The position numbers were made by a program, and so were the translations under genes. Positions 1 to 64,000 of a stretch of 64,000 nucleotides of DNA are shown piece after piece. Each line of letters starts with the position of its first letter. Position 1 is the first letter of the stretch. Where the stretch lies: assembly GCF_002056795.1 (NCBI RefSeq), contig NZ_CP020104.1:682001-746000 (forward strand), given 5' to 3'. Below the pieces are notes generated by a model. The model made no database searches. It was not told the DNA's origin and saw nothing but the letters and a program-made list of their open reading frames with translations. This DNA comes from Spirosoma aerolatum (lineage in GTDB: Bacteria; Bacteroidota; Bacteroidia; Cytophagales; Spirosomataceae).

Positions 1-194
1 AACGGAAAATGCCGGTTACCGTAGATGGAGGCCGTATCTTTCCCATCGTCGCTCATTAAGGCGATGCCCACCGTGGCTTTCTTTCCGGCAACGATGTGCT
101 GAATTTGTTGTCGTACCGAATTCAGATTTTGCGCCATCGTCTCCATAGAGACTAGGAAAACTAGGACAGCCAGAACGTGATGTCTTTTTAGCAT
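1..194 (-). CDS. Class A beta-lactamase, N-terminal part (runs off the left edge)
   Basis: The reading frame opens at the ATG ending at 194 and continues to the window edge, giving 64 residues. It begins with a signal peptide (MLKRHHVLAVLVFLVSMETMAQ). After that comes a stretch containing ATVGIALMSDDGKD and YGNRHFP, which is how mature class A serine beta-lactamases of Bacteroidota (the CfxA/PER side of the family) begin. In these enzymes the catalytic SxxK follows a few residues after HFP, so it lies just outside the window. The enzyme would act in the periplasm on beta-lactam rings. The substrate range cannot be judged from this fragment. Confidence 0.8.
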   Translation of the reverse strand, partial: MLKRHHVLAVLVFLVSMETMAQNLNSVRQQIQHIVAGKKATVGIALMSDDGKDTASIYGNRHFP

Positions 195-225
195 ATACGT
201 ATACGTAAAAAAAGGAATAGTGAAG

Positions 226-294
226 GCGACTAAAAGCCACCCGTCTGGTCAACCATCAAAAGCACGGTCGGCCAGACGGGTGGCTTTTAGTCGC
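226..294. terminator. Strong hairpin between the M14 gene and the beta-lactamase gene
   Basis: A perfect 23-bp inverted repeat (226-248 and 272-294) encloses a 23-base spacer. It lies directly downstream of the minus-strand M14 gene and about 30 bases upstream of the beta-lactamase ATG. It is most simply the transcription terminator of the M14 gene, separating the two units. There is no long T run, so it may instead be an RNA-processing or stability hairpin. Confidence 0.7.
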
Positions 295-304
295 TTGAAA
301 AGAA

Positions 305-2098
305 TTACATCGTTTTCGTTACAACCCCGCCCTTGCGGCTATCCACTTCGACGGTGTATTTGTCGGCTTTGCCCTTAACAATCCAGCGGACCCGGACCGA
401 GTTACCCCCGCCACCAAAACCGCCGAAGCCATTGCCTCCGCCCCCTGACACCGTGCCGCCAATGTTGGCTACTTCAATGGTCTGCGGGTTTCGTTTCTGT
501 TCGCGGGTTAGGCCCAGATCGGCATTCTCGACAATCATCCCCGCCACCACCTGTGCATTTTTGAGGGTAATATAATCGGGCCGTTCGATCTTAAACCGAA
601 GATCCTGGGCCGAGTGGGTCGGGATGGCGCGGTGGTTCATCACCGTAGCAGTTACCTCCGAATATCCCCCCGGCAGTTCGCGGGATTTGATGTCCATGAT
701 CTCCAGTTTGGGCGTATGGAACGTGTGGAGCAAGGTAAACGCCATGTTGCGATGGCCTTCCTCCTCCAGCATGAAGCCCGGCGTATTCCGCACATAGTTT
801 CGCTTTACGCCCCCGATCTCAATGTCGCCGTACTGGGGGTGTTTGATGGGCTTCCACTTTACGTAGGCATCGCCGAGGAGCAACAACTTATCGAATTCCT
901 CAAATTCCGTGTTGGAAAACCGGTCGGCTGTTGAGTTTTTATTGAATAGGCGGTATGAGTTATTGATTTCGTTGGAGAACATAAAGATACCCCGATTCAA
1001 CCCGATAAAGTCGATCTCTCCCCCATAGACCGTGTACAGGTCTTTCCAGAGCACATAGTATTTGTATCCTGGAATCATTTTCTCGCCGGTCTTGCCGATC
1101 AGGTCATATACAGCAATGTCGGCCTGGGGCACGTACATCTGGTCTTCCTCGGCACCCGGTGGGCGCAAAAACATCCCCCCAAAATTATGGTAACTTTGGG
1201 CACCGGCAATGTTGGGGTGGCTATAGAAAAATTTCTTTACGTTCTGAGTTTCGGCCAGCGTACCGGGGAAGTAGAAAGCGCCATTCTGCACGTAATCGGG
1301 CTGCCAGTTCCAGCCCCAGTCGCGGTTCGGGTCATAGGAACCGGGCGTATCTTCATTCACCCGCCCGTCGCCGTCGTTATCGATGCCTTCGTTGCCCAGT
1401 AGTTCATACTCACCCGGTTCGTCGGGAGCGGCCTGAATCATGCGCACGGGGTTGCTGGGGTCCACTTTCCAACGACCGGTCGGCGATTTACGGCGCATCT
1501 GCACAATATTCCCATCGCCGTCGAGGTCGTCCACATCGTCTTCATCGGCCGTCCCGTCGCCATCGTCATCGAGGGGAATCATACCCGAGCGCGACGAACT
1601 GGTCGTGTTGGCTTTGTGCATAAAATTTTCGTGAGCATCGGGGTTGAGTGACGGCGAAATGTAGAACGTTTTGTCTTTCAGCAGCTGGGTAATAAAATCG
1701 ACTTTGCCAAAATTTTCGGCCAGGTACCAGACGGTATACATGCTGAACTGCGTTCCCTGCAACTCGTTGGCGTGAATGTTGCCATCGATCCAGAAGGCCG
1801 GTTTTTGTTCGGGCTTACCGGTTTTGAAATCGCTCACCGTAATCACCCACATATCGCGCCCCATCGACGACTTGCCCATGCTTTCGACCCGCACCAGATC
1901 GGGGTGCTTTTTGGCCAGTTCCTGGGCCAGTTTGGTGTAGCCGGCAAAGTCCATGTAGTAATTCCACGTCCAGGGGACTTTGGGGTTGGCGGGCGTACCA
2001 ATGGCCCGCATCCCGTTCAGATCGGGATCGGTTTGCTGGGCGAAAGCCGTTTGCAGGGCCGTGCACGCGAGCAGAAAAAATAAAGAGAGGTATTTCAT
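305..2098 (-). CDS. M14 family zinc carboxypeptidase, secreted, with Ca-binding-like inserts
   Basis: A 597-residue secreted protein with a signal peptide (residues 1-20, ending TAFAQ). It carries the M14 zinc peptidase residues: H109 and E112 in HANE, N258-R259 in DPNRDW, H304 in SYHNFGG as third zinc ligand, and a probable catalytic Glu at 377 in FSNE. Between the first ligands and the NR motif are Asp-rich loops (DDDGDGTADEDD, DLDGDGN, DNDGDGRVNED) resembling calcium-binding thrombospondin-3/EF-hand repeats. The C-terminal part is beta-rich with a Gly-rich linker near residue 560. It should cleave C-terminal residues from peptides outside the inner membrane. It is followed 42 bases upstream by a paralogue that has lost these residues. 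Confidence 0.9.
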   Translation of the reverse strand: MKYLSLFFLLACTALQTAFAQQTDPDLNGMRAIGTPANPKVPWTWNYYMDFAGYTKLAQELAKKHPDLVRVESMGKSSMGRDMWVITVSDFKTGKPEQKPAFWIDGNIHANELQGTQFSMYTVWYLAENFGKVDFITQLLKDKTFYISPSLNPDAHENFMHKANTTSSSRSGMIPLDDDGDGTADEDDVDDLDGDGNIVQMRRKSPTGRWKVDPSNPVRMIQAAPDEPGEYELLGNEGIDNDGDGRVNEDTPGSYDPNRDWGWNWQPDYVQNGAFYFPGTLAETQNVKKFFYSHPNIAGAQSYHNFGGMFLRPPGAEEDQMYVPQADIAVYDLIGKTGEKMIPGYKYYVLWKDLYTVYGGEIDFIGLNRGIFMFSNEINNSYRLFNKNSTADRFSNTEFEEFDKLLLLGDAYVKWKPIKHPQYGDIEIGGVKRNYVRNTPGFMLEEEGHRNMAFTLLHTFHTPKLEIMDIKSRELPGGYSEVTATVMNHRAIPTHSAQDLRFKIERPDYITLKNAQVVAGMIVENADLGLTREQKRNPQTIEVANIGGTVSGGGGNGFGGFGGGGNSVRVRWIVKGKADKYTVEVDSRKGGVVTKTM

Positions 2099-2140
2099 GG
2101 TTCGTATTTTTTAGAACAAAGCTTCCGGTTTAACCGCCGT

Positions 2141-3901
2141 TTAGCGAATTGTGACATCAACTGATTTCGTACCTGCGGTGGGGCAACCCGCTTCGATAGT
2201 GACTTTACCGGCACCGGTGATCAGCCACGAGTACTCTTCTTTCTCACCTGCTCCGAGGGCCGCCCGCAGGTTGAGTCGCCGACCCGAGGTGATGGTCTGC
2301 CCGTTGCTGAGTTTTACTTCCGTTTTCACTTTCTGCACAAAACGTACCCGATCTCCGATTTCGGCATAAGTCGGCAGCAGCCCTTTGTTCATTATGGTGG
2401 CCGTCACCCGCGACAAGCCTGGCCCGAGCGATTCCGTTTTTACATTGACCAGATCGACCTCCGGCATTTGCCCGCTCAGACCCGTCAGGAAGATCAGGTG
2501 CTTATCGGCGGCCTCAGTCAGGTAAGACACCGGTGGATTGAGTTTGGCAAACGGAACAAGGCCACCTACTTCTACTTTCTGATCCGGAAAATCGGGGTGG
2601 CGAACGGGAGTCCAGTTGGTGTAGACACCCGTCAGTTTTTCCCGGTCGGCCCATTTCAGGAACCGCAGGTCTTCGTCGCCCGTAGCTGGAGCCGCCGGGG
2701 CCGGGGTGCTACCTGTTGCCCCCCCTCCCGGACGCCCGCCACCGCCCCTGGCTGGGGCAGACGGAGTGGTGGAAGGGGCTCCGCCTGCGTTCGGGGCACC
2801 AGATGGCGGGGTACGCCGGGTACTGTCGCCCCGCGTTTCGATACGGGGAACCCACCAGCCGGGGGTCGTGAAACTAAACCGGCCCGCGTGGAAATAAGCC
2901 GTTTGAGCAAAATTTCCCCTGGCTTGCGGCATCGACGGGGCATCTTTCAAGCCAGTGCGGGCATTATACAGTTTGGATACCTGATCCATAACCGTCGCAT
3001 CTTTGGCTAAGGGACCCGTTAAAATCCGTTTGGCCACCTTAGCCGGGTCAAACCTGGGAGCCTCTGACAGATTGTTGGCCGGGCCAAACGTCAGCGTAGC
3101 AAAAATGCCCGGATGGGTGTACAGAAACCGAAGTAGTGCCTGCGTTTCGAGTTCGGAGGCCGCGTAATCGCCCGCGCCGGTCGTAAAAATCGGGTAGTCG
3201 AACGTAAAATTCTTATCGATGGCCACTCCGCCGGGGCCGTCTTCATTGAACACGCCGTCTTTGTCGTTGTCAGTGCCTTCGGTCAGGTAGAGGTATTTGC
3301 CCGTTTCGCCTTTGGCGGGATCTGCTTTGACCAGCACCCGGGGATCATCCTTGCTGACGACAAACGTACCGGTCGGATCTTCGACGCGTACCATCGTAAT
3401 TAACCCGTCGTTGTTGAGGTCTTCAACCGGGTCTTCGTCCAGATGGCCGTCGCGGTCTTCGTCGTAGCTCGTGTTGTTGCCATGGCGTTCGTAGCGTGGC
3501 TTGGCTGCATACTGCGCCTGAGCGTCGGGATTCACGCTCGGAATAAAGTAAAATGTCTTGCTGTCGAGCAGTTTTTTTACACTGTCGGCTGAGCTGGCCA
3601 GCATCTTCTCGGCCATTTGCAGGGCAATTTCCGTACCGGCCAGGTGCGTACCGTCGATACCGGCGGTGATGAGTACGGCTGGTTTTTTGGCCGCATCACC
3701 TTTGCCGACTGTCAGCACCCAGATGTCGCGATCACCCCGGCTTTTACCGATGGAGCTGACACTGGCAGTACCTTTGTGTTGAGCCGCCAGGGATGTCAGG
3801 CGACTCCCTACTTGAGCATGTGTTGGGTAATTACTCGTTTGTGCATGGGCCGAGTTGATGCCCAGCGCAAAGAGCGCATGGAGAAATAAGCGTTTTGGCA
3901 T
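2141..3901 (-). CDS. M14-like protein with degenerate active site (likely pseudoenzyme)
   Basis: A 586-residue secreted paralogue of the adjacent M14 peptidase. It shares the signal peptide, the NPDA segment and the Asp-rich loops (DEDRDGHLDEDPVEDLNNDG, DNDKDGVFNEDG). Aligned by eye, the zinc motif HxxE is H86-L-A-G, the DPNRDW motif has become IDKNFTF, the third zinc ligand SYH is replaced by TFG near residue 273, and no FSNE-like Glu is evident. Around residues 350-405 it has a long Gly/Pro/Ala-rich insert. The fold is probably kept while peptidase activity is lost, so a binding or regulatory role is possible. A promoter-like sequence lies in the 111-base gap to the ABC ATPase gene, so these two M14 genes may form their own unit or be the tail of the large operon. 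Confidence 0.8.
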   Translation of the reverse strand: MPKRLFLHALFALGINSAHAQTSNYPTHAQVGSRLTSLAAQHKGTASVSSIGKSRGDRDIWVLTVGKGDAAKKPAVLITAGIDGTHLAGTEIALQMAEKMLASSADSVKKLLDSKTFYFIPSVNPDAQAQYAAKPRYERHGNNTSYDEDRDGHLDEDPVEDLNNDGLITMVRVEDPTGTFVVSKDDPRVLVKADPAKGETGKYLYLTEGTDNDKDGVFNEDGPGGVAIDKNFTFDYPIFTTGAGDYAASELETQALLRFLYTHPGIFATLTFGPANNLSEAPRFDPAKVAKRILTGPLAKDATVMDQVSKLYNARTGLKDAPSMPQARGNFAQTAYFHAGRFSFTTPGWWVPRIETRGDSTRRTPPSGAPNAGGAPSTTPSAPARGGGGRPGGGATGSTPAPAAPATGDEDLRFLKWADREKLTGVYTNWTPVRHPDFPDQKVEVGGLVPFAKLNPPVSYLTEAADKHLIFLTGLSGQMPEVDLVNVKTESLGPGLSRVTATIMNKGLLPTYAEIGDRVRFVQKVKTEVKLSNGQTITSGRRLNLRAALGAGEKEEYSWLITGAGKVTIEAGCPTAGTKSVDVTIR

Positions 3902-3961
3902 TCGAAGTGTATATTAAAGTAAAAATTGGCAATTACGTAGTAGATGAATAATGAGTACCGA

Positions 3962-3989
3962 ATTATAGCAAACACCTGACTGTAAACAA
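3962..3989 (-). promoter_or_regulatory. Possible promoter for the M14 gene pair
   Basis: On the minus strand the 111-base gap contains TTGTTT (3984-3989) and TATAAT (3962-3967) separated by 16 bases, about 60 bases upstream of the M14 ATG. This fits a general sigma-70 promoter better than the Bacteroidota TAnnTTTG form. It is only a sequence resemblance. Confidence 0.3.
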
Positions 3990-4012
3990 TGAATTATTGT
4001 CATTTACTTCAG

Positions 4013-5017
4013 TCAGTGCAATTGTGTCAGCGTAGCCATTAAGTGATAGATCGAATCGCAACGGATGGGCTCCGATTTTTCGGTCAGCAGCCATGTGGGT
4101 TGACCGTTCGCATAATCAATCGTAATCCGGGTGGTGGCCAGGGGCTCTACGGCGAAACCACTGCGTTCCAGCGCGCGCTTCGTCCAGGTATAGGTTTCGC
4201 CATCGCCCGTCAGCGTGACGGTTCGGGTCAGTGGTTTTTCCAGCCGGAAGGCACCCGTTTGCCTGTCGAACAGAAGCCCGTCGTTGCCGAAGACCCGCTC
4301 AAAGCTGCCGTCCAGGACCAAGTCTTCCGGTGCCCCAGCCACCAGTTCACCACCTTTGGCCAGCAGCCAGATTCGGTCGGCACTGCGTAGGGCCAGGTCC
4401 AAATCATGGGTGGAGACCAGCACAGCCCGGCCGGTTTCGTGGGCCATTTTTTGGAGCAGTTGCATGACTTCGACCCGACGGGGCAGGTCCAGAAACGCCG
4501 TAATTTCATCCAGCAACATCACCTGAGGTTCCTGCGCCAACGCCCGGGCCATCATCACCCGCTGACGTTCGCCGTCGCTCAGCTCGTTCAGGCTGCGATG
4601 GGCCAGCCCATTAGCGCCAACCTGCTCAATGGCCCAGGCAATCCGCTCGTGGTCATGCGCTGTCAGTTGCCCCGACCAGTTCGTATACGGGTAGCGACCC
4701 AGACTGACGATTTCGTAGGAAGTTAATAGACCCCCGTCCACTTTTTCGGTCAAGACAACGCTGAGGTATTTGGCCAGGGCGCGGGGCGGCAATTCGTGGA
4801 CATTGGTTCCGTCCAGTTCGGCCACACCCGCCAGGGGCTTCTGCATGCCGGCCAGGGTACGTAACAAGGTCGACTTTCCGGCTCCGTTCGGGCCCAGCAG
4901 GCATACGAACTCACCCGCCCGCAGATCGAGGTTGATCTTCTCGGCGACCAAAACCGGTTGACGCCCGGTGGTTTGGTACCCAATGGTTAAGTCACGAAGC
5001 TGAAACACGTTTTTCAT
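4013..5017 (-). CDS. FecE/BtuD-like ABC transporter ATPase with C-terminal extension
   Basis: A 334-residue ATP-binding subunit of a metal-chelate importer. It has Walker A GPNGAGKST (residues 42-50), signature LSDGERQR, Walker B VMLLDEITAFLD and the H-loop STHDL. These features and the close FecCD neighbour place it in the siderophore/heme/cobalamin (type II importer) group. The nucleotide-binding domain would end near residue 255. About 75 further residues (from TRTVTLTGDGETYTWTKRAL on) form an extra domain that I do not recognise. The gene is the last of a 14-gene run and lies 12 bases after the permease gene. Confidence 0.92.
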   Translation of the reverse strand: MKNVFQLRDLTIGYQTTGRQPVLVAEKINLDLRAGEFVCLLGPNGAGKSTLLRTLAGMQKPLAGVAELDGTNVHELPPRALAKYLSVVLTEKVDGGLLTSYEIVSLGRYPYTNWSGQLTAHDHERIAWAIEQVGANGLAHRSLNELSDGERQRVMMARALAQEPQVMLLDEITAFLDLPRRVEVMQLLQKMAHETGRAVLVSTHDLDLALRSADRIWLLAKGGELVAGAPEDLVLDGSFERVFGNDGLLFDRQTGAFRLEKPLTRTVTLTGDGETYTWTKRALERSGFAVEPLATTRITIDYANGQPTWLLTEKSEPIRCDSIYHLMATLTQLH

Positions 5018-5029
5018 GGCTCGGTAGGA

Positions 5030-6121
5030 TTAGAGGGAACGCATCCGTTTGTTACGCAGAATAATCCACATCACTACGGGGGCACCCAGTACGGCGGCAA
5101 TGGCGTTGAGGTGCAGAAAATGCCGTTCCCAGGGCAGGTGTACCATCAGATCGGCGCTCATGGCAATCAATGCGCCCACGCCAATTACCCCCGGCAATAG
5201 TACCCGGTGATCGGACGTACCGAACAGGCCCCGCGTCAGATGCGGGATAATCATACCCAGAAACAGAATGGGACCGCAATAAGACGTAACCGGGGCCGTC
5301 AGCAGAACGGTAGCGGACAAAATAGCGATGCGGGTTGTCTTGAGGTTCAATCCCAGCGAATGCGCGTAGGTCTCCCCCAGCAGCAGCGCGTTTAGCGGTT
5401 TGACCAGCGCAATGCTGACGGCTAAGCCCAGCCCCACGAACAGGGCCAGGTAGGGTAGCTGCTCCCAGAACACCCCCGCGAAGCTTCCGTCATTCCAGCC
5501 CGCAAACACCTTTCCCTGCGATTGGTTGGTAAAATGCAGAATGATGCTGACCAGTCCCTGCGACAGAAAACCCAGCATCAGCCCGAACACCAACAGGGTA
5601 ACGGTATTGACGTACCGGCTAACCGACACCATCAGCAGCAACACGAGGATACAGCCCAGGGCCGACCCGGCCACAATGCTCAGGTTGCTCAGAAAGGCCA
5701 GCTGCTCCAGAAAGGCCGACCCTACGACCGAAGCCGTCGTCACGACCAGTGCCACACCCAATTGCGAACCGGCCATGAGTCCCAGCGACCAGGGTTCGGC
5801 CAGGGGATTGCGAAAGACCGTTTGCAGGTGCATTCCGGCTACGCCCAGGGCCGCCCCGCCCAGCAAGGCCGCCAGTGCGCGGGGGAGCCGCAGTTCCATG
5901 ATGATTTTGCCGGTGCTGTCATCAGCTGCGGTTCCCGTTAAGGCGGCTATGATCTCGCGAACCGGAATCGACACAGCACCAATGCTGATTTCGAGCAAAA
6001 AAACGCCGATGACCCCGAGACTAATCAGGCTAAAAACCAGCACACGACGGGGCGTTGTGGACGGGCGAATGAGCGGTTCGGGAATCGCTTTTGTTGGCAA
6101 GGGTGAAGCAGTTGATTGCAT
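5030..6121 (-). CDS. FecCD-family ABC transporter permease
   Basis: A 363-residue polytopic inner-membrane protein of the FecCD/BtuC family. The first membrane helix is followed by GAVSIPVREII, and ELRLPRALAALLGGAALGVAG is the family hallmark after it. The conserved GPILFLGMIIPHLTR segment lies in the C-terminal half. It would form the channel of a metal-chelate importer as a homodimer with the FecE-like ATPase encoded 12 bases downstream. The N-terminal cytoplasmic tail of about 30 residues is slightly long for the family. Four binding-protein genes lie immediately upstream in the same operon, so this single permease may serve several binding proteins. Confidence 0.93.
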   Translation of the reverse strand: MQSTASPLPTKAIPEPLIRPSTTPRRVLVFSLISLGVIGVFLLEISIGAVSIPVREIIAALTGTAADDSTGKIIMELRLPRALAALLGGAALGVAGMHLQTVFRNPLAEPWSLGLMAGSQLGVALVVTTASVVGSAFLEQLAFLSNLSIVAGSALGCILVLLLMVSVSRYVNTVTLLVFGLMLGFLSQGLVSIILHFTNQSQGKVFAGWNDGSFAGVFWEQLPYLALFVGLGLAVSIALVKPLNALLLGETYAHSLGLNLKTTRIAILSATVLLTAPVTSYCGPILFLGMIIPHLTRGLFGTSDHRVLLPGVIGVGALIAMSADLMVHLPWERHFLHLNAIAAVLGAPVVMWIILRNKRMRSL

Positions 6122-6145
6122 ACGGTTTTCGGGTTGATGGAGACG

Positions 6146-7387
6146 TCAGTTCGTGGTTTTTGCCCCTTTGGTCAGTAGGACTTTTTTGAAAAAAAACAGG
6201 CGGTGGTCGGGCAGGGCTTTGGGGTAAAAGATGGCGGCTAAATCTGCCAGCACCAGGTCAGGACGGACATCGGCCGTTTCGTACCAGTCGTAGGCATCGT
6301 GCTCCGGACGCACCCGCCCCTGATACGTGTAGACCCGCCCGGTTCGGTAAGCTTTGAATCCATTCAGGTACGTAGTTGGGGGCCAGCTGACATCGCTGGT
6401 GTCGCCAACGATCCAGACATCGGCATCTTTGGCCAGGGCATAAACCTGCTCGTGGGTCATCTCGACGGGGTTGTGAGGCCCCTCGTCGGCCAGTAGATTA
6501 AGCCCCCCGGCAGCAGGAAAATAACTGGCGATAAAGTCGTTGCGGTGCGCTATACCGGGGCTTTTTCGGGGATAGTAACTGAAAACGGTTGTCTGGGGGC
6601 GTTGCTGCCCATACGTCTTTGTCAACTCCTGGCATCGCTGTTCGATGGTTGTAAAGAGCGAATCGGCTTTTTGTTCGGCATTGAAAAACAAGGCGGTTAA
6701 CTTAATCCATTCAGCCTTGCCCAGAAACGAGGATTCCTGCCAGGCAAACACCGGAACGGCCCCGGTACCCAGCTGTCGGAGTTTTTCGTAGGCTTTGAGC
6801 CGCTCGTGGTCGTAGGTGTACAGAAACAGCACATCGGGTTTCAGGGTCAGAATCAGTTCGGGGGCCGGGGCACTGTGAAAACTGTAGCCGATGGACGCTA
6901 TTTTCTTTTGTTCCCAGCGTTTGCGCAGGGTCGTGTCGTAGATGCCACCGCCCCCCATTGCAATCAACGCATTGGTGAAGCCCAGCGTAGCGATCCGCAT
7001 CACGTCGCCGTCGTCATTGGCTGCGGCTGTTCGTACAGGTATCTCAATGAGCTGAGCATCGGCTAAGCTGTCGGGCAGCGTGGGTTTGGGCGTACCCCGC
7101 TGCACCAGCACGACGTACTGCGTGGTGACCATGTTGCGGTTTTCGGCCGAGCAGGATAGCCGGACCAGTTTGTAATTGCCATGATACGAAACCGAGAAGT
7201 TCCTGGCGTGGCGGACACTCGTTTTGTGGGCAAAAGCATCGGGCTGCGTTGCACCGGTACTGGTGTCGGCAGTCGCTGAAGAGCGCGACCGACATTGCCA
7301 CAGGACACCCAGCGCCAGTAACGCTACGATAAGCCGGTACGGGAGGGCTGGATTGGAGAACAAGCGTAGTTTCATTTGGGGTGTCAC
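6146..7387 (-). CDS. BtuF/FepB-like substrate-binding lipoprotein, copy 1
   Basis: A 413-residue periplasmic binding protein of the type III fold (PF01497-like). It starts with a membrane segment and a relaxed lipobox (LGVLWQC). A conserved block, ARNFSVSYHGNYKLVRL, precedes the binding domain. IASIGYSFHSAPAPELILTLKPDVLFL marks the first lobe, EWIKLTALFFNAEQKA the connecting helix, and AYDWYETADVRPDLVLADL the second lobe. It is most similar to copy 2 directly upstream (2 bases apart); copies 3 and 4 form a second pair. It presumably delivers a metal chelate to the FecCD permease. The ligand is unknown. Confidence 0.88.
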   Translation of the reverse strand: MTPQMKLRLFSNPALPYRLIVALLALGVLWQCRSRSSATADTSTGATQPDAFAHKTSVRHARNFSVSYHGNYKLVRLSCSAENRNMVTTQYVVLVQRGTPKPTLPDSLADAQLIEIPVRTAAANDDGDVMRIATLGFTNALIAMGGGGIYDTTLRKRWEQKKIASIGYSFHSAPAPELILTLKPDVLFLYTYDHERLKAYEKLRQLGTGAVPVFAWQESSFLGKAEWIKLTALFFNAEQKADSLFTTIEQRCQELTKTYGQQRPQTTVFSYYPRKSPGIAHRNDFIASYFPAAGGLNLLADEGPHNPVEMTHEQVYALAKDADVWIVGDTSDVSWPPTTYLNGFKAYRTGRVYTYQGRVRPEHDAYDWYETADVRPDLVLADLAAIFYPKALPDHRLFFFKKVLLTKGAKTTN

Positions 7388-7389
7388 GA

Positions 7390-8613
7390 CTAGTTTTGTT
7401 TCGTCAAATGGACTTTTTTGAAAAAGAAGAGCGAATGATCGGGCAGGACATTGGGATAGAAAATCGAGACTAAATCGGCCAGTACCAGATCGGGCCGAAC
7501 TTCGGCGGTCTCGTACCAGTCGTACGCATTATGTGCATAATGAACCCGCCGGTGGTAATGGTACAGTTGCCCATTTCGGTAGGCTTTGAACCCGTTCAGA
7601 TAACTGGCGGGGGGCCATTCAGAACTGGTATCGGAGGTATCAGCCACAATCCAGACATCGGCGTTGCGGGCCAGGGCGTACACTTCTTCGTTCGTCATCC
7701 GGGCCACTCGATTTGGTCCCTGGTCGGCCAGCACATTGACGCCCCCGGCCGCCGTGAGGTAGGAGGCAAAAAAATCGTTGCGGTGGGCGAAACCCAGGCC
7801 GTTGGAGGGATGAAAGCTCAGGACTTTAACCGGTGGGCGCTGTTGATGAGCTAACTGCATCAGCTTAAGGCAACGAGTTTCGATGCGGGTAAACAGCGAG
7901 TCGGCTTTGGCCTCGGCATTGAAGAACAAAGCCGTAAACTTGATCCATTCGGCTTTACCCAGAAACGAAGGCTCATCCCAGGCCAGCACCGGCACGGCCC
8001 GAATGCCCAATTGCCGAAACTGATCCAGTCCCTTCATCTGCTCGGGGTCATGGGTAAACAGAAACAGCACGTCGGGCCGTAAACTAAGCAGCACTTCAGT
8101 TTCGGGAAGGCTATGAAAACTGTAGCCCAAAGAAGCAATCCGCTTTTGCTCCCAACGTTTACGGAGTTCGGGGTCGTAAATCTCTCCGCCCCCAAGGCCG
8201 ATCAGCTTGTCGATTTCCCCCAGTGCCGTGATTCGGCTCGCATCGCCGTCTTCATTGACCGCTGCGCTTCGGACCGGTACCTCCATCACTAAAGCATCCG
8301 CCAGGCTATCCGGCAACTGGGGTTTAGGTCTGCCGCGTTGGACGAGGACTACGTACCGGGGCTTCAGTTGGTTATGCTCTTCATCATTGGAAGCCAGCCG
8401 AATGATTTTGTAGGCGTCGTGGTAACTGACCGAAAAATTACGGGCGTACCGAATCGACATCCGATTTGTCGAAATCGAATCAACGGCTGGTCCGGCCGAT
8501 TGAGTTTCGTCCCCTTTCGATTCGTCAGTCACGGTCCGGCAACCCACGGCAGCCAGCAGCAGGACCAGCACCCACGCGCTACTTAGTCGTCGTTGTTCGT
8601 TCATAGTTTCCAA
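7390..8613 (-). CDS. BtuF/FepB-like substrate-binding lipoprotein, copy 2
   Basis: A 407-residue lipoprotein (lipobox LLLAAVGC) with the same order of blocks as copy 1: YARNFSVSYHDAYKIIRL, IASLGYSFHSLPETEVLLSLRPDVLFLF, EWIKFTALFFNAEAKA, and AYDWYETAEVRPDLVLADL. The annotated start at METMNEQ overlaps the end of copy 3 by 35 bases; the internal MNEQ start would still overlap it. The overlap implies translational coupling. It differs from copy 1 mainly in the loops before the second lobe, where a ligand pocket would be expected to vary. Confidence 0.88.
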   Translation of the reverse strand: METMNEQRRLSSAWVLVLLLAAVGCRTVTDESKGDETQSAGPAVDSISTNRMSIRYARNFSVSYHDAYKIIRLASNDEEHNQLKPRYVVLVQRGRPKPQLPDSLADALVMEVPVRSAAVNEDGDASRITALGEIDKLIGLGGGEIYDPELRKRWEQKRIASLGYSFHSLPETEVLLSLRPDVLFLFTHDPEQMKGLDQFRQLGIRAVPVLAWDEPSFLGKAEWIKFTALFFNAEAKADSLFTRIETRCLKLMQLAHQQRPPVKVLSFHPSNGLGFAHRNDFFASYLTAAGGVNVLADQGPNRVARMTNEEVYALARNADVWIVADTSDTSSEWPPASYLNGFKAYRNGQLYHYHRRVHYAHNAYDWYETAEVRPDLVLADLVSIFYPNVLPDHSLFFFKKVHLTKQN

Positions 8614-9799
8614 TGAAAACGGGCTTGTGATGGGGTAATACGTCCGGGTGCAGTTGATGAATGAGGTCGGCTAAAATAAGATCGGGCCTTACCTGCCCCA
8701 GACCGTACCAATCGTAGGCGTTATGCTCGGGCTTGCTGCGCAGGTGATTGTACAGCAGCTTATCCTCCCGCCAGGCCTTAAAGCCATTCATGTAGGCTGA
8801 AGGGGGCCATTCCACCGAGGGTCGGCTACTCAATATCCAGTAATCGGCGTTGAGGGCGCGGTCGAGAAATTCTTCAACGGTATAGGCTTCGCCGATGGCG
8901 CTGGCGGGTTTAGAAAAATCTTCAAAGGGGTTAGTGGCTCCGGCGTCGCGTAACAGACGCGCTTCCACATTATTTCCCTGACAAAGCCAGAACCCTTTGG
9001 CGGCAAACTCCGCCCAGGCACAAACCGGCTTATGGGGTACGTCTTTGACTTTTTGCTTCAGTTCGGCCACGTTCCGCTCGACGGTTGCAAACAGCCCGTT
9101 CGCCTTCTCTTCCTCATTAAAGAACAAAGCCATGTATTTGATCCATTCTGCCCGGCCCAGATAGTCGATCTCGGCCCAATCGAACAACGGTGTGGTGGCA
9201 ATGCCTACCTGTCGCGATTTGTCGAGCGAGCCCGCAAAGGAAAGCCGCGATAAAACCATGAAGAAAATGTCCGGTTTCCGTTGCAGCAGCACTTCGAGCT
9301 TGGGTGGTTCAAACCAGCTATAGCCAATCTGACCCAGTTCGCCCCGCTCCGTTCGAGCCCTTACCGAATCGTTGTATGATTTTGTTCCACCTACGGCTAC
9401 CAGGCCCGGCAGCAAATCCAGCGTTTCGAGGTACGTTTCGGTACCCTCCATGTTGACGGCCACCTTTTTTACCGGCACCATGATGACCTGCGCCCTGGCT
9501 AAGTCGCCTTTCAGGGAGGGCGGTTCCGTACCGCGCTGCACCAGCACGACTACGTCTTCAATGGGGCTTTGGTCATTGGTTCCCCAGTCCCGTAAGGTGG
9601 AATTGGTCCGTACTATTTTATAATTTCCGTGATACGAGACCGTAAAGTGTCTGGCGTAGTTGACCTGGGCTTTATGCGGAAAATAGTCCTTTCCGGCTAC
9701 GTCCGATTTCGGATCGTCGGAGGTGCGCGTTGTTGTAGACTGGCAAGCCGAAACCAGCAGCCCCCCAATCAATAGCAGGAAATAGACCGTTTTTCTCAT
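8579..9799 (-). CDS. BtuF/FepB-like substrate-binding lipoprotein, copy 3
   Basis: A 406-residue lipoprotein (lipobox GGLLVSAC). It carries the shared block YARHFTVSYHGNYKIVR, then IGYSWFEPPKLEVLLQRKPDIFF, EWIKYMALFFNEEEKA, and AYDWYGLGQVRPDLILADL. DYFPHKAQV before the first block is shared only with copy 4, so copies 3 and 4 are sisters. Its ATG overlaps the stop codon of copy 4 by one base (9799), a sign of coupled translation in one operon. Confidence 0.88.
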   Translation of the reverse strand: MRKTVYFLLLIGGLLVSACQSTTTRTSDDPKSDVAGKDYFPHKAQVNYARHFTVSYHGNYKIVRTNSTLRDWGTNDQSPIEDVVVLVQRGTEPPSLKGDLARAQVIMVPVKKVAVNMEGTETYLETLDLLPGLVAVGGTKSYNDSVRARTERGELGQIGYSWFEPPKLEVLLQRKPDIFFMVLSRLSFAGSLDKSRQVGIATTPLFDWAEIDYLGRAEWIKYMALFFNEEEKANGLFATVERNVAELKQKVKDVPHKPVCAWAEFAAKGFWLCQGNNVEARLLRDAGATNPFEDFSKPASAIGEAYTVEEFLDRALNADYWILSSRPSVEWPPSAYMNGFKAWREDKLLYNHLRSKPEHNAYDWYGLGQVRPDLILADLIHQLHPDVLPHHKPVFIGNYERTTTTK

Positions 9800-11064
9800 C
9801 AGAGTTCGCCCCCCTCGACGGGGAATTTGGTGGTCTTATCGAATACGTCCATAAAGTACAGTTGGTGATCTGGTAGTAGTCCCGGATGCGTCAGCTTGAC
9901 CAGATCGGCCAGCACCCGGTCGGGCCATACAACGGCCATGCCGTACCAGTCATAGGCGTTGGCCTTTGGTTTACTGCGCTTGAAATTGTGGTACAACTGC
10001 CCGGTGCGCCAGGCCTGCATCGTGTTCAGCAACGTAGCGGCCGGGAGTGCCGCCGAGTGAATGTCGCCGATGATCCAGTGCTGGGCCGTTTTGCCTTCCT
10101 GCAAAAGTTGTTCGGCCGTCATCGGCTCACCGCTGTTCCGCAAGGGGCCGGCTGGATTGCCAAATACGTTAATCAGCCCAGCGTCGGCCATTAGCTCCGT
10201 TTCAACACTTTTCCTATGGATGATCCAGCGGTCTTTACCGGCATAATAGCCCCAGATGGCCGTGGGTTTTGCTGGCTGTGCAGCGACCTGTTTTTTGATG
10301 TCGGTCACATGCTGCTCGATGTCGGCAAAGAGGGCATTGGCCTGCGCTTCCGCGTTGAGAAACAGGGCATAGTACTTAATCCATTCGGCCTGCCCCAGGT
10401 AATGCTCTTCGGCCCAGTTGAAATCCGGCGCGGTAGGGATTCCCAGTTGTCGGCATTTGGCCAGCGAAGATTTGTAATCCAGATTGGCGAGCAGCATCAG
10501 AAACAGGTCGGTCTGCCGTTTCAGCAGCACTTCGACGTTCGGCGGTTGAAGCCAACTGTAACCAATCTGCCCGATGGCACCGGATTGGGCTTTCTGCCGA
10601 AGCGTATCGTCATACGAAATCAATCCACCGACGGCTACTATCCGATCTTTAGCACCCAGCTCTGTCAAAAAGTCTTCGCTCGATTCCAGGTTGACCGCAA
10701 TCCGCTGAGCCGGGATTGGGATAATGGTAGCTCCAGTCAGTTCGCCCGTCAGAGCCGGTGCTGGTGTTCCGCGTTGCACCAGCACCAGAACGTCCTGCTG
10801 GTCTTCGTGGTCGTTGCCCTCGTAGCTTCGCAGTTCGGCCTGTGTCTTCACCACTTTATAATTACCGTGATAAGAAACGGTAAAGTGTTTGGCATGAACC
10901 GGAACGGCTTTAGCCGGAAAATAATCGTTCTGACTCGCTGTAGCTTTTCCGCTTGAGGTCTCTCTCTGCGAAGCCGATTGGCAACTCATGAACAGCAGTA
11001 AACTACCCACCAGTAAATAGGTTGCCACTCGATTTAGTATGTACGTCGTACCGACCTTATCCAT
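9799..11064 (-). CDS. BtuF/FepB-like substrate-binding lipoprotein, copy 4
   Basis: A 421-residue lipoprotein (lipobox SLLLFMSC after a 20-residue lead). It has the blocks HAKHFTVSYHGNYKVVKTQ, IGYSWLQPPNVEVLLKRQTDLF, EWIKYYALFLNAEAQA, and AYDWYGMAVVWPDRVLADL. It is first in transcription order of the four binding proteins and lies 9 bases after the DUF3526 permease gene. VWPD replaces VRPD seen in the other three, a small change at an otherwise fixed position. Confidence 0.88.
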   Translation of the reverse strand: MDKVGTTYILNRVATYLLVGSLLLFMSCQSASQRETSSGKATASQNDYFPAKAVPVHAKHFTVSYHGNYKVVKTQAELRSYEGNDHEDQQDVLVLVQRGTPAPALTGELTGATIIPIPAQRIAVNLESSEDFLTELGAKDRIVAVGGLISYDDTLRQKAQSGAIGQIGYSWLQPPNVEVLLKRQTDLFLMLLANLDYKSSLAKCRQLGIPTAPDFNWAEEHYLGQAEWIKYYALFLNAEAQANALFADIEQHVTDIKKQVAAQPAKPTAIWGYYAGKDRWIIHRKSVETELMADAGLINVFGNPAGPLRNSGEPMTAEQLLQEGKTAQHWIIGDIHSAALPAATLLNTMQAWRTGQLYHNFKRSKPKANAYDWYGMAVVWPDRVLADLVKLTHPGLLPDHQLYFMDVFDKTTKFPVEGGEL

Positions 11065-11073
11065 CCGTAGCAG

Positions 11074-12498
11074 TTATTTGTTTAGTTTCCACCAGCCCAG
11101 TCCAACCAGCAGCAACGTACCCAGCAGGAGTTTCAGCAGTCCACCCCAAATGGCAAAACCGGGTGCTGTCGATTGAAACTGCCAGGCGGGAAGCCGGTCA
11201 TAATCGGCTGGGGTCAATAATTCGTTCTTAAAGACTTTAGGCAGAAAAAAAGCGTTCCAGCGGCTATGGAAATCCCGAATTTGCCGGAGGTAATCGCGGT
11301 GGGCAGCCGCCGATGTACCCGCCAATTCATTGAACAGGTCCAGCGTGTTGACGGCGGGTAAAAACCAGCTCCACTGTTGGACGGTAGCCTCTCGGGCGGC
11401 CACGGCGGCTTCGTGCTGCTCGACCAACGGGCCAAGTGTGAGGTCAACCGCTTCGTTACGGGCATAGTACGGGCGTAGTTCCGGGTCGCGTTTGGCGGTG
11501 TCGCTGGGGAAGTAATATGCCGGATGGCGGGCGTAGTAGGGTTTGAGCACTACCGAGTCGGGTGAGTGCTGACTGTACTGATCGCGAACCAGATTTTCCA
11601 GCGTAGTCCGGTCAATGGGTTGGCTGATCGTGAGCACCTGCTGTAACATTGTTGGCAGGGCTACCACCAGCACCAGCCAGCACCCCAGCAAAACCAGCGC
11701 ATTGAAGGCCGAGGTCTTTTGAAAAGAGACGACCGCAACAATCACCCCGCCCCAAAACAGGCTGTAGACCACCGATACCAGCAGAAACTTGGCCAGTAAC
11801 CAGCCGCTTTCGGCCAGATTAATGCCCAGGATTGGCACCGCCAGTACACTGACGATCACTAAAAAGCCCAGTATGAGTAACAGCCTGAAGGCCACTTTGG
11901 CGAATACGATTTGCCTCAGCGTAACGGGTTGCGACCGCAACAAGGTGTACGTTCCCAGCTCATTTTCGGCCGATAGCAGGTTATACGACAAGGCAATCAG
12001 CAGTAGGGGCAACAGAAAAACTACGACAAAAGCCCAGTCGAAATGGCCGACGGACAGTTTTTGGGGATTGGCCAGTTCCTGCGTAAATACCTGCCGGTAA
12101 AAAGCAGCCCCCCACAGATAATAGTAATAAGGAAACAGATCGCGCATACCCAGCGAGAGGGGGGCCAGGGACGAGGGGACATGCGGCACAAAGTGATAGC
12201 CTTCAGGTACGTTTACCTCATACGCACTTCTGGCTTTAGTCCACTTTTCCAGCCGGTCGGGGGTTCTGTTGGCTGCCAGACTTGTATCGAGTCGCGCCCA
12301 GGTGGCCAGTGAGTCGAGTCGGGTCTGTTCGTCCAGGGTCAGTTGGGCAATGGTAGCTTTTTGCCGCCCCACGAACGTCCGGCCGTACAGGAGCGCATAC
12401 AACCCGGCTACCAGAGTCAGGCCCGCCAGCAGTTTTAACGCCCGACCCCGCGATAGACGAAGCCAGTCGTTTTTTAAAATCAGTAGAAAGGTGTTCAT
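11074..12498 (-). CDS. ABC-2/DUF3526 permease, type A copy 1
   Basis: A 474-residue membrane protein of the ABC-2 (NosY-like) superfamily with DUF3526 features. The N-terminal helix (LKLLAGLTLVAGLYALLYG) is followed by a large extracytoplasmic domain of about 130 residues. Then come the core helices around FDWAFVVVFLLPLLLIALSYNLLSAENELGTYTLLRSQPV, a second soluble segment, and a C-terminal helix. It is paralogous to the protein at 16951-18303 (shared FDWAF/VDFSF-VxxFLLPLLxIAxxYxxxSAExExGT pattern). It probably pairs with the product of the adjacent upstream gene. No ATPase is encoded next to this pair. Confidence 0.85.
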   Translation of the reverse strand: MNTFLLILKNDWLRLSRGRALKLLAGLTLVAGLYALLYGRTFVGRQKATIAQLTLDEQTRLDSLATWARLDTSLAANRTPDRLEKWTKARSAYEVNVPEGYHFVPHVPSSLAPLSLGMRDLFPYYYYLWGAAFYRQVFTQELANPQKLSVGHFDWAFVVVFLLPLLLIALSYNLLSAENELGTYTLLRSQPVTLRQIVFAKVAFRLLLILGFLVIVSVLAVPILGINLAESGWLLAKFLLVSVVYSLFWGGVIVAVVSFQKTSAFNALVLLGCWLVLVVALPTMLQQVLTISQPIDRTTLENLVRDQYSQHSPDSVVLKPYYARHPAYYFPSDTAKRDPELRPYYARNEAVDLTLGPLVEQHEAAVAAREATVQQWSWFLPAVNTLDLFNELAGTSAAAHRDYLRQIRDFHSRWNAFFLPKVFKNELLTPADYDRLPAWQFQSTAPGFAIWGGLLKLLLGTLLLVGLGWWKLNK

Positions 12499-12511
12499 CT
12501 ATCAGCTAGCG

Positions 12512-13936
12512 TTAATCAAGTGTAATCGTTTTCAGGCCGGATGCTATGCGCCAGAGGAGTCCCCCACTAAACAACAACAGGGCCAGCAGCGAAAGCCAGT
12601 GTTGCCCGATTACCCAACTCACCGCCGGTATATTGTACTGAAAATCAGGAATTGATGCCCAGAAGTCGCGGGAGACTGTTTTCTCCCAGTCGCCGGTTTT
12701 AGAAAACGTCGTCATGTGGTTGTTTAAGCGTTCCACCAACCCAAACCGATACTGTTCGGCCTTATTCTTGAAATCCAGAAAGTGGGCGTAATCTGACCCG
12801 GATAAGCCCATCGATACGTTTCGAACGGCCAGATACGGGTTGACAAAACTGACAATCGTGGCCAGACTATTTTGCTTCTGAAATTGGCTTTGCACCGCCC
12901 CAAAGTGCTTTTGATACACCATGCTCGTGTATTTCTCGCCCTCCTGCATCACGATCCCGTCGAAGTTGACGGGCAGTTTCGACACCGAATCCACGTTGTA
13001 CTGAGCCAGCACTTTTTGCTGTAGGGCTTTGGCTCGTTCACTGGCCGGATCGTGACCGTCGATCCCTTTCTCGGAATCGGCTTTGATGGCTTCCCGGAAC
13101 GTGTAGGACGAGGGGACACTGAACAGGCTTTCGCCGAGGTTGGCCGTGGCTTTGGGCAGGATCACACAGGCTACGATCCAGATACTGAGCAAGGTAAGTA
13201 GACTCCCCCGTGAACTCTCGCTGCGGGCCGATACAAACACACTCCCCGCAATAAACAAAAAGAAGTACAGGGCGTAGAGCAGCCCGAACAGCACGAGCCG
13301 GAGCGCGGTGTCGGTGGTTGCTTCAAAGCCCGTTTGGGCGAACAGCAGCACGCCGGCCAGCAGCAATGCCGGGCCAACCACCAACCCAATCAGCCGACAG
13401 TAGCCGATCACTTTACCCCAAAACACCTCACGCGCCGTAACGCCCTGACTGATAACCAGCTTCAGCGTTTGCTCTTCACGTTCACGGGTAAAGGCACTGA
13501 AACACAAAAAGATAATCAGCAGCGGAATGAGCAGTTGGAGTACAAAGGCGACCGTCATCTCCCCAAACCGAATCAGCACGGTCGCATCTTCGGCCTGACT
13601 GAACTTAGCGTCATTTTGCCGGTGCCCTTCCAGGTATACGCTGGCCCCTGTATAGGTGTCGAGCCCGAAATCCAGAAAACTCAGGGACGATTTGGGTCGG
13701 AAGGCAAAGGTGCCGTAGTGAGCCGCCGAATGCGGGTTCTTTTCAGGTTGGCCGACCCACGCAGCCCGCGCCGTTTGGTTGGCTTGTTCACGTTTTTCAG
13801 CCAGTGAGCGGTAAGTACGGAATCCCGTCCAGGTAGCTACGCACAACAGGAGCAACACCACGCCAGCGGCCACCACAAACCGGCGGTCGCGCAGGGTCTG
13901 AGTAAACTCATTTCGGGCAATCAGTTTCTGTATCAT
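12512..13936 (-). CDS. ABC-2/DUF3526 permease, type B copy 1
   Basis: A 474-residue membrane protein with an N-terminal helix and a periplasmic domain containing HSAAHYGTFAFRPKSSLSFL and DFGLDTYTGASVYLEGHRQN. It is followed by the permease core FGEMTVAFVLQLLIPLLIIFLCFSAFTREREEQTLKLVISQGV. The same signatures occur in the protein at 18300-19751, so the two are duplicates. The conserved His-Tyr motif AHYGxFAFRPK in the extracytoplasmic part is a candidate functional site. It lies 2 bases after the DUF5916 gene and 13 bases before the type A permease, within the operon. Confidence 0.85.
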   Translation of the reverse strand: MIQKLIARNEFTQTLRDRRFVVAAGVVLLLLCVATWTGFRTYRSLAEKREQANQTARAAWVGQPEKNPHSAAHYGTFAFRPKSSLSFLDFGLDTYTGASVYLEGHRQNDAKFSQAEDATVLIRFGEMTVAFVLQLLIPLLIIFLCFSAFTREREEQTLKLVISQGVTAREVFWGKVIGYCRLIGLVVGPALLLAGVLLFAQTGFEATTDTALRLVLFGLLYALYFFLFIAGSVFVSARSESSRGSLLTLLSIWIVACVILPKATANLGESLFSVPSSYTFREAIKADSEKGIDGHDPASERAKALQQKVLAQYNVDSVSKLPVNFDGIVMQEGEKYTSMVYQKHFGAVQSQFQKQNSLATIVSFVNPYLAVRNVSMGLSGSDYAHFLDFKNKAEQYRFGLVERLNNHMTTFSKTGDWEKTVSRDFWASIPDFQYNIPAVSWVIGQHWLSLLALLLFSGGLLWRIASGLKTITLD

Positions 13937-13938
13937 GG

Positions 13939-16200
13939 TTAAAACTGTTTTAGGTACGTAATCTTGGCAATGCTTTGCTCGTTGCGGTACGTTTCGAAGC
14001 GTCTCAACGAGTTGTTATAGAGTTGGTTACTATTGCTGTTATACACCAGATAGAGGAAGGATAGTGGCTGGAATTCCCACGCAAAGCGGATATTCCAGAC
14101 ATCGCGGGATGCTACTGAATTATGCTGATAAAAGGACGTAAGCTGGAAGCGGGGGGTTAGCGACAGCCGAACCTCAGGCGTAATCAAATGCGTCACGGCC
14201 GATTGGTTGTCTTCGCCAACCTCCCTGAATCCATTCCGCTGGTAAGCCACCTTCACCGATACATTGGGTATGGGCGAGTAGCGGGCCTGACCTTGTAGCG
14301 TCGTTAGTTGCCCATTGTAAAAGGAGCCAAATTCGAGTTGCGTCTGCACCGAAAACCGCTTCGACAAATCCGAATCATACGAGAATCGGTACCGGGTGTA
14401 GTAATACTTGCCGGTCGGGATGGTGATGCCCACGATGGGAAATGGCTCATCGACGACCTGCCAGGTAGGAATGACATTGCCCGTCAGCCGGTTGCCCCGA
14501 TTAGCGATGAGCCAGATCGGAAAAATAGTAAGCTCGGCTTGTTGAAATTTACCATCTGAGGCCCGATGGTAGGCATCGAGGTAGGCGCCAGGGTCCATTT
14601 GCCGCATGAACTTGGGTCGCCAGCGCGGACGGATAATGTGATACGCACCGATGTTGTTGTTGATCAGGTTAGACCCATACACGAACCCCATCCGGGGATT
14701 GTAGTCTTTGGTAATAATGGACTGCACCAGAAAGGCGTACCAGTTATTGTTGCTGAAGATAAATTTGCTGAGCGCCGTAAAGCCGTCGCCACCCGCCCCC
14801 GATGTTTGGGATTTGGTGACCATGAAATTCCAGCTGAACGGGTCTTTGATCCGAATAAAACCATCCGCCGAAAACGTGGCATTGGTGACGGCTGGTTTGC
14901 CAAACCCGGCTTCGCTGCTGTTGACGGTGACCATGCCCCCAAACCGATTTTGTTTGCCCACGTTGCGGCTGTAGCGCAGCACGCCAAAATGCGTTGTAGC
15001 CGTTTGCGTTGCGTCGGATTGACGCTGACGGACCAGTAGCCCGGCGATGTTCTGGGTTAAGTTCCGGCTAACCAGCCGCAGGCCCGCATCCAGCGGAATG
15101 GGTGTACCATCGTCGGACAGCCCGATTTTACGGCTGAAAAAGGGTTGGTTGAAGTCGTCGCCCAGGTTGAACAGCGTGGCATTTTCCAGAAAAAACTGCC
15201 GCCGTTCGGGGAAAAGCACCGAGAACCGTGTCAGGTTCTGCACCTGCCGATCCACGTCGGCCTGGGCGAAGTCGGTATTGAGCGTCAAATCCAGTACCGT
15301 ATGCGGGGTAATGGCCCACTTGATTTCCCCACCTATCTTAGGGGCATACGTATCAGACACTTGTTTGCCATCGACAAACGTTCGTTTGTAATCGGTCAGC
15401 AGGTAGGGTTGCACGCGTACATTCACCGACGGCGTTGGGGGTTCAATGCCTTTGAGCAGGCCTGCGTAATTCATGCGGTAGGCCGTAAACGCCCGTGGAA
15501 ATGGCGACCACGACGATTGTTCGCCTATACGGCGGGTACGTCTCACAAACTGAATGCCCCAATCCTGCTGTTTGGCGTTGGGCGGTCCGAGCTTAGGGTA
15601 GCGCAGGGTAGCCCAGGGAATCTGCATTTCGGCCACCCAACCCGAGTCGGTCCGGGTGGTGCGTACTTTCCAGAAACCATCCCATTCACGGTCGAAGAAG
15701 GTATCGTCAAAGCATAACAGATCGCGTTGGGCACCGTAGGGGTTCGTCTGAAAAGCAATGGCGTTGCGTCGGTCCAGAAACGGGTCGATGCTGACCCCAA
15801 CGAGATCGTAGTTGAAGAAGTCGAAATCGCGGATTAGGTCGGGTACGCGCACGGCTTTTTTACCCAACGAATCAGGGCAGAAAAAGCCAAAATAAAGGTT
15901 CCGGTCATTGTACAACACTTTAACCTCGGTATCGAACGCCACTTTTCCGCCCTGATCGGGAAACTGCCGGAAAAAACCGGTGGCGGGTTTGGCCAAACGC
16001 CAGACGGGCTCATCGAGCCGACCATTGATGAGCAGGTTCTCCGAAATTTTCAGCCCGGTAATTTCTTTGGGCGGATTTTCCGGCGCGAAAACCGTGCCAT
16101 CCTGCGCCAATAAAGAGCCTCCTAAGATTGCATTGATGATTGAGCCGCAGAAGAGCGTGACTATCCGGTTACGATATCTGTTCAACCACTCTTTCATCAT
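13939..16200 (-). CDS. DUF5916 outer-membrane protein with CBM9-like N-terminal domain
   Basis: A 753-residue protein with a signal peptide (cleavage near SLLAQDG). The N-terminal half has a carbohydrate-binding-9/DOMON-like domain beginning LLINGRLDEPVWRLAKPATGF. The DUF5916 region then runs through VGVSIDPFLDRRNAIAFQTNPYGAQRD and SVLFPERRQFFLENATLF. The C-terminal half is a predicted beta barrel ending in KITYLKQF, with the terminal Phe usual for outer-membrane barrels. DUF5916 proteins are known in Bacteroidota but have no settled function. Its place between two permease pairs suggests an outer-membrane partner for the ABC-2 systems; that is inference. Start could be the first or second Met. 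Confidence 0.82.
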   Translation of the reverse strand: MMKEWLNRYRNRIVTLFCGSIINAILGGSLLAQDGTVFAPENPPKEITGLKISENLLINGRLDEPVWRLAKPATGFFRQFPDQGGKVAFDTEVKVLYNDRNLYFGFFCPDSLGKKAVRVPDLIRDFDFFNYDLVGVSIDPFLDRRNAIAFQTNPYGAQRDLLCFDDTFFDREWDGFWKVRTTRTDSGWVAEMQIPWATLRYPKLGPPNAKQQDWGIQFVRRTRRIGEQSSWSPFPRAFTAYRMNYAGLLKGIEPPTPSVNVRVQPYLLTDYKRTFVDGKQVSDTYAPKIGGEIKWAITPHTVLDLTLNTDFAQADVDRQVQNLTRFSVLFPERRQFFLENATLFNLGDDFNQPFFSRKIGLSDDGTPIPLDAGLRLVSRNLTQNIAGLLVRQRQSDATQTATTHFGVLRYSRNVGKQNRFGGMVTVNSSEAGFGKPAVTNATFSADGFIRIKDPFSWNFMVTKSQTSGAGGDGFTALSKFIFSNNNWYAFLVQSIITKDYNPRMGFVYGSNLINNNIGAYHIIRPRWRPKFMRQMDPGAYLDAYHRASDGKFQQAELTIFPIWLIANRGNRLTGNVIPTWQVVDEPFPIVGITIPTGKYYYTRYRFSYDSDLSKRFSVQTQLEFGSFYNGQLTTLQGQARYSPIPNVSVKVAYQRNGFREVGEDNQSAVTHLITPEVRLSLTPRFQLTSFYQHNSVASRDVWNIRFAWEFQPLSFLYLVYNSNSNQLYNNSLRRFETYRNEQSIAKITYLKQF

Positions 16201-16233
16201 GGCATTAGCAATCGCTATGTGTTTCTTATTCGC

Positions 16234-16935
16234 CTACACCGTTTGCAGATAAATAGCTTCCAACTCGTTGGCCGTCAAGTCACTGGCCGACAGCGATTCG
16301 ACCAGGTGGCCCGCCCGCATGATGCCGATGCGCGTGCCCACTTCGCGGGCCCGGAAAATATCGTGCGTCGCCATCAGAATGGCCGTACCGGCCCCTGCCA
16401 GAGTCGTCAGGATTTCTGAAAACTCGTTGCTGGCTTTGGGATCGAGGCCGCTCGTGGGTTCATCGAGCAGCAGGGCTTTGGCCTGTTTAGCCAGCGCAAT
16501 GGCAATGCCCACTTTCTGGCGCATGCCCTTCGAGAACGTACCTACCCGCTTGGCGTGGGCTTCGGTCTGGAGGCCGGCGCGACTCAGCAGCCCGTGCAGT
16601 TCATCGGTGGTGTGCCGAAAACCCGCCAGTTGGGCAAAAAAATCGAGGTTTTCCAGGCCCGTCAGGTTGGGGTACAGCATGACCGTTTCGGGCAGGTAGG
16701 CCAGAAACTTCTTGGTCTCCTGCGGATGCTCGGCCACAGTCAGTCCGTTGATCAGCGCCTGCCCGGAGGTGGGTTGCAGAAAGCCCAGAAACAGATTGAT
16801 GGTCGTGGTTTTTCCCGCTCCATTCTGTCCTAACAGACAATAGATTTCGCCCGGCTGAACGCTTAGGTTTAGTTTGTCGAGGGAAGGGGGCTGACCCGGA
16901 ACGTACTGCTTGGTTAACTCAATAGCTTGTAACAT
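16234..16935 (-). CDS. ABC-2 type transporter ATPase (CcmA/NosF-like)
   Basis: A 233-residue ATPase with Walker A GQNGAGKT (residues 36-43), signature FSKGMRQK, Walker B ALLLDEPTSGLDP and switch His in MATHDI. This is the drug-export/NosF-like subfamily, distinct from the FecE-like ATPase at the operon end. The gene lies 15 bases after the type A permease of pair 2 and 33 bases before DUF5916. It is the only ATPase of this kind here, so it probably energises pair 2 and perhaps also pair 1. Confidence 0.93.
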   Translation of the reverse strand: MLQAIELTKQYVPGQPPSLDKLNLSVQPGEIYCLLGQNGAGKTTTINLFLGFLQPTSGQALINGLTVAEHPQETKKFLAYLPETVMLYPNLTGLENLDFFAQLAGFRHTTDELHGLLSRAGLQTEAHAKRVGTFSKGMRQKVGIAIALAKQAKALLLDEPTSGLDPKASNEFSEILTTLAGAGTAILMATHDIFRAREVGTRIGIMRAGHLVESLSASDLTANELEAIYLQTV

Positions 16936-16950
16936 ACGGCATTGGGGCGT

Positions 16951-18303
16951 TTACAGGTGATAGATTGTTTGGCGAAACCGGAACCAGCCCAGACTCGCAA
17001 AGAGCGTACTAAACAGAACCAGCGGTCCCCAAACCGACCCGGGATGAATCGGGGCTTCGTCGGCGAAGGTATCGACTTTGAAAGCCGTCCACTTCTCGGC
17101 CAGGGCCGGTGCATTCGTAAAGATTTTGGGGTAGAAATACAGCCGTAGCTTCTCGTGAAAGCGGGCCGTATACTCCAGAAACCGGAGCTGATTGCCCAGA
17201 CCCGAGCGGGCCAGTTCGCCAAGTTGTAGCTGGGTATGCAGCGTAGGAATGAATTGAGCGATGGTCCGGCTGGCCGTTTCGCGCTGCTGTAGCTTTTGCC
17301 GCAATTCGCCTGACTGCTCCGCCGACTCATCGTCGCCCAACTGCTGCATGGCGTAGTACCACCGCCAGTCGAAGGGCATGGCCACGGTGGGTACCTGCCG
17401 GAACTGCGGGTAGTGCGCGTAGAACTTCTCGACCGTTGCGGTTTTGTCCGTATCCCATTTCTCGTGGTAACCCTTTCGCTGGGCCAGCGTAGTGGCCTGT
17501 GCTTCGGGCACGGGGTAGCGGGCGGTGATGTAGTTATTGACCCCCGTTGGCAACACAATGAGCAGGACCAGCCAGATACCCAGTAGCAGCATGGCGTTGG
17601 TGCTCGACGAACGTTTCAGCGAGACCACCCAGAAACAGACGCTGAACCAGAACAGGATGTAGCCCGCCGAAGTACCCAGGAAAAGCCAAAACGTACTATC
17701 CATCGGGATACCCAGTACCGGAACGGCCAGACCGATGATGATCCCTAACACCGCCAGCAATACGCCCAGCCGAATCAGAAAAAGCCCCCCAACAAACCGC
17801 AGCAGGTGTCGGCTTTGCACAGCGACAATCGACCAGGTGCCGTTCTCTTTTTCGGCCGAAATAATCGAATAGGTGAAGGCAATGATCAGCAGCGGGAACA
17901 GATAGATCAATACAAAACTGAAATCCACATTGCCCAGCAGCAGGTTGGCGGGGTTGGTCAGATCGGCATCATATTGCTGCCCTTCGAGCGCCCGGATCGT
18001 TACGCTCTGTATGGACGCATTCACGTCGCGCTGCCCGATGGCCAGGGCCGTAAGCGGGCGGGTTTGATTGACGACTGAAAATTTGAGATAATACAGCAGC
18101 AACCCCAGATCGTCGTGGTGAATGGCCGCCTGCCGGGGAAAATCGGTTTGCTGAAACTGGACAACGTCGGCAACAGCCTGCTGCTGACGCTGATCGAATT
18201 GTTTCCCCACAAACAGCGAGATGATGCCAACGACCAGCAAAAAAACAAGCCCAATTCGGGTGCCACCGGCACGCATAAACTGAATGAACGCAAGTCGGAT
18301 CAT
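16951..18303 (-). CDS. ABC-2/DUF3526 permease, type A copy 2
   Basis: A 450-residue membrane protein. It has an N-terminal helix (GLVFLLVVGIISLFVG), a periplasmic domain of about 100 residues, and the core VDFSFVLIYLFPLLIIAFTYSIISAEKENGTWSIVAVQ. Further helices include NAMLLLGIWLVLLIVLPTGV, then a soluble segment and a last helix. It is paralogous to the protein at 11074-12498. Its start overlaps the end of the type B permease by 4 bases, the usual arrangement for subunits made in equal amounts. It should form a heterodimer with that protein. Confidence 0.85.
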   Translation of the reverse strand: MIRLAFIQFMRAGGTRIGLVFLLVVGIISLFVGKQFDQRQQQAVADVVQFQQTDFPRQAAIHHDDLGLLLYYLKFSVVNQTRPLTALAIGQRDVNASIQSVTIRALEGQQYDADLTNPANLLLGNVDFSFVLIYLFPLLIIAFTYSIISAEKENGTWSIVAVQSRHLLRFVGGLFLIRLGVLLAVLGIIIGLAVPVLGIPMDSTFWLFLGTSAGYILFWFSVCFWVVSLKRSSSTNAMLLLGIWLVLLIVLPTGVNNYITARYPVPEAQATTLAQRKGYHEKWDTDKTATVEKFYAHYPQFRQVPTVAMPFDWRWYYAMQQLGDDESAEQSGELRQKLQQRETASRTIAQFIPTLHTQLQLGELARSGLGNQLRFLEYTARFHEKLRLYFYPKIFTNAPALAEKWTAFKVDTFADEAPIHPGSVWGPLVLFSTLFASLGWFRFRQTIYHL

Positions 18304-19751
18304 AAAGCGGTTAAGGTTTTAGTGAATCGCACCATAACAAACCACAGCAGCCCCGCCCAGAAGACAAACGCCAGCAGCGAGATGGCTTCGTGCCCGAATA
18401 CGCTTTCGACACCCGGCGACTGGTAGCTGAAGTCTGGCACCTCCTCCCAGTGTTTCCTGTCGATTTGGTAGGGCTTGTCGGTTGGGCCGAGCTTCTTATT
18501 GCTGATGAAATGAATCTGCAAGTCGTTCATTTTTTGCGCCATCTCGTAGCGGTACTGTTCGGCCTGCCGCTGAAAATCGACGTAACTGGCAAAGTCCGTG
18601 CCCGACAGTGCCATCGACAGGTTCCGAATGGCCAGGTAGGGGTCCACAAACGCCATCGCTTTGGCGAATCGGTTCTGCCGGTCGTAGATCGATAGCAATC
18701 GCCCAAAGTGGTCGTTGTAGAGATGGGCACTGATTTTCTCCCCCTCGGCCATCACAAACCCGCTGTAATTGAAGGGCAATTGCCCCACCGAATCGACCCC
18801 GTACGCCGTCAGCAGCGAATCTTTCAGCCCTTTGTAGTGCGGGTCGTTGGGGTTGTGGCTGTCGCCTTCTTTGAGCACATCGGCCTGAATGTCGGCCAGA
18901 AACCGGGCCTTCGAGGGGGCCGGATACAAATACGACCCCAGGGCCTGCGACGCACGGGGCAACACCAGGGTGAGCATCAGCCAAAGGCCAATGAGCGACA
19001 CCAGGGCCGTTTTGGCCGTTTTGCTCCGGGCCGACACCAGCACGGCGATGACGCAGAAGAAAGCCAGATACAGGAAATAAGCCCCCATCAACAGCAACAG
19101 CCGGATCGTCTGATCAGCGCTGACCCTTCCTCCCTGTAACCCGAACCACAGCAAACCGGTGACCACCATCACCGGGCCATACAGGCTGAGCATCACGGCC
19201 ATCAGCCCCAGGCTTTTGCCCACCAGCAGTTGCCCCCAGCTGACGCCCTGACTCAGCAGCAGCTTCAACGTACCCGTTTCGCGGTCGGTGGCCACAGTGC
19301 CGAAGCCCAGAAAAAACAGCATCAGCGGCAATAGCAGTTGTAACACCATCGCCATGCTGATCTCGCCGAACCGGAGCAGTCCCGTTGAAAAACCCGCTTC
19401 CGAGAAGTTGACGCTGTTTTGCTTGTGGGCTTCCAGATAAATGGTGTTGCCCAGAAAACTTTCCATTCCGAAATCGAACACACTCAGTGGGGCTTTGGGC
19501 CGGAAGGCAAAATGGCCGTAGTGCGCCATCCGGTGCGGGTGTTTGTCGGGGTTAGACAGCCAGTCCTGCCGGGCCTGTTGCTGGTACTTCCGGCCCGTTT
19601 CGTTCTGCTGCTGCAGGCTTACCCAACCCGTTACGGCTGCGTAGGCCAGTAGCAGCCCAATCCCGATCAGGAGGCCAAAAACCGCCCGGTTTTTAAAGGC
19701 CGTTGACCAGACCTGGCCCGCAATAAGTTGTTGCGTTTGTAGCATGATCAC
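18300..19751 (-). CDS. ABC-2/DUF3526 permease, type B copy 2
   Basis: A 483-residue membrane protein with the motifs of the type B copy at 12512-13936. These are HPHRMAHYGHFAFRPKAPLS and DFGMESFLGNTIYLEAHKQN in the extracytoplasmic domain, then FGEISMAMVLQLLLPLMLFFLGFG and RETGTLKLLLSQGV in the permease core. It begins directly after the TonB receptor gene with no gap. The first Met (MIMLQTQQ) and the internal MLQTQQ are both possible starts. The transport direction is unknown; ABC-2 proteins usually export or extract from the membrane. Confidence 0.85.
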   Translation of the reverse strand: MIMLQTQQLIAGQVWSTAFKNRAVFGLLIGIGLLLAYAAVTGWVSLQQQNETGRKYQQQARQDWLSNPDKHPHRMAHYGHFAFRPKAPLSVFDFGMESFLGNTIYLEAHKQNSVNFSEAGFSTGLLRFGEISMAMVLQLLLPLMLFFLGFGTVATDRETGTLKLLLSQGVSWGQLLVGKSLGLMAVMLSLYGPVMVVTGLLWFGLQGGRVSADQTIRLLLLMGAYFLYLAFFCVIAVLVSARSKTAKTALVSLIGLWLMLTLVLPRASQALGSYLYPAPSKARFLADIQADVLKEGDSHNPNDPHYKGLKDSLLTAYGVDSVGQLPFNYSGFVMAEGEKISAHLYNDHFGRLLSIYDRQNRFAKAMAFVDPYLAIRNLSMALSGTDFASYVDFQRQAEQYRYEMAQKMNDLQIHFISNKKLGPTDKPYQIDRKHWEEVPDFSYQSPGVESVFGHEAISLLAFVFWAGLLWFVMVRFTKTLTAL

Positions 19752-22214
19752 TTAAAATCGGTACGTCAGCGTCAGCATGGTATTGCGGGGGGCACCGGGG
19801 AACAGCCGCAGGTAGTTCTGAGCACCAATCCAGTACGTAGTATTGAATACATTATTCATGTTCAGGGCCACCTGCACGTTGGTTCGGGCGGGCGTATAAT
19901 ACAGTGCCAGGTCGAAGAGCGTATAAGCGGGCACCTCAAAGTCGCGTGTAAACCAGGGAATCTTACTGCCGCTGTATTGCATCCCAAATCCAATACCCAG
20001 ATCACTCAGGGACGAGTTGGGCGTGAAGTTGTAACGCGTCCAGAGGTTGCCGCTGTGAACGGGGGTGTTCTGCTTACGAGCGCCAATCAGACTGGCTTCA
20101 TTGTCCTGCACAATGATGGCATCGATGTAGCTGTAAGAGGCATTGATTTGCCAGTTGGGCAACAGATAACCCGCTACGTCCATCTCGAAGCCCCGGCTGC
20201 GTTCGGCTCCCCGCGTCACCAGTGAGTCGGGGTAGGTGGGTAGGTTGGCATTCAGCAGCAGGTTCCGCTGGTTGATCTCGTAGACGGCGGCATTCAGACT
20301 GATGCGGCCCCCAAAAAGCTGGGCTTTCAGCCCTATTTCTTTCAAATCGCTGCGGAGTGGTTCGAATAGATTGGCTGACTTGGCGGTGTTGTAAAAACTG
20401 CCGGTGTTGGGTAGCAGCGTTACCGTATTCGATTGCCCCTGAAAGCCTTCCAGATACGTACCGTAAACATTCAAATTAGGGCGTACCGAATAGGTGATGC
20501 CAACGCGGGGCAGCAGGGCTGTTTTCGTAAACGACAGTTCCCCCGGCGACTGGTAGTTGGTGATGTCACGAAACCATTCCTGTCGTAAGCCGAGCAGGAT
20601 CAACAGCTTGTTCCAGCGCAGTTGCTCCTGCACGTAGATGGCATTGGTGGTCGTCAGGGCGGCTGGCAGCGGGGTACGGGCATTCAGTACGTAATCATTA
20701 ACATTCCGAATGGTGTAGGTTGGGTTATTCAGATCAAAATAGCTCACGTTTGGCCGGGGGAGGGTTACGCCCCCAACCGTGATAGTCTGGTAATTGGCTG
20801 CGTTAGCCGGGACAAAGGAGCCCGCTACCGTACCGTTGGTAAGCAGAAATCCCCGCGCCGAATTCTGCCCTCCGCCTTTGAGTTTATGCCAGTCGGACAG
20901 GTCATAGCCCACCAGCAGATCATGCTGGGCAGCTCCCGTGTTGAACGTGGCATTGAGGTAGGCGTTCAGGTTGTCGACGTTCCAGAACTGTTGCCGCTGC
21001 ACAAACTGCATACCTGCCAGCGAGGTAACGGGTTTGTTGGTCAGGTCAACCGCAAAGGCATTGGTAGTCCGGTGCTCCTGCAAATCTTCCTGCCAGGTTT
21101 GCTTCATGTACGACGCATTGAGGCTGATGTGGTCGGTAAACTTGTGCGTCAGATTGCCCATAATGATGAGCTGCTTCGACTGAAAGAAGTCGTTCGGAGC
21201 TCCCAGATTCAGACTAATCGGTGTACTGTTGAGGTCCGTTTTTCCGGCTACAGCCCCGAAAATGGGTTGCCCCCGGTCGAGGGTACCTGACTGGTTGCTG
21301 TAAATCAGCTCGGCGTTCAGCGCCGTGCGGGTATTGGGGACATAGGAAAACGAGGGCGAGAACAGCACCGAGTTGTTGCGAACCAGATCGCGGTAACTAC
21401 GGGCTTCCTGGTAAGCCCCATTGACGCGGTAGAGCAGCGTTTTTTGGGCATTCAGTGGTCCCGTAAAATCCAGCGTGCTTCGCAGCGTGCTGAAACTCCC
21501 CACACCCAGGCTTGCTTCCTTTCGGTTGACGGCCAGCGGCTTTTTGGTCACCAGATTGATACTGCCACCCGGATCGACGGAGGAAAACGACGCACTCGCC
21601 GGGCCTTTGAGCACCTCCACCCGTTCGATGTTGGTCGTCAGGGGTTGCAGGAAATAATACTGCCGGGTGCGCATGCCGTTGATGATCTGGCCTTCTTCGT
21701 TCTGACTGATACCTCGAATGGTGTACTGGTTATAAAAGCTGGCGGGGGCAACGCCACTGACAATCTTGACCGCATCGGCCAGTTGAAACGCCTGCCGGTC
21801 GGCCATCAATTCTTTCGTAACCGTCCCGATCGACTGAGGGACATCTTTGTTGAGCGCAGCAATCTTGGTAGCCGAAAAGGAGTAGTCACTGGTATAGTCT
21901 TTGGCGACGCGGCCCACTACCTCCACCGTTTGCAGCTCGGCGGTTTCGGGCACGAGTTCCAGGGTAAAAAAGCGGTCGCGGGTTTTCGCGGTGAGGGTTT
22001 TAAACCCGACAAAGGACACCTGTAGGGTGCCGCTGCCGTTGAGGATGAATTGCCCACTGGTATCCGTTACCGTTCCCTGATTAGTGGTTAGTAGTTTGAC
22101 GGTAGCACCCACAACGGGATCGCCCGTAGTGGCATCGACGATTTTGCCCGTGATGGCCTGTGCGTTTAGGCAATAGGAAACCAGTACAAGTAGTACGGTA
22201 AATACTTGCTTCAT
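19752..22214 (-). CDS. TonB-dependent siderophore-type receptor
   Basis: An 820-residue outer-membrane receptor with a signal peptide (ending CLNAQA). A carboxypeptidase-like domain (ITGKIVDATTGDPVVGATVKLL, about residues 20-95) is followed by the plug. The plug motifs DVPQSIGTVTKELMADRQAFQLADAVKIVSGV, YTIRGISQNEEGQIINGM and ERVEVLKGPASASFSSVDPGGSINLVTKKPL are those of the FhuE/FoxA/FpvA siderophore-receptor group. The 22-strand barrel ends in LTLTYRF. Siderophore-type receptors normally bring in a ferric chelate. Here a Zur-type operator heads the operon, so another metal chelate is plausible. It lies 28 bases after the His-rich lipoprotein gene. Confidence 0.92.
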   Translation of the reverse strand: MKQVFTVLLVLVSYCLNAQAITGKIVDATTGDPVVGATVKLLTTNQGTVTDTSGQFILNGSGTLQVSFVGFKTLTAKTRDRFFTLELVPETAELQTVEVVGRVAKDYTSDYSFSATKIAALNKDVPQSIGTVTKELMADRQAFQLADAVKIVSGVAPASFYNQYTIRGISQNEEGQIINGMRTRQYYFLQPLTTNIERVEVLKGPASASFSSVDPGGSINLVTKKPLAVNRKEASLGVGSFSTLRSTLDFTGPLNAQKTLLYRVNGAYQEARSYRDLVRNNSVLFSPSFSYVPNTRTALNAELIYSNQSGTLDRGQPIFGAVAGKTDLNSTPISLNLGAPNDFFQSKQLIIMGNLTHKFTDHISLNASYMKQTWQEDLQEHRTTNAFAVDLTNKPVTSLAGMQFVQRQQFWNVDNLNAYLNATFNTGAAQHDLLVGYDLSDWHKLKGGGQNSARGFLLTNGTVAGSFVPANAANYQTITVGGVTLPRPNVSYFDLNNPTYTIRNVNDYVLNARTPLPAALTTTNAIYVQEQLRWNKLLILLGLRQEWFRDITNYQSPGELSFTKTALLPRVGITYSVRPNLNVYGTYLEGFQGQSNTVTLLPNTGSFYNTAKSANLFEPLRSDLKEIGLKAQLFGGRISLNAAVYEINQRNLLLNANLPTYPDSLVTRGAERSRGFEMDVAGYLLPNWQINASYSYIDAIIVQDNEASLIGARKQNTPVHSGNLWTRYNFTPNSSLSDLGIGFGMQYSGSKIPWFTRDFEVPAYTLFDLALYYTPARTNVQVALNMNNVFNTTYWIGAQNYLRLFPGAPRNTMLTLTYRF

Positions 22215-22242
22215 GAATTGAGGTTGTATGGTTAAAAATAAC

Positions 22243-22680
22243 TTACTTCATCACCGCCGTCAGCCGGGCTTCGATCTGGCGGATATTGTTGAGTGTTTCT
22301 CGCTGCAAATCCCGCATCTGATCGGCTGGCAGGTCCTTCAGCGTCGCATCATGATGGTGATGATGCTCACCCTCGCCATGATGGTGGTGCTCATGGGGCA
22401 TACCCGGCACTTCGACCAGATTCTCTTCCCATTCCTCAAAAGCCGTTTTCAGACTATCGAGCGTGGCAACCCGGGCCGGGGCATCCGGCAGTTTCTGCGC
22501 CAGAATTACTTTTTTCAGGGAGTCAATCTGCTCAATTTTCGGCTCTACCGTTTCCTGAATCTCGGTCGCCTGCTGGTGATACCCGGCGGCTTCTTCCATC
22601 AGGGGATCTTTCTTATCGGACGACGAACAGGCAGACAGGCAGGCCGTCAGGAGCAATACAGGGGCGAACGAGGGTTTCAT
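22243..22680 (-). CDS. His-rich metal-binding lipoprotein, first gene of the 14-gene operon
   Basis: A 145-residue lipoprotein. The chosen start at 22680 gives MKPSFAPVLLLTACLSAC, a good lipobox with Cys18. A longer frame upstream would bury the signal and cross the operator, so it is rejected. Residues 35-90 are helical and probably coiled-coil. A His cluster, HEHHHHGEGEHHHHH, spans residues 96-110 and a short helix follows. Such clusters bind Zn, Ni, Co or Cu. I do not recognise a named family. With the TonB receptor gene 28 bases downstream, it may collect metal in the periplasm. A Fur-type palindrome lies 36 bases upstream. Confidence 0.82.
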   Translation of the reverse strand: MKPSFAPVLLLTACLSACSSSDKKDPLMEEAAGYHQQATEIQETVEPKIEQIDSLKKVILAQKLPDAPARVATLDSLKTAFEEWEENLVEVPGMPHEHHHHGEGEHHHHHDATLKDLPADQMRDLQRETLNNIRQIEARLTAVMK

Positions 22681-22715
22681 TTGGCTTATGATTGGGATTT
22701 TGAAGCAATTTACTG

Positions 22716-22738
22716 TTTTTGCAACAATGATGCAAAAA
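22716..22738. promoter_or_regulatory. Zur-type palindromic operator A (His-rich lipoprotein operon)
   Basis: An 11-1-11 inverted repeat with one mismatch: TTTTTGCAACA, central A, TGATGCAAAAA. It is 36 bases upstream of the minus-strand ATG at 22680. On that strand TTTG is followed after 20 bases by TAAATTG, close to the Bacteroidota promoter pattern, so a bound regulator would block the promoter. The core matches five other sites in this window. Confidence 0.72.
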
Positions 22739-22763
22739 TATGAAACAGGAGAATTGCACAAAT

Positions 22764-22794
22764 AAGCCCCTGCCTCGTGTTGAAGCAGGGGCTT
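22764..22794 (-). terminator. Terminator of the DUF4374-like gene
   Basis: A 10-bp perfect stem (22764-22773 with 22785-22794) and an 11-base loop lie 20 bases past the stop codon of the minus-strand gene at 22815. It separates that unit from the operator-controlled 14-gene operon that starts immediately after. Confidence 0.7.
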
Positions 22795-22814
22795 GTTTAC
22801 AGGCATAAGCCTGA

Positions 22815-24014
22815 TCAGAACGTCTCAATACTACTGGGGTCACCCTGCGTTGTGACGATTGGCGATGGACTGGCGGTATTGGTGGCTGGGTCGTAGGAAT
22901 AAATCCCAACCCCTGACGTACCGGCAATGCCGAACAGCACTTTGTTCTCAAACAAGCCAACCGAAGAACCATACCCGTTCGAATACGGCAGGTTGAGCTT
23001 GGTAATCGTTTTGTTGGCCAGATCCACTTTAAAGGCACCGTAGGTGCGGTCGTTCACATAATTGGGTGGGTTGCTGGCCAGCGCGTAAATGTTACCCGTC
23101 GCGTAAACGATCCCATTTCCGGCATAACGCATCCGCTGTAAGTAGTCCACTTTGTTGCCCGGCACACCAGTGATGCTGTAATCGGCTACGTTGAAAAAGT
23201 ACGTGGGATCAAAGGCGGTCTGGCCGTTTTTAATGCGTAAAAAGCCGCATTTCTGCGTCGGGCCACCAAAGCCGTAAGACGCTACACAGAAAATGTACAG
23301 ATCACCAGCTTCATCGAAAAAGATGGATTTCTGCTCGTTGATACTCCCCGCCCAGGTACTGCGGCTATCGGTAGCCGAGGTAATGGCGAAATTGTTAGTA
23401 ACGTCAATAATCAGCACCTGAACGGGGAATTTGCTGGTGTAGCCGTCGCTGGTCTGGCTACAGGCGACGTACAGCTTTCCGTCGCGGAAGGCCATCACGT
23501 TGGCATCGGGGTTACCATCGCCCCCCAGCGCATACTTCGTTAAATCGATGGTGTTCAGCACCGCCAGCGTCGTGGGATTGAACACCAGAATTTTACCGGT
23601 TGCAAACAAGGTGGTATACGCCCGCGTATCGCTTTCGATCACCGTACAAATGGGTTGAGAACCGGCGGGGGCTACCACAGTACCGGCTTCGGCCAGGTTG
23701 CCATCGCTTTGCCGGGTGTATTTCCGTATAATGTCGCCAAAGCGTTGGGGCATCACAAACACGTCGTTCTTATACACAGTCACATACGGGTACTCCGTCG
23801 ACTGTCTGGATTTGGCATTGGTGAAGGACGTAACGCTTAAATCTTTCAACGTTCCCACGTACCCAACTATGGGGCTGGCCGTGGTAATGTTGGTGGTAAT
23901 AAGCAACTTGTCTAAACCCGAAGAAGGGTCGGCGGTTGGTTCCGACGAGGAACACCCTCCGGCCAGCGAAGCAACCAGCAGGGCGGCACCGATGCGCGTA
24001 ATTGTGTGTTTCAT
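22815..24014 (-). CDS. DUF4374-like beta-propeller lipoprotein
   Basis: A 399-residue lipoprotein (lipobox SLAGGC, Cys21) made of repeated beta-sheet blades: VYKNDVFVMPQRFGDIIRKY, TGKILVFNPTTLAVLNTIDL, DGKLYVACSQ, DEAGDLYIFCVASYG and VYATGNIYAL. The pattern and length fit the DUF4374 family of Bacteroidota, which is often encoded beside TonB receptors. It lies 35 bases after the receptor gene at 24050-26422 and probably acts with it at the cell surface or in the periplasm. The family assignment rests on pattern recognition only. Confidence 0.7.
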   Translation of the reverse strand: MKHTITRIGAALLVASLAGGCSSSEPTADPSSGLDKLLITTNITTASPIVGYVGTLKDLSVTSFTNAKSRQSTEYPYVTVYKNDVFVMPQRFGDIIRKYTRQSDGNLAEAGTVVAPAGSQPICTVIESDTRAYTTLFATGKILVFNPTTLAVLNTIDLTKYALGGDGNPDANVMAFRDGKLYVACSQTSDGYTSKFPVQVLIIDVTNNFAITSATDSRSTWAGSINEQKSIFFDEAGDLYIFCVASYGFGGPTQKCGFLRIKNGQTAFDPTYFFNVADYSITGVPGNKVDYLQRMRYAGNGIVYATGNIYALASNPPNYVNDRTYGAFKVDLANKTITKLNLPYSNGYGSSVGLFENKVLFGIAGTSGVGIYSYDPATNTASPSPIVTTQGDPSSIETF

Positions 24015-24049
24015 GGATTGACTGAGAAAAAGTAGATGAATCAGGTTGG

Positions 24050-26422
24050 TTAATGATGGTGGTCGGGCGATTCGGGCCCGAACAGCAGGTAACGGAATTT
24101 GATACGGAACGTCCGGCCCATCAACGGTTGATTGAAATTGTTGATCACCGATGCATTGGTTAGATTATTGGCCTCTCCGGTAAACGTGTAGCGGCTTTGG
24201 CGGAACGACTGCTCTACCGAAAGGGTATGTGTGACGTAGGTTGGGATAAAAAACCGGTCGTACACACTCACGTTGAAGCCGTAATTGTAGCGATTCATGA
24301 AGCTGCCGTCGTAGATGATCCGGGTTTTGGTGTCTCGCCCAACCAGGTGCTCCCGATGAAATTCCAGATTCCAGTTGGCAAAGAATTGGGGGGTATTCGG
24401 AATCGTCAGGTTATAAGTAGGGTTAGGAACCGTTGTGCCGGGAATAAACCGGTTAATGTCGGTCAGTATCTGGTAGGTGGTATTCAGGCTGGCGTAAACG
24501 CTTTTGGTCAGGTCGTATTTTACGTCAATATCCACCCCCCGGATGTTGGCTCTGGCATAGTTGACATACCCCAGCGTCAGGCCATTACCGGAGAGCTGAA
24601 TCAGGTTATCGACATTCATGTAGAAGCCATTCGCTTCGATCTGCAACCGGTTTCTCTGGCTGTTGATGTGATCATACACAAGCCCCAGATTATAGTTGTG
24701 CGACAATTCGGGTTTGAGGTAGGTGGTGGGAGTAATCAGCACCCCATCGCCAAAAAGCTCCGTATTGTTGGGTAATCGGACGCCCCGTTCGTAGCTGCCT
24801 TTGGCCAGCAGGGCTGGTGAGAAATTATACCGAAATCCGGCATTATAGCCCGGTTGGTTCGTCAGGGTGTTTACCCGGTCGGGTGTTGTGTTATTGAGGT
24901 AAATGCTGGTGTTATAGCCCTGCACCAGATTATAATAATGTTTGACGGCCGCCGAGAGCAATAGTTTGTCGTTGGTAAAGCGGGTTTCTGCCGTTAGCCC
25001 GGTAATGCTGTTATGAATGGAGCCGGGGAAGTTGTAGAGGTTCTTTCCGGCAAACGCATTGCCCACATCGTCGCGGGGATCATAGGAGACATACCGCGCC
25101 GTGTTATTCAGGTTCAGCGTGAGCAGCTTATTGACGCGGTAATCGAGGTTGAACCGCTGCCGATGGTCGCGCTGTAGATTGGTCGACAGATTGGGGCCGT
25201 TGCCCAACTCACCCCGCCCAATCCGACTGGGGACGCGCCCGCCGTACCAGTCATAATTGTACGACGAGGTGTCGATGAACTGGACGTTGAAATAGGCGTA
25301 AATAAAATTGTACCGAAGCCCCAGTTTGTTGTGGGCAAAGCTCTTTTTGGTGAGGCTGAACACGCCCACGCCCGATGAACCGTTGCTCTCGACGTGCTGA
25401 ATATTTTGCTGGATGCCCTGAATCTGTTTATTGTTAGCGACATAGGCCCCTTCCAGTTCCACTTCGTCGAACCACAGGTGGTGAAACCGGATGGAACCTC
25501 CGGCTAGCAGCGAATGGTAGTGATCGTGATCCCGTTGAATCCGCAGGTCGGGTTGATACGGCGACTGCATAGTGTAGTTGTTATCGCTGCGGGTGTCGAA
25601 AATACCGCCCCCGATCTCAATGCCGGACTTTTCGAAGGTTTTTTTTAGAATTAGTCCCAATGATTGGGTATTGTACGACTGGCGCGAAACGGTTGCATCG
25701 ATGTAGCTGACATCCCGATGTTTGATGATGACGTTCACGGCACTACCCAGGCCATCGCCCCCCAGAAAAGCAGGAACGGCCCCCTTATAAATCTCGATAC
25801 GTTCGATGATCTGTATAGGCAGGTCATTGATGCCCAGCGTACCGTCGGGGGTATTCAGTGGGTTGCCATCAATAAATACCTGGACTCGTTTCCCTTCCAG
25901 CCCCCGGACTGATATGCGCGAATCGCTGCCTAAGCCACCACTCAGCCGGATTTGTACCCCAGCCTGGCGAGCCAGTATCTCGTTTAGATTCCCGGCCCTG
26001 TTTTCGATTTGCCGGGCCGTGATAATCGTCACGGGCATCACATTATTGCGTATTTTCTTCTCTTCAGCCTGTTCGTCAGTCGTGCCGGTAACGTCTACGG
26101 TTTGCAACTCCGTCAGTTCAGGTGACAGATCCACCGAAAGTTCATCAATCGTTGAGTTAACCGTGAGCGATTTTTCGACGGTTTGATAGCCAACACTTGA
26201 CACACGGAGTGTCAGGTCTCCACTTCTTATATTTCGAAGCGTAAAGGCCCCTTTTGCATTCGCTATGGCCCCGGTCGATGTTCCCTTAATCCGAATGGAT
26301 GCCCCCGCTATAGGTTCTTTCGTTAAGCTGTCTCTCACATGGCCTGAAACCGAAACCCGATCCTGTGCCTGGGCACACATGACAATGACAACGAATAAGA
26401 CGAACGAGTAAAGAATTCGCAT
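24050..26422 (-). CDS. TonB-dependent receptor with His-containing loop and C-terminal His tail
   Basis: A 790-residue receptor: signal peptide (ending CAQAQ), carboxypeptidase-like domain (VSVSGHVRDSLTKEPIAGASI), then a plug with MPVTIITARQIENRAGNLNEIL, RISVRGLEGKRVQVFIDGNPL and ERIEIYKGAVPAFLGGDGLGSAVNV. A barrel loop holds RDHDHYH. The barrel appears to end at FRYLLF and is followed by GPESPDHHH, an unusual extension beyond the usual terminal aromatic residue. Metal or metal-chelate uptake is plausible. No Zur-type palindrome lies directly upstream, but the COG0523-TrxB genes upstream are on the same strand, 129 bases away, and may be co-transcribed. Confidence 0.88.
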   Translation of the reverse strand: MRILYSFVLFVVIVMCAQAQDRVSVSGHVRDSLTKEPIAGASIRIKGTSTGAIANAKGAFTLRNIRSGDLTLRVSSVGYQTVEKSLTVNSTIDELSVDLSPELTELQTVDVTGTTDEQAEEKKIRNNVMPVTIITARQIENRAGNLNEILARQAGVQIRLSGGLGSDSRISVRGLEGKRVQVFIDGNPLNTPDGTLGINDLPIQIIERIEIYKGAVPAFLGGDGLGSAVNVIIKHRDVSYIDATVSRQSYNTQSLGLILKKTFEKSGIEIGGGIFDTRSDNNYTMQSPYQPDLRIQRDHDHYHSLLAGGSIRFHHLWFDEVELEGAYVANNKQIQGIQQNIQHVESNGSSGVGVFSLTKKSFAHNKLGLRYNFIYAYFNVQFIDTSSYNYDWYGGRVPSRIGRGELGNGPNLSTNLQRDHRQRFNLDYRVNKLLTLNLNNTARYVSYDPRDDVGNAFAGKNLYNFPGSIHNSITGLTAETRFTNDKLLLSAAVKHYYNLVQGYNTSIYLNNTTPDRVNTLTNQPGYNAGFRYNFSPALLAKGSYERGVRLPNNTELFGDGVLITPTTYLKPELSHNYNLGLVYDHINSQRNRLQIEANGFYMNVDNLIQLSGNGLTLGYVNYARANIRGVDIDVKYDLTKSVYASLNTTYQILTDINRFIPGTTVPNPTYNLTIPNTPQFFANWNLEFHREHLVGRDTKTRIIYDGSFMNRYNYGFNVSVYDRFFIPTYVTHTLSVEQSFRQSRYTFTGEANNLTNASVINNFNQPLMGRTFRIKFRYLLFGPESPDHHH

Positions 26423-26551
26423 CCTACCGGCTTAGAAATAGTATAGTTAAAACCTGCATATAATTTGGCGGGCGGGGAGTGTTTGACTAACTTGAAAATA
26501 CCCAATCATCTCATGCTGTCTTTGGATACTCACCCGCCCACAACAAAGTAC

Positions 26552-27481
26552 TTAACCCACAATTAGGTTCGTTTCGATTCGGTTCAGCAGGTCCTCCTGG
26601 ATCAGTTCCCGATTGATCCAGGCTCCGGCTTTGGAACCACTGGCAACCGCGATGGCGACCTGCCGAAACAGGGTTGTCGCGTCTCCGGCGGCAAACACGC
26701 CCGGCACGGTTGTCTCCCCAAAGTCGGTTGCCTGAATTAGATTTTGTTCTGTCAGTTGGCAGCCTAGCTGTTGGGCAACATCAGAGGAAAGTTTGAAGGG
26801 TAGGCGAGCATACAACGCCTTGAGTTGTTCCCGGCTTCCATCTGCCAATACCAGCGCCGTTAGTGCTCCATTGTCGTGTTCAATGGCAGTAAGTGGCGTC
26901 TCGATGATGAGAATGTTGAGTTGTTGCAGGGTCTGCCGTTGCGCTTCCGTGAAGGTGGCCGGGCCATTGGTAAACAGGTGCAAGGCAGCGTTCCAGTGCT
27001 GGATGAGCGTCGCCATTTCATACCCCACATCGCCATTGGCCAAAATGCCCACAGGTTGATTACGCACTTCGTAGCCGTGGCAGTACGGACAGTGTAGTAC
27101 CGAACGCCCCCAGCATTCAGCAAAGCCGGGCAAATCGGGCATACGATCAACCAAACCAGTGGCTAGTACCAGTTTCCGGCTCGTGAACGAATGCCCATTC
27201 GCCGTTGTGACGCTGAATCCGCCTGGTTGGCCTACCGCCGTTACGGCAAAATCCTCCCGAAAAGATACCGTCGAGTACGTCTCTAATTGCGCACGGGCAA
27301 TGGTCGATAACTCCGTTGGGGTCGCTCCGTCGCGGGTCAGAAAACCGTGCGAATGCGGTGTCTGTCGGTTGGCGGGCTGCCCGGCATCAATGACCAGTAC
27401 CTGCCGGAGGGAGCGGCCCAGTACCAGGGCGGTACTCAGGCCCGCGTAGCTCCCGCCAATAATCATCACATCGTAGTCCAT
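26552..27481 (-). CDS. Thioredoxin-reductase-like NAD(P)/FAD oxidoreductase
   Basis: A 309-residue flavoenzyme. It has an N-terminal FAD-binding motif (IIGGSYAGLSTALVLGRS), the redox pair CPYC in VLHCPYCHGYEV, a second nucleotide-binding stretch near VGILANGDVGYEMATL, and C-terminal VPGVFAAGDATTLFRQVAIAVASG. This matches the TrxB-like low-molecular-weight family, which passes electrons from NAD(P)H to a disulfide. The partner is unknown. It starts 16 bases after the COG0523 gene and so falls under the same operator; a link to metal-thiol handling is inferred from that. Confidence 0.9.
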   Translation of the reverse strand: MDYDVMIIGGSYAGLSTALVLGRSLRQVLVIDAGQPANRQTPHSHGFLTRDGATPTELSTIARAQLETYSTVSFREDFAVTAVGQPGGFSVTTANGHSFTSRKLVLATGLVDRMPDLPGFAECWGRSVLHCPYCHGYEVRNQPVGILANGDVGYEMATLIQHWNAALHLFTNGPATFTEAQRQTLQQLNILIIETPLTAIEHDNGALTALVLADGSREQLKALYARLPFKLSSDVAQQLGCQLTEQNLIQATDFGETTVPGVFAAGDATTLFRQVAIAVASGSKAGAWINRELIQEDLLNRIETNLIVG

Positions 27482-27497
27482 GATAGTTGAGTTTTAC

Positions 27498-28709
27498 TTA
27501 TTCCCAAACCGGGAACGGGTCTTTGAACGCACCCCGGTTTTCCATGTGCTTCAGTTCCAGTTCGGTACACAGGCATTCCTGTAACTCGGCCGTAATCTGC
27601 GCCTGGTTCAGGTCCTGCCCAATGATCACTAATTCATTCTGGCGGTCGCCAAAACGCTTGTGCCAGCGGGCTTCGATGGCTTTTTGATTTTCCAGAAAAG
27701 CACCATACTGCATTCGTTTGGCAAATGGCATGGAGGCCCACCACACCCCGGCGTGTTCGGCCCGCAGACTGCCACCGGCCTGGCTGAAATTCAAGGCATC
27801 GTTCGGACGTGAGGCCAGCCAGAACAGGCCCTTGCTACGGATAATACCCGCCGGAAAGTTCTTGCTCAGATAGTGCCAGAACCGCGCCGGATGAAAGGGT
27901 CGACGATCCCGGAACACAAACGACGAGATGCCGTATTCTTCGGTTTCCGGCGTATGACCTTTACCGGATTTATAATTTTGCAATTCCTGAATCCAGCCTG
28001 CCGATTGCGAAGCTTCGTCGAAATCAAACAGATTCGTATTCAGAATCTGGGCTGGATCAATTTTGCTGAATTGGCTCTCGATGAGTTTGGCTTTGGGATT
28101 GAGCTTCTGTAAAATAGCTTTCAACTCGCCCACCTGCTGACGGCTGAGCAGATCCGTTTTATTGAGAATAATCACGTTGGCAAACTCAATCTGATCGGTC
28201 AACAGATTGACAATGGTGCGGGTATCGGCTGCGTCGTCGTTGAGTTGTCGTTGATAAACCGTATCGACGGAGCCGAAATCGCGGCCAAAATTAAAGGCAT
28301 CGACCACTGTCACCAAGGTATCCAACCGCGAAAACCGTGACAAGTCGATACCCTGCTGCTCATCGACAAAGCTGAACGTTTGGGCAACCGGCAACGGCTC
28401 AGAAATACCGCTTGACTCGATCAGCAGGTAGTCGAACCGATTTTCGCGGGCCAGTTTCTCCACTTCCAGCATTAAATCTTCCCGTAATGTGCAGCAGATG
28501 CAGCCGTTACTCATCTCCACCAATTTCTCTTCAGTGCGGGAGAGCGTATTCTGGTCTTTCACAAGCTGGGCATCCACGTTGACTTCGCTCATGTCGTTGA
28601 CGATAACCGCTACTTTCAGGCCTTGCTTGTTGTGCAGCACGTGATTGAGCAGGGTGGTTTTACCGGCTCCCAGAAAGCCACTAAGTACCGTAACAGGTAA
28701 TTTATTCAT
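27498..28709 (-). CDS. COG0523 metal-chaperone GTPase (CobW/ZNG1-like), copy 1
   Basis: The chosen start (28709, [21 protein letters not shown]) gives 403 residues. A longer frame would run through the operator and is unlikely. It has Walker A GFLGAGKT (residues 11-18), the family metal site CICC (C70, C72, C73), [12 protein letters not shown] and a CobW C-terminal domain (RPFHPARFW). COG0523 proteins are G3E GTPases that hand metals, often zinc, to target enzymes under limitation. A palindromic operator lies 26 bases upstream and a TrxB-like gene lies downstream. Confidence 0.93.
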
Positions 28710-28735
28710 GCGAGTAGAACCTGATTGATTGTAAA

Positions 28736-28750
28736 TGCAACTATGTTGCA
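28736..28750. promoter_or_regulatory. Zur-type palindromic operator B (COG0523 copy 1)
   Basis: TGCAACT, central A, TGTTGCA forms a 7-1-7 inverted repeat with one mismatch, 26 bases upstream of the minus-strand COG0523 start. On that strand TTTGCAACATAGTTGCA is the full core. It is one of two operators in the 139-base divergent spacer to the TonB receptor gene. Confidence 0.75.
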
Positions 28751-28794
28751 AATATAATTTTTTTCGGTCAGCTTTCACCGGCAGGATAAAATTT

Positions 28795-28813
28795 TCTGCA
28801 ACATCGTTGCAGA
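28795..28813. promoter_or_regulatory. Zur-type palindromic operator C (ZnuD-like receptor)
   Basis: TCTGCAACA, central T, CGTTGCAGA is a 9-1-9 inverted repeat with one mismatch, ending 35 bases before the plus-strand ATG at 28849. TCTG at its left end and TAGTTTTG at 28819-28826 are spaced 20 bases apart and fit the Bacteroidota -33/-7 promoter pattern. The operator therefore covers the promoter. Confidence 0.78.
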
Positions 28814-28848
28814 GGTTGTAGTTTTGTTGGATAAAGTGATGAATACAT

Positions 28849-31359
28849 ATGCCAACTAATTACCCGAAGCGGCCCGGCATCCACTGGTTCAACAGATGGG
28901 TAGGTATGCTTATCGGAACCTTACTGATTTCGTTCATGCTGGCTGACGCTGTAGTTGCTCAGGCCCTCCAGACCGGGTTAAGCCAGACCGGGTCCCTCCA
29001 GACGGGGTCAAGCCAGCCTGCACCGGGCCTCGCCTGTCGGGATTCGCTGACCGGGCTGATTCAGGGGAAAGACCGCAAAGGCTCTGCGCTTGCCACACCC
29101 CTGCCGGGTGCTACCATCTACCTGAAAGAAACCCGCCAGGGAGCAGTTACCGATGTGAATGGGCACTTCCGGTTGACGGGTCTTTGTCCCGGCCAGTATA
29201 CCGCCGAGTACCGTTTTGAGGGGTATGAAACCCAGGTGCGCCAGATTCAGGTTTCGGATTCAGGTCTGGTCGGGCCGGTGGATACAGTCATTACCCTGAT
29301 TACAGAAAACATTACGTTACAGGAAGTTGTCGTTACCGAACATCGCTCCGAAGCCCAGCAACTACTCCAGGTGGAAAGTGAATTATCGGGGCAGGCCCTG
29401 GCGGCAACCCGGGGTCAATCACTGGGCGAGAGCCTGAAAACGATAACGGGATTGTATTCCATCCAGACCGGCCCCAGTATCTCCAAACCGGTGATTCACG
29501 GCCTATACAGTAACCGAATTATTACCCTCAACAACGGAATTCGCCAGGAAGACCAGCAGTGGGGTAGTGAGCACGCTCCCCTGATTGACCCCTTTATTGC
29601 TTCGCGGGTAACCGTTATAAAGGGAGCCGCCAGTATCCGCTACGGCTCCGATGCCATCGGCGGGGTGATCCTGGTCGAACCGAAGGCCATGCCAACCCAG
29701 CCCGGCGTCGGAGGAGAAGTAAATCTGGTGGGCGCTACCAATGGGCGGATGGGTGTTGGCTCGGCCTATCTGGAAGGGGCTTTTGACAAGAAACTCACCG
29801 GTCTGAGCTGGCGCTTGCAGGGCACGCTGAAGCGGTCGGGTTACGTGCGGGCACCGGGCTATTTCCTGGAAAATACGAGTTACCACGAAAACAATTTTTC
29901 GGGGGATATTCACTACGACTATCGCCGGGTTGGCCTTGAAGTGTATTACAGTCAGTTCGATACCAAAATTGGCTTATTTACCGGCGCTCAGGTGGGTAGT
30001 CTGGCCGATTTATACGCAGCCCTGAGCCGACCAGAACCGCTTTCACAGCCCGGCTTTTCCTATACCCTCGACCGACCGAATCAACAGGTATCGCACGGCT
30101 TGCTGAAAGTGCGGGCTTACTGGCGTATCCCGCAGGGTGGCACCTTAACCGCGACCTTTGCCCGCCAGCAGAATGAGCGCCGGGAGTATGATTATGTCCC
30201 GTTCAGTGGTTCACTGAACCCTGAATTATACCTGAAACTGGTTACCCATACCGGTGATCTGATTTGGGAACATACGGCTAAACCCAACCCCTCGAATGGC
30301 GTCTGGTCAGGCAGTGTAGGGCTTAATGGCATCACACAGGGAAATGTGCGCGAATTTTTATTTCTCATTCCCAACTTCCGCAATTATGGTCTGGGTGGGT
30401 TTGCCATCCAGCGCTATGCGATCGATCGCTGGACGCTGGAAGCGGGCCTGCGGTACGACTACCGCTGGTTACGCGCTTATTTTCTGGATGAACCCACCAA
30501 CCGGATCTATACCCAGACACACAGTTGGGGGAACGTAACCGGCTCGCTGGGTGCGTCATATCAACTACGCCCGGACCTGACCCTTACAGCCAACCTGAGC
30601 ACTGCCTGGCGTGCGCCAAACGTAGCCGATCTCTACTCCAATGGGTTACACCAGAGCGCCGTCGCCTACGAGATTGGCAATCCGAACCTTAGCCCCGAAC
30701 AGGCCTATAATGGCAATCTGGTGCTGGCCTACAGCGGAAAACGGGTAACGGCTGAACTCGGTGTTTATCATAATCAGATCAATAACTATATCTATCTCAA
30801 ACCCGATTCAATTCCTATTATTCGCCAGCGGGGTGCCTTTCCGGCCTATAGCTATACGCAGGTGAATGCCCGCTTTCGGGGCGTCGATGCGTCGGTTACC
30901 TATAAGTTTACCGATCAGTTGAGCCTGACGTCGAAAACCTCACTACTGTATGCCTATGACCAGACCAATCATGGGTATCTGGTGTCGATTCCACCCAACC
31001 GGACGGATAACAGCCTGCGTTATGAAGTGGCTTCCTGGGGTAAACTGAGTCGCGTTTATGCCCAGGTAAGTGGGCTATACGTTGCCCGTCAGAACCGCGC
31101 TCCGGCCGTCACGGAACGACAGGAGAACGGGCAAGTTATTTTTACGGGCGATTTTGCTCCACCACCAGCCGCTTATTTTCTACTGGGTGCTGAGGTAGGC
31201 TTTTCGGCAGCCTTGGGTCGTCAACCGATCAACGTCGTGCTGACTGGCAGTAACCTGGCGAATGCTTCCTACCGCGATTACCTGAATCGATTTCGTTATT
31301 TCACCAACGAGCCGGGTAGAAACCTGAGTGTAAAGTTGGCGCTGCCGCTAAAATTTTAA
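28849..31359 (+). CDS. TonB-dependent receptor, ZnuD-like
   Basis: An 836-residue outer-membrane receptor. The signal region is followed by a Gln-Thr-Gly rich stretch, a carboxypeptidase-like domain ([19 protein letters not shown]) and a plug. The plug motifs [41 protein letters not shown] and [13 protein letters not shown] resemble zinc receptors of the ZnuD type, where a His/Asp-containing DHA-IDP motif precedes the barrel. The barrel ends [11 protein letters not shown]. It is divergent from the COG0523 gene, and its promoter overlaps operator C. Zinc uptake across the outer membrane is the best reading. Confidence 0.88.
28966..29025 (+). repeat. 30-base tandem repeat in the receptor N-terminus
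   Basis: Two imperfect copies of a 30-base unit beginning CTCCAGACSGGGT encode the peptide [17 protein letters not shown] between the signal peptide and the first domain. Repeat-number change here would keep the frame and only alter linker length. Confidence 0.6.
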
Positions 31360-31389
31360 TCTATTTTTTATGAAGAATACGTCAGTAGC

Positions 31390-31431
31390 GCGTTGAGAGA
31401 TCATGCCAGAGAAGTGATGACCCCTCAACGC
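31390..31431 (+). terminator. Weak hairpin after the ZnuD-like receptor gene
   Basis: GCGTTGAG (31390-31397) pairs with CTCAACGC (31424-31431) across a 26-base loop, 30 bases after the receptor stop codon. There is no T run. It could be a weak terminator between the receptor and the metalloprotease gene. Confidence 0.35.
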
Positions 31432-31503
31432 TCCTATTCGGACAGATGATAAACGACGGACAGACCGAATTGATCAGAACAACCTTATCTATCGAATTGA
31501 TGC

Positions 31504-32889
31504 ATGAACCTGTACAGAATTAGTTCGGTCATATCGGTTGCTTATCGTGGTGTTACCAGGAGGATAGGGAGTTGGCTGTCCATATACAAGCTCGTGTTGG
31601 TTGTAGGATGTTTCTGGTTGCCCATGCTGGGCTGGTCTCAATCGGTTGGCCTTGATTCAAGCGTTCACCGCTGCGGTACGACCGAGTTTGAGCAGACTCT
31701 TCAGCGGTATTATCCGCTTCGTCGGTTGCAGCTTAACGCCCTGAATGAAAAAATCCGCCTGTTTACGGCCCAGCAAAGCCAGGCTCGCGTGGCTGGGCCG
31801 ACGCCCCTCTTTCGCATTCCCATCGTGGTTCATGTCGTACACGCCAATCCCAGTGGGCAAATCGGGGGCAATAATAATCCCAATATTTCCGATGAGCAGA
31901 TTGCTTCCCAAATTCAGGTATTGAACGAGGACTACCGCTACCAAGCGGGCACACCCGGTGCTGTCAATGCATCGGGTAGTGATACGGGCATCGAATTTTT
32001 TCTGGCTCAGACCGATCCTCAGGGTCAACCGACTAATGGGATTACCCGGCATTACTACCCCCAGCAGACCAGCTTTCAGGCGTACAGCCTGAGTGATGCC
32101 CTGACGCTTTCGCAGATCGTGGACTGGCCCAGTGACCGTTATCTCAATATTTGGGTCACTACGTTAAGCGGAAATTACCTGGGCTATACGCAGTTTCCCA
32201 CAGCCGCCGATACACTCGTCGGTTTGCCTACTGATGCGGATGATCGTCTGGATGGCAGCATCATCGACTACCAGTATTTTGGTCGGCAGACGGGCACAGC
32301 CACCAGCCGCTACTACGGGTATGGACGAACTGCTACGCATGAGATTGGGCATTGGCTGGGACTGATTCATACCTGGGGTGATAGCGACTGCGGGGATGAT
32401 TATGTGGCCGACACGCCACCTTGCGAAGGGCCTAATCAGACGTTATATTGTACTCCCATTTATTCCAGCTGTAAGGGCATTCAGACCCGTAATCTGATTG
32501 AAGATTACATGGATTATTCGCCGGATCAATGCATGAGTCTGTTTACCCCCGATCAAATCCAGCGTATGCGAGCGGTGTTGCAACTAAGCCCCCGACGGGC
32601 CCGGCTGTTTCAAACGGTGACACCGTTAACGGGCACCGACCAGCTTACCGTTACGCTTTCGCCCAATCCCGTCCTGACGGAAACCACCGTTTCGGTTCAG
32701 TTTACCGGCACCGAACCCCTAACAGTAACCCTTCTCGACGAATGGGGCCGACCGGTGCGTAACTGGACGTATACTGCCATAGCCAGCACTCGACTGAATC
32801 TGCCCGTAAGCGGTTTGCCAGCAGGGCTATACGTTGTACGGGTGTCGACCAGCCAGCAGACCCGTAGCAGCCGAATGCTGGTGCATTAA
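31504..32889 (+). CDS. M43-like (pappalysin) zinc metalloprotease with T9SS sorting domain
   Basis: A 461-residue secreted protease. A hydrophobic signal lies near residues 25-45. The metzincin motif HEIGHWLGLIH (HExxHxxGxxH) is followed by a Cys-rich segment (DCGDDYVADTPPCEGP) and NLIEDYMDYSPDQCM with the Met-turn, all typical of M43. The last 80 residues, beginning LTVTLSPNPVLTETTVSV and ending LPAGLYVVRVSTSQQTRSSRMLVH, are a type A type IX secretion C-terminal domain. It would be exported by T9SS and anchored or released at the surface. It needs catalytic zinc, which is notable beside a zinc receptor gene. Confidence 0.9.
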   Translation: MNLYRISSVISVAYRGVTRRIGSWLSIYKLVLVVGCFWLPMLGWSQSVGLDSSVHRCGTTEFEQTLQRYYPLRRLQLNALNEKIRLFTAQQSQARVAGPTPLFRIPIVVHVVHANPSGQIGGNNNPNISDEQIASQIQVLNEDYRYQAGTPGAVNASGSDTGIEFFLAQTDPQGQPTNGITRHYYPQQTSFQAYSLSDALTLSQIVDWPSDRYLNIWVTTLSGNYLGYTQFPTAADTLVGLPTDADDRLDGSIIDYQYFGRQTGTATSRYYGYGRTATHEIGHWLGLIHTWGDSDCGDDYVADTPPCEGPNQTLYCTPIYSSCKGIQTRNLIEDYMDYSPDQCMSLFTPDQIQRMRAVLQLSPRRARLFQTVTPLTGTDQLTVTLSPNPVLTETTVSVQFTGTEPLTVTLLDEWGRPVRNWTYTAIASTRLNLPVSGLPAGLYVVRVSTSQQTRSSRMLVH

Positions 32890-32965
32890 TCCTTTCTTAC
32901 CTTCTTCCACAGGGCTGCCTGATACATTAAAAATTAGTAAATCGACTCAATTAATCCATCATTTT

Positions 32966-32980
32966 TGCAACTTTGTTGCG
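32966..32980. promoter_or_regulatory. Zur-type palindromic operator D with promoter (lipoprotein/OMP unit)
   Basis: TGCAACT, central T, TGTTGCG forms a 7-1-7 inverted repeat with two mismatches. TTTG at 32964-32967 and TAGTTTTA at 32987-32994 are exactly 19 bases apart, matching the Bacteroidota promoter except for the last base. The operator thus sits inside the promoter. The ATG of the lipoprotein gene is about 90 bases further on. Confidence 0.7.
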
Positions 32981-33084
32981 GAAAGGTAGTTTTACCGGTA
33001 CATCTAGCGGCCAAGTGCTTCATCCTGGCATTTTCTTTAAGCATGTACCCGTGAAATGAAGTAACAAATTATCGTACAACCATT

Positions 33085-33645
33085 ATGAATAACTCATTCA
33101 AACCATCCTGGTTACTGCTGGTTCCACTTACTTTATGGCTAAGTAGCTGTAACAAAGAAGAACAGTCCGTAGCGCCAACCATCGACAACGAGTCACTGAC
33201 CACCGCTACGCTACAACTGACCAATAAAGCCAATTCGGCTGACGTAGTCACGGCAACGGTCGATAACCTCGATAAATCGGCCGATTTCAGTAAGGCAACC
33301 CTCAATCTGAAAGCCAACACGACGTATTCAGGCGTCATTCTATTATCCGACAAATCGCAAACACCGGCGACCGATGTGACGGCCGAAATCAAGGATCGCC
33401 AGAATATTCACCTGTTTGTGTATACTCCCTCGCCTACGAGTCTGCTGACCGTCACCATCACCGACAAGGATACCAATCCATCGCCGGGACCTTATCCGAT
33501 TGGGCTTACGTATGATGTCAAAACGACGACGGCAGGTACGGGCTCCTTAAATGTAGTACTGCGTCACCAGCCTAATTCTAAAAATGGCACGGCCACTCCC
33601 GGTTCTTCCGATCTGGATACTACGTTCCCTGTCGTGATTAAATAA
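33085..33645 (+). CDS. Small lipoprotein of unknown function, Zur-type controlled
   Basis: A 186-residue lipoprotein with lipobox LWLSSC (Cys near residue 23) followed by NKEEQSVAPT. The mature part is beta-rich with alternating short Thr/Asn-rich strands (TATLQLTNKANSADVVTATV, TTYSGVILLSDKSQ, HLFVYTPSPTSLLTVTITDKD), suggesting an immunoglobulin-like sandwich. I do not recognise a named family. It is followed after 21 bases by an outer-membrane protein gene. Operator D about 105 bases upstream ties the pair to the zinc regulon. Confidence 0.75.
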   Translation: MNNSFKPSWLLLVPLTLWLSSCNKEEQSVAPTIDNESLTTATLQLTNKANSADVVTATVDNLDKSADFSKATLNLKANTTYSGVILLSDKSQTPATDVTAEIKDRQNIHLFVYTPSPTSLLTVTITDKDTNPSPGPYPIGLTYDVKTTTAGTGSLNVVLRHQPNSKNGTATPGSSDLDTTFPVVIK

Positions 33646-33666
33646 CCCACTTCTTAGTTAGCTTAA

Positions 33667-34374
33667 TTGATGAAAAAACTATTATTCATAAGTCTGATTG
33701 GGCTGATAAGCTTAGCTCAGGCACAGGCTCAAAACAAACCTAACGCGTTTGTCGAAGTATTTGGTGGCATCAATACCGTTTCCGGAAATTTTAGTCAGGC
33801 CGATTATAGCAATGCCTCCTCGGGCTTTGCCAAAGCTGGGTACGTACTGGGCGTGCAGGGAGCCTTCTTTTTCGGTGGTAATCTGGGCCTGGGCGTTACG
33901 CTTTCTCAGTCCGATTACGGCGTCAATACGATGGCCCTGGCCGATGGGTATCGGGAAGATTTTGATGTCGATGAGGCTACCGTGGCCAGCAAGCATTATA
34001 AATTTAATAATCTGCTGGTCGGTCCTTATTATTCGTTTGCTTTCGGACGGGTAACACTTGACCTACGCGGGCTGGTCGGTATTTCGGCGGCTACGTTACC
34101 GGCCCTGCGCGTTGCGCTGGAAGACCAGTCAACCTTCACCCAAAATAAGGCTACGGCTACGGGCTTCGCTTACCAGGTGGGTGCTGGCCTGCGGGTTCCC
34201 ATTGTGAAAAACCTGGGTTTATCGCTGCGAGCAGATTATGCAAACACCAAGCCTAAGTTTGTGGTCGCTTACGACAATATTAACAACAGTTCGGGCCGTA
34301 CGATTACGGGTTATAACCAACCCGTCAGTAATATCAATGGAACGTTGGGGATTTTCTACCAGTTTGGCAAGTAA
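33667..34374 (+). CDS. Outer-membrane beta-barrel protein (porin-family fold)
   Basis: A 235-residue protein with a clear signal peptide (LLFISLIGLISLAQAQA) and amphipathic beta strands of the OmpA/PorT-like small barrel type. Examples are FVEVFGGINTVSGNF, GYVLGVQGAFFFGGNLGLGVTLSQ, LLVGPYYSFAFGRVTLDLRGLVGI and GAGLRVPIVKNLGLSLRADY. The last strand is NGTLGIFYQFGK. It has no recognisable ligand motif. It lies 21 bases after the lipoprotein gene, so the two are probably co-transcribed and may interact. Confidence 0.8.
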   Translation: MMKKLLFISLIGLISLAQAQAQNKPNAFVEVFGGINTVSGNFSQADYSNASSGFAKAGYVLGVQGAFFFGGNLGLGVTLSQSDYGVNTMALADGYREDFDVDEATVASKHYKFNNLLVGPYYSFAFGRVTLDLRGLVGISAATLPALRVALEDQSTFTQNKATATGFAYQVGAGLRVPIVKNLGLSLRADYANTKPKFVVAYDNINNSSGRTITGYNQPVSNINGTLGIFYQFGK

Positions 34375-34381
34375 TTGATAA

Positions 34382-34423
34382 ACGCCCAATCGGTTAGCGT
34401 TAAGTAGCTGATCGATTGGGCGT
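34382..34423. terminator. Bidirectional terminator between convergent genes
   Basis: An 11-bp perfect stem (34382-34392 with 34413-34423) and a 20-base loop lie between the ends of the plus-strand barrel gene and the minus-strand gene at 34444. Confidence 0.6.
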
Positions 34424-34443
34424 ACTGTAGCCTTGTACACGGC

Positions 34444-35703
34444 TTATCGAACTATTGAACCAGTCGAAAATGTACTGGGTTCATAGGGCTTTACCAATAA
34501 AACGGCATCATAGCCCGTAATTACCTCGAACAGTTCCGGCCCCAATTGTAGCTTCCCCTGCTTAACAGATTCTCGTAATGGAAGTAGGTTTACTAACGTC
34601 CAGGGATTGCTGGCACCTGCCTGCATGGGCTTTAACCAAACCCGTTCACTGGGCGTACAGGGGCGAGGGGCTCCCGGAGAATTCCGTTCGTCAGGTGAGC
34701 AGCAGATGATTTTTAGCGTCAATAGAGCGGTACGCTCACTCACCGCCAGCTCACCCAGGAAGTTAGCCAATGTCGAGGTACCATAATCGCTCATTAAGCC
34801 TCGTTTGGCGTGGTAAGATCCGAACCGCAGTAATACCTTCGGCTTTGGCTCTCCCAAACGCTGGGCAGACCGGTAGGCTCGTAGAAATAACTGCTTCATG
34901 ATGACGCTTCGGTCGGGAGCCGGTGTACTTTCGCCCACACGTTTAAGCAGCGCATCTTTAATAAACTGAATTTCGGTTCCTGGCCGTGGGTCCAATGAGC
35001 GAAGAATGGTTAGGATATCGTTTCTGAACGGCTGTACCGAATACTGATGTGCTTCTTCAGCCGTACTTACCTGATTCAATACCTGATTGACCTGCCTATG
35101 CAGCTTCGGCTGTGAGGGTGTTAATGCTGCCAGCCGCTGGAGCAAAGGCGTTGTTTTGAATTCATAATCAAGTCCCCAGATGAAAGCGCTTTTCTGACCG
35201 GCGGGCCGGTGCTTTGCCAGCACGTTGTAAAAGCGGATGTCCTCGTCCGAGGATGGAGGGATGCTGATATTTGGTCGGCGTGGCAGAGCCGCTTGTTGAA
35301 ATTGGGAAAGTGCATTGAGGTCCCTAAAACGGGCGTAGGTGTCCAATCGATTGCCTAGCCATTGCCCTGCCTCCAGAGCTACATGCTTATAGCCTACTCG
35401 AAGCAGATCAGGCCAAAGCGCACTCAGAAGATTGGGAACGGCTCGCATATCGTGTTCTTCTCCGACAAAAAAGAACTGTGCTTTATTGGCTTCCTGCCGG
35501 AGCCAATCGGCTCCTGAGCCCAGCAATTGCCCGTCAACTAGCCGAATCTCCTGCTGATTCTCCCGCACGTAGTTAGCCAGCGTTGAATCGATGGCTTGTC
35601 CAGACCCCACCGAATAAGTGATCATAACCAGTAGGAACAGGAACAGGTACTGGCAGACCTTAGTAGAAGAAAAAGGCATGGATAATCCGTCTGTTTCTGT
35701 CAT
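34444..35703 (-). CDS. Secreted EreA/ChaN/TIKI-like protein
   Basis: A 419-residue protein with an N-terminal signal (YLFLFLLVMITYSVGSGQA; an internal Met at 35679 is also a possible start). The motif FFVGEEHDMRAVPNLLSALW, followed by VALEAGQWLGNRL, is typical of the superfamily that joins erythromycin esterases, ChaN-like heme-binding proteins and TIKI peptidases, which share a conserved Glu-His pair. KVLLRFGSYHAKRG supplies a late His. The exact branch is uncertain. ChaN-like members bind metal or heme, which would fit the zinc context. It lies 35 bases after the second COG0523 gene. Confidence 0.7.
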   Translation of the reverse strand: MTETDGLSMPFSSTKVCQYLFLFLLVMITYSVGSGQAIDSTLANYVRENQQEIRLVDGQLLGSGADWLRQEANKAQFFFVGEEHDMRAVPNLLSALWPDLLRVGYKHVALEAGQWLGNRLDTYARFRDLNALSQFQQAALPRRPNISIPPSSDEDIRFYNVLAKHRPAGQKSAFIWGLDYEFKTTPLLQRLAALTPSQPKLHRQVNQVLNQVSTAEEAHQYSVQPFRNDILTILRSLDPRPGTEIQFIKDALLKRVGESTPAPDRSVIMKQLFLRAYRSAQRLGEPKPKVLLRFGSYHAKRGLMSDYGTSTLANFLGELAVSERTALLTLKIICCSPDERNSPGAPRPCTPSERVWLKPMQAGASNPWTLVNLLPLRESVKQGKLQLGPELFEVITGYDAVLLVKPYEPSTFSTGSIVR

Positions 35704-35738
35704 TTACTGATTGTAGATTGCCGGTTAATCCGTTGAAC

Positions 35739-36824
35739 CTATGGATTATTCCATGATAGTTTAGGGGTCGTTGGCAACTGTGTAGACTCAAAACTTGTTT
35801 TTGAGGGCTCATTGGCTAAACTTTCTTGCAGTAACAGCTCGAAACCGGCTGGTTTGAGCCACTTGCCGATAAAAACAATTCGACTGATTCGGGTTTCGTG
35901 GTCGGCCCAGTCAGCCCCTTCGGTACAAGTCATCGTTCGTCCCACCGACTGAAGAATCATCCGTTCTTTACGGTCTGCAGCGGCAATGATACCCTTCACG
36001 CGGTAAATGCCCTGACCGTGGTAGAGCAGTAACGTCATGAGTCGCTGGTATAACTGAGCCAGATCAAATGGCTCCTCGAAGCAGAAGCTCAGCGAAACAA
36101 TATCCGAATGACGATAATACCGATGTGCGGGCTGGTTTTCGACCAATGGAATCGCTGCCGGACGAGATAGGATTGGGTTGGTTTTTAGAGAAAGGGGTTG
36201 AAACCTGGTGGGTTGCTTGGCACGGCTCGTTTCACGTTCGACAGTCCACAATTCCTCCAGCGGATAGGCTTTCTGATGACCGACCATCACTCTGGCCAGC
36301 GGATTGATCCCCTGCAAAAGCTGAGTCAACCGGATACCTTCCTCAGCCGATACGCCATCTATTTTAGTGAGTAGCAGTACATCACTTCCCGAAATCTGCT
36401 CGATTGCTTCGTCCGTCTGGCTTAACTGCTCCTCGATGCGTTCGGCGTCAACAACGCAAATGATGCGTTTAAGCGTGAAGCCTTGCTGTACACTAGGGAG
36501 CATGAGAAAGGGAATAGCTACGCCAGTAGGGTCGGCAATGCCCGTTGTTTCAATGATAAGTTCGTCAAAAGTAGCTTGGCGAGCTGACAGCGTTTCTAAG
36601 ACCAATAGCAGATCGTCATTCAGCGAACAGCACAGACAACCATTGCTCAATTCGACCACGTCTATATCGGGCCGCAGCACCAACTGGCCATCAATAGATT
36701 CTTCACCAAACTCATTTTCAATAAGGGCGAAGCGAATTTGAGGCCGACTAGCCAACAGGGCATTCAGTAAAGTAGTTTTACCAGCTCCCAGAAAGCCCGT
36801 CAGTATAGTTACAGGTTTTGCCAT
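35739..36824 (-). CDS. COG0523 metal-chaperone GTPase, copy 2
   Basis: The start at 36824 ([20 protein letters not shown]) gives 361 residues; the open frame extends further upstream but would overlap the regulator gene. It has Walker A GFLGAGKT (residues 10-17), the metal site CLCC (C63, C65, C66), [12 protein letters not shown] and a C-terminal CobW domain ([22 protein letters not shown]). It is shorter than and divergent from copy 1. It lies 7 bases after the Zur-like gene, so regulator and chaperone are in one operon, a common arrangement for zinc homeostasis. Confidence 0.93.
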
Positions 36825-36831
36825 GGATTTA

Positions 36832-37250
36832 TTATCTGTTTTCGGGCAGTAAATGTCGGCAAGTATCACAGGTACCTTCCGCCAGAACCTGAATCGTATC
36901 AATGTGAAACTGACGTACAGTGTTCAGGTAGGTTTCGGGTAATTCGGGTAAGGAGATAACCGTTTCACACTGGGAGCATTTGAAATGCGGTTGTACGGTC
37001 TGGGGGGAAGCCGGAGCGTAAAAGAAGCAGCCATGCCCCTTTGAATCTACCCGTTTTTGAACCAGACCTGCTCTTATCAGTCTATTCAAAATCGGTACAG
37101 ACTAACCCGGTCTAGCGCATTTCCAAAGGCGCGTTCCAGTTCCGCATGTGAATAAGCTTTGGACGATTGAATTAAAAGTTGCAGGACTTCGCTGCGAATC
37201 GGTGTGCTACGGACACCCTTACTTAGCAGCAGTTGTTCAGCTTGATTCAT
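36832..37250 (-). pseudogene. zur: Zur-like Fur-family regulator with a frameshift
   Basis: The ATG at 37250 opens MNQAEQLLLSKGVRSTPIRS and runs through HAELERAFGNALDRVSLYR, a normal Fur-family winged helix, then stops at TGA. The second frame resumes LNRLIRAGLVQKRVDSKG and carries the C-terminal domain with HFKCSQC and CDTC, the structural zinc pairs of Fur proteins. The total length is 419 bases, one short of a multiple of three. Adding one base at the A run 37088-37091 restores a 139-residue protein of typical size. This is either a real loss of function or a homopolymer base-call error. A Zur identity is inferred from the COG0523 gene 7 bases on and the ZIP gene upstream. Confidence 0.82.
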
Positions 37251-37385
37251 ATGCTAGTAAAGAGTAAGAGTAGGTTGTGAATGAATTAACAGCGAACTAA
37301 TTCATGCCTGGTGCAGCAAACAGGAACCATATAGTAAGGCGAACAGGCAACCGTTCCTTCCAGAATATTATTAAGTTCATATATA

Positions 37386-37596
37386 TTATCTGCCGGTGCG
37401 GTTCAGGCGTAGCTTACCCGTAAAGCATTGCCGTTCATCCGTTTTATAACGGCGTGGAGCCCCGGCAAACTTGAGCATAACAATCGATTCGAGACCAACT
37501 CCTCCGCAGAAGAAACAGCTCGCCAGTAGATACCCATTCCAGTCCTGTAAAAAGAAGCGGTATAGGCCATCCTTTCATTGTTTTATCGGAATTCAT
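37386..37596 (-). pseudogene. Small membrane-protein ORF, apparently frameshifted
   Basis: An ATG at 37596 opens MNSDKTMKG, after which the better-looking frame is one base away: RFFLQDWNGYLLASCFFCGG, continuing with a second hydrophobic part and a basic tail ending TGKLRLNRTGR. The 211-base span is one base over a multiple of three, and an extra G near 37570 would explain it. It would be a 69-residue single-helix protein between ZIP and the Zur-like gene. I do not know the family, and it may be chance coding. Confidence 0.35.
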
Positions 37597-37637
37597 CGGT
37601 TACCAAATCCATATGGTTCAGGGTGACTCTTGCTTAC

Positions 37638-38396
37638 TTATTCCAGAAATTTAAGACAAATCATAATTCCCACGCCCAGCGCAATAAACAGACTTTGCCA
37701 GAGCGGAGCCTGACGGGCCGTCTGCCGATGCAGTTCGGGAATCAAATCCGTCCCAGCGATATAAATAAATCCACCAGCCGCTAGTGGCAGTGCATAAGCG
37801 GTATACCCTTCCAACCATAATCCAGTCCATAAAATAGCCCCCACGCCCAGCAGGCTCGTTGTCGCGCAAAGCAGATTATACCAGATGGCCCGGCGCACCG
37901 AATACCCTCCCCATACTAGTGTCCCGATGTCGCCAATTTCCTGGGGTAATTCATGCACGACAATGCCCAGCGTGGTTGCCCAGCCCGCTTCGGGTGAAAC
38001 CAGAAAAGCACCCCCAATGAGCGTGCCGTCGATGAAATTATGAATGCCATCGCCCATCAAATTCATCGGAGCCATGGGTTTGACGGCCAGGGTTAGTACA
38101 TCCAGTTGCGAATGTGCATGAGACCAGCGAACAGCTTTTTCGAGAACAAAAAAAATCAACATACTCCCTAATGTCCACTGCATGACCAGTTGCACGTTGC
38201 CAAGGCGCTCAACGGCTTCAGGCAATAAATGCAAAAAGGCATCACCCAGCAATACACCTACGGACAGACTGGCACCTAGTGGAATGACCCGGCGAAGCGA
38301 GGCCTCGGGTAAAAAATAAGCCACGCCACCTAGCAAAGCGACCAGGCAAATAAGTACCCCAGCCAGGAGTGCCTGACTACTGATTGCCGAAAGCAT
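37638..38396 (-). CDS. ZIP family divalent-metal transporter
   Basis: A 252-residue inner-membrane protein with about eight helices. Helix 4 carries HNFIDG (H119, N120, D123) and helix 5 carries HELPQEIGD (H148, E149), the metal-binding pair that defines ZIP transporters. The LGDAFLHLLPE motif in helix 2 is also typical. A short cytoplasmic loop contains WSHAHSQ. It imports Zn2+ or related ions into the cytoplasm. A perfect palindromic operator-promoter lies about 107 bases upstream. Downstream on the same strand come the broken small ORF, the Zur-like gene, COG0523 copy 2 and the ChaN-like gene, possibly one operon. Confidence 0.94.
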   Translation of the reverse strand: MLSAISSQALLAGVLICLVALLGGVAYFLPEASLRRVIPLGASLSVGVLLGDAFLHLLPEAVERLGNVQLVMQWTLGSMLIFFVLEKAVRWSHAHSQLDVLTLAVKPMAPMNLMGDGIHNFIDGTLIGGAFLVSPEAGWATTLGIVVHELPQEIGDIGTLVWGGYSVRRAIWYNLLCATTSLLGVGAILWTGLWLEGYTAYALPLAAGGFIYIAGTDLIPELHRQTARQAPLWQSLFIALGVGIMICLKFLE

Positions 38397-38502
38397 ACCG
38401 ATTCTGTAAGGCGTAAACGGATTGACTAATAAAGCCTTCAGGGTTTTCCTGACCAGGCCACAACTGGGCTATATACATACCATTCTCTTTTTAATCCAAT
38501 GC

Positions 38503-38547
38503 AAAGCTACAGCTATTTGCAACATTGTTGCAAATAGCTGTAGCTTT
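38503..38547. promoter_or_regulatory. Zur-type operator E: 45-base perfect palindrome with back-to-back promoters
   Basis: Arms 38503-38524 and 38526-38547 are perfect reverse complements around a central T (22-1-22). The core TTTGCAACATTGTTGCAAA is the best copy of the motif in the window. On the minus strand TTTG (531-534) and TAGCTTTG (502-509) are 21 bases apart, a perfect -7 element for the ZIP gene. On the plus strand TTTG (516-519) and TAGCTTTT (541-548) are also 21 bases apart. The palindrome thus holds one operator and two opposing promoters. Transcribed, it would also form a strong hairpin ending in T's. Confidence 0.8.
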
Positions 38548-38604
38548 TTTTATAACCGCTTGTAACGTGCAGGTGTGTAGTTGGTTAGCTGTATCGTGAA
38601 ATCA

Positions 38605-38623
38605 TTTGCAACAAGGTTGCAAA
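38605..38623. promoter_or_regulatory. Zur-type palindromic operator F (LolDE-like ABC unit)
   Basis: TTTGCAACA, central A, GGTTGCAAA is a 9-1-9 inverted repeat with one mismatch, 28 bases before the ATG at 38652. ATGATTTG follows directly and is a near match to the -7 element. Confidence 0.78.
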
Positions 38624-38651
38624 AATGATTTGTTTTTCTTAGTTTAGAGCC

Positions 38652-39278
38652 ATGCTTACGACGCACGCACTCACCTTTGCTTACGGTTCAAACCGACAAT
38701 TTACGTTTCCAGATCTGCAGTGTGGCGATAAACAGTCCCTGCTCATTCTGGGGAAATCAGGCACCGGAAAAACGACACTACTCCACCTGCTGGCTGCGCT
38801 GCTTAAACCGGTCAGTGGCTCTATACGTATCGATAAAACCGAACTTACGGAGCTGAGTCCGGCGCAAACGGCTTCCTTTCGGGCAGCACATCTGGGCATT
38901 GTTTACCAGAAACCCCATTTTGTTAGCGCGTTGACGGTAGAAGATAACCTATTGCTGGCCAATTATTTCGCGGATCGTGCTCCCAAGCCAGCCAGGGCGC
39001 ACCGGCTGGCTGGCCAGTTAGGTCTTCAGGAGCACCTGACCAAAAAAACGAGTCAACTCAGTCAGGGGGAACAGCAGCGGCTAAGTCTGGCCAGAGCACT
39101 GATGAACGAACCGTCGATTATTCTGGCCGATGAGCCTACGTCCAGTCTGGATGATGAGAATTGTAACCGGGTCATCGGGCTTCTACGGGAACAATCTGAA
39201 CAGGCTGGCTCCAGCCTGATTGTGGTGACGCACGATGCCCGATTGAAAACCCAGTTTATGAATCAGGTATTGCTGTAA
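38652..39278 (+). CDS. LolD/MacB-type ABC transporter ATPase, zinc-regulon member
   Basis: A 208-residue ATPase with Walker A GKSGTGKT (residues 34-41), Q-loop VYQKPHFV, signature LSQGEQQRLSLARAL, Walker B IILADEPTSSLDD and switch VVTHDA. It belongs to the LolD/MacB class that works with FtsX-fold permeases rather than with substrate channels. The permease gene follows after 22 bases. A related Zur-controlled ATPase/permease pair is known in Pseudomonas aeruginosa (the PA4063-PA4066 locus), which supports a zinc role. The operator is 28 bases upstream. Confidence 0.9.
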   Translation: MLTTHALTFAYGSNRQFTFPDLQCGDKQSLLILGKSGTGKTTLLHLLAALLKPVSGSIRIDKTELTELSPAQTASFRAAHLGIVYQKPHFVSALTVEDNLLLANYFADRAPKPARAHRLAGQLGLQEHLTKKTSQLSQGEQQRLSLARALMNEPSIILADEPTSSLDDENCNRVIGLLREQSEQAGSSLIVVTHDARLKTQFMNQVLL

Positions 39279-39300
39279 GTCTTTCTAACTCTTCCTTCCC

Positions 39301-40557
39301 ATGAATTTAGTTCGCATTAGCTGGGCCAACCTGCGCGATAAGCCGCTTAGCAGTTTTCTAAGTGGCCTGTTGATGACACTGGGTATTACCATCATCTCGT
39401 TGTTGTTACTGCTCAATGACAAGTTGGAAGATCAGTTTACTAAAAATGCTAAGGGCGTCGATATGGTGCTGGGCGCCAAGGGCAGCCCGTTGCAACTGAT
39501 CCTGTCGAGCATCTACCAGATCGATGCGCCGACGGGTAATATTCCGCTGGCCGAAGCCCAGCAGTTAACCCGCAATCCGATGGTCAAAACGGCCATTCCG
39601 TTGGCCATGGGCGACAACTACCAGTCTTTTCGCATTGTTGGCACCAATCACACCTACCTAACGCATTATGGGGCAACCGTAGGGCAGGGGAGGCTATTCA
39701 CTAAATCCCTGGAAGTAGTTGTGGGGACTCGTGTCGCCCAGGTGACGGGGTTAAAAATTGGTGATCAGTTTTACGGTTCGCACGGGATGGATGCTGGAGG
39801 TGATGTGCATAAAGACAAATCGTATCGGGTCGTAGGCCTGCTAAACCCCAGCAATTCGGTCGTTGATGGCTTGATTCTTACACCCATTGCCAGCGTCTGG
39901 GCCGTTCATGAGCATGGCGAAGCGCAAACCGATGAAGCCCATGCTGACCAGGAAGCCGCACCGGCACCGGTGCCAGAGAGCGACGGCCCGACTGATCGCG
40001 ACCCGACCGAAAAATCCCGTGAGATTACCAGCATGCTCATTCAGTTTCGCAATCCGCTGGGCATGATGCTGGCGAGGGGTATCAACAGTAACTCCAAATT
40101 GCAGGCGGCTTTACCGGCCATTGAGATCAACAGACTCTTCTCATTACTGGGCGTAGGGGTGGATACATTGCGATATCTGGCCCTGGCCATTATGGTGATT
40201 TCCGGAATTAGTGTTTTTGTTTCGCTGTATAATTCCTTGAAGGAACGGAAATACGAAATGGCGTTGATGTTGTCGATGGGGGCTACACGGACGCAGTTGT
40301 TTGGTATGTTGTTGCTGGAAGGGCTTGCTCTGTCGCTGATCGGGTTTCTACTCGGCGTTGTCCTGAGCCGAATCGGACTGGCACTATTTTCGGCAGGTAT
40401 TGCCCAGGAATTCCACTATAGTTTAACCGGTTTTCGGTTGTTACCTCAGGAATGGCTATTACTGGTAGCTGCTGTAGGCATTGGTCTGCTGGCGGCTGCG
40501 TTGCCTGCCATTGGCGTCTACCGGATGAACATTTCACAAACGCTGGCCGAAGAGTAA
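39301..40557 (+). CDS. FtsX/LolE-type ABC permease with His-rich periplasmic loop
   Basis: A 418-residue membrane protein. It has an N-terminal helix (SGLLMTLGITIISLLLLL), a periplasmic MacB-like domain starting KNAKGVDMVLGAKGSPLQLIL, and three C-terminal helices of the FtsX fold with YNSLKERKYEMALMLSMGATRTQ. Residues about 201-225 contain HEHGEAQTDEAHADQE, a His/Asp/Glu-rich loop suited to metal binding. Proteins of this architecture are mechanotransmission or lipoprotein-handling systems, not classic channels. Together with the ATPase it may move or load a zinc-binding envelope protein. The DKxYRVVGLLxPSxSVVD segment is typical of the PA4065-like group. Confidence 0.88.
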   Translation: MNLVRISWANLRDKPLSSFLSGLLMTLGITIISLLLLLNDKLEDQFTKNAKGVDMVLGAKGSPLQLILSSIYQIDAPTGNIPLAEAQQLTRNPMVKTAIPLAMGDNYQSFRIVGTNHTYLTHYGATVGQGRLFTKSLEVVVGTRVAQVTGLKIGDQFYGSHGMDAGGDVHKDKSYRVVGLLNPSNSVVDGLILTPIASVWAVHEHGEAQTDEAHADQEAAPAPVPESDGPTDRDPTEKSREITSMLIQFRNPLGMMLARGINSNSKLQAALPAIEINRLFSLLGVGVDTLRYLALAIMVISGISVFVSLYNSLKERKYEMALMLSMGATRTQLFGMLLLEGLALSLIGFLLGVVLSRIGLALFSAGIAQEFHYSLTGFRLLPQEWLLLVAAVGIGLLAAALPAIGVYRMNISQTLAEE

Positions 40558-40981
40558 GGTGATCATTTTTTCCAGGCCGCTTTTACCCAGCTGTGGTTGT
40601 TAAAAACCAATGGCTCAACTTAGATGATTACAGACGACGACCTTTATATCAGTCTGGCAGTGTGATTGCACCTGGTTTTATAAAACAGGCACTTGGCTAT
40701 TTATTAAGTTCGGTTAGCATTGGTTGGATAACATAAGCCGTCATCGTTGAACGCTATGAGCCTGCATGTAGATCTGAGGCAGGTGTTGTATATGCATACC
40801 CGGAATAGTCGACGGGTTTCATTCCTCATTATGGACAAGTACTGAACCGTACATAGTCATTCAGTAGACTAATTGAGTGATGTAATGATCGGCCGATGAG
40901 AACCGGAGGTCTCTGAGCATTTCATACTGTTTCAACCACCCTAAATAAAGCTCCGATTCCAATCAGGTTAAGTCATAGGGG
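40558..40981. other. Gene-free spacer of 424 bases
   Basis: This lies between the stop of the plus-strand permease and the stop of the minus-strand histidine kinase. I found no convincing ORF, RNA or strong hairpin. Composition is AT-richer than the flanking genes. Confidence 0.5.
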
Positions 40982-42763
40982 TCAGGCGATTGCCAGCCGA
41001 AAGTAAAACGAAGCTCCCGGTGATTCGCCTGAATGTATACCGATCTGTCCACCCATGGCTAGAATAAATTCTTTTGAAATAGCCAACCCTAATCCCGTCC
41101 CGCTAAACTGACCATTGAGGCCTGGGGCTTTAAAATACCGATCAAAGACGAGTTCGTGGTGTTCGGCTCGTAAGCCCGGTCCGTAATCACGAACGGTGAA
41201 TTCGACCTGATCGCTAACACGACAGGCCATAATGTCAACAGGCGACTGGTCATGGCTGTGCCGGATAGCATTGGACAGAAAATTGATTAAGACCCAGGAA
41301 GCTTTGTCAGGATCAGCTTTAACAAAAGGCAAATCAGGCGACAGCTTCAGAACAAACCGAATTTGTTTCTGCTCGGCCTGCGTTTTTAAAGCCTTGGAAG
41401 CCACCTCTATTAAATGAGATGGATTGACAGATTGCATCTGAAGTTGGATTTGGCCGGATTCGACCTGGGCCATATTCAGCAGTTCACCGGTTAAGCGAAG
41501 TAATCGATCGGTATTTTCCTCGATATGAGTGACCATTTCCTGTTGTTCGCTTTTTAAAGTGCCAAGCCGTCTATCCTTTAGGAGTTTGAGGCTCATTTTG
41601 ATGGCTGAGATTGGGGTTTTCAATTCATGGGAGACCGTGGCGATAAAATTCGTTTTGGCCAGATCCAATTCTTTGAAGGAAGTAATATTTAACAGCACAA
41701 TGACATAGCCTGCCTGAACGGGCTCAGATTCCCCGGTTGGGACTACCTCAACCGTATGGATCTCTTTAGAGTAAAAACTTTCTTTCCCTTTTTCATTAAG
41801 GCCAGGATCATAAATTTTTAAGAGACTCGCTCCCGGCACCGTCTGACGCGATTCTGCTTTTAATGGGGTTTGAGTGGCCTCCGTGTCTATCATTATATCC
41901 TGTATGAGCGAACGCAACAGATCGTTGGAAGTTGCTACATCGGGAGCGTACTGGCCGATAAGCTTTCCTCGCTCAACACCCAGTAAACGCTCAGCCACCG
42001 GATTGATAAACAGGATTCGGCGCTTCTCGTCCAGCCCAATGATGCCCTCGCTCATAATCTCGATCAAGGTGTCAATGCGTTTTTTCTCGAACAGAAGCTT
42101 AGCCACATTTGAGTGTTCAAATTCATAGAGCTTTTGGGCCATCGAATTAAACGAGCGGGCCAGTTCTCCAAATTCATCACTGGACCGAAAATGCAGGCGC
42201 TCTTCAAAGTGTCGGTCGGTAATCCGTTTGATTCCCTGGGTCAGTTCCTTGATGGGGCCGGCGATATAATACGGAATATTGATTACGAACGAAAACACGA
42301 CCAGAAAACAGAATGTACCAATCGTACCCAGCCAGAGTAACGCATTTTTTGCCGTTTTTTCGGCCGTATTGCTTTTGCGGACAATGGCCTGTCGGTTCAA
42401 ATCTTCAATAGTAAACAAATGCTGCTGGATTCGTTTGATCGTCGGAGCATCAACAGCTCCCGCTCGTAACCGATTAAACTCCCGACGAACAGCTCGGGTA
42501 TTCTCGCCCTCGCCGACCTCGGTCAGATTAGCCTCCTGCTTTTTTAAGTTCGTCTCAAAGTCGTTTAGCGCATCGGGATCGTCCAGCGAGACTAAAGCTT
42601 TCTGCATGTTGCTGACAAACTCCAGGGAAATGTAGTTGTCTTTCAGAATCGCTTTCGAATCGTTAGCCAACTGGTTCAGATAAAATGCCCCCAGTCCTCC
42701 TAGTACCAGAATAATACCGAAGAGGAAAACGAATGAGAGTGATACTTTGGTTTTAAGGGTCAT
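40982..42763 (-). CDS. Membrane sensor histidine kinase (HAMP-PAS-HisKA-HATPase)
   Basis: A 593-residue kinase with one N-terminal helix (LSFVFLFGIILVLGGLGAFYL), a helical periplasmic sensor of about 110 residues, and a second helix (GTIGTFCFLVVFSFVINIPYYI). HAMP, a PAS domain (IMSEGIIGLDEKRRILFINPVAERLLG), HisKA with H-box FIATVSHELKTPISAIKMS, and HATPase with NAIRHS, RDYGPGL and GTGLGLAIS follow. It lies 19 bases after the KdpD-like gene. It probably supplies the kinase half of a split KdpD system. No response-regulator gene is in the window. Confidence 0.9.
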   Translation of the reverse strand: MTLKTKVSLSFVFLFGIILVLGGLGAFYLNQLANDSKAILKDNYISLEFVSNMQKALVSLDDPDALNDFETNLKKQEANLTEVGEGENTRAVRREFNRLRAGAVDAPTIKRIQQHLFTIEDLNRQAIVRKSNTAEKTAKNALLWLGTIGTFCFLVVFSFVINIPYYIAGPIKELTQGIKRITDRHFEERLHFRSSDEFGELARSFNSMAQKLYEFEHSNVAKLLFEKKRIDTLIEIMSEGIIGLDEKRRILFINPVAERLLGVERGKLIGQYAPDVATSNDLLRSLIQDIMIDTEATQTPLKAESRQTVPGASLLKIYDPGLNEKGKESFYSKEIHTVEVVPTGESEPVQAGYVIVLLNITSFKELDLAKTNFIATVSHELKTPISAIKMSLKLLKDRRLGTLKSEQQEMVTHIEENTDRLLRLTGELLNMAQVESGQIQLQMQSVNPSHLIEVASKALKTQAEQKQIRFVLKLSPDLPFVKADPDKASWVLINFLSNAIRHSHDQSPVDIMACRVSDQVEFTVRDYGPGLRAEHHELVFDRYFKAPGLNGQFSGTGLGLAISKEFILAMGGQIGIHSGESPGASFYFRLAIA

Positions 42764-42782
42764 TAGCTGTTGCGTTTCAAGG

Positions 42783-43910
42783 TTAGGAAAGAATGATCAA
42801 GTCTGTATCCGACTCGGAAAGCCGGTTGAGCAGCTGGTTAAAGGCAAAGGTTCGTAAAATGATTTGAATCAGATTAAAATGGGGTTTGCCGATGCAGACC
42901 GTCGTAACGTTTCGTTGCTTCACTTCTTCCATCAGGCAACTGACGACATTGCTTCCTTTTGCCTGGATGACTTCCGCACCTAATTCCGTAGCTAGCTTTA
43001 AATTATTGATCAGATGGCGTTGCAGATCTAGCCGTATCCGATCCGGCGACTCATCAGGCGTTTGCACATAGAGTACATACCAGCGGGAATTGTAATAAGC
43101 CGCTAGCCGGGCTGTTTTGCGAATCACTCGACGGGCCACTTCCGGGTTTGAGCTAATACTGGCCAGAAACCGTTCCGACTTTGCCTGCAAATTCGCTGGC
43201 AAACTCGTCTCGATTTTTCGCTCGACCGCTGATGCCACTTCGCGGAGGGCCAGTTCGCGGAGGTGTAAGATCTTTTCGGCTTGGAAAAAATTCGTCAGGG
43301 CGGTTTGCACCTTTGCCGGATCATAGATTTTCCCTTCTTTGAGCCGGGTAATTAATTCATCAGCCGTCAGGTCGATATTGACGACTTCATCAGCCATTTG
43401 TAGCACCCGATCTGGTACGCGCTCGGTCACATCAATGTTCGTAATTTCATGGACTTCATCGTATAGACTCTCAATATGCTGGATATTGACCGCCGAGATG
43501 ACACTGATCCCTGCATCCAGAATTTCCAGTACATCCTGCCATCGTTTTTCATTTTTGGAGCCGGGAATATTCGTATGGGCCAGTTCATCGACAATAGCGA
43601 TTTCGGGATGGGTATTGATAACCGTCTGCACGTCCATCTCCTCCAGCTCGCGACCTTTGTAAAACAGCTTTCGTCGGGGGATGATGGGAAGACCTTCTAT
43701 TAAGGCATGCGTTTCAACTCGGTTATGAGTTTCGATAAATCCGATTTTAACGTCAATGCCACTTCGCAAAAGGGCATGCGCTTCCTGAAGCATACGGTAG
43801 GATTTACCTACCCCAGCGCTCATGCCAATATAAATCTTAAACTTACCCCGGCGCGATTCCTGGATAAGTCGAAGAAACTGTTCCGCCGATTGATCTCGTT
43901 CGTCAGCCAT
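42783..43910 (-). CDS. kdpD: KdpD N-terminal sensor protein (KdpD + Usp domains, no kinase)
   Basis: A 375-residue soluble protein equal to the cytoplasmic N-terminal half of KdpD. Residues 1-215 contain the KdpD domain with the P-loop GMSAGVGKSYRM, IVDELAHTNIPGSKNEKRWQDV and VTERVPDRVLQMADEVVNID. Residues 230-375 form a universal-stress (Usp) domain ending GKPHFNLIQIILRTF. The membrane, DUF4118 and kinase parts of classical KdpD are absent. The kinase gene at 40982 may replace them in trans. It senses potassium status or c-di-AMP in other bacteria; here that is inferred. Confidence 0.93.
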   Translation of the reverse strand: MADERDQSAEQFLRLIQESRRGKFKIYIGMSAGVGKSYRMLQEAHALLRSGIDVKIGFIETHNRVETHALIEGLPIIPRRKLFYKGRELEEMDVQTVINTHPEIAIVDELAHTNIPGSKNEKRWQDVLEILDAGISVISAVNIQHIESLYDEVHEITNIDVTERVPDRVLQMADEVVNIDLTADELITRLKEGKIYDPAKVQTALTNFFQAEKILHLRELALREVASAVERKIETSLPANLQAKSERFLASISSNPEVARRVIRKTARLAAYYNSRWYVLYVQTPDESPDRIRLDLQRHLINNLKLATELGAEVIQAKGSNVVSCLMEEVKQRNVTTVCIGKPHFNLIQIILRTFAFNQLLNRLSESDTDLIILS

Positions 43911-43951
43911 TAATCAGATTGGGAGTGAATGATAGTATCATGCAACTAAAG

Positions 43952-44602
43952 TTAATCATCGTTTCGACGCAGGTAAATGGAAAGACCCGCTAAACCAACT
44001 ACGGCGAGCAGGTTAGCCAGAATACCCACCGACCATCGGTCCTGACCGGGAACAAATACCATGATCAGAACGGCCAGCAAATTAACCCGCACGGTCACTA
44101 ATCTCGATAGCATATGCATCCGCTGGCGGTTGGCCAGTTGCCTGACCAGGGTCAGGTTAACGAAGTGCGGCTCTTTTTGCTCCAGAGGCAGATCAGGGGG
44201 CACACTATAGTAAACAAGGCCACTGCCAAGCAGAAAAAACAATACGGGTGTCCATTGCTGATAAAGCGATACGCCCCACACTCCCTGCGCGATCAGTAGA
44301 AACGAAACCCCTGTCAAAAATCCGGCCGTGAGTAGACAGAGGATGACGCGTTGTTTGGCACGAAGATTCTGTTGACGATTGGCCCAGTACATAAAAAACC
44401 TTCGAAGTAGGTTCAACAAAAATAACGACCAGACCAAGTTGGTTAGCCATTGTTGACGGGTGCCGAACTGATCGGCCTGGCCATGCTCATCAAAATGCAG
44501 GGGTAACCGATCTGGCAGCCGATTCCAGACGAGTGCAATGGCCAGAATCGGCAAGCCAGTCAGCGCATAACTCAGCAGTTGGACTTTCAACTTAATAGAC
44601 AT
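43952..44602 (-). CDS. DUF1648 membrane protein
   Basis: A 216-residue protein with about six helices. The N-terminal motif WNRLPDRLPLHFDEHGQADQFG is the DUF1648 hallmark, shared with SdpI-like proteins. A cytoplasmic loop PLEQKEPHFVNL follows the fourth helix. The family function is unknown. It lies 41 bases upstream (in transcription) of the KdpD-like gene and 111 bases after the porin gene, so it is probably part of the potassium cluster. Confidence 0.75.
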   Translation of the reverse strand: MSIKLKVQLLSYALTGLPILAIALVWNRLPDRLPLHFDEHGQADQFGTRQQWLTNLVWSLFLLNLLRRFFMYWANRQQNLRAKQRVILCLLTAGFLTGVSFLLIAQGVWGVSLYQQWTPVLFFLLGSGLVYYSVPPDLPLEQKEPHFVNLTLVRQLANRQRMHMLSRLVTVRVNLLAVLIMVFVPGQDRWSVGILANLLAVVGLAGLSIYLRRNDD

Positions 44603-44713
44603 GGTAAAAAGGCCAGGGTTTAGCAGTACCGGGTAATGGCAAGATCAGTGATAAGAAATGCGCTCATGTCAGTTGTCTTACCACTGATCTAGACTTTACT
44701 ATGAATCAAGTAG

Positions 44714-45862
44714 TCAGAAAGAAACGGCTAAACTGGTTGTCAGCGACGTATTACTACGGCCAAAACCACTCGTTGTTTCAAAAATGGCGTCTTTGCTATT
44801 GTACACTTTGCCTTCGATTCGAAAGAGCGCATTGGGCAGGATCGCGTAATCATAGTTGAGCGAATACCCCCAGGTCTGGAATCCGTTTGGGGTGCCAGTG
44901 GCGATGATGACCCCGTTTTTATCATCGTAGTATTCAATCCGGCCAGCCAAATAGCTTTTCTCACTCGTTGCCAGACGAGCAATAATTACTGGCGAATACC
45001 ATACATACGAGCCATTACCTGCCCGGCGATCACCGCTAACGATAGGTTTACGATCCGAACCAATATCGAAGCCCAGGATCACCCCGAACTTGCCCGCTGG
45101 GTTAATGATGGCGTAGAAATTATTAAAGAAGCGGCCCTGTTTCAGCGAATCCGGGCGGTCTGAACCAACAAACGTACTCCAGTTTAGTGTCAATGTTGAG
45201 GAAGGTCTATATTGCACCTGCGTACTGACCGATGGACCACTATAGTCAGGCAGTTTAGCAATTCGCTGCCAGCCATTTAGTACTGATCCCAACAGGGTCC
45301 ATTTGCCATTCGACGAGTTATACGTCAGTTTGGCACCCGATAAGTAATAGGGCGAGTTTTCTGCCAGCATACTCCTCGTTAGTGTCCAGCAATCTTTGGA
45401 GATGGCGCTTTCAAAACCAATGTGCGACGAGAAGATACCAGCATCCAGCCATAGATCCTTCTTGCCACTGAGTTTAACGCCCGCATTGGCTTCAAAAATG
45501 TTTTTTACCAGAGCCTGCTCAGCTGCGTAGTTGTATTGCGCATACGTACCGACCTGAAGCGCCAGATTAGCCCGAACGCGCTCACCTGCGTAAGCACCTT
45601 TGATAAACGCCAGATTGACGTTTACCTCCCGGTTTCGTTTATGATTATAAATGAAACCGGGGCGTTCCTGTACCGTTTTAGGGGCGGTGAAATCGTGAGC
45701 ATAATACGCTTCAATGTAGCCCGACAGGGTTAGCCCCGAGTTAGGCGCTATGGTCGACTGGGCCTGGGTTGGGGCAGATGTCGTCGTTGTGTCCGTAGTC
45801 TGGGCCAGCGATGTGGTCAATACACCAGCCATAAAGGCTGATGTCGAAAAAAATGTTTTCAT
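44714..45862 (-). CDS. Outer-membrane porin (OmpL-like beta-barrel porin-2) of the kdp cluster
   Basis: The start at 45862 (MKTFFSTSAFMAGVLTTSLAQ) gives 382 residues with a signal peptide. A longer frame upstream would place the signal internally. A Thr-rich linker is followed by barrel strands beginning LTLSGYIEAYYAHDF, with NREVNVNLAFIKGAY, LWLDAGIFSSHIGFESA and the terminal strand TSLAVSF. This matches the porin often encoded in Bacteroidota kdp operons. It probably lets K+ across the outer membrane under limitation, which is inferred from position. Confidence 0.82.
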   Translation of the reverse strand: MKTFFSTSAFMAGVLTTSLAQTTDTTTTSAPTQAQSTIAPNSGLTLSGYIEAYYAHDFTAPKTVQERPGFIYNHKRNREVNVNLAFIKGAYAGERVRANLALQVGTYAQYNYAAEQALVKNIFEANAGVKLSGKKDLWLDAGIFSSHIGFESAISKDCWTLTRSMLAENSPYYLSGAKLTYNSSNGKWTLLGSVLNGWQRIAKLPDYSGPSVSTQVQYRPSSTLTLNWSTFVGSDRPDSLKQGRFFNNFYAIINPAGKFGVILGFDIGSDRKPIVSGDRRAGNGSYVWYSPVIIARLATSEKSYLAGRIEYYDDKNGVIIATGTPNGFQTWGYSLNYDYAILPNALFRIEGKVYNSKDAIFETTSGFGRSNTSLTTSLAVSF

Positions 45863-46087
45863 AATTGTGTTTTTGTTGTACTCAAGTTGTTGATCCTGCT
45901 CGACGCTTGTGGTAGAACAGGAAGGCATTGATGAAAATCAGGGTAGGTTACCCTGGGTTAAAAACTCAGCGATTGGCCCAATTGCCGGGGTCCCGATAAT
46001 AAAGATGATAGCCGGCCGTCAATAGCAGTCCGATTGTCCATGACTCGGTAGGCAACACGCCGGTAGTGGGTGGTGTATAGTGCTTTT

Positions 46088-46400
46088 TCACACAGGAGTC
46101 TGCCAATACACCGCCACGACAACAGCAAGACTCGTTCCCGCTGACACAAACAGCAGAAAAGTCTGTACTGCCATTTGAATGAAGTAAGTTGCCCCACTAT
46201 CTCCAGAATAAGGCTGAAGGTTTGTGTTGGTCAGAAAGTTAATAGCCGTATGGATGCTACTGTCCATTCCAAGGATGGAATAGTTCCGACTGTGGGTTCG
46301 GCTCGTCTTTAAACACGCGAGTCATGTAGCGCCTAACTACGACGGCCAGCCCGACAGCAAGGCCAAACAAGCCTTCAAGCCCTATATACTGCGTTATCAT
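46088..46400 (-). pseudogene. kdpA: Decayed second kdpA (N-terminus fused to internal fragment)
   Basis: An ATG at 46400 opens MITQYIGLEGLFGLAVGLAV then RRYMTRVFKDEP, which matches the KdpA N-terminus (PLGRYMARVF type), and stops at TAG. One base out of frame the next stretch reads HTAINFLTNTNLQPYSGDSG then ATYFIQMAVQTFLLFVSAGT, the first selectivity-filter region of KdpA (NTNLQxYSG). It ends at TGA 46090-46088. Around 70 residues between the two parts and everything after are missing. It differs in sequence from the intact kdpA at 49220. It lies between kdpC and the porin gene. Confidence 0.8.
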
Positions 46401-46460
46401 ACTGCTGTCTGATTGACGAACCGGTCAGCCCGGTTATCAACCGGACTGACTGGCAATCGC

Positions 46461-47024
46461 TTACTTTAGTTGGTCGAGCGCTACGTTGAGCGCTAATACG
46501 TTCACTTTGGCGGGCCCAAAAATACCCAGCAATGGCCCTTCCGTATGCTGATCAACGAGTTGATTCAATCGCTCCGCCGAGATATTCCGCACTTTGGCAA
46601 TGCGGGCTACCTGAATTTTGGCTCCCGCAGGCGATAAGTCCGGGTCTAACCCCGAGCCGGAAGCGGTTACCAGTTCAGCCGGGATGTCAGCCTTATTTAC
46701 ACCGGGATTATGAACCAGGAACGTATCGATACGCGCCTGAACGGTTTTCAGATAGTCCGGGTTAGACGGTCCTTTGTTGGAGCCTCCCGACCCGGCCGCG
46801 TTATACTCTACCGCCGACGGACGGGAATTAAAATAGCGGTCCTGCGTAAATTTCTGGCCAACCTGAGCATAGCCAACGACCCGCCCATTCGCGGTAATGG
46901 TGACACCATCGCCCCCGCCAGGAGCCAGTTTGGCAATGCCTGCGACGACAAGTGGATAGATTACAGACAGCAGTACCAGTAATACCAGCGTTAGGCGCAA
47001 GGCCGGTCCAATATGAGCTTTCAT
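46461..47024 (-). CDS. kdpC: KdpC, K+-transporting ATPase subunit C
   Basis: A 187-residue protein with one N-terminal helix (LVLLVLLSVIYPLVVAGIAKL) and the KdpC body. GQKFTQDRYFNSRPSAV, GGSNKGPSNPDY, PAELVTASGSGLDPDLSPAGA and the C-terminal GPLLGIFGPAKVNVLALNVAL are all family hallmarks. It stabilises the KdpFABC complex in the inner membrane. The length is normal. It lies 65 bases after kdpB. Confidence 0.96.
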   Translation of the reverse strand: MKAHIGPALRLTLVLLVLLSVIYPLVVAGIAKLAPGGGDGVTITANGRVVGYAQVGQKFTQDRYFNSRPSAVEYNAAGSGGSNKGPSNPDYLKTVQARIDTFLVHNPGVNKADIPAELVTASGSGLDPDLSPAGAKIQVARIAKVRNISAERLNQLVDQHTEGPLLGIFGPAKVNVLALNVALDQLK

Positions 47025-47089
47025 TTTTATATGATTTTGGGGTAGCGCCCAGCTTTTTGCCCGATAAGCGCTACGGTAAGTGAGACAAA

Positions 47090-49162
47090 CTAAAGAAATA
47101 AGCCAACGATCAAATCCAATAGCTTAATGCCGATAAATGGCGCTATCAGACCGCCAAAACCATAAATAAACAGGTTCCGACGTAGCAAAGCCGAGGCTCC
47201 GATGGGTTTATATTCTACCCCCCGCAGTGCCAGGGGAATTAACATCGGAATGATGATGGCATTGAAAATAACCGCCGATAGTATCGCTGATTCAGGGCTA
47301 TGGAGCCGCATCAGATTTAAGCTTTGCAGCGCTGGAATGCTGGCCACAAACAGGGCTGGAACAATGGCGAAGTATTTGGCTACATCGTTGGCAATACTAA
47401 ACGTCGTTAGCGTGCCCCGCGTGATGAGCAGTTGTTTGCCAATTTCAACGACTTCAATAAGTTTGGTCGGGTCATTGTCCAGATCCACCATATTACCCGC
47501 TTCCTTAGCGGCCTGCGTTCCCGAGTTCATGGCTACGCCCACATCAGCCTGCGCCAGCGCAGGCGCGTCGTTGGTCCCATCACCCATCATTGCCACCAGC
47601 TTACCACCGGTCTGCTCTTTGCGGATGTACTGCATTTTGTCTTCCGGTTTAGCTTCGGCGATGAAGTCATCGACGCCCGCTTTGTTCGCAATGAACTTGG
47701 CCGTCAACGGATTGTCGCCGGTTACCATCACCGTTTTTACACCCATTTTGCGAAGTCGCTCGAATCGCTCGGCAATGCCCGGTTTAATGATATCCTGTAA
47801 TTCAACAACACCTTTTACCTCTTCATTTTCAATAACGACTAACGGCGTTCCCCCGTTCGCTGCAATTTTGTTGGCTGTCGCTTCCACTTCGGCCGGAAAC
47901 GGATTCCCAGCCCGTTGAACAATAGCTCGTATAGAGTCGACAGCTCCTTTTCGAATCCGAACCACGCCACCATTCGCCTGACCATTAATTGGCAGATCGA
48001 TACCCGACGAGCGTGTTTCGGCGGTGAATTTGATCAGCTTAGCGCCGTTCATATTCAAATTGCGCGTGACTTCCGTTCCTGCCAGTTCGACAATCGACTT
48101 TCCTTCCGGCGTATCATCGGCCAGCGAACTCAGCGCTGCAATTCGCACCATGTCAGCCTGTTTGATACCTGGGGCAGGATAGAAATTGGTTGCTTTCCGG
48201 TTGCCAATAGTGATCGTTCCCGTTTTATCGAGTAGCAACGTATCGACATCACCCGCTGTTTCCACCGCCCGACCCGATTTGGCAATGACGTTAGCCCGTA
48301 AAGCCCGGTCCATACCTGCAATCCCAATGGCTGATAACAACCCACCGATGGTCGTCGGAATCAAACAAACGAACAGCGAGATTAACGCGGCTATTGTAAT
48401 GGGCGTATTGGCATAATCGGCAAAGGGTTTCAGACTTACGCAGACGATAATGAAAATTAGCGTAAAACTGGCCAGTAATATGGTTAAAGCGATTTCGTTG
48501 GGTGTTTTCTGGCGTGATGCCCCTTCAACCAAGGCAATCATCTTATCCAGAAACGACTCCCCCGGCTGTGTGGTAACAACTACTTTGATTTTGTCGGAGA
48601 GTACCTTGGTCCCCCCTGTGACTGACGATTTATCGCCCCCCGCTTCGCGAATCACCGGTGCTGACTCCCCCGTGATGGCTGACTCGTCGATGGTCGCCAG
48701 GCCTTCGATAATTTCACCGTCGGAAGGGATAATGTCTCCCGCTTCGCAGAGGAATACATCCCCTTTTTGGAGTTGAGCGGACGAAATGGTTTGAATTTCG
48801 TCCAGTTTCATGTTCCCAACCGGCCGAATGACTTTAGCCGGTGTTTCCTGACGGGTTTTACGGAGTGATTCTGCTTGTGCCTTGCCGCGCGCTTCGGCGA
48901 TGGCTTCGGCGAAGTTGGCGAACAGGATCGTCAGCAGCAGTATTGCCGTAATGATAATATTGTAGCTCAGCGTGCCTTGAGTCGTATCGCCCGAAAGCGC
49001 AATGTAAATTGACACCACAAGCATAATGAACGTACCGACTTCGACGGTAAACATCACCGGATTTTTAATAAGCTGTACCGGATTCAGCTTGGTAAATGAC
49101 GCTTTTATTGCGGACCCCACTAGTTCACCCTGGAACAGTGACGGGGATTGTTGCTTTGCCAT
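47090..49162 (-). CDS. kdpB: KdpB, P-type ATPase subunit
   Basis: A 690-residue P-type ATPase. It has the phosphorylation motif [14 protein letters not shown] in the actuator domain ([14 protein letters not shown]), the hinge [19 protein letters not shown] and the KdpB-specific [11 protein letters not shown] near the membrane end. It hydrolyses ATP to drive K+ through KdpA. It is preceded by kdpA with a 57-base gap and followed by kdpC. No frameshifts or missing residues were seen. Confidence 0.97.
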
Positions 49163-49219
49163 AGTAATTAATAAATATCCGTTATCGGTAAGCCTGTTCG
49201 ATGGACTTGCCGGAAGCAG

Positions 49220-50935
49220 TTACTTGAGGGAGAAAAATTCGGCCAGTGGTCCCAGCGCTAGGGCCGGGAAAAAGGCCAGCGCTGCTATGATGAAAATGAC
49301 AGCGAAGGTAACCAGGCCGAAAGTAGCTGTATCGGTGGCCAATGTACCCGCACTTTCGGGGACATATTTCTTACTGGCTAGTGCTCCAGCAATGGCAATG
49401 GGGCCGACAATCGGTAAATAGCGGCTTAAAATCAGCACCAGTCCGGTTGTGAAGTTCCAGAAGAAATTGTTGTCGCCCAGTCCTTCAAAACCCGATCCAT
49501 TATTAGCCGAAGCGGAAGTGTACTCGTAGAGCATCTCGGAAAAACCATGAAAGCCCGGATTGTTTAGCCAGTTGGCCGGTTTTACGGTCCAGTCGGCGTT
49601 AGGTGAATTGACAAAGACATACGAAGCTAATGCCGTACCAACCAGAATCAGCAAGGGATGCAGGATGGCGATCAGTGAGGCAATTTTCATCTCACGGGCT
49701 TCAATCTTACGGCCCATGAATTCCGGCGTCCGGCCCACCATCAGCCCGGCAATGAATACGGCGACGATCAGGAAGATGAAGTAGTTCAATAACCCTACGC
49801 CAACCCCGCCGTAGAAAGCATTGATCATCATATCGAGCATCTGCATAGCACCTGACAGAGGGGTCATCGAGTCATGCATGGCATTGACTGAACCGTTGGA
49901 GGTCGCTGTTGTAGTAATGCCCCAATAAGCCGACGCAGCCGAGCCCAGGCGCATTTCCTTTCCTTCCAGACTACCTAGTGTTTGGCTGATCCCCAGGTTG
50001 TCAATGGCTGGATTGCCCTTCATTTCAACGACGATCGAGGGAATCAGCAAACAGAAAAAGCCCACTGTCATCACCAGAAAAATCGAGTTTGCCAGCTTTC
50101 GTCGGTTCAGATAAAAGCCGAGCGCAAACACTAAAGCAATCGGTATGAGGATAATGCTAACATCTTCTACCACATTGGTCAGGTAGCTTGGATTTTCCAG
50201 CGGGTGAGCGGAGTTGACACCAAACCAGCCCCCACCATTGGTACCGAGTTGCTTGATCGCAATCATACCCGCGGCTGGTCCGCGCGAAACGCCCACACTA
50301 TCTCCCTGCATAGTGATGATTGTGTCCTTGCCCGTATAGCTGGCCGGCGTGCCATTGAATACCAGAATCAGGGCAACAATGATCGACAACGGCAGCAAAA
50401 TCCGGGTGATGCTTTTGATGAAGTACTCGTAAAAATTACCCAGTTCCGTACCCATCCGTGTGCTGAGAGCCTTAAAGAGTACGGCCAGTGCGGCCATACC
50501 AGCCGCAGCCGATACGAACTGAAAAAACATGACAACCGCCGTTTGGGTCAGGTAAGTGAGTCCTGATTCGCCGGAATAGTGTTGCAGATTACAGTTTACA
50601 ATGAAGCTGATAACCGTATTAAAGGCTAAGTCAGGCGTCATAGATGCATTGCCATCCGGGTTAAGTGGTAGGCTACCCTGAAACAACAGCATAAAAAAGC
50701 CGTACAGAAACCAGACCAGATTAATAGTCAGCAGGGCTACCAGATGTTCTTTCCAGTTCATCGGCTGCGCCGGGTTAACGCCCCCGATCCGGTACAATAG
50801 CCGTTCCAGCGGAGCCATGAAGTCGAATAGATTGGGCTTGTTGGCGTAGATGTTGGCGATTAGTTTGCCAAGGGGATAGGCTAACAGAACGGTCAAACCG
50901 TACATGAGCACTACGCCCAGAATTTCGTTAGTCAT
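49220..50935 (-). CDS. kdpA: KdpA, K+-binding and translocating subunit
   Basis: A 571-residue membrane protein with the four selectivity-filter loops of KdpA. These are NCNLQHYSGESGLTYLTQ, GTNGGGWFGVNSAHPLENP, TTTATSNGSVNAMHDS, and NNGSGFEGLGDN. The N-terminus (LLAYPLGKLIANIY) and MNWKEHL segment are standard. It follows kdpF by 19 bases. The first filter reads NCNLQ rather than the usual NTNWQ; the decayed copy at 46.1-46.4 kb keeps NTNLQ. Confidence 0.97.
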   Translation of the reverse strand: MTNEILGVVLMYGLTVLLAYPLGKLIANIYANKPNLFDFMAPLERLLYRIGGVNPAQPMNWKEHLVALLTINLVWFLYGFFMLLFQGSLPLNPDGNASMTPDLAFNTVISFIVNCNLQHYSGESGLTYLTQTAVVMFFQFVSAAAGMAALAVLFKALSTRMGTELGNFYEYFIKSITRILLPLSIIVALILVFNGTPASYTGKDTIITMQGDSVGVSRGPAAGMIAIKQLGTNGGGWFGVNSAHPLENPSYLTNVVEDVSIILIPIALVFALGFYLNRRKLANSIFLVMTVGFFCLLIPSIVVEMKGNPAIDNLGISQTLGSLEGKEMRLGSAASAYWGITTTATSNGSVNAMHDSMTPLSGAMQMLDMMINAFYGGVGVGLLNYFIFLIVAVFIAGLMVGRTPEFMGRKIEAREMKIASLIAILHPLLILVGTALASYVFVNSPNADWTVKPANWLNNPGFHGFSEMLYEYTSASANNGSGFEGLGDNNFFWNFTTGLVLILSRYLPIVGPIAIAGALASKKYVPESAGTLATDTATFGLVTFAVIFIIAALAFFPALALGPLAEFFSLK

Positions 50936-50954
50936 TGTGTAGTTAAAAAATAGG

Positions 50955-51035
50955 TTAAAATTTTTCTGGTTTTATCAATACGTATAGCATGTAAGCGAAA
51001 ACCAGCAACGCGATAATAAAGACGAGAGTAATCAT
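50955..51035 (-). CDS. kdpF: KdpF, small subunit
   Basis: A 26-residue single-helix peptide: MITLVFIIALLVFAYMLYVL then IKPEKF. The length, hydrophobic helix and C-terminal KPE[KR]F match KdpF, which stabilises the Kdp complex. It lies 19 bases before kdpA and 16 bases after a second tiny ORF. Confidence 0.9.
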   Translation of the reverse strand: MITLVFIIALLVFAYMLYVLIKPEKF

Positions 51036-51051
51036 GGTCAGTCGTGTTAAA

Positions 51052-51138
51052 TCAGATGCCTTCGAACCACTCAATGGCTTTGTAGAAAATGACAAAGCAG
51101 CCAAGTGCCGAACCCAGTAGAAGCAGAAGCGTACCCAT
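51052..51138 (-). CDS. 28-residue membrane peptide at the head of the kdp operon
   Basis: The frame from 51138 reads MGTLLLLLGSALGCFVIF followed by YKAIEWFEGI and a stop. It is one hydrophobic helix with an amphipathic end. It is in tandem with kdpF, has the same orientation and spacing, and is probably the first gene of the kdp operon. The function is unknown; another small Kdp subunit or regulator is possible. Confidence 0.65.
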   Translation of the reverse strand: MGTLLLLLGSALGCFVIFYKAIEWFEGI

Positions 51139-51258
51139 AGTTTGCGAGTTTTACTGTTTTAGTTTTTTATAGTGTGCCAAAAAGGTGTCCAAACTTTTCA
51201 AAAGCATTCGTCGTTGAGTATATGTGACTGATTATCAATGGTGTATTTTAGGGGCACG

Positions 51259-51313
51259 CCAATCGTGAAAGAGATTGGAAACAAAAAACCTTACCAAAAT
51301 GGTAAGGTTTTTT
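51259..51313. terminator. Two hairpins, the second a strong terminator, upstream of kdp
   Basis: A 6-bp hairpin (51259-51264 with 51273-51278) is followed by a perfect 13-bp stem (51283-51295 with 51301-51313) around AAAAT. It has A and T runs at its ends, so it can work on both strands. The rest of the 385-base spacer 51139-51525 shows no ORF. The kdp promoter must lie between 51139 and about 51240. The hairpins could also be the 3' end of a small plus-strand RNA. Confidence 0.65.
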
Positions 51314-51525
51314 GTCATTTTGAAAAGGTTATATAGCTGTGATAAGGGCGAAAATCAATAAATAAGAAGCTTAGGTTAGGAATCTAAAAACGCGGGCTCT
51401 GGTTGGGTTGACGTTTTTAGCAAATCTTTAATTAATTCAATAGTTCGTCAATGATCTCCTAGAAGAGGAGGGATAAAAAAGGCGCGTTAATTTTGGGTAT
51501 CTGACAGCCAAACCACAACACGCCT

Positions 51526-51814
51526 ATGAAAGGGCAAATTTTGCCAAAGCCAGTTTTATTGACCGAATTACAAGGCAAACGGATCTACATATCATCAGTT
51601 TATTATGTCAAGATGCCCGCTGCGCTATCATGATAAGGGAGCTAAAACCAAGGGCAAAGGACGACCACGCCAGTTTGCTGGGCCTGTAAACTTCACCCAG
51701 CTCGATTTCGACTACTTCGAGCTAAGTTATCAAGATGAAGAGCTACGCATTTATTCAGGCGTGGTCAACTGTCCTTTTTTAAAGCGAGACATCAAGTTGG
51801 CTTACACTCAATAG
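51526..51814 (+). pseudogene. Transposase fragment (DDE type), frameshifted
   Basis: One frame opens MKGQILPKPVLLTELQGKR and ends at 51633. The overlapping second frame reads SRCPLRYHDKGAKTKGKGRP, then FAGPVNFTQLDFDYFELSYQ and a short tail ending LAYTQ, which resembles the region before the catalytic core in Bacteroidota DDE transposases. It covers only a small N-terminal part of such an enzyme. No terminal inverted repeats were found. It is a degraded insertion sequence scar. Confidence 0.6.
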
Positions 51815-52099
51815 CTGAATGATGGGGGATTCCACGTGGCCGTCGATGGGGAACTATATGTCTGGGCTTACAACGGCCTGATATCCCGCTGGTATCAGGC
51901 GGCTATAGAGCAGGAAGCAGGTCGTATACAGGCAGCAGGCATGGTCAAAAACGTGTCATTTGAGTCCATCAGTGGGCTGCTCAACGACCGGATTTACGAT
52001 GCATACCAGGCTACATATCAAGGGAGTCCATAGCTAAATGCCATGATCAGTGAGCGGGCCAGGTGAGCGACTATTAGGATTGTGCCTCAAAATTAGACA
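51815..52099 (+). pseudogene. Broken DUF2255 gene fused to the transposase scrap
   Basis: Directly after the TAG at 51812 the same frame reads NDGGFHVAVDGELYVWAYNG, then SRWYQAAIEQEAGRIQAAGM and INDR-like LNDRIYDAYQATYQGSP, which matches DUF2255 proteins. A TAG interrupts where Tyr is expected, then LNAMISERAR, a TGA, and ATIRIVPQN follow. The family N-terminus is missing, apparently replaced by the transposase fragment. The gene is non-functional. Confidence 0.7.
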
Positions 52100-52276
52100 G
52101 GTCATGACGCTTAACGAATAAGGATAAAATAGTGATAAAGGCATAGCAGGACTTGGGCAGGTAAAAAGATAAAGCAGAAAAGCGTCTCTACAAACGCACC
52201 AATTATGATTCAGATATATGAACGCTCCGTCGTCTCTTTTGGGAGCGAATTGCGAACATTGATTATTATATACGTG

Positions 52277-53626
52277 TCAAACGCCGTCAGCCATATACGG
52301 TTTCAGCAATTGCTGAAAATCCGTGCGTTTGCGTAGCCGCTGCCAGCGGTAGTCTCCCTGATAGGCTTTGGCTGACACGGCCTCTGATTTCTGAGGGGAT
52401 TTTAACGCCTTTCCTAGATAGACTACGGCTAGTGAATCGTTGCCCTTCAGGCTATGCAATTCAGCCAGGGAGTCCCAATAGTCGCCCACCTGGCCCGCTT
52501 GAGCAATGGCAATGTGTAGAGCCTCTTCTGCTTTTTTAAAGTCTTTGCGAGCTATGTAGCCATAGGCTAATGCATTATAAATGGGAGCACTCAGTCTAGT
52601 CTCCAGGCGAGTATGCTCCATCAGATGGATTAGCGATTCTGCATCATTTTCCCGGGCATAGAACCCGGCTAAATAAAAAGTAGCGGTCTGAGCCAAATTA
52701 TCTGCCTGGGCCGGTAGACCTGGCTCTACCACTTTACGCATGTTGTCAACGAATAATTGCTTATGTTTTCGGGTCGTTGCTGAATCGGCCTTACTATGAG
52801 ATGCTAAAGTCATATAAATTTCTGCCCGGGTATAATAAGCCAACTTGTCATTAGGGAATTGCCTGGCTGCACTATCCGACCAGGCAAAGGCTTCTTCATA
52901 GTTCAGACTATTTAAAGCAACGGCAACTGAAGTCATGTAGAAATAATAATCGGCCATCAACTCCCGATGTTTTTTCAGGTAAGCATACACCTTATCCACC
53001 ATCACCGAATCTTTCTTGATCATGTAATACGTAATTAAGGCTTTCGTCGAACGCACCTTCATAATCTCCAGCGCGGCTTTATGAATCAGGTTTTGAGCGG
53101 GTTCATGTCGACTGATGGACAAGGGCTGGGTGATCTGCTCAGATACCTGTATGGATACGTGTTGACTGGAGTCGCTGAGGGTAATGTATCCTCCGATGGT
53201 TTTATCTTGCTTGCCCAGCAGGGCCAGAATTGATTTAGTAACGGCCCGAAGGTTAAACCCTTCAACGGAAAGCTCATTCAAAAATTCCGTATTATCTTCA
53301 TTACTGCCCACCATGGACCGATTCATGCCATAAATACCGTCCATGATGGTGTCTATCTCATCGAGAATGGCTTGTTTGACGACTTCTCCGCTGTAGCCCT
53401 GTTCTACCCAAACGGGTGGTACTTTAAAATCCTGCACGTAGTAAATGGTTTTTTTATACTCCTTGCGCAGGTAAATACAAAATGCAATAAAAAGGCTTAG
53501 CCAAAGCAGTTTTACGCCGACGCCAAACCATTTTTCAAATAATTCAAACCAGGCTAATTGTTGAAGGCTTTTCAAAAAGGACCTGACCCGTCCGGTGGTT
53601 GGATTAATAGCGTTAATTGGTTCCAC
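52277..53626 (-). CDS. Membrane-anchored TPR-like protein, function unknown
   Basis: A 449-residue protein. A cytoplasmic N-terminal part of about 35 residues precedes one membrane helix (LLWLSLFIAFCIYL). The rest is outside or in the periplasm and mainly helical. The C-terminal half has tetratricopeptide-like pairs (YEEAFAWSDSAARQFPNDKLAYYTRAEIYM, APIYNALAYGYIARKDFKKAEEALHIAI, DYWDSLAELHSLKGNDSLAVVYLGKAL). I know no specific family for it. The genes on both sides are unrelated. The upstream spacer contains no clear promoter. Confidence 0.75.
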   Translation of the reverse strand: MEPINAINPTTGRVRSFLKSLQQLAWFELFEKWFGVGVKLLWLSLFIAFCIYLRKEYKKTIYYVQDFKVPPVWVEQGYSGEVVKQAILDEIDTIMDGIYGMNRSMVGSNEDNTEFLNELSVEGFNLRAVTKSILALLGKQDKTIGGYITLSDSSQHVSIQVSEQITQPLSISRHEPAQNLIHKAALEIMKVRSTKALITYYMIKKDSVMVDKVYAYLKKHRELMADYYFYMTSVAVALNSLNYEEAFAWSDSAARQFPNDKLAYYTRAEIYMTLASHSKADSATTRKHKQLFVDNMRKVVEPGLPAQADNLAQTATFYLAGFYARENDAESLIHLMEHTRLETRLSAPIYNALAYGYIARKDFKKAEEALHIAIAQAGQVGDYWDSLAELHSLKGNDSLAVVYLGKALKSPQKSEAVSAKAYQGDYRWQRLRKRTDFQQLLKPYMADGV

Positions 53627-54054
53627 GGTTTAAATCGAAAAATAGCTTTATGTTTATAAGCATAGTGATTTACAGGTAAGCAAGATAAGGAAATGACTCA
53701 GCAAACACTGGCCGTCGCCAAGAATTTGTTCGCACTATTTCGTATGCTACGGATAGTAGTTGAGAGTAATTAAAATAAACCATCCAAGTAAGGAGTCTTT
53801 TTCAGAATTACCTTTTAATGGTAGGCTTGTATCATTACTGTTTATAGAGTATTAACGCACTGGAATGACAGACCACGAGAGCTCAATCTGAGAACTATTT
53901 CCAGTTGGCAATCCGCTTTCTTCTTTTTTTACTAGCCTATATGAGCCTCAGTCTATTTGACAGACACAGTGGCAAAAGCGTGTTTCACAGGTGAAGCTTT
54001 TCCTAAAAGCATTGAATTAATAAACAATGCGCGCGACGTAGCTGAGGATATGTG
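53627..54054. other. Gene-free spacer of 428 bases
   Basis: Only a 26-residue ORF (53693-53773, MTQQTLAVAKNLFALFRMLR) is visible. It resembles the start of an NTF2-like protein but ends at once, so it may be a remnant. Nothing else was recognised. Confidence 0.4.
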
Positions 54055-54094
54055 ACCAGCGAATGCCCGGCTCAGAAGCTGGGCATTCGCTGGT
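54055..54094 (-). terminator. Terminator of the bicupin gene
   Basis: A perfect 14-bp stem (54055-54068 with 54081-54094) and a 12-base loop end 9 bases before the minus-strand gene at 54103. Confidence 0.75.
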
Positions 54095-54102
54095 TTGAGA
54101 AA

Positions 54103-55257
54103 TTAGTGCCGGGGCGAGGGTGGCGGGCCGGGACGCTCCAAGGGCACGATGTCCAGCTCGGCAAACCGGCTGGCGTTGAGGCCTCCCGTGGGCTGTTGCG
54201 GATAGACATGCTGCGTGGAGGGGGCCTGCGAACGGAAAAATAACTCAAAAATGCCCGGTGTCAGCAAACCTATGTGATGCGTATACGGCTTCAGGTGCTG
54301 ATAAGCATGAATCGTACCTGCTGGCAGCGTGACAAGATCGCCGGGGTATACGTCGAGCGTCACCTGGTTCGACACCATCCGCATTTGCCCATCAAGACAA
54401 AAAAACGTTTCAGAGTGCTTCATGTGAAAATGTTTTCCGATCATCGGCCCAGCCGGGCCTTCGCAGGTGACTACCAGCAGTTTACCGTTGGTGGTCGCGT
54501 TGTCGCAGAGGATGCCAAACAACTGATCGGCAATGGTATAATGATCCCCTTCGCCAGCGGCCAGTACATACGGCACAACGCTTTTAGGTAGTTTGGTGTC
54601 AACGACGCGATGAGCGTTGCCTTCCAATAGAGGTTTGCCATCAAAGTAGATGTCGGCGGCTTTCTCAGCCTGTTTGAGCGCGGCCGGGTCCAAGGCGGAA
54701 ATCTCATCTGAGGGCTGCACGTACCCCGCATACGGTTTACCCAGCGTCCTGTAAAGCGCGGTCATCTGATGACCGCTGTTCATCGACATCAACTGAGTAT
54801 GATGCGACTGCATCCGAAAGGCGTGGGTGGTTCCGGGCGGAATGCTAGCGAAATCGCCTTTAATCATGCGGTAATGTTGGCCGGAAAGCCACAAGTCAAT
54901 TTCGCCATCGAGCACAAAAATTACCTCATGCGTTTGGGCATGGGTATGCGAAGGCAGCAGCGCCCCCTTTCCACCTGTCAGCACAGTCCACTCATACAGG
55001 TTATCGGTATCGATACCCCGGGCCATCAGACAAGCGACGAAGCCACCAACCAGGTAGCGTTCGCCTTCGCCACTGCGTAGGTAATACGGAATGACCCGGC
55101 CGGGTAACTCCCCCTGGGGCGTAATGGCCTGAATGGCGGTAATGTTGGCAGGGAGCGACACAGGAGGTCCCTGCTGGGCGTTGGCGGAGACGCTGCCCAC
55201 AACCTGTAGCAGGAGGCAGCCCAAAGCAGCGATGAAACGGTAGGTACTGGTTTTCAT
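54103..55257 (-). CDS. Secreted bicupin (quercetinase-like) protein
   Basis: A 384-residue protein with a signal peptide (ending VSANAQQ) and two cupin domains. The first has LLPSHTHAQTHEVIFVLDGEIDLW and GDFASIPPGTTHAFRM; the second has GKHFHMKHSETFFCLDGQMRMV and GDLVTLPAGTIHAYQHL. Both keep the HxH(x3-4)E and late His residues that bind a metal. The arrangement resembles quercetin 2,3-dioxygenase, but the true substrate is unknown. The promoter region upstream (55258 on) contains no recognised operator. Confidence 0.85.
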   Translation of the reverse strand: MKTSTYRFIAALGCLLLQVVGSVSANAQQGPPVSLPANITAIQAITPQGELPGRVIPYYLRSGEGERYLVGGFVACLMARGIDTDNLYEWTVLTGGKGALLPSHTHAQTHEVIFVLDGEIDLWLSGQHYRMIKGDFASIPPGTTHAFRMQSHHTQLMSMNSGHQMTALYRTLGKPYAGYVQPSDEISALDPAALKQAEKAADIYFDGKPLLEGNAHRVVDTKLPKSVVPYVLAAGEGDHYTIADQLFGILCDNATTNGKLLVVTCEGPAGPMIGKHFHMKHSETFFCLDGQMRMVSNQVTLDVYPGDLVTLPAGTIHAYQHLKPYTHHIGLLTPGIFELFFRSQAPSTQHVYPQQPTGGLNASRFAELDIVPLERPGPPPSPRH

Positions 55258-55808
55258 GAATAAGTTAGTGGTGAGTTCTGTTAGCTGGCTAGAGCTAGCT
55301 TAAACGCTTAAAAATAACTTACTTAGAATTATACTGTACGTTGTCAAAAAAAGTGGGCAAAAGGGTCGGGACCGCAACGGCGGTAGTGCGGCATTCCGAC
55401 CGTGACGCTTGGGTGAAAAGGGTGTCGCTCAGAAGCTAAGCGATTTCCGGGGAAGTACGTGCTAGTCAATTTCTGGGTGAGCTAGTGCGGTCCCAGTCGG
55501 CAAGAAAATCCGGTATGTCGTTAGGGACCGTAACGGACGGTTCTTTGCACTAAGTCAGTGAAAGCAGCAGAAACAGGCCAATTAGGAGTCGTATAAAATA
55601 AGTAATTGTTGAGTAGGTTAGCCGCTTCGTTAACTATTGGAAGGCGAAAAATATTGATAGTAATTGGATCTGGCTAATTGCCTCATCAAGAGAAAGAAAG
55701 AATCAGGAGGAGATGTTTCAATCAGCGTCTCAACCGGAACTTCTATAGCGTGAAAAAAGCCGATCAACATCGCTGCTAACCGGCTAATTATCATGGGTTT
55801 TATGGGTG
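55258..55808. other. Gene-free spacer of 551 bases before tRNA-Gly
   Basis: No ORF with coding character, no strong hairpin and no known RNA family was recognised between the bicupin start and the tRNA. Some GC-rich stretches (around 55360-55530) stand out from AT-rich flanks and could hold an unrecognised RNA. Confidence 0.35.
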
Positions 55809-55881
55809 AGCGGGAAACGAGTCTCGAACTCGCGACCTGCAGCTTGGGAAGCTGCCGCTCTACCAACTGAGCTATTCCCGC
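55809..55881 (-). tRNA. tRNA-Gly (anticodon CCC)
   Basis: On the minus strand the 73-base gene folds as a standard cloverleaf. The acceptor stem is GCGGGAA with TTCCCGC and discriminator T, and the D arm is GCTCAGTTGGTAGAGC. The anticodon stem is GCAGC/GCTGC with loop TTCCCAA (anticodon CCC), and the T arm contains GTTCGAGAC. The CCA end is not encoded. Confidence 0.95.
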
Positions 55882-55928
55882 TTATACCACAAAAATGTGT
55901 GTTTAAAACCAAAATGTCAAGTGGTGCG

Positions 55929-57200
55929 CTATAGTGTACGTAGTAATTCTTTAAGCGTATTATAGGTATAATTCAATTGCGCATTCGTAGTACAATAAGG
56001 TGGCATCAGGTATAAAACATTGCCAAGTGGACGCATCAAAATACCCCGTTCAAGCAGAAAGCTATACGCTACATCGCGAATACTATTGAAGTATGACGTT
56101 TGTTCGCCAGCTTTCAAATCGAAGGCAAGTAAAGTACCCTGTTGCCGGATATTTTCAACCGTTGAATGGTTAGCTAATTCCTGGACAAACTCAGTGTGCT
56201 TTTGGGTAATTCGTTGAATCGCCTGCTGGGTTTCGGTCAACAGTAGCAGATCCATACTGGCTAAGGCGGCTGTACAGGCCACTGGATTAGCTGTAAATGA
56301 GTGTCCGTGGAAAAGTGTCTTATGTTTGTCGGTCGATAGGAAGGCTTCGTAAATAGCTTGTGTACAGGTGGTTATACTTAAGGCCATGGTACCGCCCGTC
56401 AGCCCTTTGGATAAACACATCAGGTCGGGTTTTTCCACCAAATGATCAGAAGCAAACAGACGGCCTGTACGCCCAAAGCCGGTCATGACCTCATCGGCAA
56501 TAACTAGTGTGCCCCGACGACGTGCCAGCTTAATTAAATTGTCGAGTACTTCGGGCTTATACATAATCATACCTCCTGCGCCTTGTACCAGGGGCTCGAC
56601 AATGAAAGCCGCTGTGTCTTCTGTAAATAAAGCTTCGGCCTGTTGCAGTACATCGGTTTCCTGACCAGGAACAGGGGTAGGCAGGTAATCGACATCGAAT
56701 AGAAAAGGCGCAAATGGGGCTGTAAAGGCACTTCGACCGCCAACAGCCATCGCGCCAAATGTATCACCATGATAGGCATTCTCCAGCGCCACTACCTTTC
56801 GACGGGGTTTGCCCAGGTTATGCCAGTATTGGAACGCCATCTTTAAAGCTACTTCAACAGCCGTTGAGCCATTGTCGGAATAGAAAACCCGCTTCTGATT
56901 TTGGGGTAAAATAGCCAGCAAGCGCTCGGCCAGTTCAACTGCTGGTTCGTGCGTGAAATCGGCAAAAATGACATGCTCAAGTGTTTGAAGCTGCTTGGCC
57001 ACCCGTTGAGCAATATGAGGATGGGCATGTCCGTACAAGTTGACCCACCATGACGAGATCATGTCCAGATACTCGCGGCCATCTGTCCCGTAAAGTACAG
57101 AGCCTTTGCCGCTTGCAATAGCTATGGGGGCAGGAGCTGTTTGCATCTGCGTGAACGGATGCCAGATCACAGCCCGGTCGCGTTCTGCTAAATCATTCAT
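55929..57200 (-). CDS. bioA: BioA, adenosylmethionine-8-amino-7-oxononanoate aminotransferase
   Basis: A 423-residue PLP enzyme from the start at 57200 (MNDLAERDRAVIWHPFTQMQ); a start at 57254 would overlap kdsC. It has the BioA-specific WHPFTQM and SSWWVNLYGHAHP, YSDNGSTAVEVALKMA, the PLP-binding IADEVMTGFGRTG, the Schiff-base Lys in LSKGLTGG and FHGHSFTANPVACTAAL. It makes 7,8-diaminopelargonate for biotin using SAM. No other biotin genes are adjacent. Its promoter may lie inside the upstream kdsC gene, or the two may be co-transcribed (41-base gap). Confidence 0.93.
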   Translation of the reverse strand: MNDLAERDRAVIWHPFTQMQTAPAPIAIASGKGSVLYGTDGREYLDMISSWWVNLYGHAHPHIAQRVAKQLQTLEHVIFADFTHEPAVELAERLLAILPQNQKRVFYSDNGSTAVEVALKMAFQYWHNLGKPRRKVVALENAYHGDTFGAMAVGGRSAFTAPFAPFLFDVDYLPTPVPGQETDVLQQAEALFTEDTAAFIVEPLVQGAGGMIMYKPEVLDNLIKLARRRGTLVIADEVMTGFGRTGRLFASDHLVEKPDLMCLSKGLTGGTMALSITTCTQAIYEAFLSTDKHKTLFHGHSFTANPVACTAALASMDLLLLTETQQAIQRITQKHTEFVQELANHSTVENIRQQGTLLAFDLKAGEQTSYFNSIRDVAYSFLLERGILMRPLGNVLYLMPPYCTTNAQLNYTYNTLKELLRTL

Positions 57201-57241
57201 TGGAATACGTTGAATAGTAGTGATTTTTTCGGTAATAAAGC

Positions 57242-57754
57242 TTAGAAAGGCCACTTGCCCTGGGCACGCATGACCTGTTCAATAACATCCCGAACGGCTC
57301 CCCCTCCACCCGGCCTGGGCGATATATACTTGCAGATGGCCTGTACCGCATCGACCGCATCGGCTGGGCAGGCGCTCAATACATCCGGGCGACTCAGAAT
57401 GGTGTAGTCGGGAAGGTCGTCGCCCATGTAGAGAATTTCCGACTCGTTCAGACCGTCGCGGGCAATGTAGCCGAGGTAGGCGTTTACTTTCTGATCAGAA
57501 GGGCCACCCATAAAAATGTCTTTTACATTCATATTGGTTAGCCAGTTCCGAACGCCATCGGCATTGGACGAAGATAAGATACCAACCCGAAACCCCGCTT
57601 TTAGAGCCTGCTCGATGGCGTAAGTATCTCGAATATGAACGGAACGAAAGCGTTCGCCCGATGCCAGCAGATGAACACTGCCGTCGGTCAATACGCCGTC
57701 GACATCGAATATGAACGTTTTGATGTGTGTAAAGCGATCCTGTATAGCTGCCAT
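57242..57754 (-). CDS. kdsC: KdsC, 3-deoxy-D-manno-octulosonate-8-phosphate phosphatase
   Basis: A 170-residue HAD phosphatase without a cap domain. It has FDVDGVLTDGS (catalytic Asps), ILSSSNADGVRNW, KVNAYLGYIARDG and YMGDDLPDYTIL, then PRPGGGGAVRDVIEQVM at the C-terminus typical of KdsC. It releases phosphate from KDO-8-P for lipopolysaccharide core synthesis. The length is normal. Confidence 0.92.
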   Translation of the reverse strand: MAAIQDRFTHIKTFIFDVDGVLTDGSVHLLASGERFRSVHIRDTYAIEQALKAGFRVGILSSSNADGVRNWLTNMNVKDIFMGGPSDQKVNAYLGYIARDGLNESEILYMGDDLPDYTILSRPDVLSACPADAVDAVQAICKYISPRPGGGGAVRDVIEQVMRAQGKWPF

Positions 57755-57801
57755 GCTGCAAGTTTAGTGAAAACCGGACGACTGTTCCGTATTTTTGTCC
57801 A

Positions 57802-59223
57802 ATGAATGCTTATGACCTCCACACGGCTTCCGGGTCACCGACCGATCTTCCTTCTGCGTTTCGTGACCAGATGCAGGCACAATTGGGTTCTGAATTCGCT
57901 GATTTCCAGCAAGTATTGACAAGGCCAGCACCCGTCAGCATCCGTCTGAACCCCCGTAAGCCCGTTTACGATACGACTGATTTGAATCCGATTCCCTGGT
58001 GTAACGATAAGGGGCCGATTCAGGGATTTTATTTAGCGGAACGCCCGAGCTTTACGCTAGATCCCCTGTTTCAGGCGGGTGCGTATTATGTGCAGGAGGC
58101 CTCGTCGATGTTGTTGTACGAAGCCCTGAAGCAAAGTGTAAAGCTGAGTCGCCCGCTCCGTGTGCTGGACTTATGCGCTGCGCCCGGCGGCAAAAGTACT
58201 TTACTAGCGTCGGCTCTGTCGGTCGATAGTTTGCTGGTATGCAATGAAGTGATTCGGAGCCGGGTATCGGTTTTGCGCGAAAATCTGGACAAATGGGGCT
58301 ATTCAAACGTAGTGGTAACGAATCACGACCCCGAAGACATGACCAATCTGTCAGGCTTTTTTGATGTGGTCGTGGTCGATGCACCCTGTTCGGGCGAAGG
58401 GCTTTTCCGGAAGGACCCGGACGCTATTCAGGAATGGTCGGAAGCGAGTGTTCAACTTTGCTCGGCCCGGCAGAAACGGATTCTGGATGCGGCTATTCCA
58501 CTATTGGATGAACGGGGTATTTTGATTTATAGCACCTGTACCTACAACGACAGCGAGAATCTTGACAATGTTCGGTATCTGACTGAAAACGGATTCAGGA
58601 ACCGTCCGCTGATTTTACCCGCTGACTGGCAGATTGTTGAAAAGTATGTGGATAACTCCGTTGGTTACCAATGTTATCCACATCGAGTGCAGGGAGAAGG
58701 CTTTTTTATCAGTGTTTTTCAGAAAATGACCTTTACGGCGTCTGTCAAACTGGATGCCCGCACATTCCGTAGTATCCGGGCACTGCGTCCGCGCGAAACA
58801 TCGACGGCCATGAAGTGGCTGGAACATCCCGCCAATTTTTCGTTCTGGGAAAAGCCCAACGGCGACGTGATGGCCTTACCGAAATCGCTGGAAAAAACGT
58901 TTCTGTTTCTGGATAGCGCCCTGCGCAACAAAGGTTTTGGCCTGGAGATGGGCCAGTTCAAGGGGCAGGATTTTATTCCGTCGCACGCCCTGGCTCTCAG
59001 TACCGACTGTAATCAGAATCTACCGGCTATTGAGCTAAGTAAAGAAAACGCGCTCCGGTATTTTAAGAAAGAAAATCTGGTATTCGACGAGCCCGTCAAA
59101 GGCTGGTTACTCGCTCGGTACAAGGGGCTGAATCTGGGCTGGGTAAAAGGGGTCGGCAATCGGGTCAATAATTATCTGCCCAAAGACTGGCGCATTCGGA
59201 TGGATATAAAAGAATACGTATGA
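57802..59223 (+). CDS. RsmF-like rRNA (cytosine-C5) methyltransferase
   Basis: A 473-residue NOL1/NOP2/Sun-family enzyme. An N-terminal domain contains VSIRLNPRK. The SAM-binding motif is LDLCAAPGGKSTLLA and the two catalytic Cys lie in VDAPCSGEGLFRKD and YSTCTYNDSENL. The C-terminal part, ending with WLLARYKGLNLGWVKGVGNRVNNY, is the PUA-like RNA-binding domain of RsmF. It methylates a cytosine in 16S rRNA, probably as RsmF does; the exact position is inferred. Its stop overlaps the next start (ATGA). Confidence 0.9.
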   Translation: MNAYDLHTASGSPTDLPSAFRDQMQAQLGSEFADFQQVLTRPAPVSIRLNPRKPVYDTTDLNPIPWCNDKGPIQGFYLAERPSFTLDPLFQAGAYYVQEASSMLLYEALKQSVKLSRPLRVLDLCAAPGGKSTLLASALSVDSLLVCNEVIRSRVSVLRENLDKWGYSNVVVTNHDPEDMTNLSGFFDVVVVDAPCSGEGLFRKDPDAIQEWSEASVQLCSARQKRILDAAIPLLDERGILIYSTCTYNDSENLDNVRYLTENGFRNRPLILPADWQIVEKYVDNSVGYQCYPHRVQGEGFFISVFQKMTFTASVKLDARTFRSIRALRPRETSTAMKWLEHPANFSFWEKPNGDVMALPKSLEKTFLFLDSALRNKGFGLEMGQFKGQDFIPSHALALSTDCNQNLPAIELSKENALRYFKKENLVFDEPVKGWLLARYKGLNLGWVKGVGNRVNNYLPKDWRIRMDIKEYV

Positions 59224-60272
59224 AACGACTATTCGCTATTTCTGGTCTATTACTGGTTGCTCTCGGCATAGGGTATTGGGTCGGCCCAACGGCACATCCT
59301 GATGCCGTTAAGGATGAGGTTATTACGCTTGATCCCGATCTGGTACAACTGGAGCAACGTATTGCCGAGTTGGAGCGTCAGTCGGATGTACGACCCGACA
59401 ATGAAGCCCGGATTGTCTGGGTCGATAGCCTGCATAAAGTCAGAACACCGTACAGCATCGTGTATCTGCCCGGTTTTTCGGCGAGCTGGGCCGAAGGCGA
59501 CCCCATTCATAAAGAAATTGCCAAACACTTTGGTTGTAATCTGTACCTCGCCCGACCAGCCGAACATGGCATTAACGCACCCGATGCCTTTAAAAACATT
59601 ACACCTGCCAACTACGCAGCGTCGGCCGAACGGGCACTGGCTATCGGTAAGGCTTTGGGAGAAAAGGTAATCGTTATGGGTACGTCGGCAGGAGGTATGC
59701 TGTCGTTGTATCTGGCGGCTCATCACCCCGAAATTGACGGGCTGATTTTGTATTCACCTTGTATAGCCGTTGCCAATCCGGTTTTAAAACTGGTGACGGG
59801 GCCCTGGGGAAAACAGATTCTCGATCAGGTATTTCAGGGCGAGTACCTGATTAATACCCATTACAGTGGCGAACGGTCGCGGTATTGGTTGCCGAAATAC
59901 CATACGAACGGTCTGATTACGCTCCAGACGATGCTCGATACCTACATGACGCCCGAACAGTTTCAGCAGGTGAAGCAGCCGGTATTTCTGGGGTATTATT
60001 ATAAAGATGAAGACCATCAAGATCAGACGGTATCGGTAGCTGCCATGCTGAAGATGTATGATGAATTGGGTACACCTGCCGATAAAAAACGAAAAGAAGC
60101 GTTTCCAGATGCTGATGCGCATGTAATAGCCTCGCATTTTACATCGAAAGACTTACCAGGCGTGTATCGGGCAACAGAAGCTTTTATGAGCGATGTGCTA
60201 AAATTGCCTCAGGCCACAACACTCGTTGCAGGAGTAGCTTTCAGTCACAAGGGCAATTCGACAAAAAAATAA
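59220..60272 (+). CDS. Exported alpha/beta hydrolase
   Basis: A 350-residue protein with an N-terminal signal or anchor (FAISGLLLVALGIGYWVG). The alpha/beta hydrolase core has SIVYLPGFSASWAEGD, a nucleophile elbow GTSAGG, and late Asp/His residues near FPDADAHVIAS. The substrate is unknown; esterase or lipase activity is likely. It overlaps the methyltransferase gene by 4 bases. Confidence 0.82.
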   Translation: MKRLFAISGLLLVALGIGYWVGPTAHPDAVKDEVITLDPDLVQLEQRIAELERQSDVRPDNEARIVWVDSLHKVRTPYSIVYLPGFSASWAEGDPIHKEIAKHFGCNLYLARPAEHGINAPDAFKNITPANYAASAERALAIGKALGEKVIVMGTSAGGMLSLYLAAHHPEIDGLILYSPCIAVANPVLKLVTGPWGKQILDQVFQGEYLINTHYSGERSRYWLPKYHTNGLITLQTMLDTYMTPEQFQQVKQPVFLGYYYKDEDHQDQTVSVAAMLKMYDELGTPADKKRKEAFPDADAHVIASHFTSKDLPGVYRATEAFMSDVLKLPQATTLVAGVAFSHKGNSTKK

Positions 60273-60286
60273 CCTAACTTTGAGGG

Positions 60287-60377
60287 ATTAATGAATAATG
60301 TGCAATGAATAATGAAAAATGAGTGGCCTTCACGCTACTAATCCATTATTCATTATCCATTAATCATTATCCATTTT
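60287..60377. repeat. AT-rich inverted-repeat element upstream of fabI
   Basis: Units of the type AATGAATAATG occur twice on the left (from 60290) and their reverse complements (CATTATTCATTATCCATTAA) twice on the right (60342-60377). They flank a short GC-richer centre (GTGGCCTTCACGC). The RNA would form a long imperfect hairpin. Such AT-rich intergenic elements recur in Cytophagales genomes; a role as 3' end or spacer repeat is inferred. Confidence 0.55.
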
Positions 60378-60389
60378 TGATCAATACAT

Positions 60390-61205
60390 ATGGCTTACGG
60401 ATTACTGAACGGAAAACGCGGCATCATTTCGGGTGCTCTGAACGAACAATCAATCGCCTGGAAAATCGCCCTGAAAGCGAAAGAAGAAGGGGCTAGTATT
60501 ACGCTGACTAACGCGCCGATTGCCATGCGCATGGGCGAAATCAAACAGTTAGCCGAACAAACAGGAGCCGAAATTATTCCGGCCGATGCTACCTCGGTCG
60601 ACGACCTGACCAATCTTTTTACGAAATCGCAGGAAGTGCTGGGCGGTAAAGTCGATTTTGTGCTGCATAGTATCGGCATGAGCCCCAACATCCGTAAGGG
60701 CAAAGCCTACACCGATCTGAACTACGAATGGCTCAAACAAACGCTTGATATTTCGGCTGTTTCGTTCCATAAAATGATGCAGGTCGCCTACAAGCTCGAC
60801 GCTATCAATGAGTGGGGTTCGGTAGTGGCACTTACCTATATGGCTGCCCAACGGACATTCCCGTTCTATACCGACATGGCGGATGCTAAAGCCATGCTCG
60901 AATCCATTGCCCGTAGCTTTGGCTATCGCTATGGAAAATACCGCAAAGTTCGGGTCAATACGGTATCGCAGTCGCCAACGCAAACCACAGCGGGTGGCGG
61001 TATCGGTGGTTTTGACAAGTTTTTTGACTTTGCCGACAAAACGGCTCCGCTGGGTAACGCTACGGCTGATCAATGCGCCGACTACGTTATCACCCTTTTC
61101 TCCGACCTGACTCGCATGGTAACCATGCAGAACCTCTTCCACGATGGTGGCTTCTCGATGACTGGTATCTCGGAGGAAGTAATGAATCTGATCACGAAAG
61201 AGTAA
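60390..61205 (+). CDS. fabI: FabI, NADH-dependent enoyl-ACP reductase
   Basis: A 271-residue short-chain-dehydrogenase-fold enzyme. GIISGALNEQSIAWKIA is the FabI nucleotide-binding motif. VLHSIGM is followed by the catalytic YTDMADAK (Tyr and Lys six residues apart), then TVSQSPTQTTA and FHDGGFSMTG. It reduces enoyl-ACP in the last step of each fatty-acid elongation round and is the target of triclosan-type inhibitors. The length is normal. Confidence 0.96.
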   Translation: MAYGLLNGKRGIISGALNEQSIAWKIALKAKEEGASITLTNAPIAMRMGEIKQLAEQTGAEIIPADATSVDDLTNLFTKSQEVLGGKVDFVLHSIGMSPNIRKGKAYTDLNYEWLKQTLDISAVSFHKMMQVAYKLDAINEWGSVVALTYMAAQRTFPFYTDMADAKAMLESIARSFGYRYGKYRKVRVNTVSQSPTQTTAGGGIGGFDKFFDFADKTAPLGNATADQCADYVITLFSDLTRMVTMQNLFHDGGFSMTGISEEVMNLITKE

Positions 61206-61213
61206 TAAATAAT

Positions 61214-61273
61214 TAATCGAATAAAAAAGCAGCGTGGTTCTATATCGAGCCACGCTGCTTTTTTATTCGATTA
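61214..61273. terminator. Bidirectional terminator between fabI and lipoprotein gene
   Basis: A 27-bp stem (61214-61240 with 61247-61273, one G-T wobble) has a 6-base loop and A/T runs at both ends. The stem lies between convergent genes. Confidence 0.9.
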
Positions 61274-61278
61274 GTTAT

Positions 61279-62109
61279 TTAATTCAAACCTACATACGAA
61301 TACGCTGCGGTTAGCGTACCACCGGCATCCGTTTGGGTATGGGCGGTCGGGTACTTCTGGCTGTTGTACTGGTACGTATAAACCGACTGATGAATCTGCA
61401 TTTCCTTACCATCGGGCCCTTTCGTAAATTGTGTGATTGTCGATGGGTTATTCACCTGAAAAGTTACGTTGGGCAGAAAGGGGTAAAGCGTCCATAGATT
61501 CGATACGTTTTTGTGCGAATCATAGCCCGTAAACCGAGTAACCAGCTCTTCCCGATACCCTCCGGTCTGATCATCTTTGCTTAAATCAACCAGTTGCGTC
61601 AGATTTCCTTTAGCATCATACGCAAACGTGCGAGCGGTTTCGGTTTTGTTCGGCCCTTCACCCTGTGTAATGTCTACCCGAGTTAGCTTGTTATCGGCTG
61701 AATACTGATAGGTGTACGTGGTTGCTAATTGGCCATTGGGCGCAAACTCCTGCGTGAGCCTGACGTTGTTACCATCGTAGGTGTAGGTCACATACGATCC
61801 GTTGGAGGCTTCCAGACGCGTCAGTCGGTTAGTGGTGTACAGGAAATTGTAGATTACTTTCCGAACCTGGTTGGTATTTTGGATGTACAGGTTTTGGGTC
61901 GTATACCGAATGGGTACATTGGCTGCGTCGTATTCGACTTCCTTATAATCGGTATCGGACCAACTGACTTTCGTTTTTTTGAAAACATGAATCGAATCAT
62001 TTGACTGATCGGGCAAATTAGCGGGAGTCGAAGGCAGGGGCGTTTGGGATTGACAGGCTGCCAAAGCCAGCAACAGACCTAGTGATAGGATTGACGTGTG
62101 TCGTGTCAT
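61279..62109 (-). CDS. Lipoprotein with YD-repeat-like strands
   Basis: A 276-residue lipoprotein (lipobox LLLALAAC). The mature part consists of repeated beta hairpins with YxYDxxNxLT-like patterns (VTYTYDGNNVRLTQEF, TTYTYQYSADNKLTRVDI, FAYDAKGNLTQLVDL), similar to the YD repeats of RHS proteins and to DUF4595-like lipoproteins. The function is unknown. It is probably exposed on the cell surface or in the periplasm. Confidence 0.78.
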   Translation of the reverse strand: MTRHTSILSLGLLLALAACQSQTPLPSTPANLPDQSNDSIHVFKKTKVSWSDTDYKEVEYDAANVPIRYTTQNLYIQNTNQVRKVIYNFLYTTNRLTRLEASNGSYVTYTYDGNNVRLTQEFAPNGQLATTYTYQYSADNKLTRVDITQGEGPNKTETARTFAYDAKGNLTQLVDLSKDDQTGGYREELVTRFTGYDSHKNVSNLWTLYPFLPNVTFQVNNPSTITQFTKGPDGKEMQIHQSVYTYQYNSQKYPTAHTQTDAGGTLTAAYSYVGLN

Positions 62110-62248
62110 GGTATTTACTGTTTTAAAATGGATTCACTAGTATGAGCGCGATTGAGGTCGGAACGTTCGGCACATCGGTACGAACCGTTAGGAAAGTGAG
62201 TTGAAGTGTCATAAGAGCCAAGTGAGTCGTATAGGCTGGCGATGGGCC

Positions 62249-62300
62249 ACAACATGCAAAAAGGGATACGAATGAACGTATCCCTTTTTGCATGTTGTGT
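62249..62300 (-). terminator. Terminator of the PhoD-like gene
   Basis: A perfect 23-bp stem (62249-62271 with 62278-62300) and a 6-base loop containing A and T runs lie about 57 bases past the stop of the minus-strand PhoD-like gene. Confidence 0.85.
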
Positions 62301-62356
62301 GGTCAGATACTCACATCTAACCTTGAGAGGTTTCTCAAAACCGATACGACATTCCA

Positions 62357-63406
62357 CTAAAATTTCATCTCCTGGGTTAAATAGGTTGCCCGGTTATCAC
62401 CGTTGATCCGTACCGTTGCCGTTAATGGCTTTGAAGCCCAATTGATGGTAATTAGTCCATAGTTTAGTTCCGTAACCATGTTGCCAATACGGTGGCGGTT
62501 GGGTTCTTCATGGGGAGCTGATACGTGTGTCAGCCCACTGCTGGTAATATCATATATGTCATAGGACAGACCGGGTACGTTAACCTTCGATACTTCGGCC
62601 ATATGGCGATCACCACTGATGAAAAAGGCGCCTTTGGGTTTGGTCTTGCTCAATAAATCCAGTAGCCGTTTGCGGGCAGTCGTGAAGTTGGCCCACTTTT
62701 CATAGACGTGTTCTTCGGGCAATACCTGAACCCCACTGCCAATAATATGCACATCGGCATCGGAGTTAGTCAGTTCGTTTTCGAGCCATTGCCACTGGGT
62801 TTCCCCCAGCATATCGCCCGTTGGGTCGGGTACATTTTTCTTATTCTCTTTCTTAAGCGGGTCACGAAAATACCGGGCATCCAGCAGAATGACTTTCACT
62901 CGTTGTCCTTTTGGACCATATACGTGCGAGGAATAACCGCCCTCCTGCATGCGTAAAGGGCTATCGGTAGGCACGTCCAGAAAATCGAGCATCACTTGCT
63001 GGCTTTGTTTTCGCATTGGATATTCTTTTCCACCATCGTTTACTCCGTAATCATGATCATCCCAAACGCCAATGATTGTCGAGGTTTGGCGCAACTGCTG
63101 ATACCCCGGATTGGCTTTCTGAATGGCATATTTAGCCCGGAGTGTATCCATATTTTCCGAATCGCCGTAGATGTTATCGCCCAGCCAGATCCAGAGGTCA
63201 GGCTTCTGTGCCACGATATCATCCCATAGCGGTTTGGGGCGCTTCTGGTCGCTGCACGAGCCGAAAGCGATGGTTGTCATGGGCTTGGATGGGTCGGCAG
63301 TTGGAGCAGACCGGGATTGATCATTCGTTGCGGTGCTGGGTTTCGTGGAGTGGCAGCCAACCAGTATCAATGTGCCAAAAGAGAGAAGCGTAAGCAGGGT
63401 TTTCAT
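62357..63406 (-). CDS. PhoD-like metallophosphatase lipoprotein
   Basis: The start at 63406 gives MKTLLTLLSFGTLILVGC, a lipobox, and 349 residues; the longer frame is less likely. It has IAFGSCSDQ, WLGDNIYGD, WDDHDYGVNDGG and FISGDRHMAEV, the metal ligands and phosphate-binding motifs of PhoD-like phosphatases (alkaline phosphatase D type, Fe/Ca-dependent). It should release phosphate from extracellular esters or diesters. Confidence 0.9.
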   Translation of the reverse strand: MKTLLTLLSFGTLILVGCHSTKPSTATNDQSRSAPTADPSKPMTTIAFGSCSDQKRPKPLWDDIVAQKPDLWIWLGDNIYGDSENMDTLRAKYAIQKANPGYQQLRQTSTIIGVWDDHDYGVNDGGKEYPMRKQSQQVMLDFLDVPTDSPLRMQEGGYSSHVYGPKGQRVKVILLDARYFRDPLKKENKKNVPDPTGDMLGETQWQWLENELTNSDADVHIIGSGVQVLPEEHVYEKWANFTTARKRLLDLLSKTKPKGAFFISGDRHMAEVSKVNVPGLSYDIYDITSSGLTHVSAPHEEPNRHRIGNMVTELNYGLITINWASKPLTATVRINGDNRATYLTQEMKF

Positions 63407-63653
63407 CAGAACGTTTCGAATGGTTCGGGTAGTAAAAGTAAATAGGCGCTGTTGATTCTGGCGTGTGTTCAAGATTTATTAACTTTGCCGTACTGAAAGA
63501 TCGCATCACCTATTACCGATTCGCGCCGACAACGACTGCTACGTTCTGGCAGGTTGCATCGGTTTAGCTGCACCAATCTGTGTAGCGAAAGGCTTAATCT
63601 ATATCGACGATTAGGCATCGGTTATCATTCACATATTAATTAATGTCTAATCG

Positions 63654-64000
63654 ATGAAATCGTGTCATTTCATCACGGGGATGTTGTGTCTGGCAGCCTC
63701 CTTCTGGCTGTTGTTTTCGTGCACGACAGCCAGGCGATCAATTTCTAACAGAATCATCATGGGAAAAGAAACCATCCATAAATCAATCATTCGCGATTTC
63801 TACCGTCGGGCGGTAGGGGAAGGCGACCTGGCCTTTGCCGAACAAATCATCGCCGACGATTATATCCAGCATAGTACAACCGTAAAACCTGGGAAGCCGG
63901 GCTTGCTGGAAGCGCTTGCCTATATGAAGCAGATGCCTAAACCACCTGCGACATCAGCACCTTTTATGCGCCTGATTGCCGAAGGCGACTATGTGGTTAC
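63654..64000 (+). CDS. NTF2-like (SnoaL-type) lipoprotein, N-terminal part
   Basis: The ATG at 63654 gives a lipoprotein signal (CLAASFWLLFSC) and continues in frame into MGKETIHKSIIRDFYRRAVG and FAEQIIADDYIQHSTTVKPG, typical of SnoaL-like NTF2-fold proteins. The frame runs off the right edge after 115 codons. An internal Met at 63759 would give a cytoplasmic form; the upstream signal peptide favours export. Confidence 0.72.
   Translation, partial: MKSCHFITGMLCLAASFWLLFSCTTARRSISNRIIMGKETIHKSIIRDFYRRAVGEGDLAFAEQIIADDYIQHSTTVKPGKPGLLEALAYMKQMPKPPATSAPFMRLIAEGDYVV

Follow-up and report, generated by a model that had tools for sequence, protein, structure and literature searches.

In the 64,000-nucleotide window of Spirosoma aerolatum DNA analysed here (positions 682001–746000 of the 7.96-Mb single-contig genome), we find an operon of 14 minus-strand genes that most probably serves to import a metal chelate during zinc starvation under repression by Zur, the chelate being scavenged rather than self-made. 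The link to zinc is strong and the import of a chelate is likely; the identity of the cargo as zinc (or cobalt), the scavenged origin of the chelate and a NosFY-like role for some of the components we infer. Uptake of a metal chelate had been put forward in a preliminary description of this DNA, and that proposal stands as regards the Zur assignment, the operon and the chelate-type importer, as the Zur-box genes of the genome, the linkage seen in other families and a modelled binding protein support them; zinc itself as the cargo is presumed.

Between 22680 and 4013 the genes follow one another at junctions of 12, 24, 2, −35, −1, 9, 13, 2, 33, 15, −4, 0 and 28 bases (−35 to +33; Table 1), as the preliminary description had claimed. 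Separate internal promoters are not evident, since promoter-like sites (5 against 9.4 in shuffles) and terminator-like sites (22 against 21.8) show no excess across the operon span. The parts list also held: four permeases of the DUF3526 family with one NosF-like ATPase, a FecCD permease with a FecE-like ATPase and four Peripla_BP_2 proteins, a DUF5916 protein (the preliminary description calls it a barrel), a TonB receptor and a His-rich lipoprotein. The N-terminus of this last, MKPSFAPVLLLTACLSACSSS, reads by eye as a probable lipoprotein signal, and weak relatives of the protein (29–34% identity) lie near Zur boxes in three of the loci read (L019, L142 and L147). The true start of g5 is probably an internal ATG. 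The C-terminal extension of g2 is also found in five relatives or orthologues; the genome's own HmuV-like ATPase is without it. Two M14 carboxypeptidase genes (305–3901), which we exclude from the operon, start 111 bases downstream of it; on a Hymenobacter plasmid (L170), too, an M14 gene comes after the DUF3526 genes.

Table 1. Features of the operon and of its surroundings (positions within the window)
Feature	Positions	Strand	Remarks
g2, FecE-type ATPase	4013..5017	-	C-terminal extension of ~80 aa
g3, FecCD permease	5030..6121	-	220 bits
g4, FecB-type binding lipoprotein	6146..7387	-	Peripla_BP_2
g5, FecB-type binding lipoprotein	7390..8613	-	Peripla_BP_2
g6, FecB-type binding lipoprotein	8579..9799	-	Peripla_BP_2
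g7, FecB-type binding lipoprotein	9799..11064	-	Peripla_BP_2
g8, DUF3526 permease, B type, module 2	11074..12498	-	profile match and tree
g9, DUF3526 permease, A type, module 2	12512..13936	-	profile match and tree
g10, CBM9-like/DUF5916 protein	13939..16200	-	domain match
g11, ABC-2 type ATPase, ABCA/NosF-like	16234..16935	-	single gene of its kind in the operon, against two permease pairs
g12, DUF3526 permease, B type, module 1	16951..18303	-	profile match and tree
g13, DUF3526 permease, A type, module 1	18300..19751	-	
g14, TonB-dependent siderophore-type receptor	19752..22214	-	NCBIfam 278.8 against a cut-off of 223.5
g15, His-rich lipoprotein, 145 aa	22243..22680	-	operon head gene; 11 His
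Zur box TTTGCATCATTGTTGCAAA	22718..22736	-	one mismatch to TTTGCAACNNNGTTGCAAA; overlaps TAttTTTG
Hairpin stretch	22752..22815	-	−33.9 kcal/mol, z −6.6; 3′ of g16, parts g16 from the operon
g16, XusB-like lipoprotein	22815..24014	-	4.6e-13, residues 213–387 only; has relatives next to binding proteins (G512, G359)
g17, XusA-like TonB receptor	24050..26422	-	2.8e-71 to chain A of 9gbc (XusAB complex entry); relatives in G512 and G359
g18, FAD oxidoreductase	26552..27481	-	relatives in L053 and G359
CobW-family GTPase, ZigA-like	27498..28709	-	559 bits against a cut-off of 600 (on 27498–28706)
Zur box	28734..28752		two mismatches; upstream of the CobW gene
ZIP zinc transporter	37638..38396	-	regulon member
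Two exact Zur boxes	38516..38623 (38516 and 38605)		flanked by the ZIP and LolD/MacB genes
LolD-type ATPase and FtsX/MacB permease	38652..40557	+	behind the Zur boxes

The box at the head of the operon bears out the Zur-type operator first proposed. It overlaps an element, TAttTTTG, which we take to be a promoter element of the Bacteroidota −7 type, so that a repressor bound there would block the promoter. Allowing up to two mismatches to TTTGCAACNNNGTTGCAAA, the genome contains 13 such places against 4 for the reversed pattern, and TTTGCAN7TGCAAA occurs at 6 places against 1 for the reversed control. We read the genes linked to those of the 13 boxes that lie within the first 2.5 Mb. Boxes at 28734 and 28795 lie between the ZigA-like CobW gene and a TonB receptor; that at 679439 precedes DUF3299-like, Fur-family, alkaline phosphatase and CobW genes, near which a further TonB receptor has a box of its own (675369); that at 352375 precedes MerC-like, ThrS, Fur-family and GTP cyclohydrolase I (FolE) genes. 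Together the box-linked genes are of the kind usual in zinc-starvation regulons (for comparison, see the tables of regulons in the accessible part of PMC6103462), and the operon has its operator in common with zinc-homeostasis genes of the same genome. The two Fur-family genes (L016, 345–360 kb; L017, 672–684 kb) both have a Zur box ahead of them, the first in the company of ThrS and FolE, the second in that of CobW; they are likely to be autoregulated Zur copies. Within the window we also see a TonB receptor with weak similarity to ZnuD (28849–31359) and an M43 protease and small envelope proteins (31504–34374), with a Zur-box-like site (two mismatches) at 32964.

FecCD permease, FecE-type ATPase and Peripla_BP_2 protein are all present, as in type II importers of the FecBCDE/BtuCD kind. 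The nearest folds to the modelled binding protein are those of siderophore and heme binding proteins, and both the receptor and the binding proteins are members of siderophore families. Two FecCD genes were found in the genome, g3 and one in another locus, which we take, by our own reading of its gene order (HmuT, HmuU, HmuV, HmuS-like), to be a heme locus.

When named genomes were scanned with the four binding proteins and the best 80 of 577 confirmed loci taken, close loci among these 80 were only one from Balneolaceae and one from Saprospiraceae (48–50%), the other 78 lying at or below 31%; in a sample of the phylum, 6/395 genomes, the present one included, match at E 1e-45. One match (G332) was left out of the relatives' count because its coordinates equal those of the Balneolaceae genome of L053, and with this repeat merged six other genomes remain as relatives, among them G223, of the same family as the named Balneolaceae genome. 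In all six, the genes for the binding protein, FecCD and FecE lie beside DUF3526 or DUF5916 genes, against none of the 78 distant control loci, with relatives read over 20–41 kb and controls over 3–21 kb only; the relatives were picked by binding-protein similarity, and neighbouring genes played no part. Taken singly, DUF3526, DUF5916 and CobW genes each occur in 5/6 of the relatives' loci, LolD–MacB in 3/6, and XusA-like, XusB-like and FAD oxidoreductase genes in 2/6 each; the corresponding counts for the 78 distant loci are two for CobW, one for LolD–MacB and zero for the rest.

Within the organism's own family, where the preliminary description had proposed to look for conserved synteny, the binding proteins occur in 1/222 of the genomes. 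A protein search lists 163 clusters at E 1e-60 among the 8000 candidates scored, under names such as Ulvibacterium, Algoriphagus and Balneola, and horizontal spread seems likely. Counting against our reading, the loci with these genes are devoid of Zur boxes in five of the six relatives; the closest box of the named Balneolaceae genome lies ~14 kb past the locus, and the Saprospiraceae contig has four. A search for palindromes upstream of the operons of the box-less relatives found no common alternative site. Near the binding proteins of three relatives is a flavin NAD_binding_9 protein (L053:8756–9937, L160:9019–10191, L165:11804–13000), with weak similarity to lysine/ornithine N-oxygenases in two of the three; possibly it is a chelate-modifying enzyme. 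Two relatives have a glyoxalase–cytochrome c–rhodanese fusion near the binding-protein genes (L053:15860–17914, L163:6076–8178).

Genes that recur with the operon in relatives extend past 4013–22738, into 22815–28709 and 37638–40557. Immediately upstream, g17 and g16, both outside the 14, resemble by sequence XusA and XusB, described as a xenosiderophore pair of Bacteroides in the accessible part of PMC13142918; as in that gene pair the receptor adjoins the lipoprotein, the match of the latter being confined to residues 213–387. Together, CobW–g18–g17–g16 may be a further Zur operon with the box at 28734 at its head and a gap of 129 bases between g17 and g18.

Turning to the remaining half of the operon, the solved relatives of g14 include FhuA, the enantio-pyochelin receptor, CntO and FoxA. 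A TonB receptor found together with an ABC-2 ATPase and a pair of ABC-2 permeases reproduces the make-up of ZnuK–ZnuGHI, and a predicted NosY-like permease fold with a NosF-related ATPase that of NosFY; by sequence, g11 is closer to ABCA than to NosF, and Pfam matches none of the 14 genes to a NosD-type family. PF12040 occurs in 23/148 genomes of the order, counting the present one; within that sample it is absent from two more members of the genus. Two sets recur in the 26 loci that we read: in one, a g14-type receptor is joined by NosF ATPase and the A and B subunits of DUF3526; the other is NosF with A and B, several also with DUF5916, CobW or DUF3299. A Zur box stands somewhere in the locus in 18/26 cases, a per-locus tally that we prefer to the automatic distance from box to run head (10/34 listed runs), which is too low, as the ORF picker loses genes that overlap and misplaces starts. 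In a tree of 84 DUF3526 proteins, several on long branches, A and B subunits separate, and on either side module 1 forms a supported branch of 14 rows. A plasmid of Spirosoma oryzicola carries module 1 in identical gene order, at 68–83% identity, with a box 267 bases upstream. Among A subunits, His73 is conserved in 26/27 sequences and His77, Glu107 and His109 in 27/27.

The preliminary description knew of no published system built from these parts; within the open-licence literature this holds for the whole set, which no title or abstract found on Zur, TonB and Bacteroidetes describes, but each half has a published precedent (PMC4176598 and PMC11481552, each as far as its accessible text goes). 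In Caulobacter crescentus, according to that part of PMC4176598, Zur represses znuK–znuGHI, and the receptor ZnuK is required in zinc starvation; like our operon, this system sets a Zur-repressed TonB receptor beside an ABC-2 ATPase and two ABC-2 permeases. It differs in that znuK and znuGHI seem to share one operator lying between them, the two sites listed being reverse complements, and that, so far as described there, the second permease pair, DUF5916 gene, binding proteins and FecCDE of our operon have no counterpart. Of 14 control genomes, Caulobacter alone has DUF3526, in proteins that we infer to be ZnuH and ZnuI. The accessible text of PMC11481552 reports that the Zur-regulated PA2911–PA2914 of Pseudomonas aeruginosa carry pyochelin-cobalt; here too a TonB receptor and a siderophore-type ABC importer share one Zur-regulated operon, of four genes and, so far as described there, without ABC-2 pairs, DUF5916 or paralogous binding proteins. 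With NosDFY–NosL (PMC7558416, PMC11573801, both in part) the operon has in common the NosY-like fold and the NosF-related ATPase, and the lipoprotein metal carrier NosL is a possible parallel to g15; relative to the system as those parts present it, each pair in our operon consists of two different permeases with long extra periplasmic parts, NosD is missing from the Pfam matches, and the operon is linked to Zur and has no NosZ client. Zinc starvation induces Vibrio zrgABCDE (genes for DUF3299, an ATPase and a permease; accessible part of PMC9817125), which resembles other Zur-box genes of our genome, outside the 14-gene operon; we judge the LolD–MacB pair, by its domains, to be like zrgCB and PA4064–PA4065. 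In the open-licence literature we found no paper on DUF3526 or DUF5916, nor on COG0523 with Zur in Bacteroidetes.

How these parts might work together can be set out as follows. Zur-Zn would sit on the box over the promoter, and the operon would open as zinc falls, to judge from the shared box. The siderophore-type receptor g14 would bring the chelate into the periplasm, where the four FecB-type lipoproteins may bind variants of it and feed FecCD–FecE, which would import the chelate whole. The two DUF3526 pairs, with the one NosF-like ATPase gene between them, would act as energised machines of the NosFY type, their large periplasmic parts, in which His and Glu are conserved, moving or stripping metal, and g15 could serve as carrier in the place of NosL. 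More specifically, and tentatively, we propose that DUF3526 A/B and the NosF-like ATPase form an ATP-driven periplasmic zinc machine, whose putative metal site (His73/His77/Glu107/His109) takes zinc either from the chelate that has been imported or from g15, the His-rich lipoprotein, then hands it on, the freed or whole chelate passing through FecCDE.

Several other explanations have to be weighed. Given PA2911–PA2914, for whose Zur-regulated receptor and importer pyochelin-cobalt transport is reported alongside a Zur-regulated MacB exporter (PMC11481552, in part), the zinc-starved cell might instead bring in a cobalt chelate (or corrinoid) that spares zinc; a LolD–MacB pair behind Zur boxes is likewise present in the window, and g3 is the only FecCD gene found outside the heme locus. 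We nevertheless think this rather unlikely. The BtuC and BtuB models fall far below cut-off, and the scan of the window returned no cobalamin riboswitch at the gathering threshold, a tRNA being the sole match; the leader thus lacks, at that threshold, this mark of BtuBFCD-type cobalamin uptake. Nor is the operon the family's general B12 route, because the binding proteins occur in so few of its genomes. It is also doubtful that the DUF3526–NosF pairs export a self-made metallophore or other envelope molecule, with only the FecCDE half importing: NosY is the top structural match of the DUF3526 permease by about 5 Z units. No biosynthesis gene was recognised in the operon, and the nearby metallophore synthase that the preliminary description thought worth seeking was recognised neither in the window (Pfam, most genes; 41–51 kb is taken up by Kdp potassium genes) nor in 672–684 kb. 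The genome has no IucA/IucC (NIS siderophore synthetase) gene, with control matches in E. coli and Haloferax, and no match to the PF10100 opine dehydrogenase (CntKLM type), for which the control genomes gave none either. Its sole condensation-domain gene belongs to a PKS–NRPS locus (L174, 3.296–3.313 Mb) that adjoins polysaccharide genes and has no Zur box within 17 kb; this locus also contains a class III aminotransferase and a thioesterase.

That the operon merely gathers independent zinc-regulon pieces under one promoter, ZnuGHI-like parts moving free zinc and FecCDE being unrelated, would fit the finding that several genomes, and plasmids too, have module 1 but not FecCDE, and the separate lineages of g8–g9 and g12–g13 in the tree; we consider it improbable in view of the linkage of the importer genes to DUF3526 or DUF5916, found in every close relative and in no control. 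Ordinary uptake of an iron siderophore under Fur would suit a receptor and binding proteins drawn from siderophore families, but seems to us very improbable indeed; iron/Fur control we rejected because the same box stands at ZIP, ZigA-like, ThrS and FolE genes.

The operon is thus real, the kinds of system that it joins, zinc and metallophore acquisition, are known, and their whole combination is new within the open-licence literature. Zinc acquisition in Bacteroidota seems little described, and the accessible part of a review of Zur (PMC6103462) contains no word beginning ‘Bacteroid’; the locus gives a Zur box for Bacteroidota that can be tested. Through the predicted NosY-like fold, the unnamed family DUF3526 may be tied to metal handling, and should the DUF3526–NosF pairs strip periplasmic metal, the role of the exporter-like ZnuGHI ‘ABC-2’ proteins in zinc uptake would become directly testable. 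The locus suggests zinc piracy by theft of chelates, with several binding proteins in parallel, and the recurrence of parts of the set together in distant relatives suggests an undescribed way of scavenging zinc; if the proposal is true, the zinc machine and FecCDE would form a conserved, hitherto undescribed three-layer zinc piracy system of Bacteroidota.
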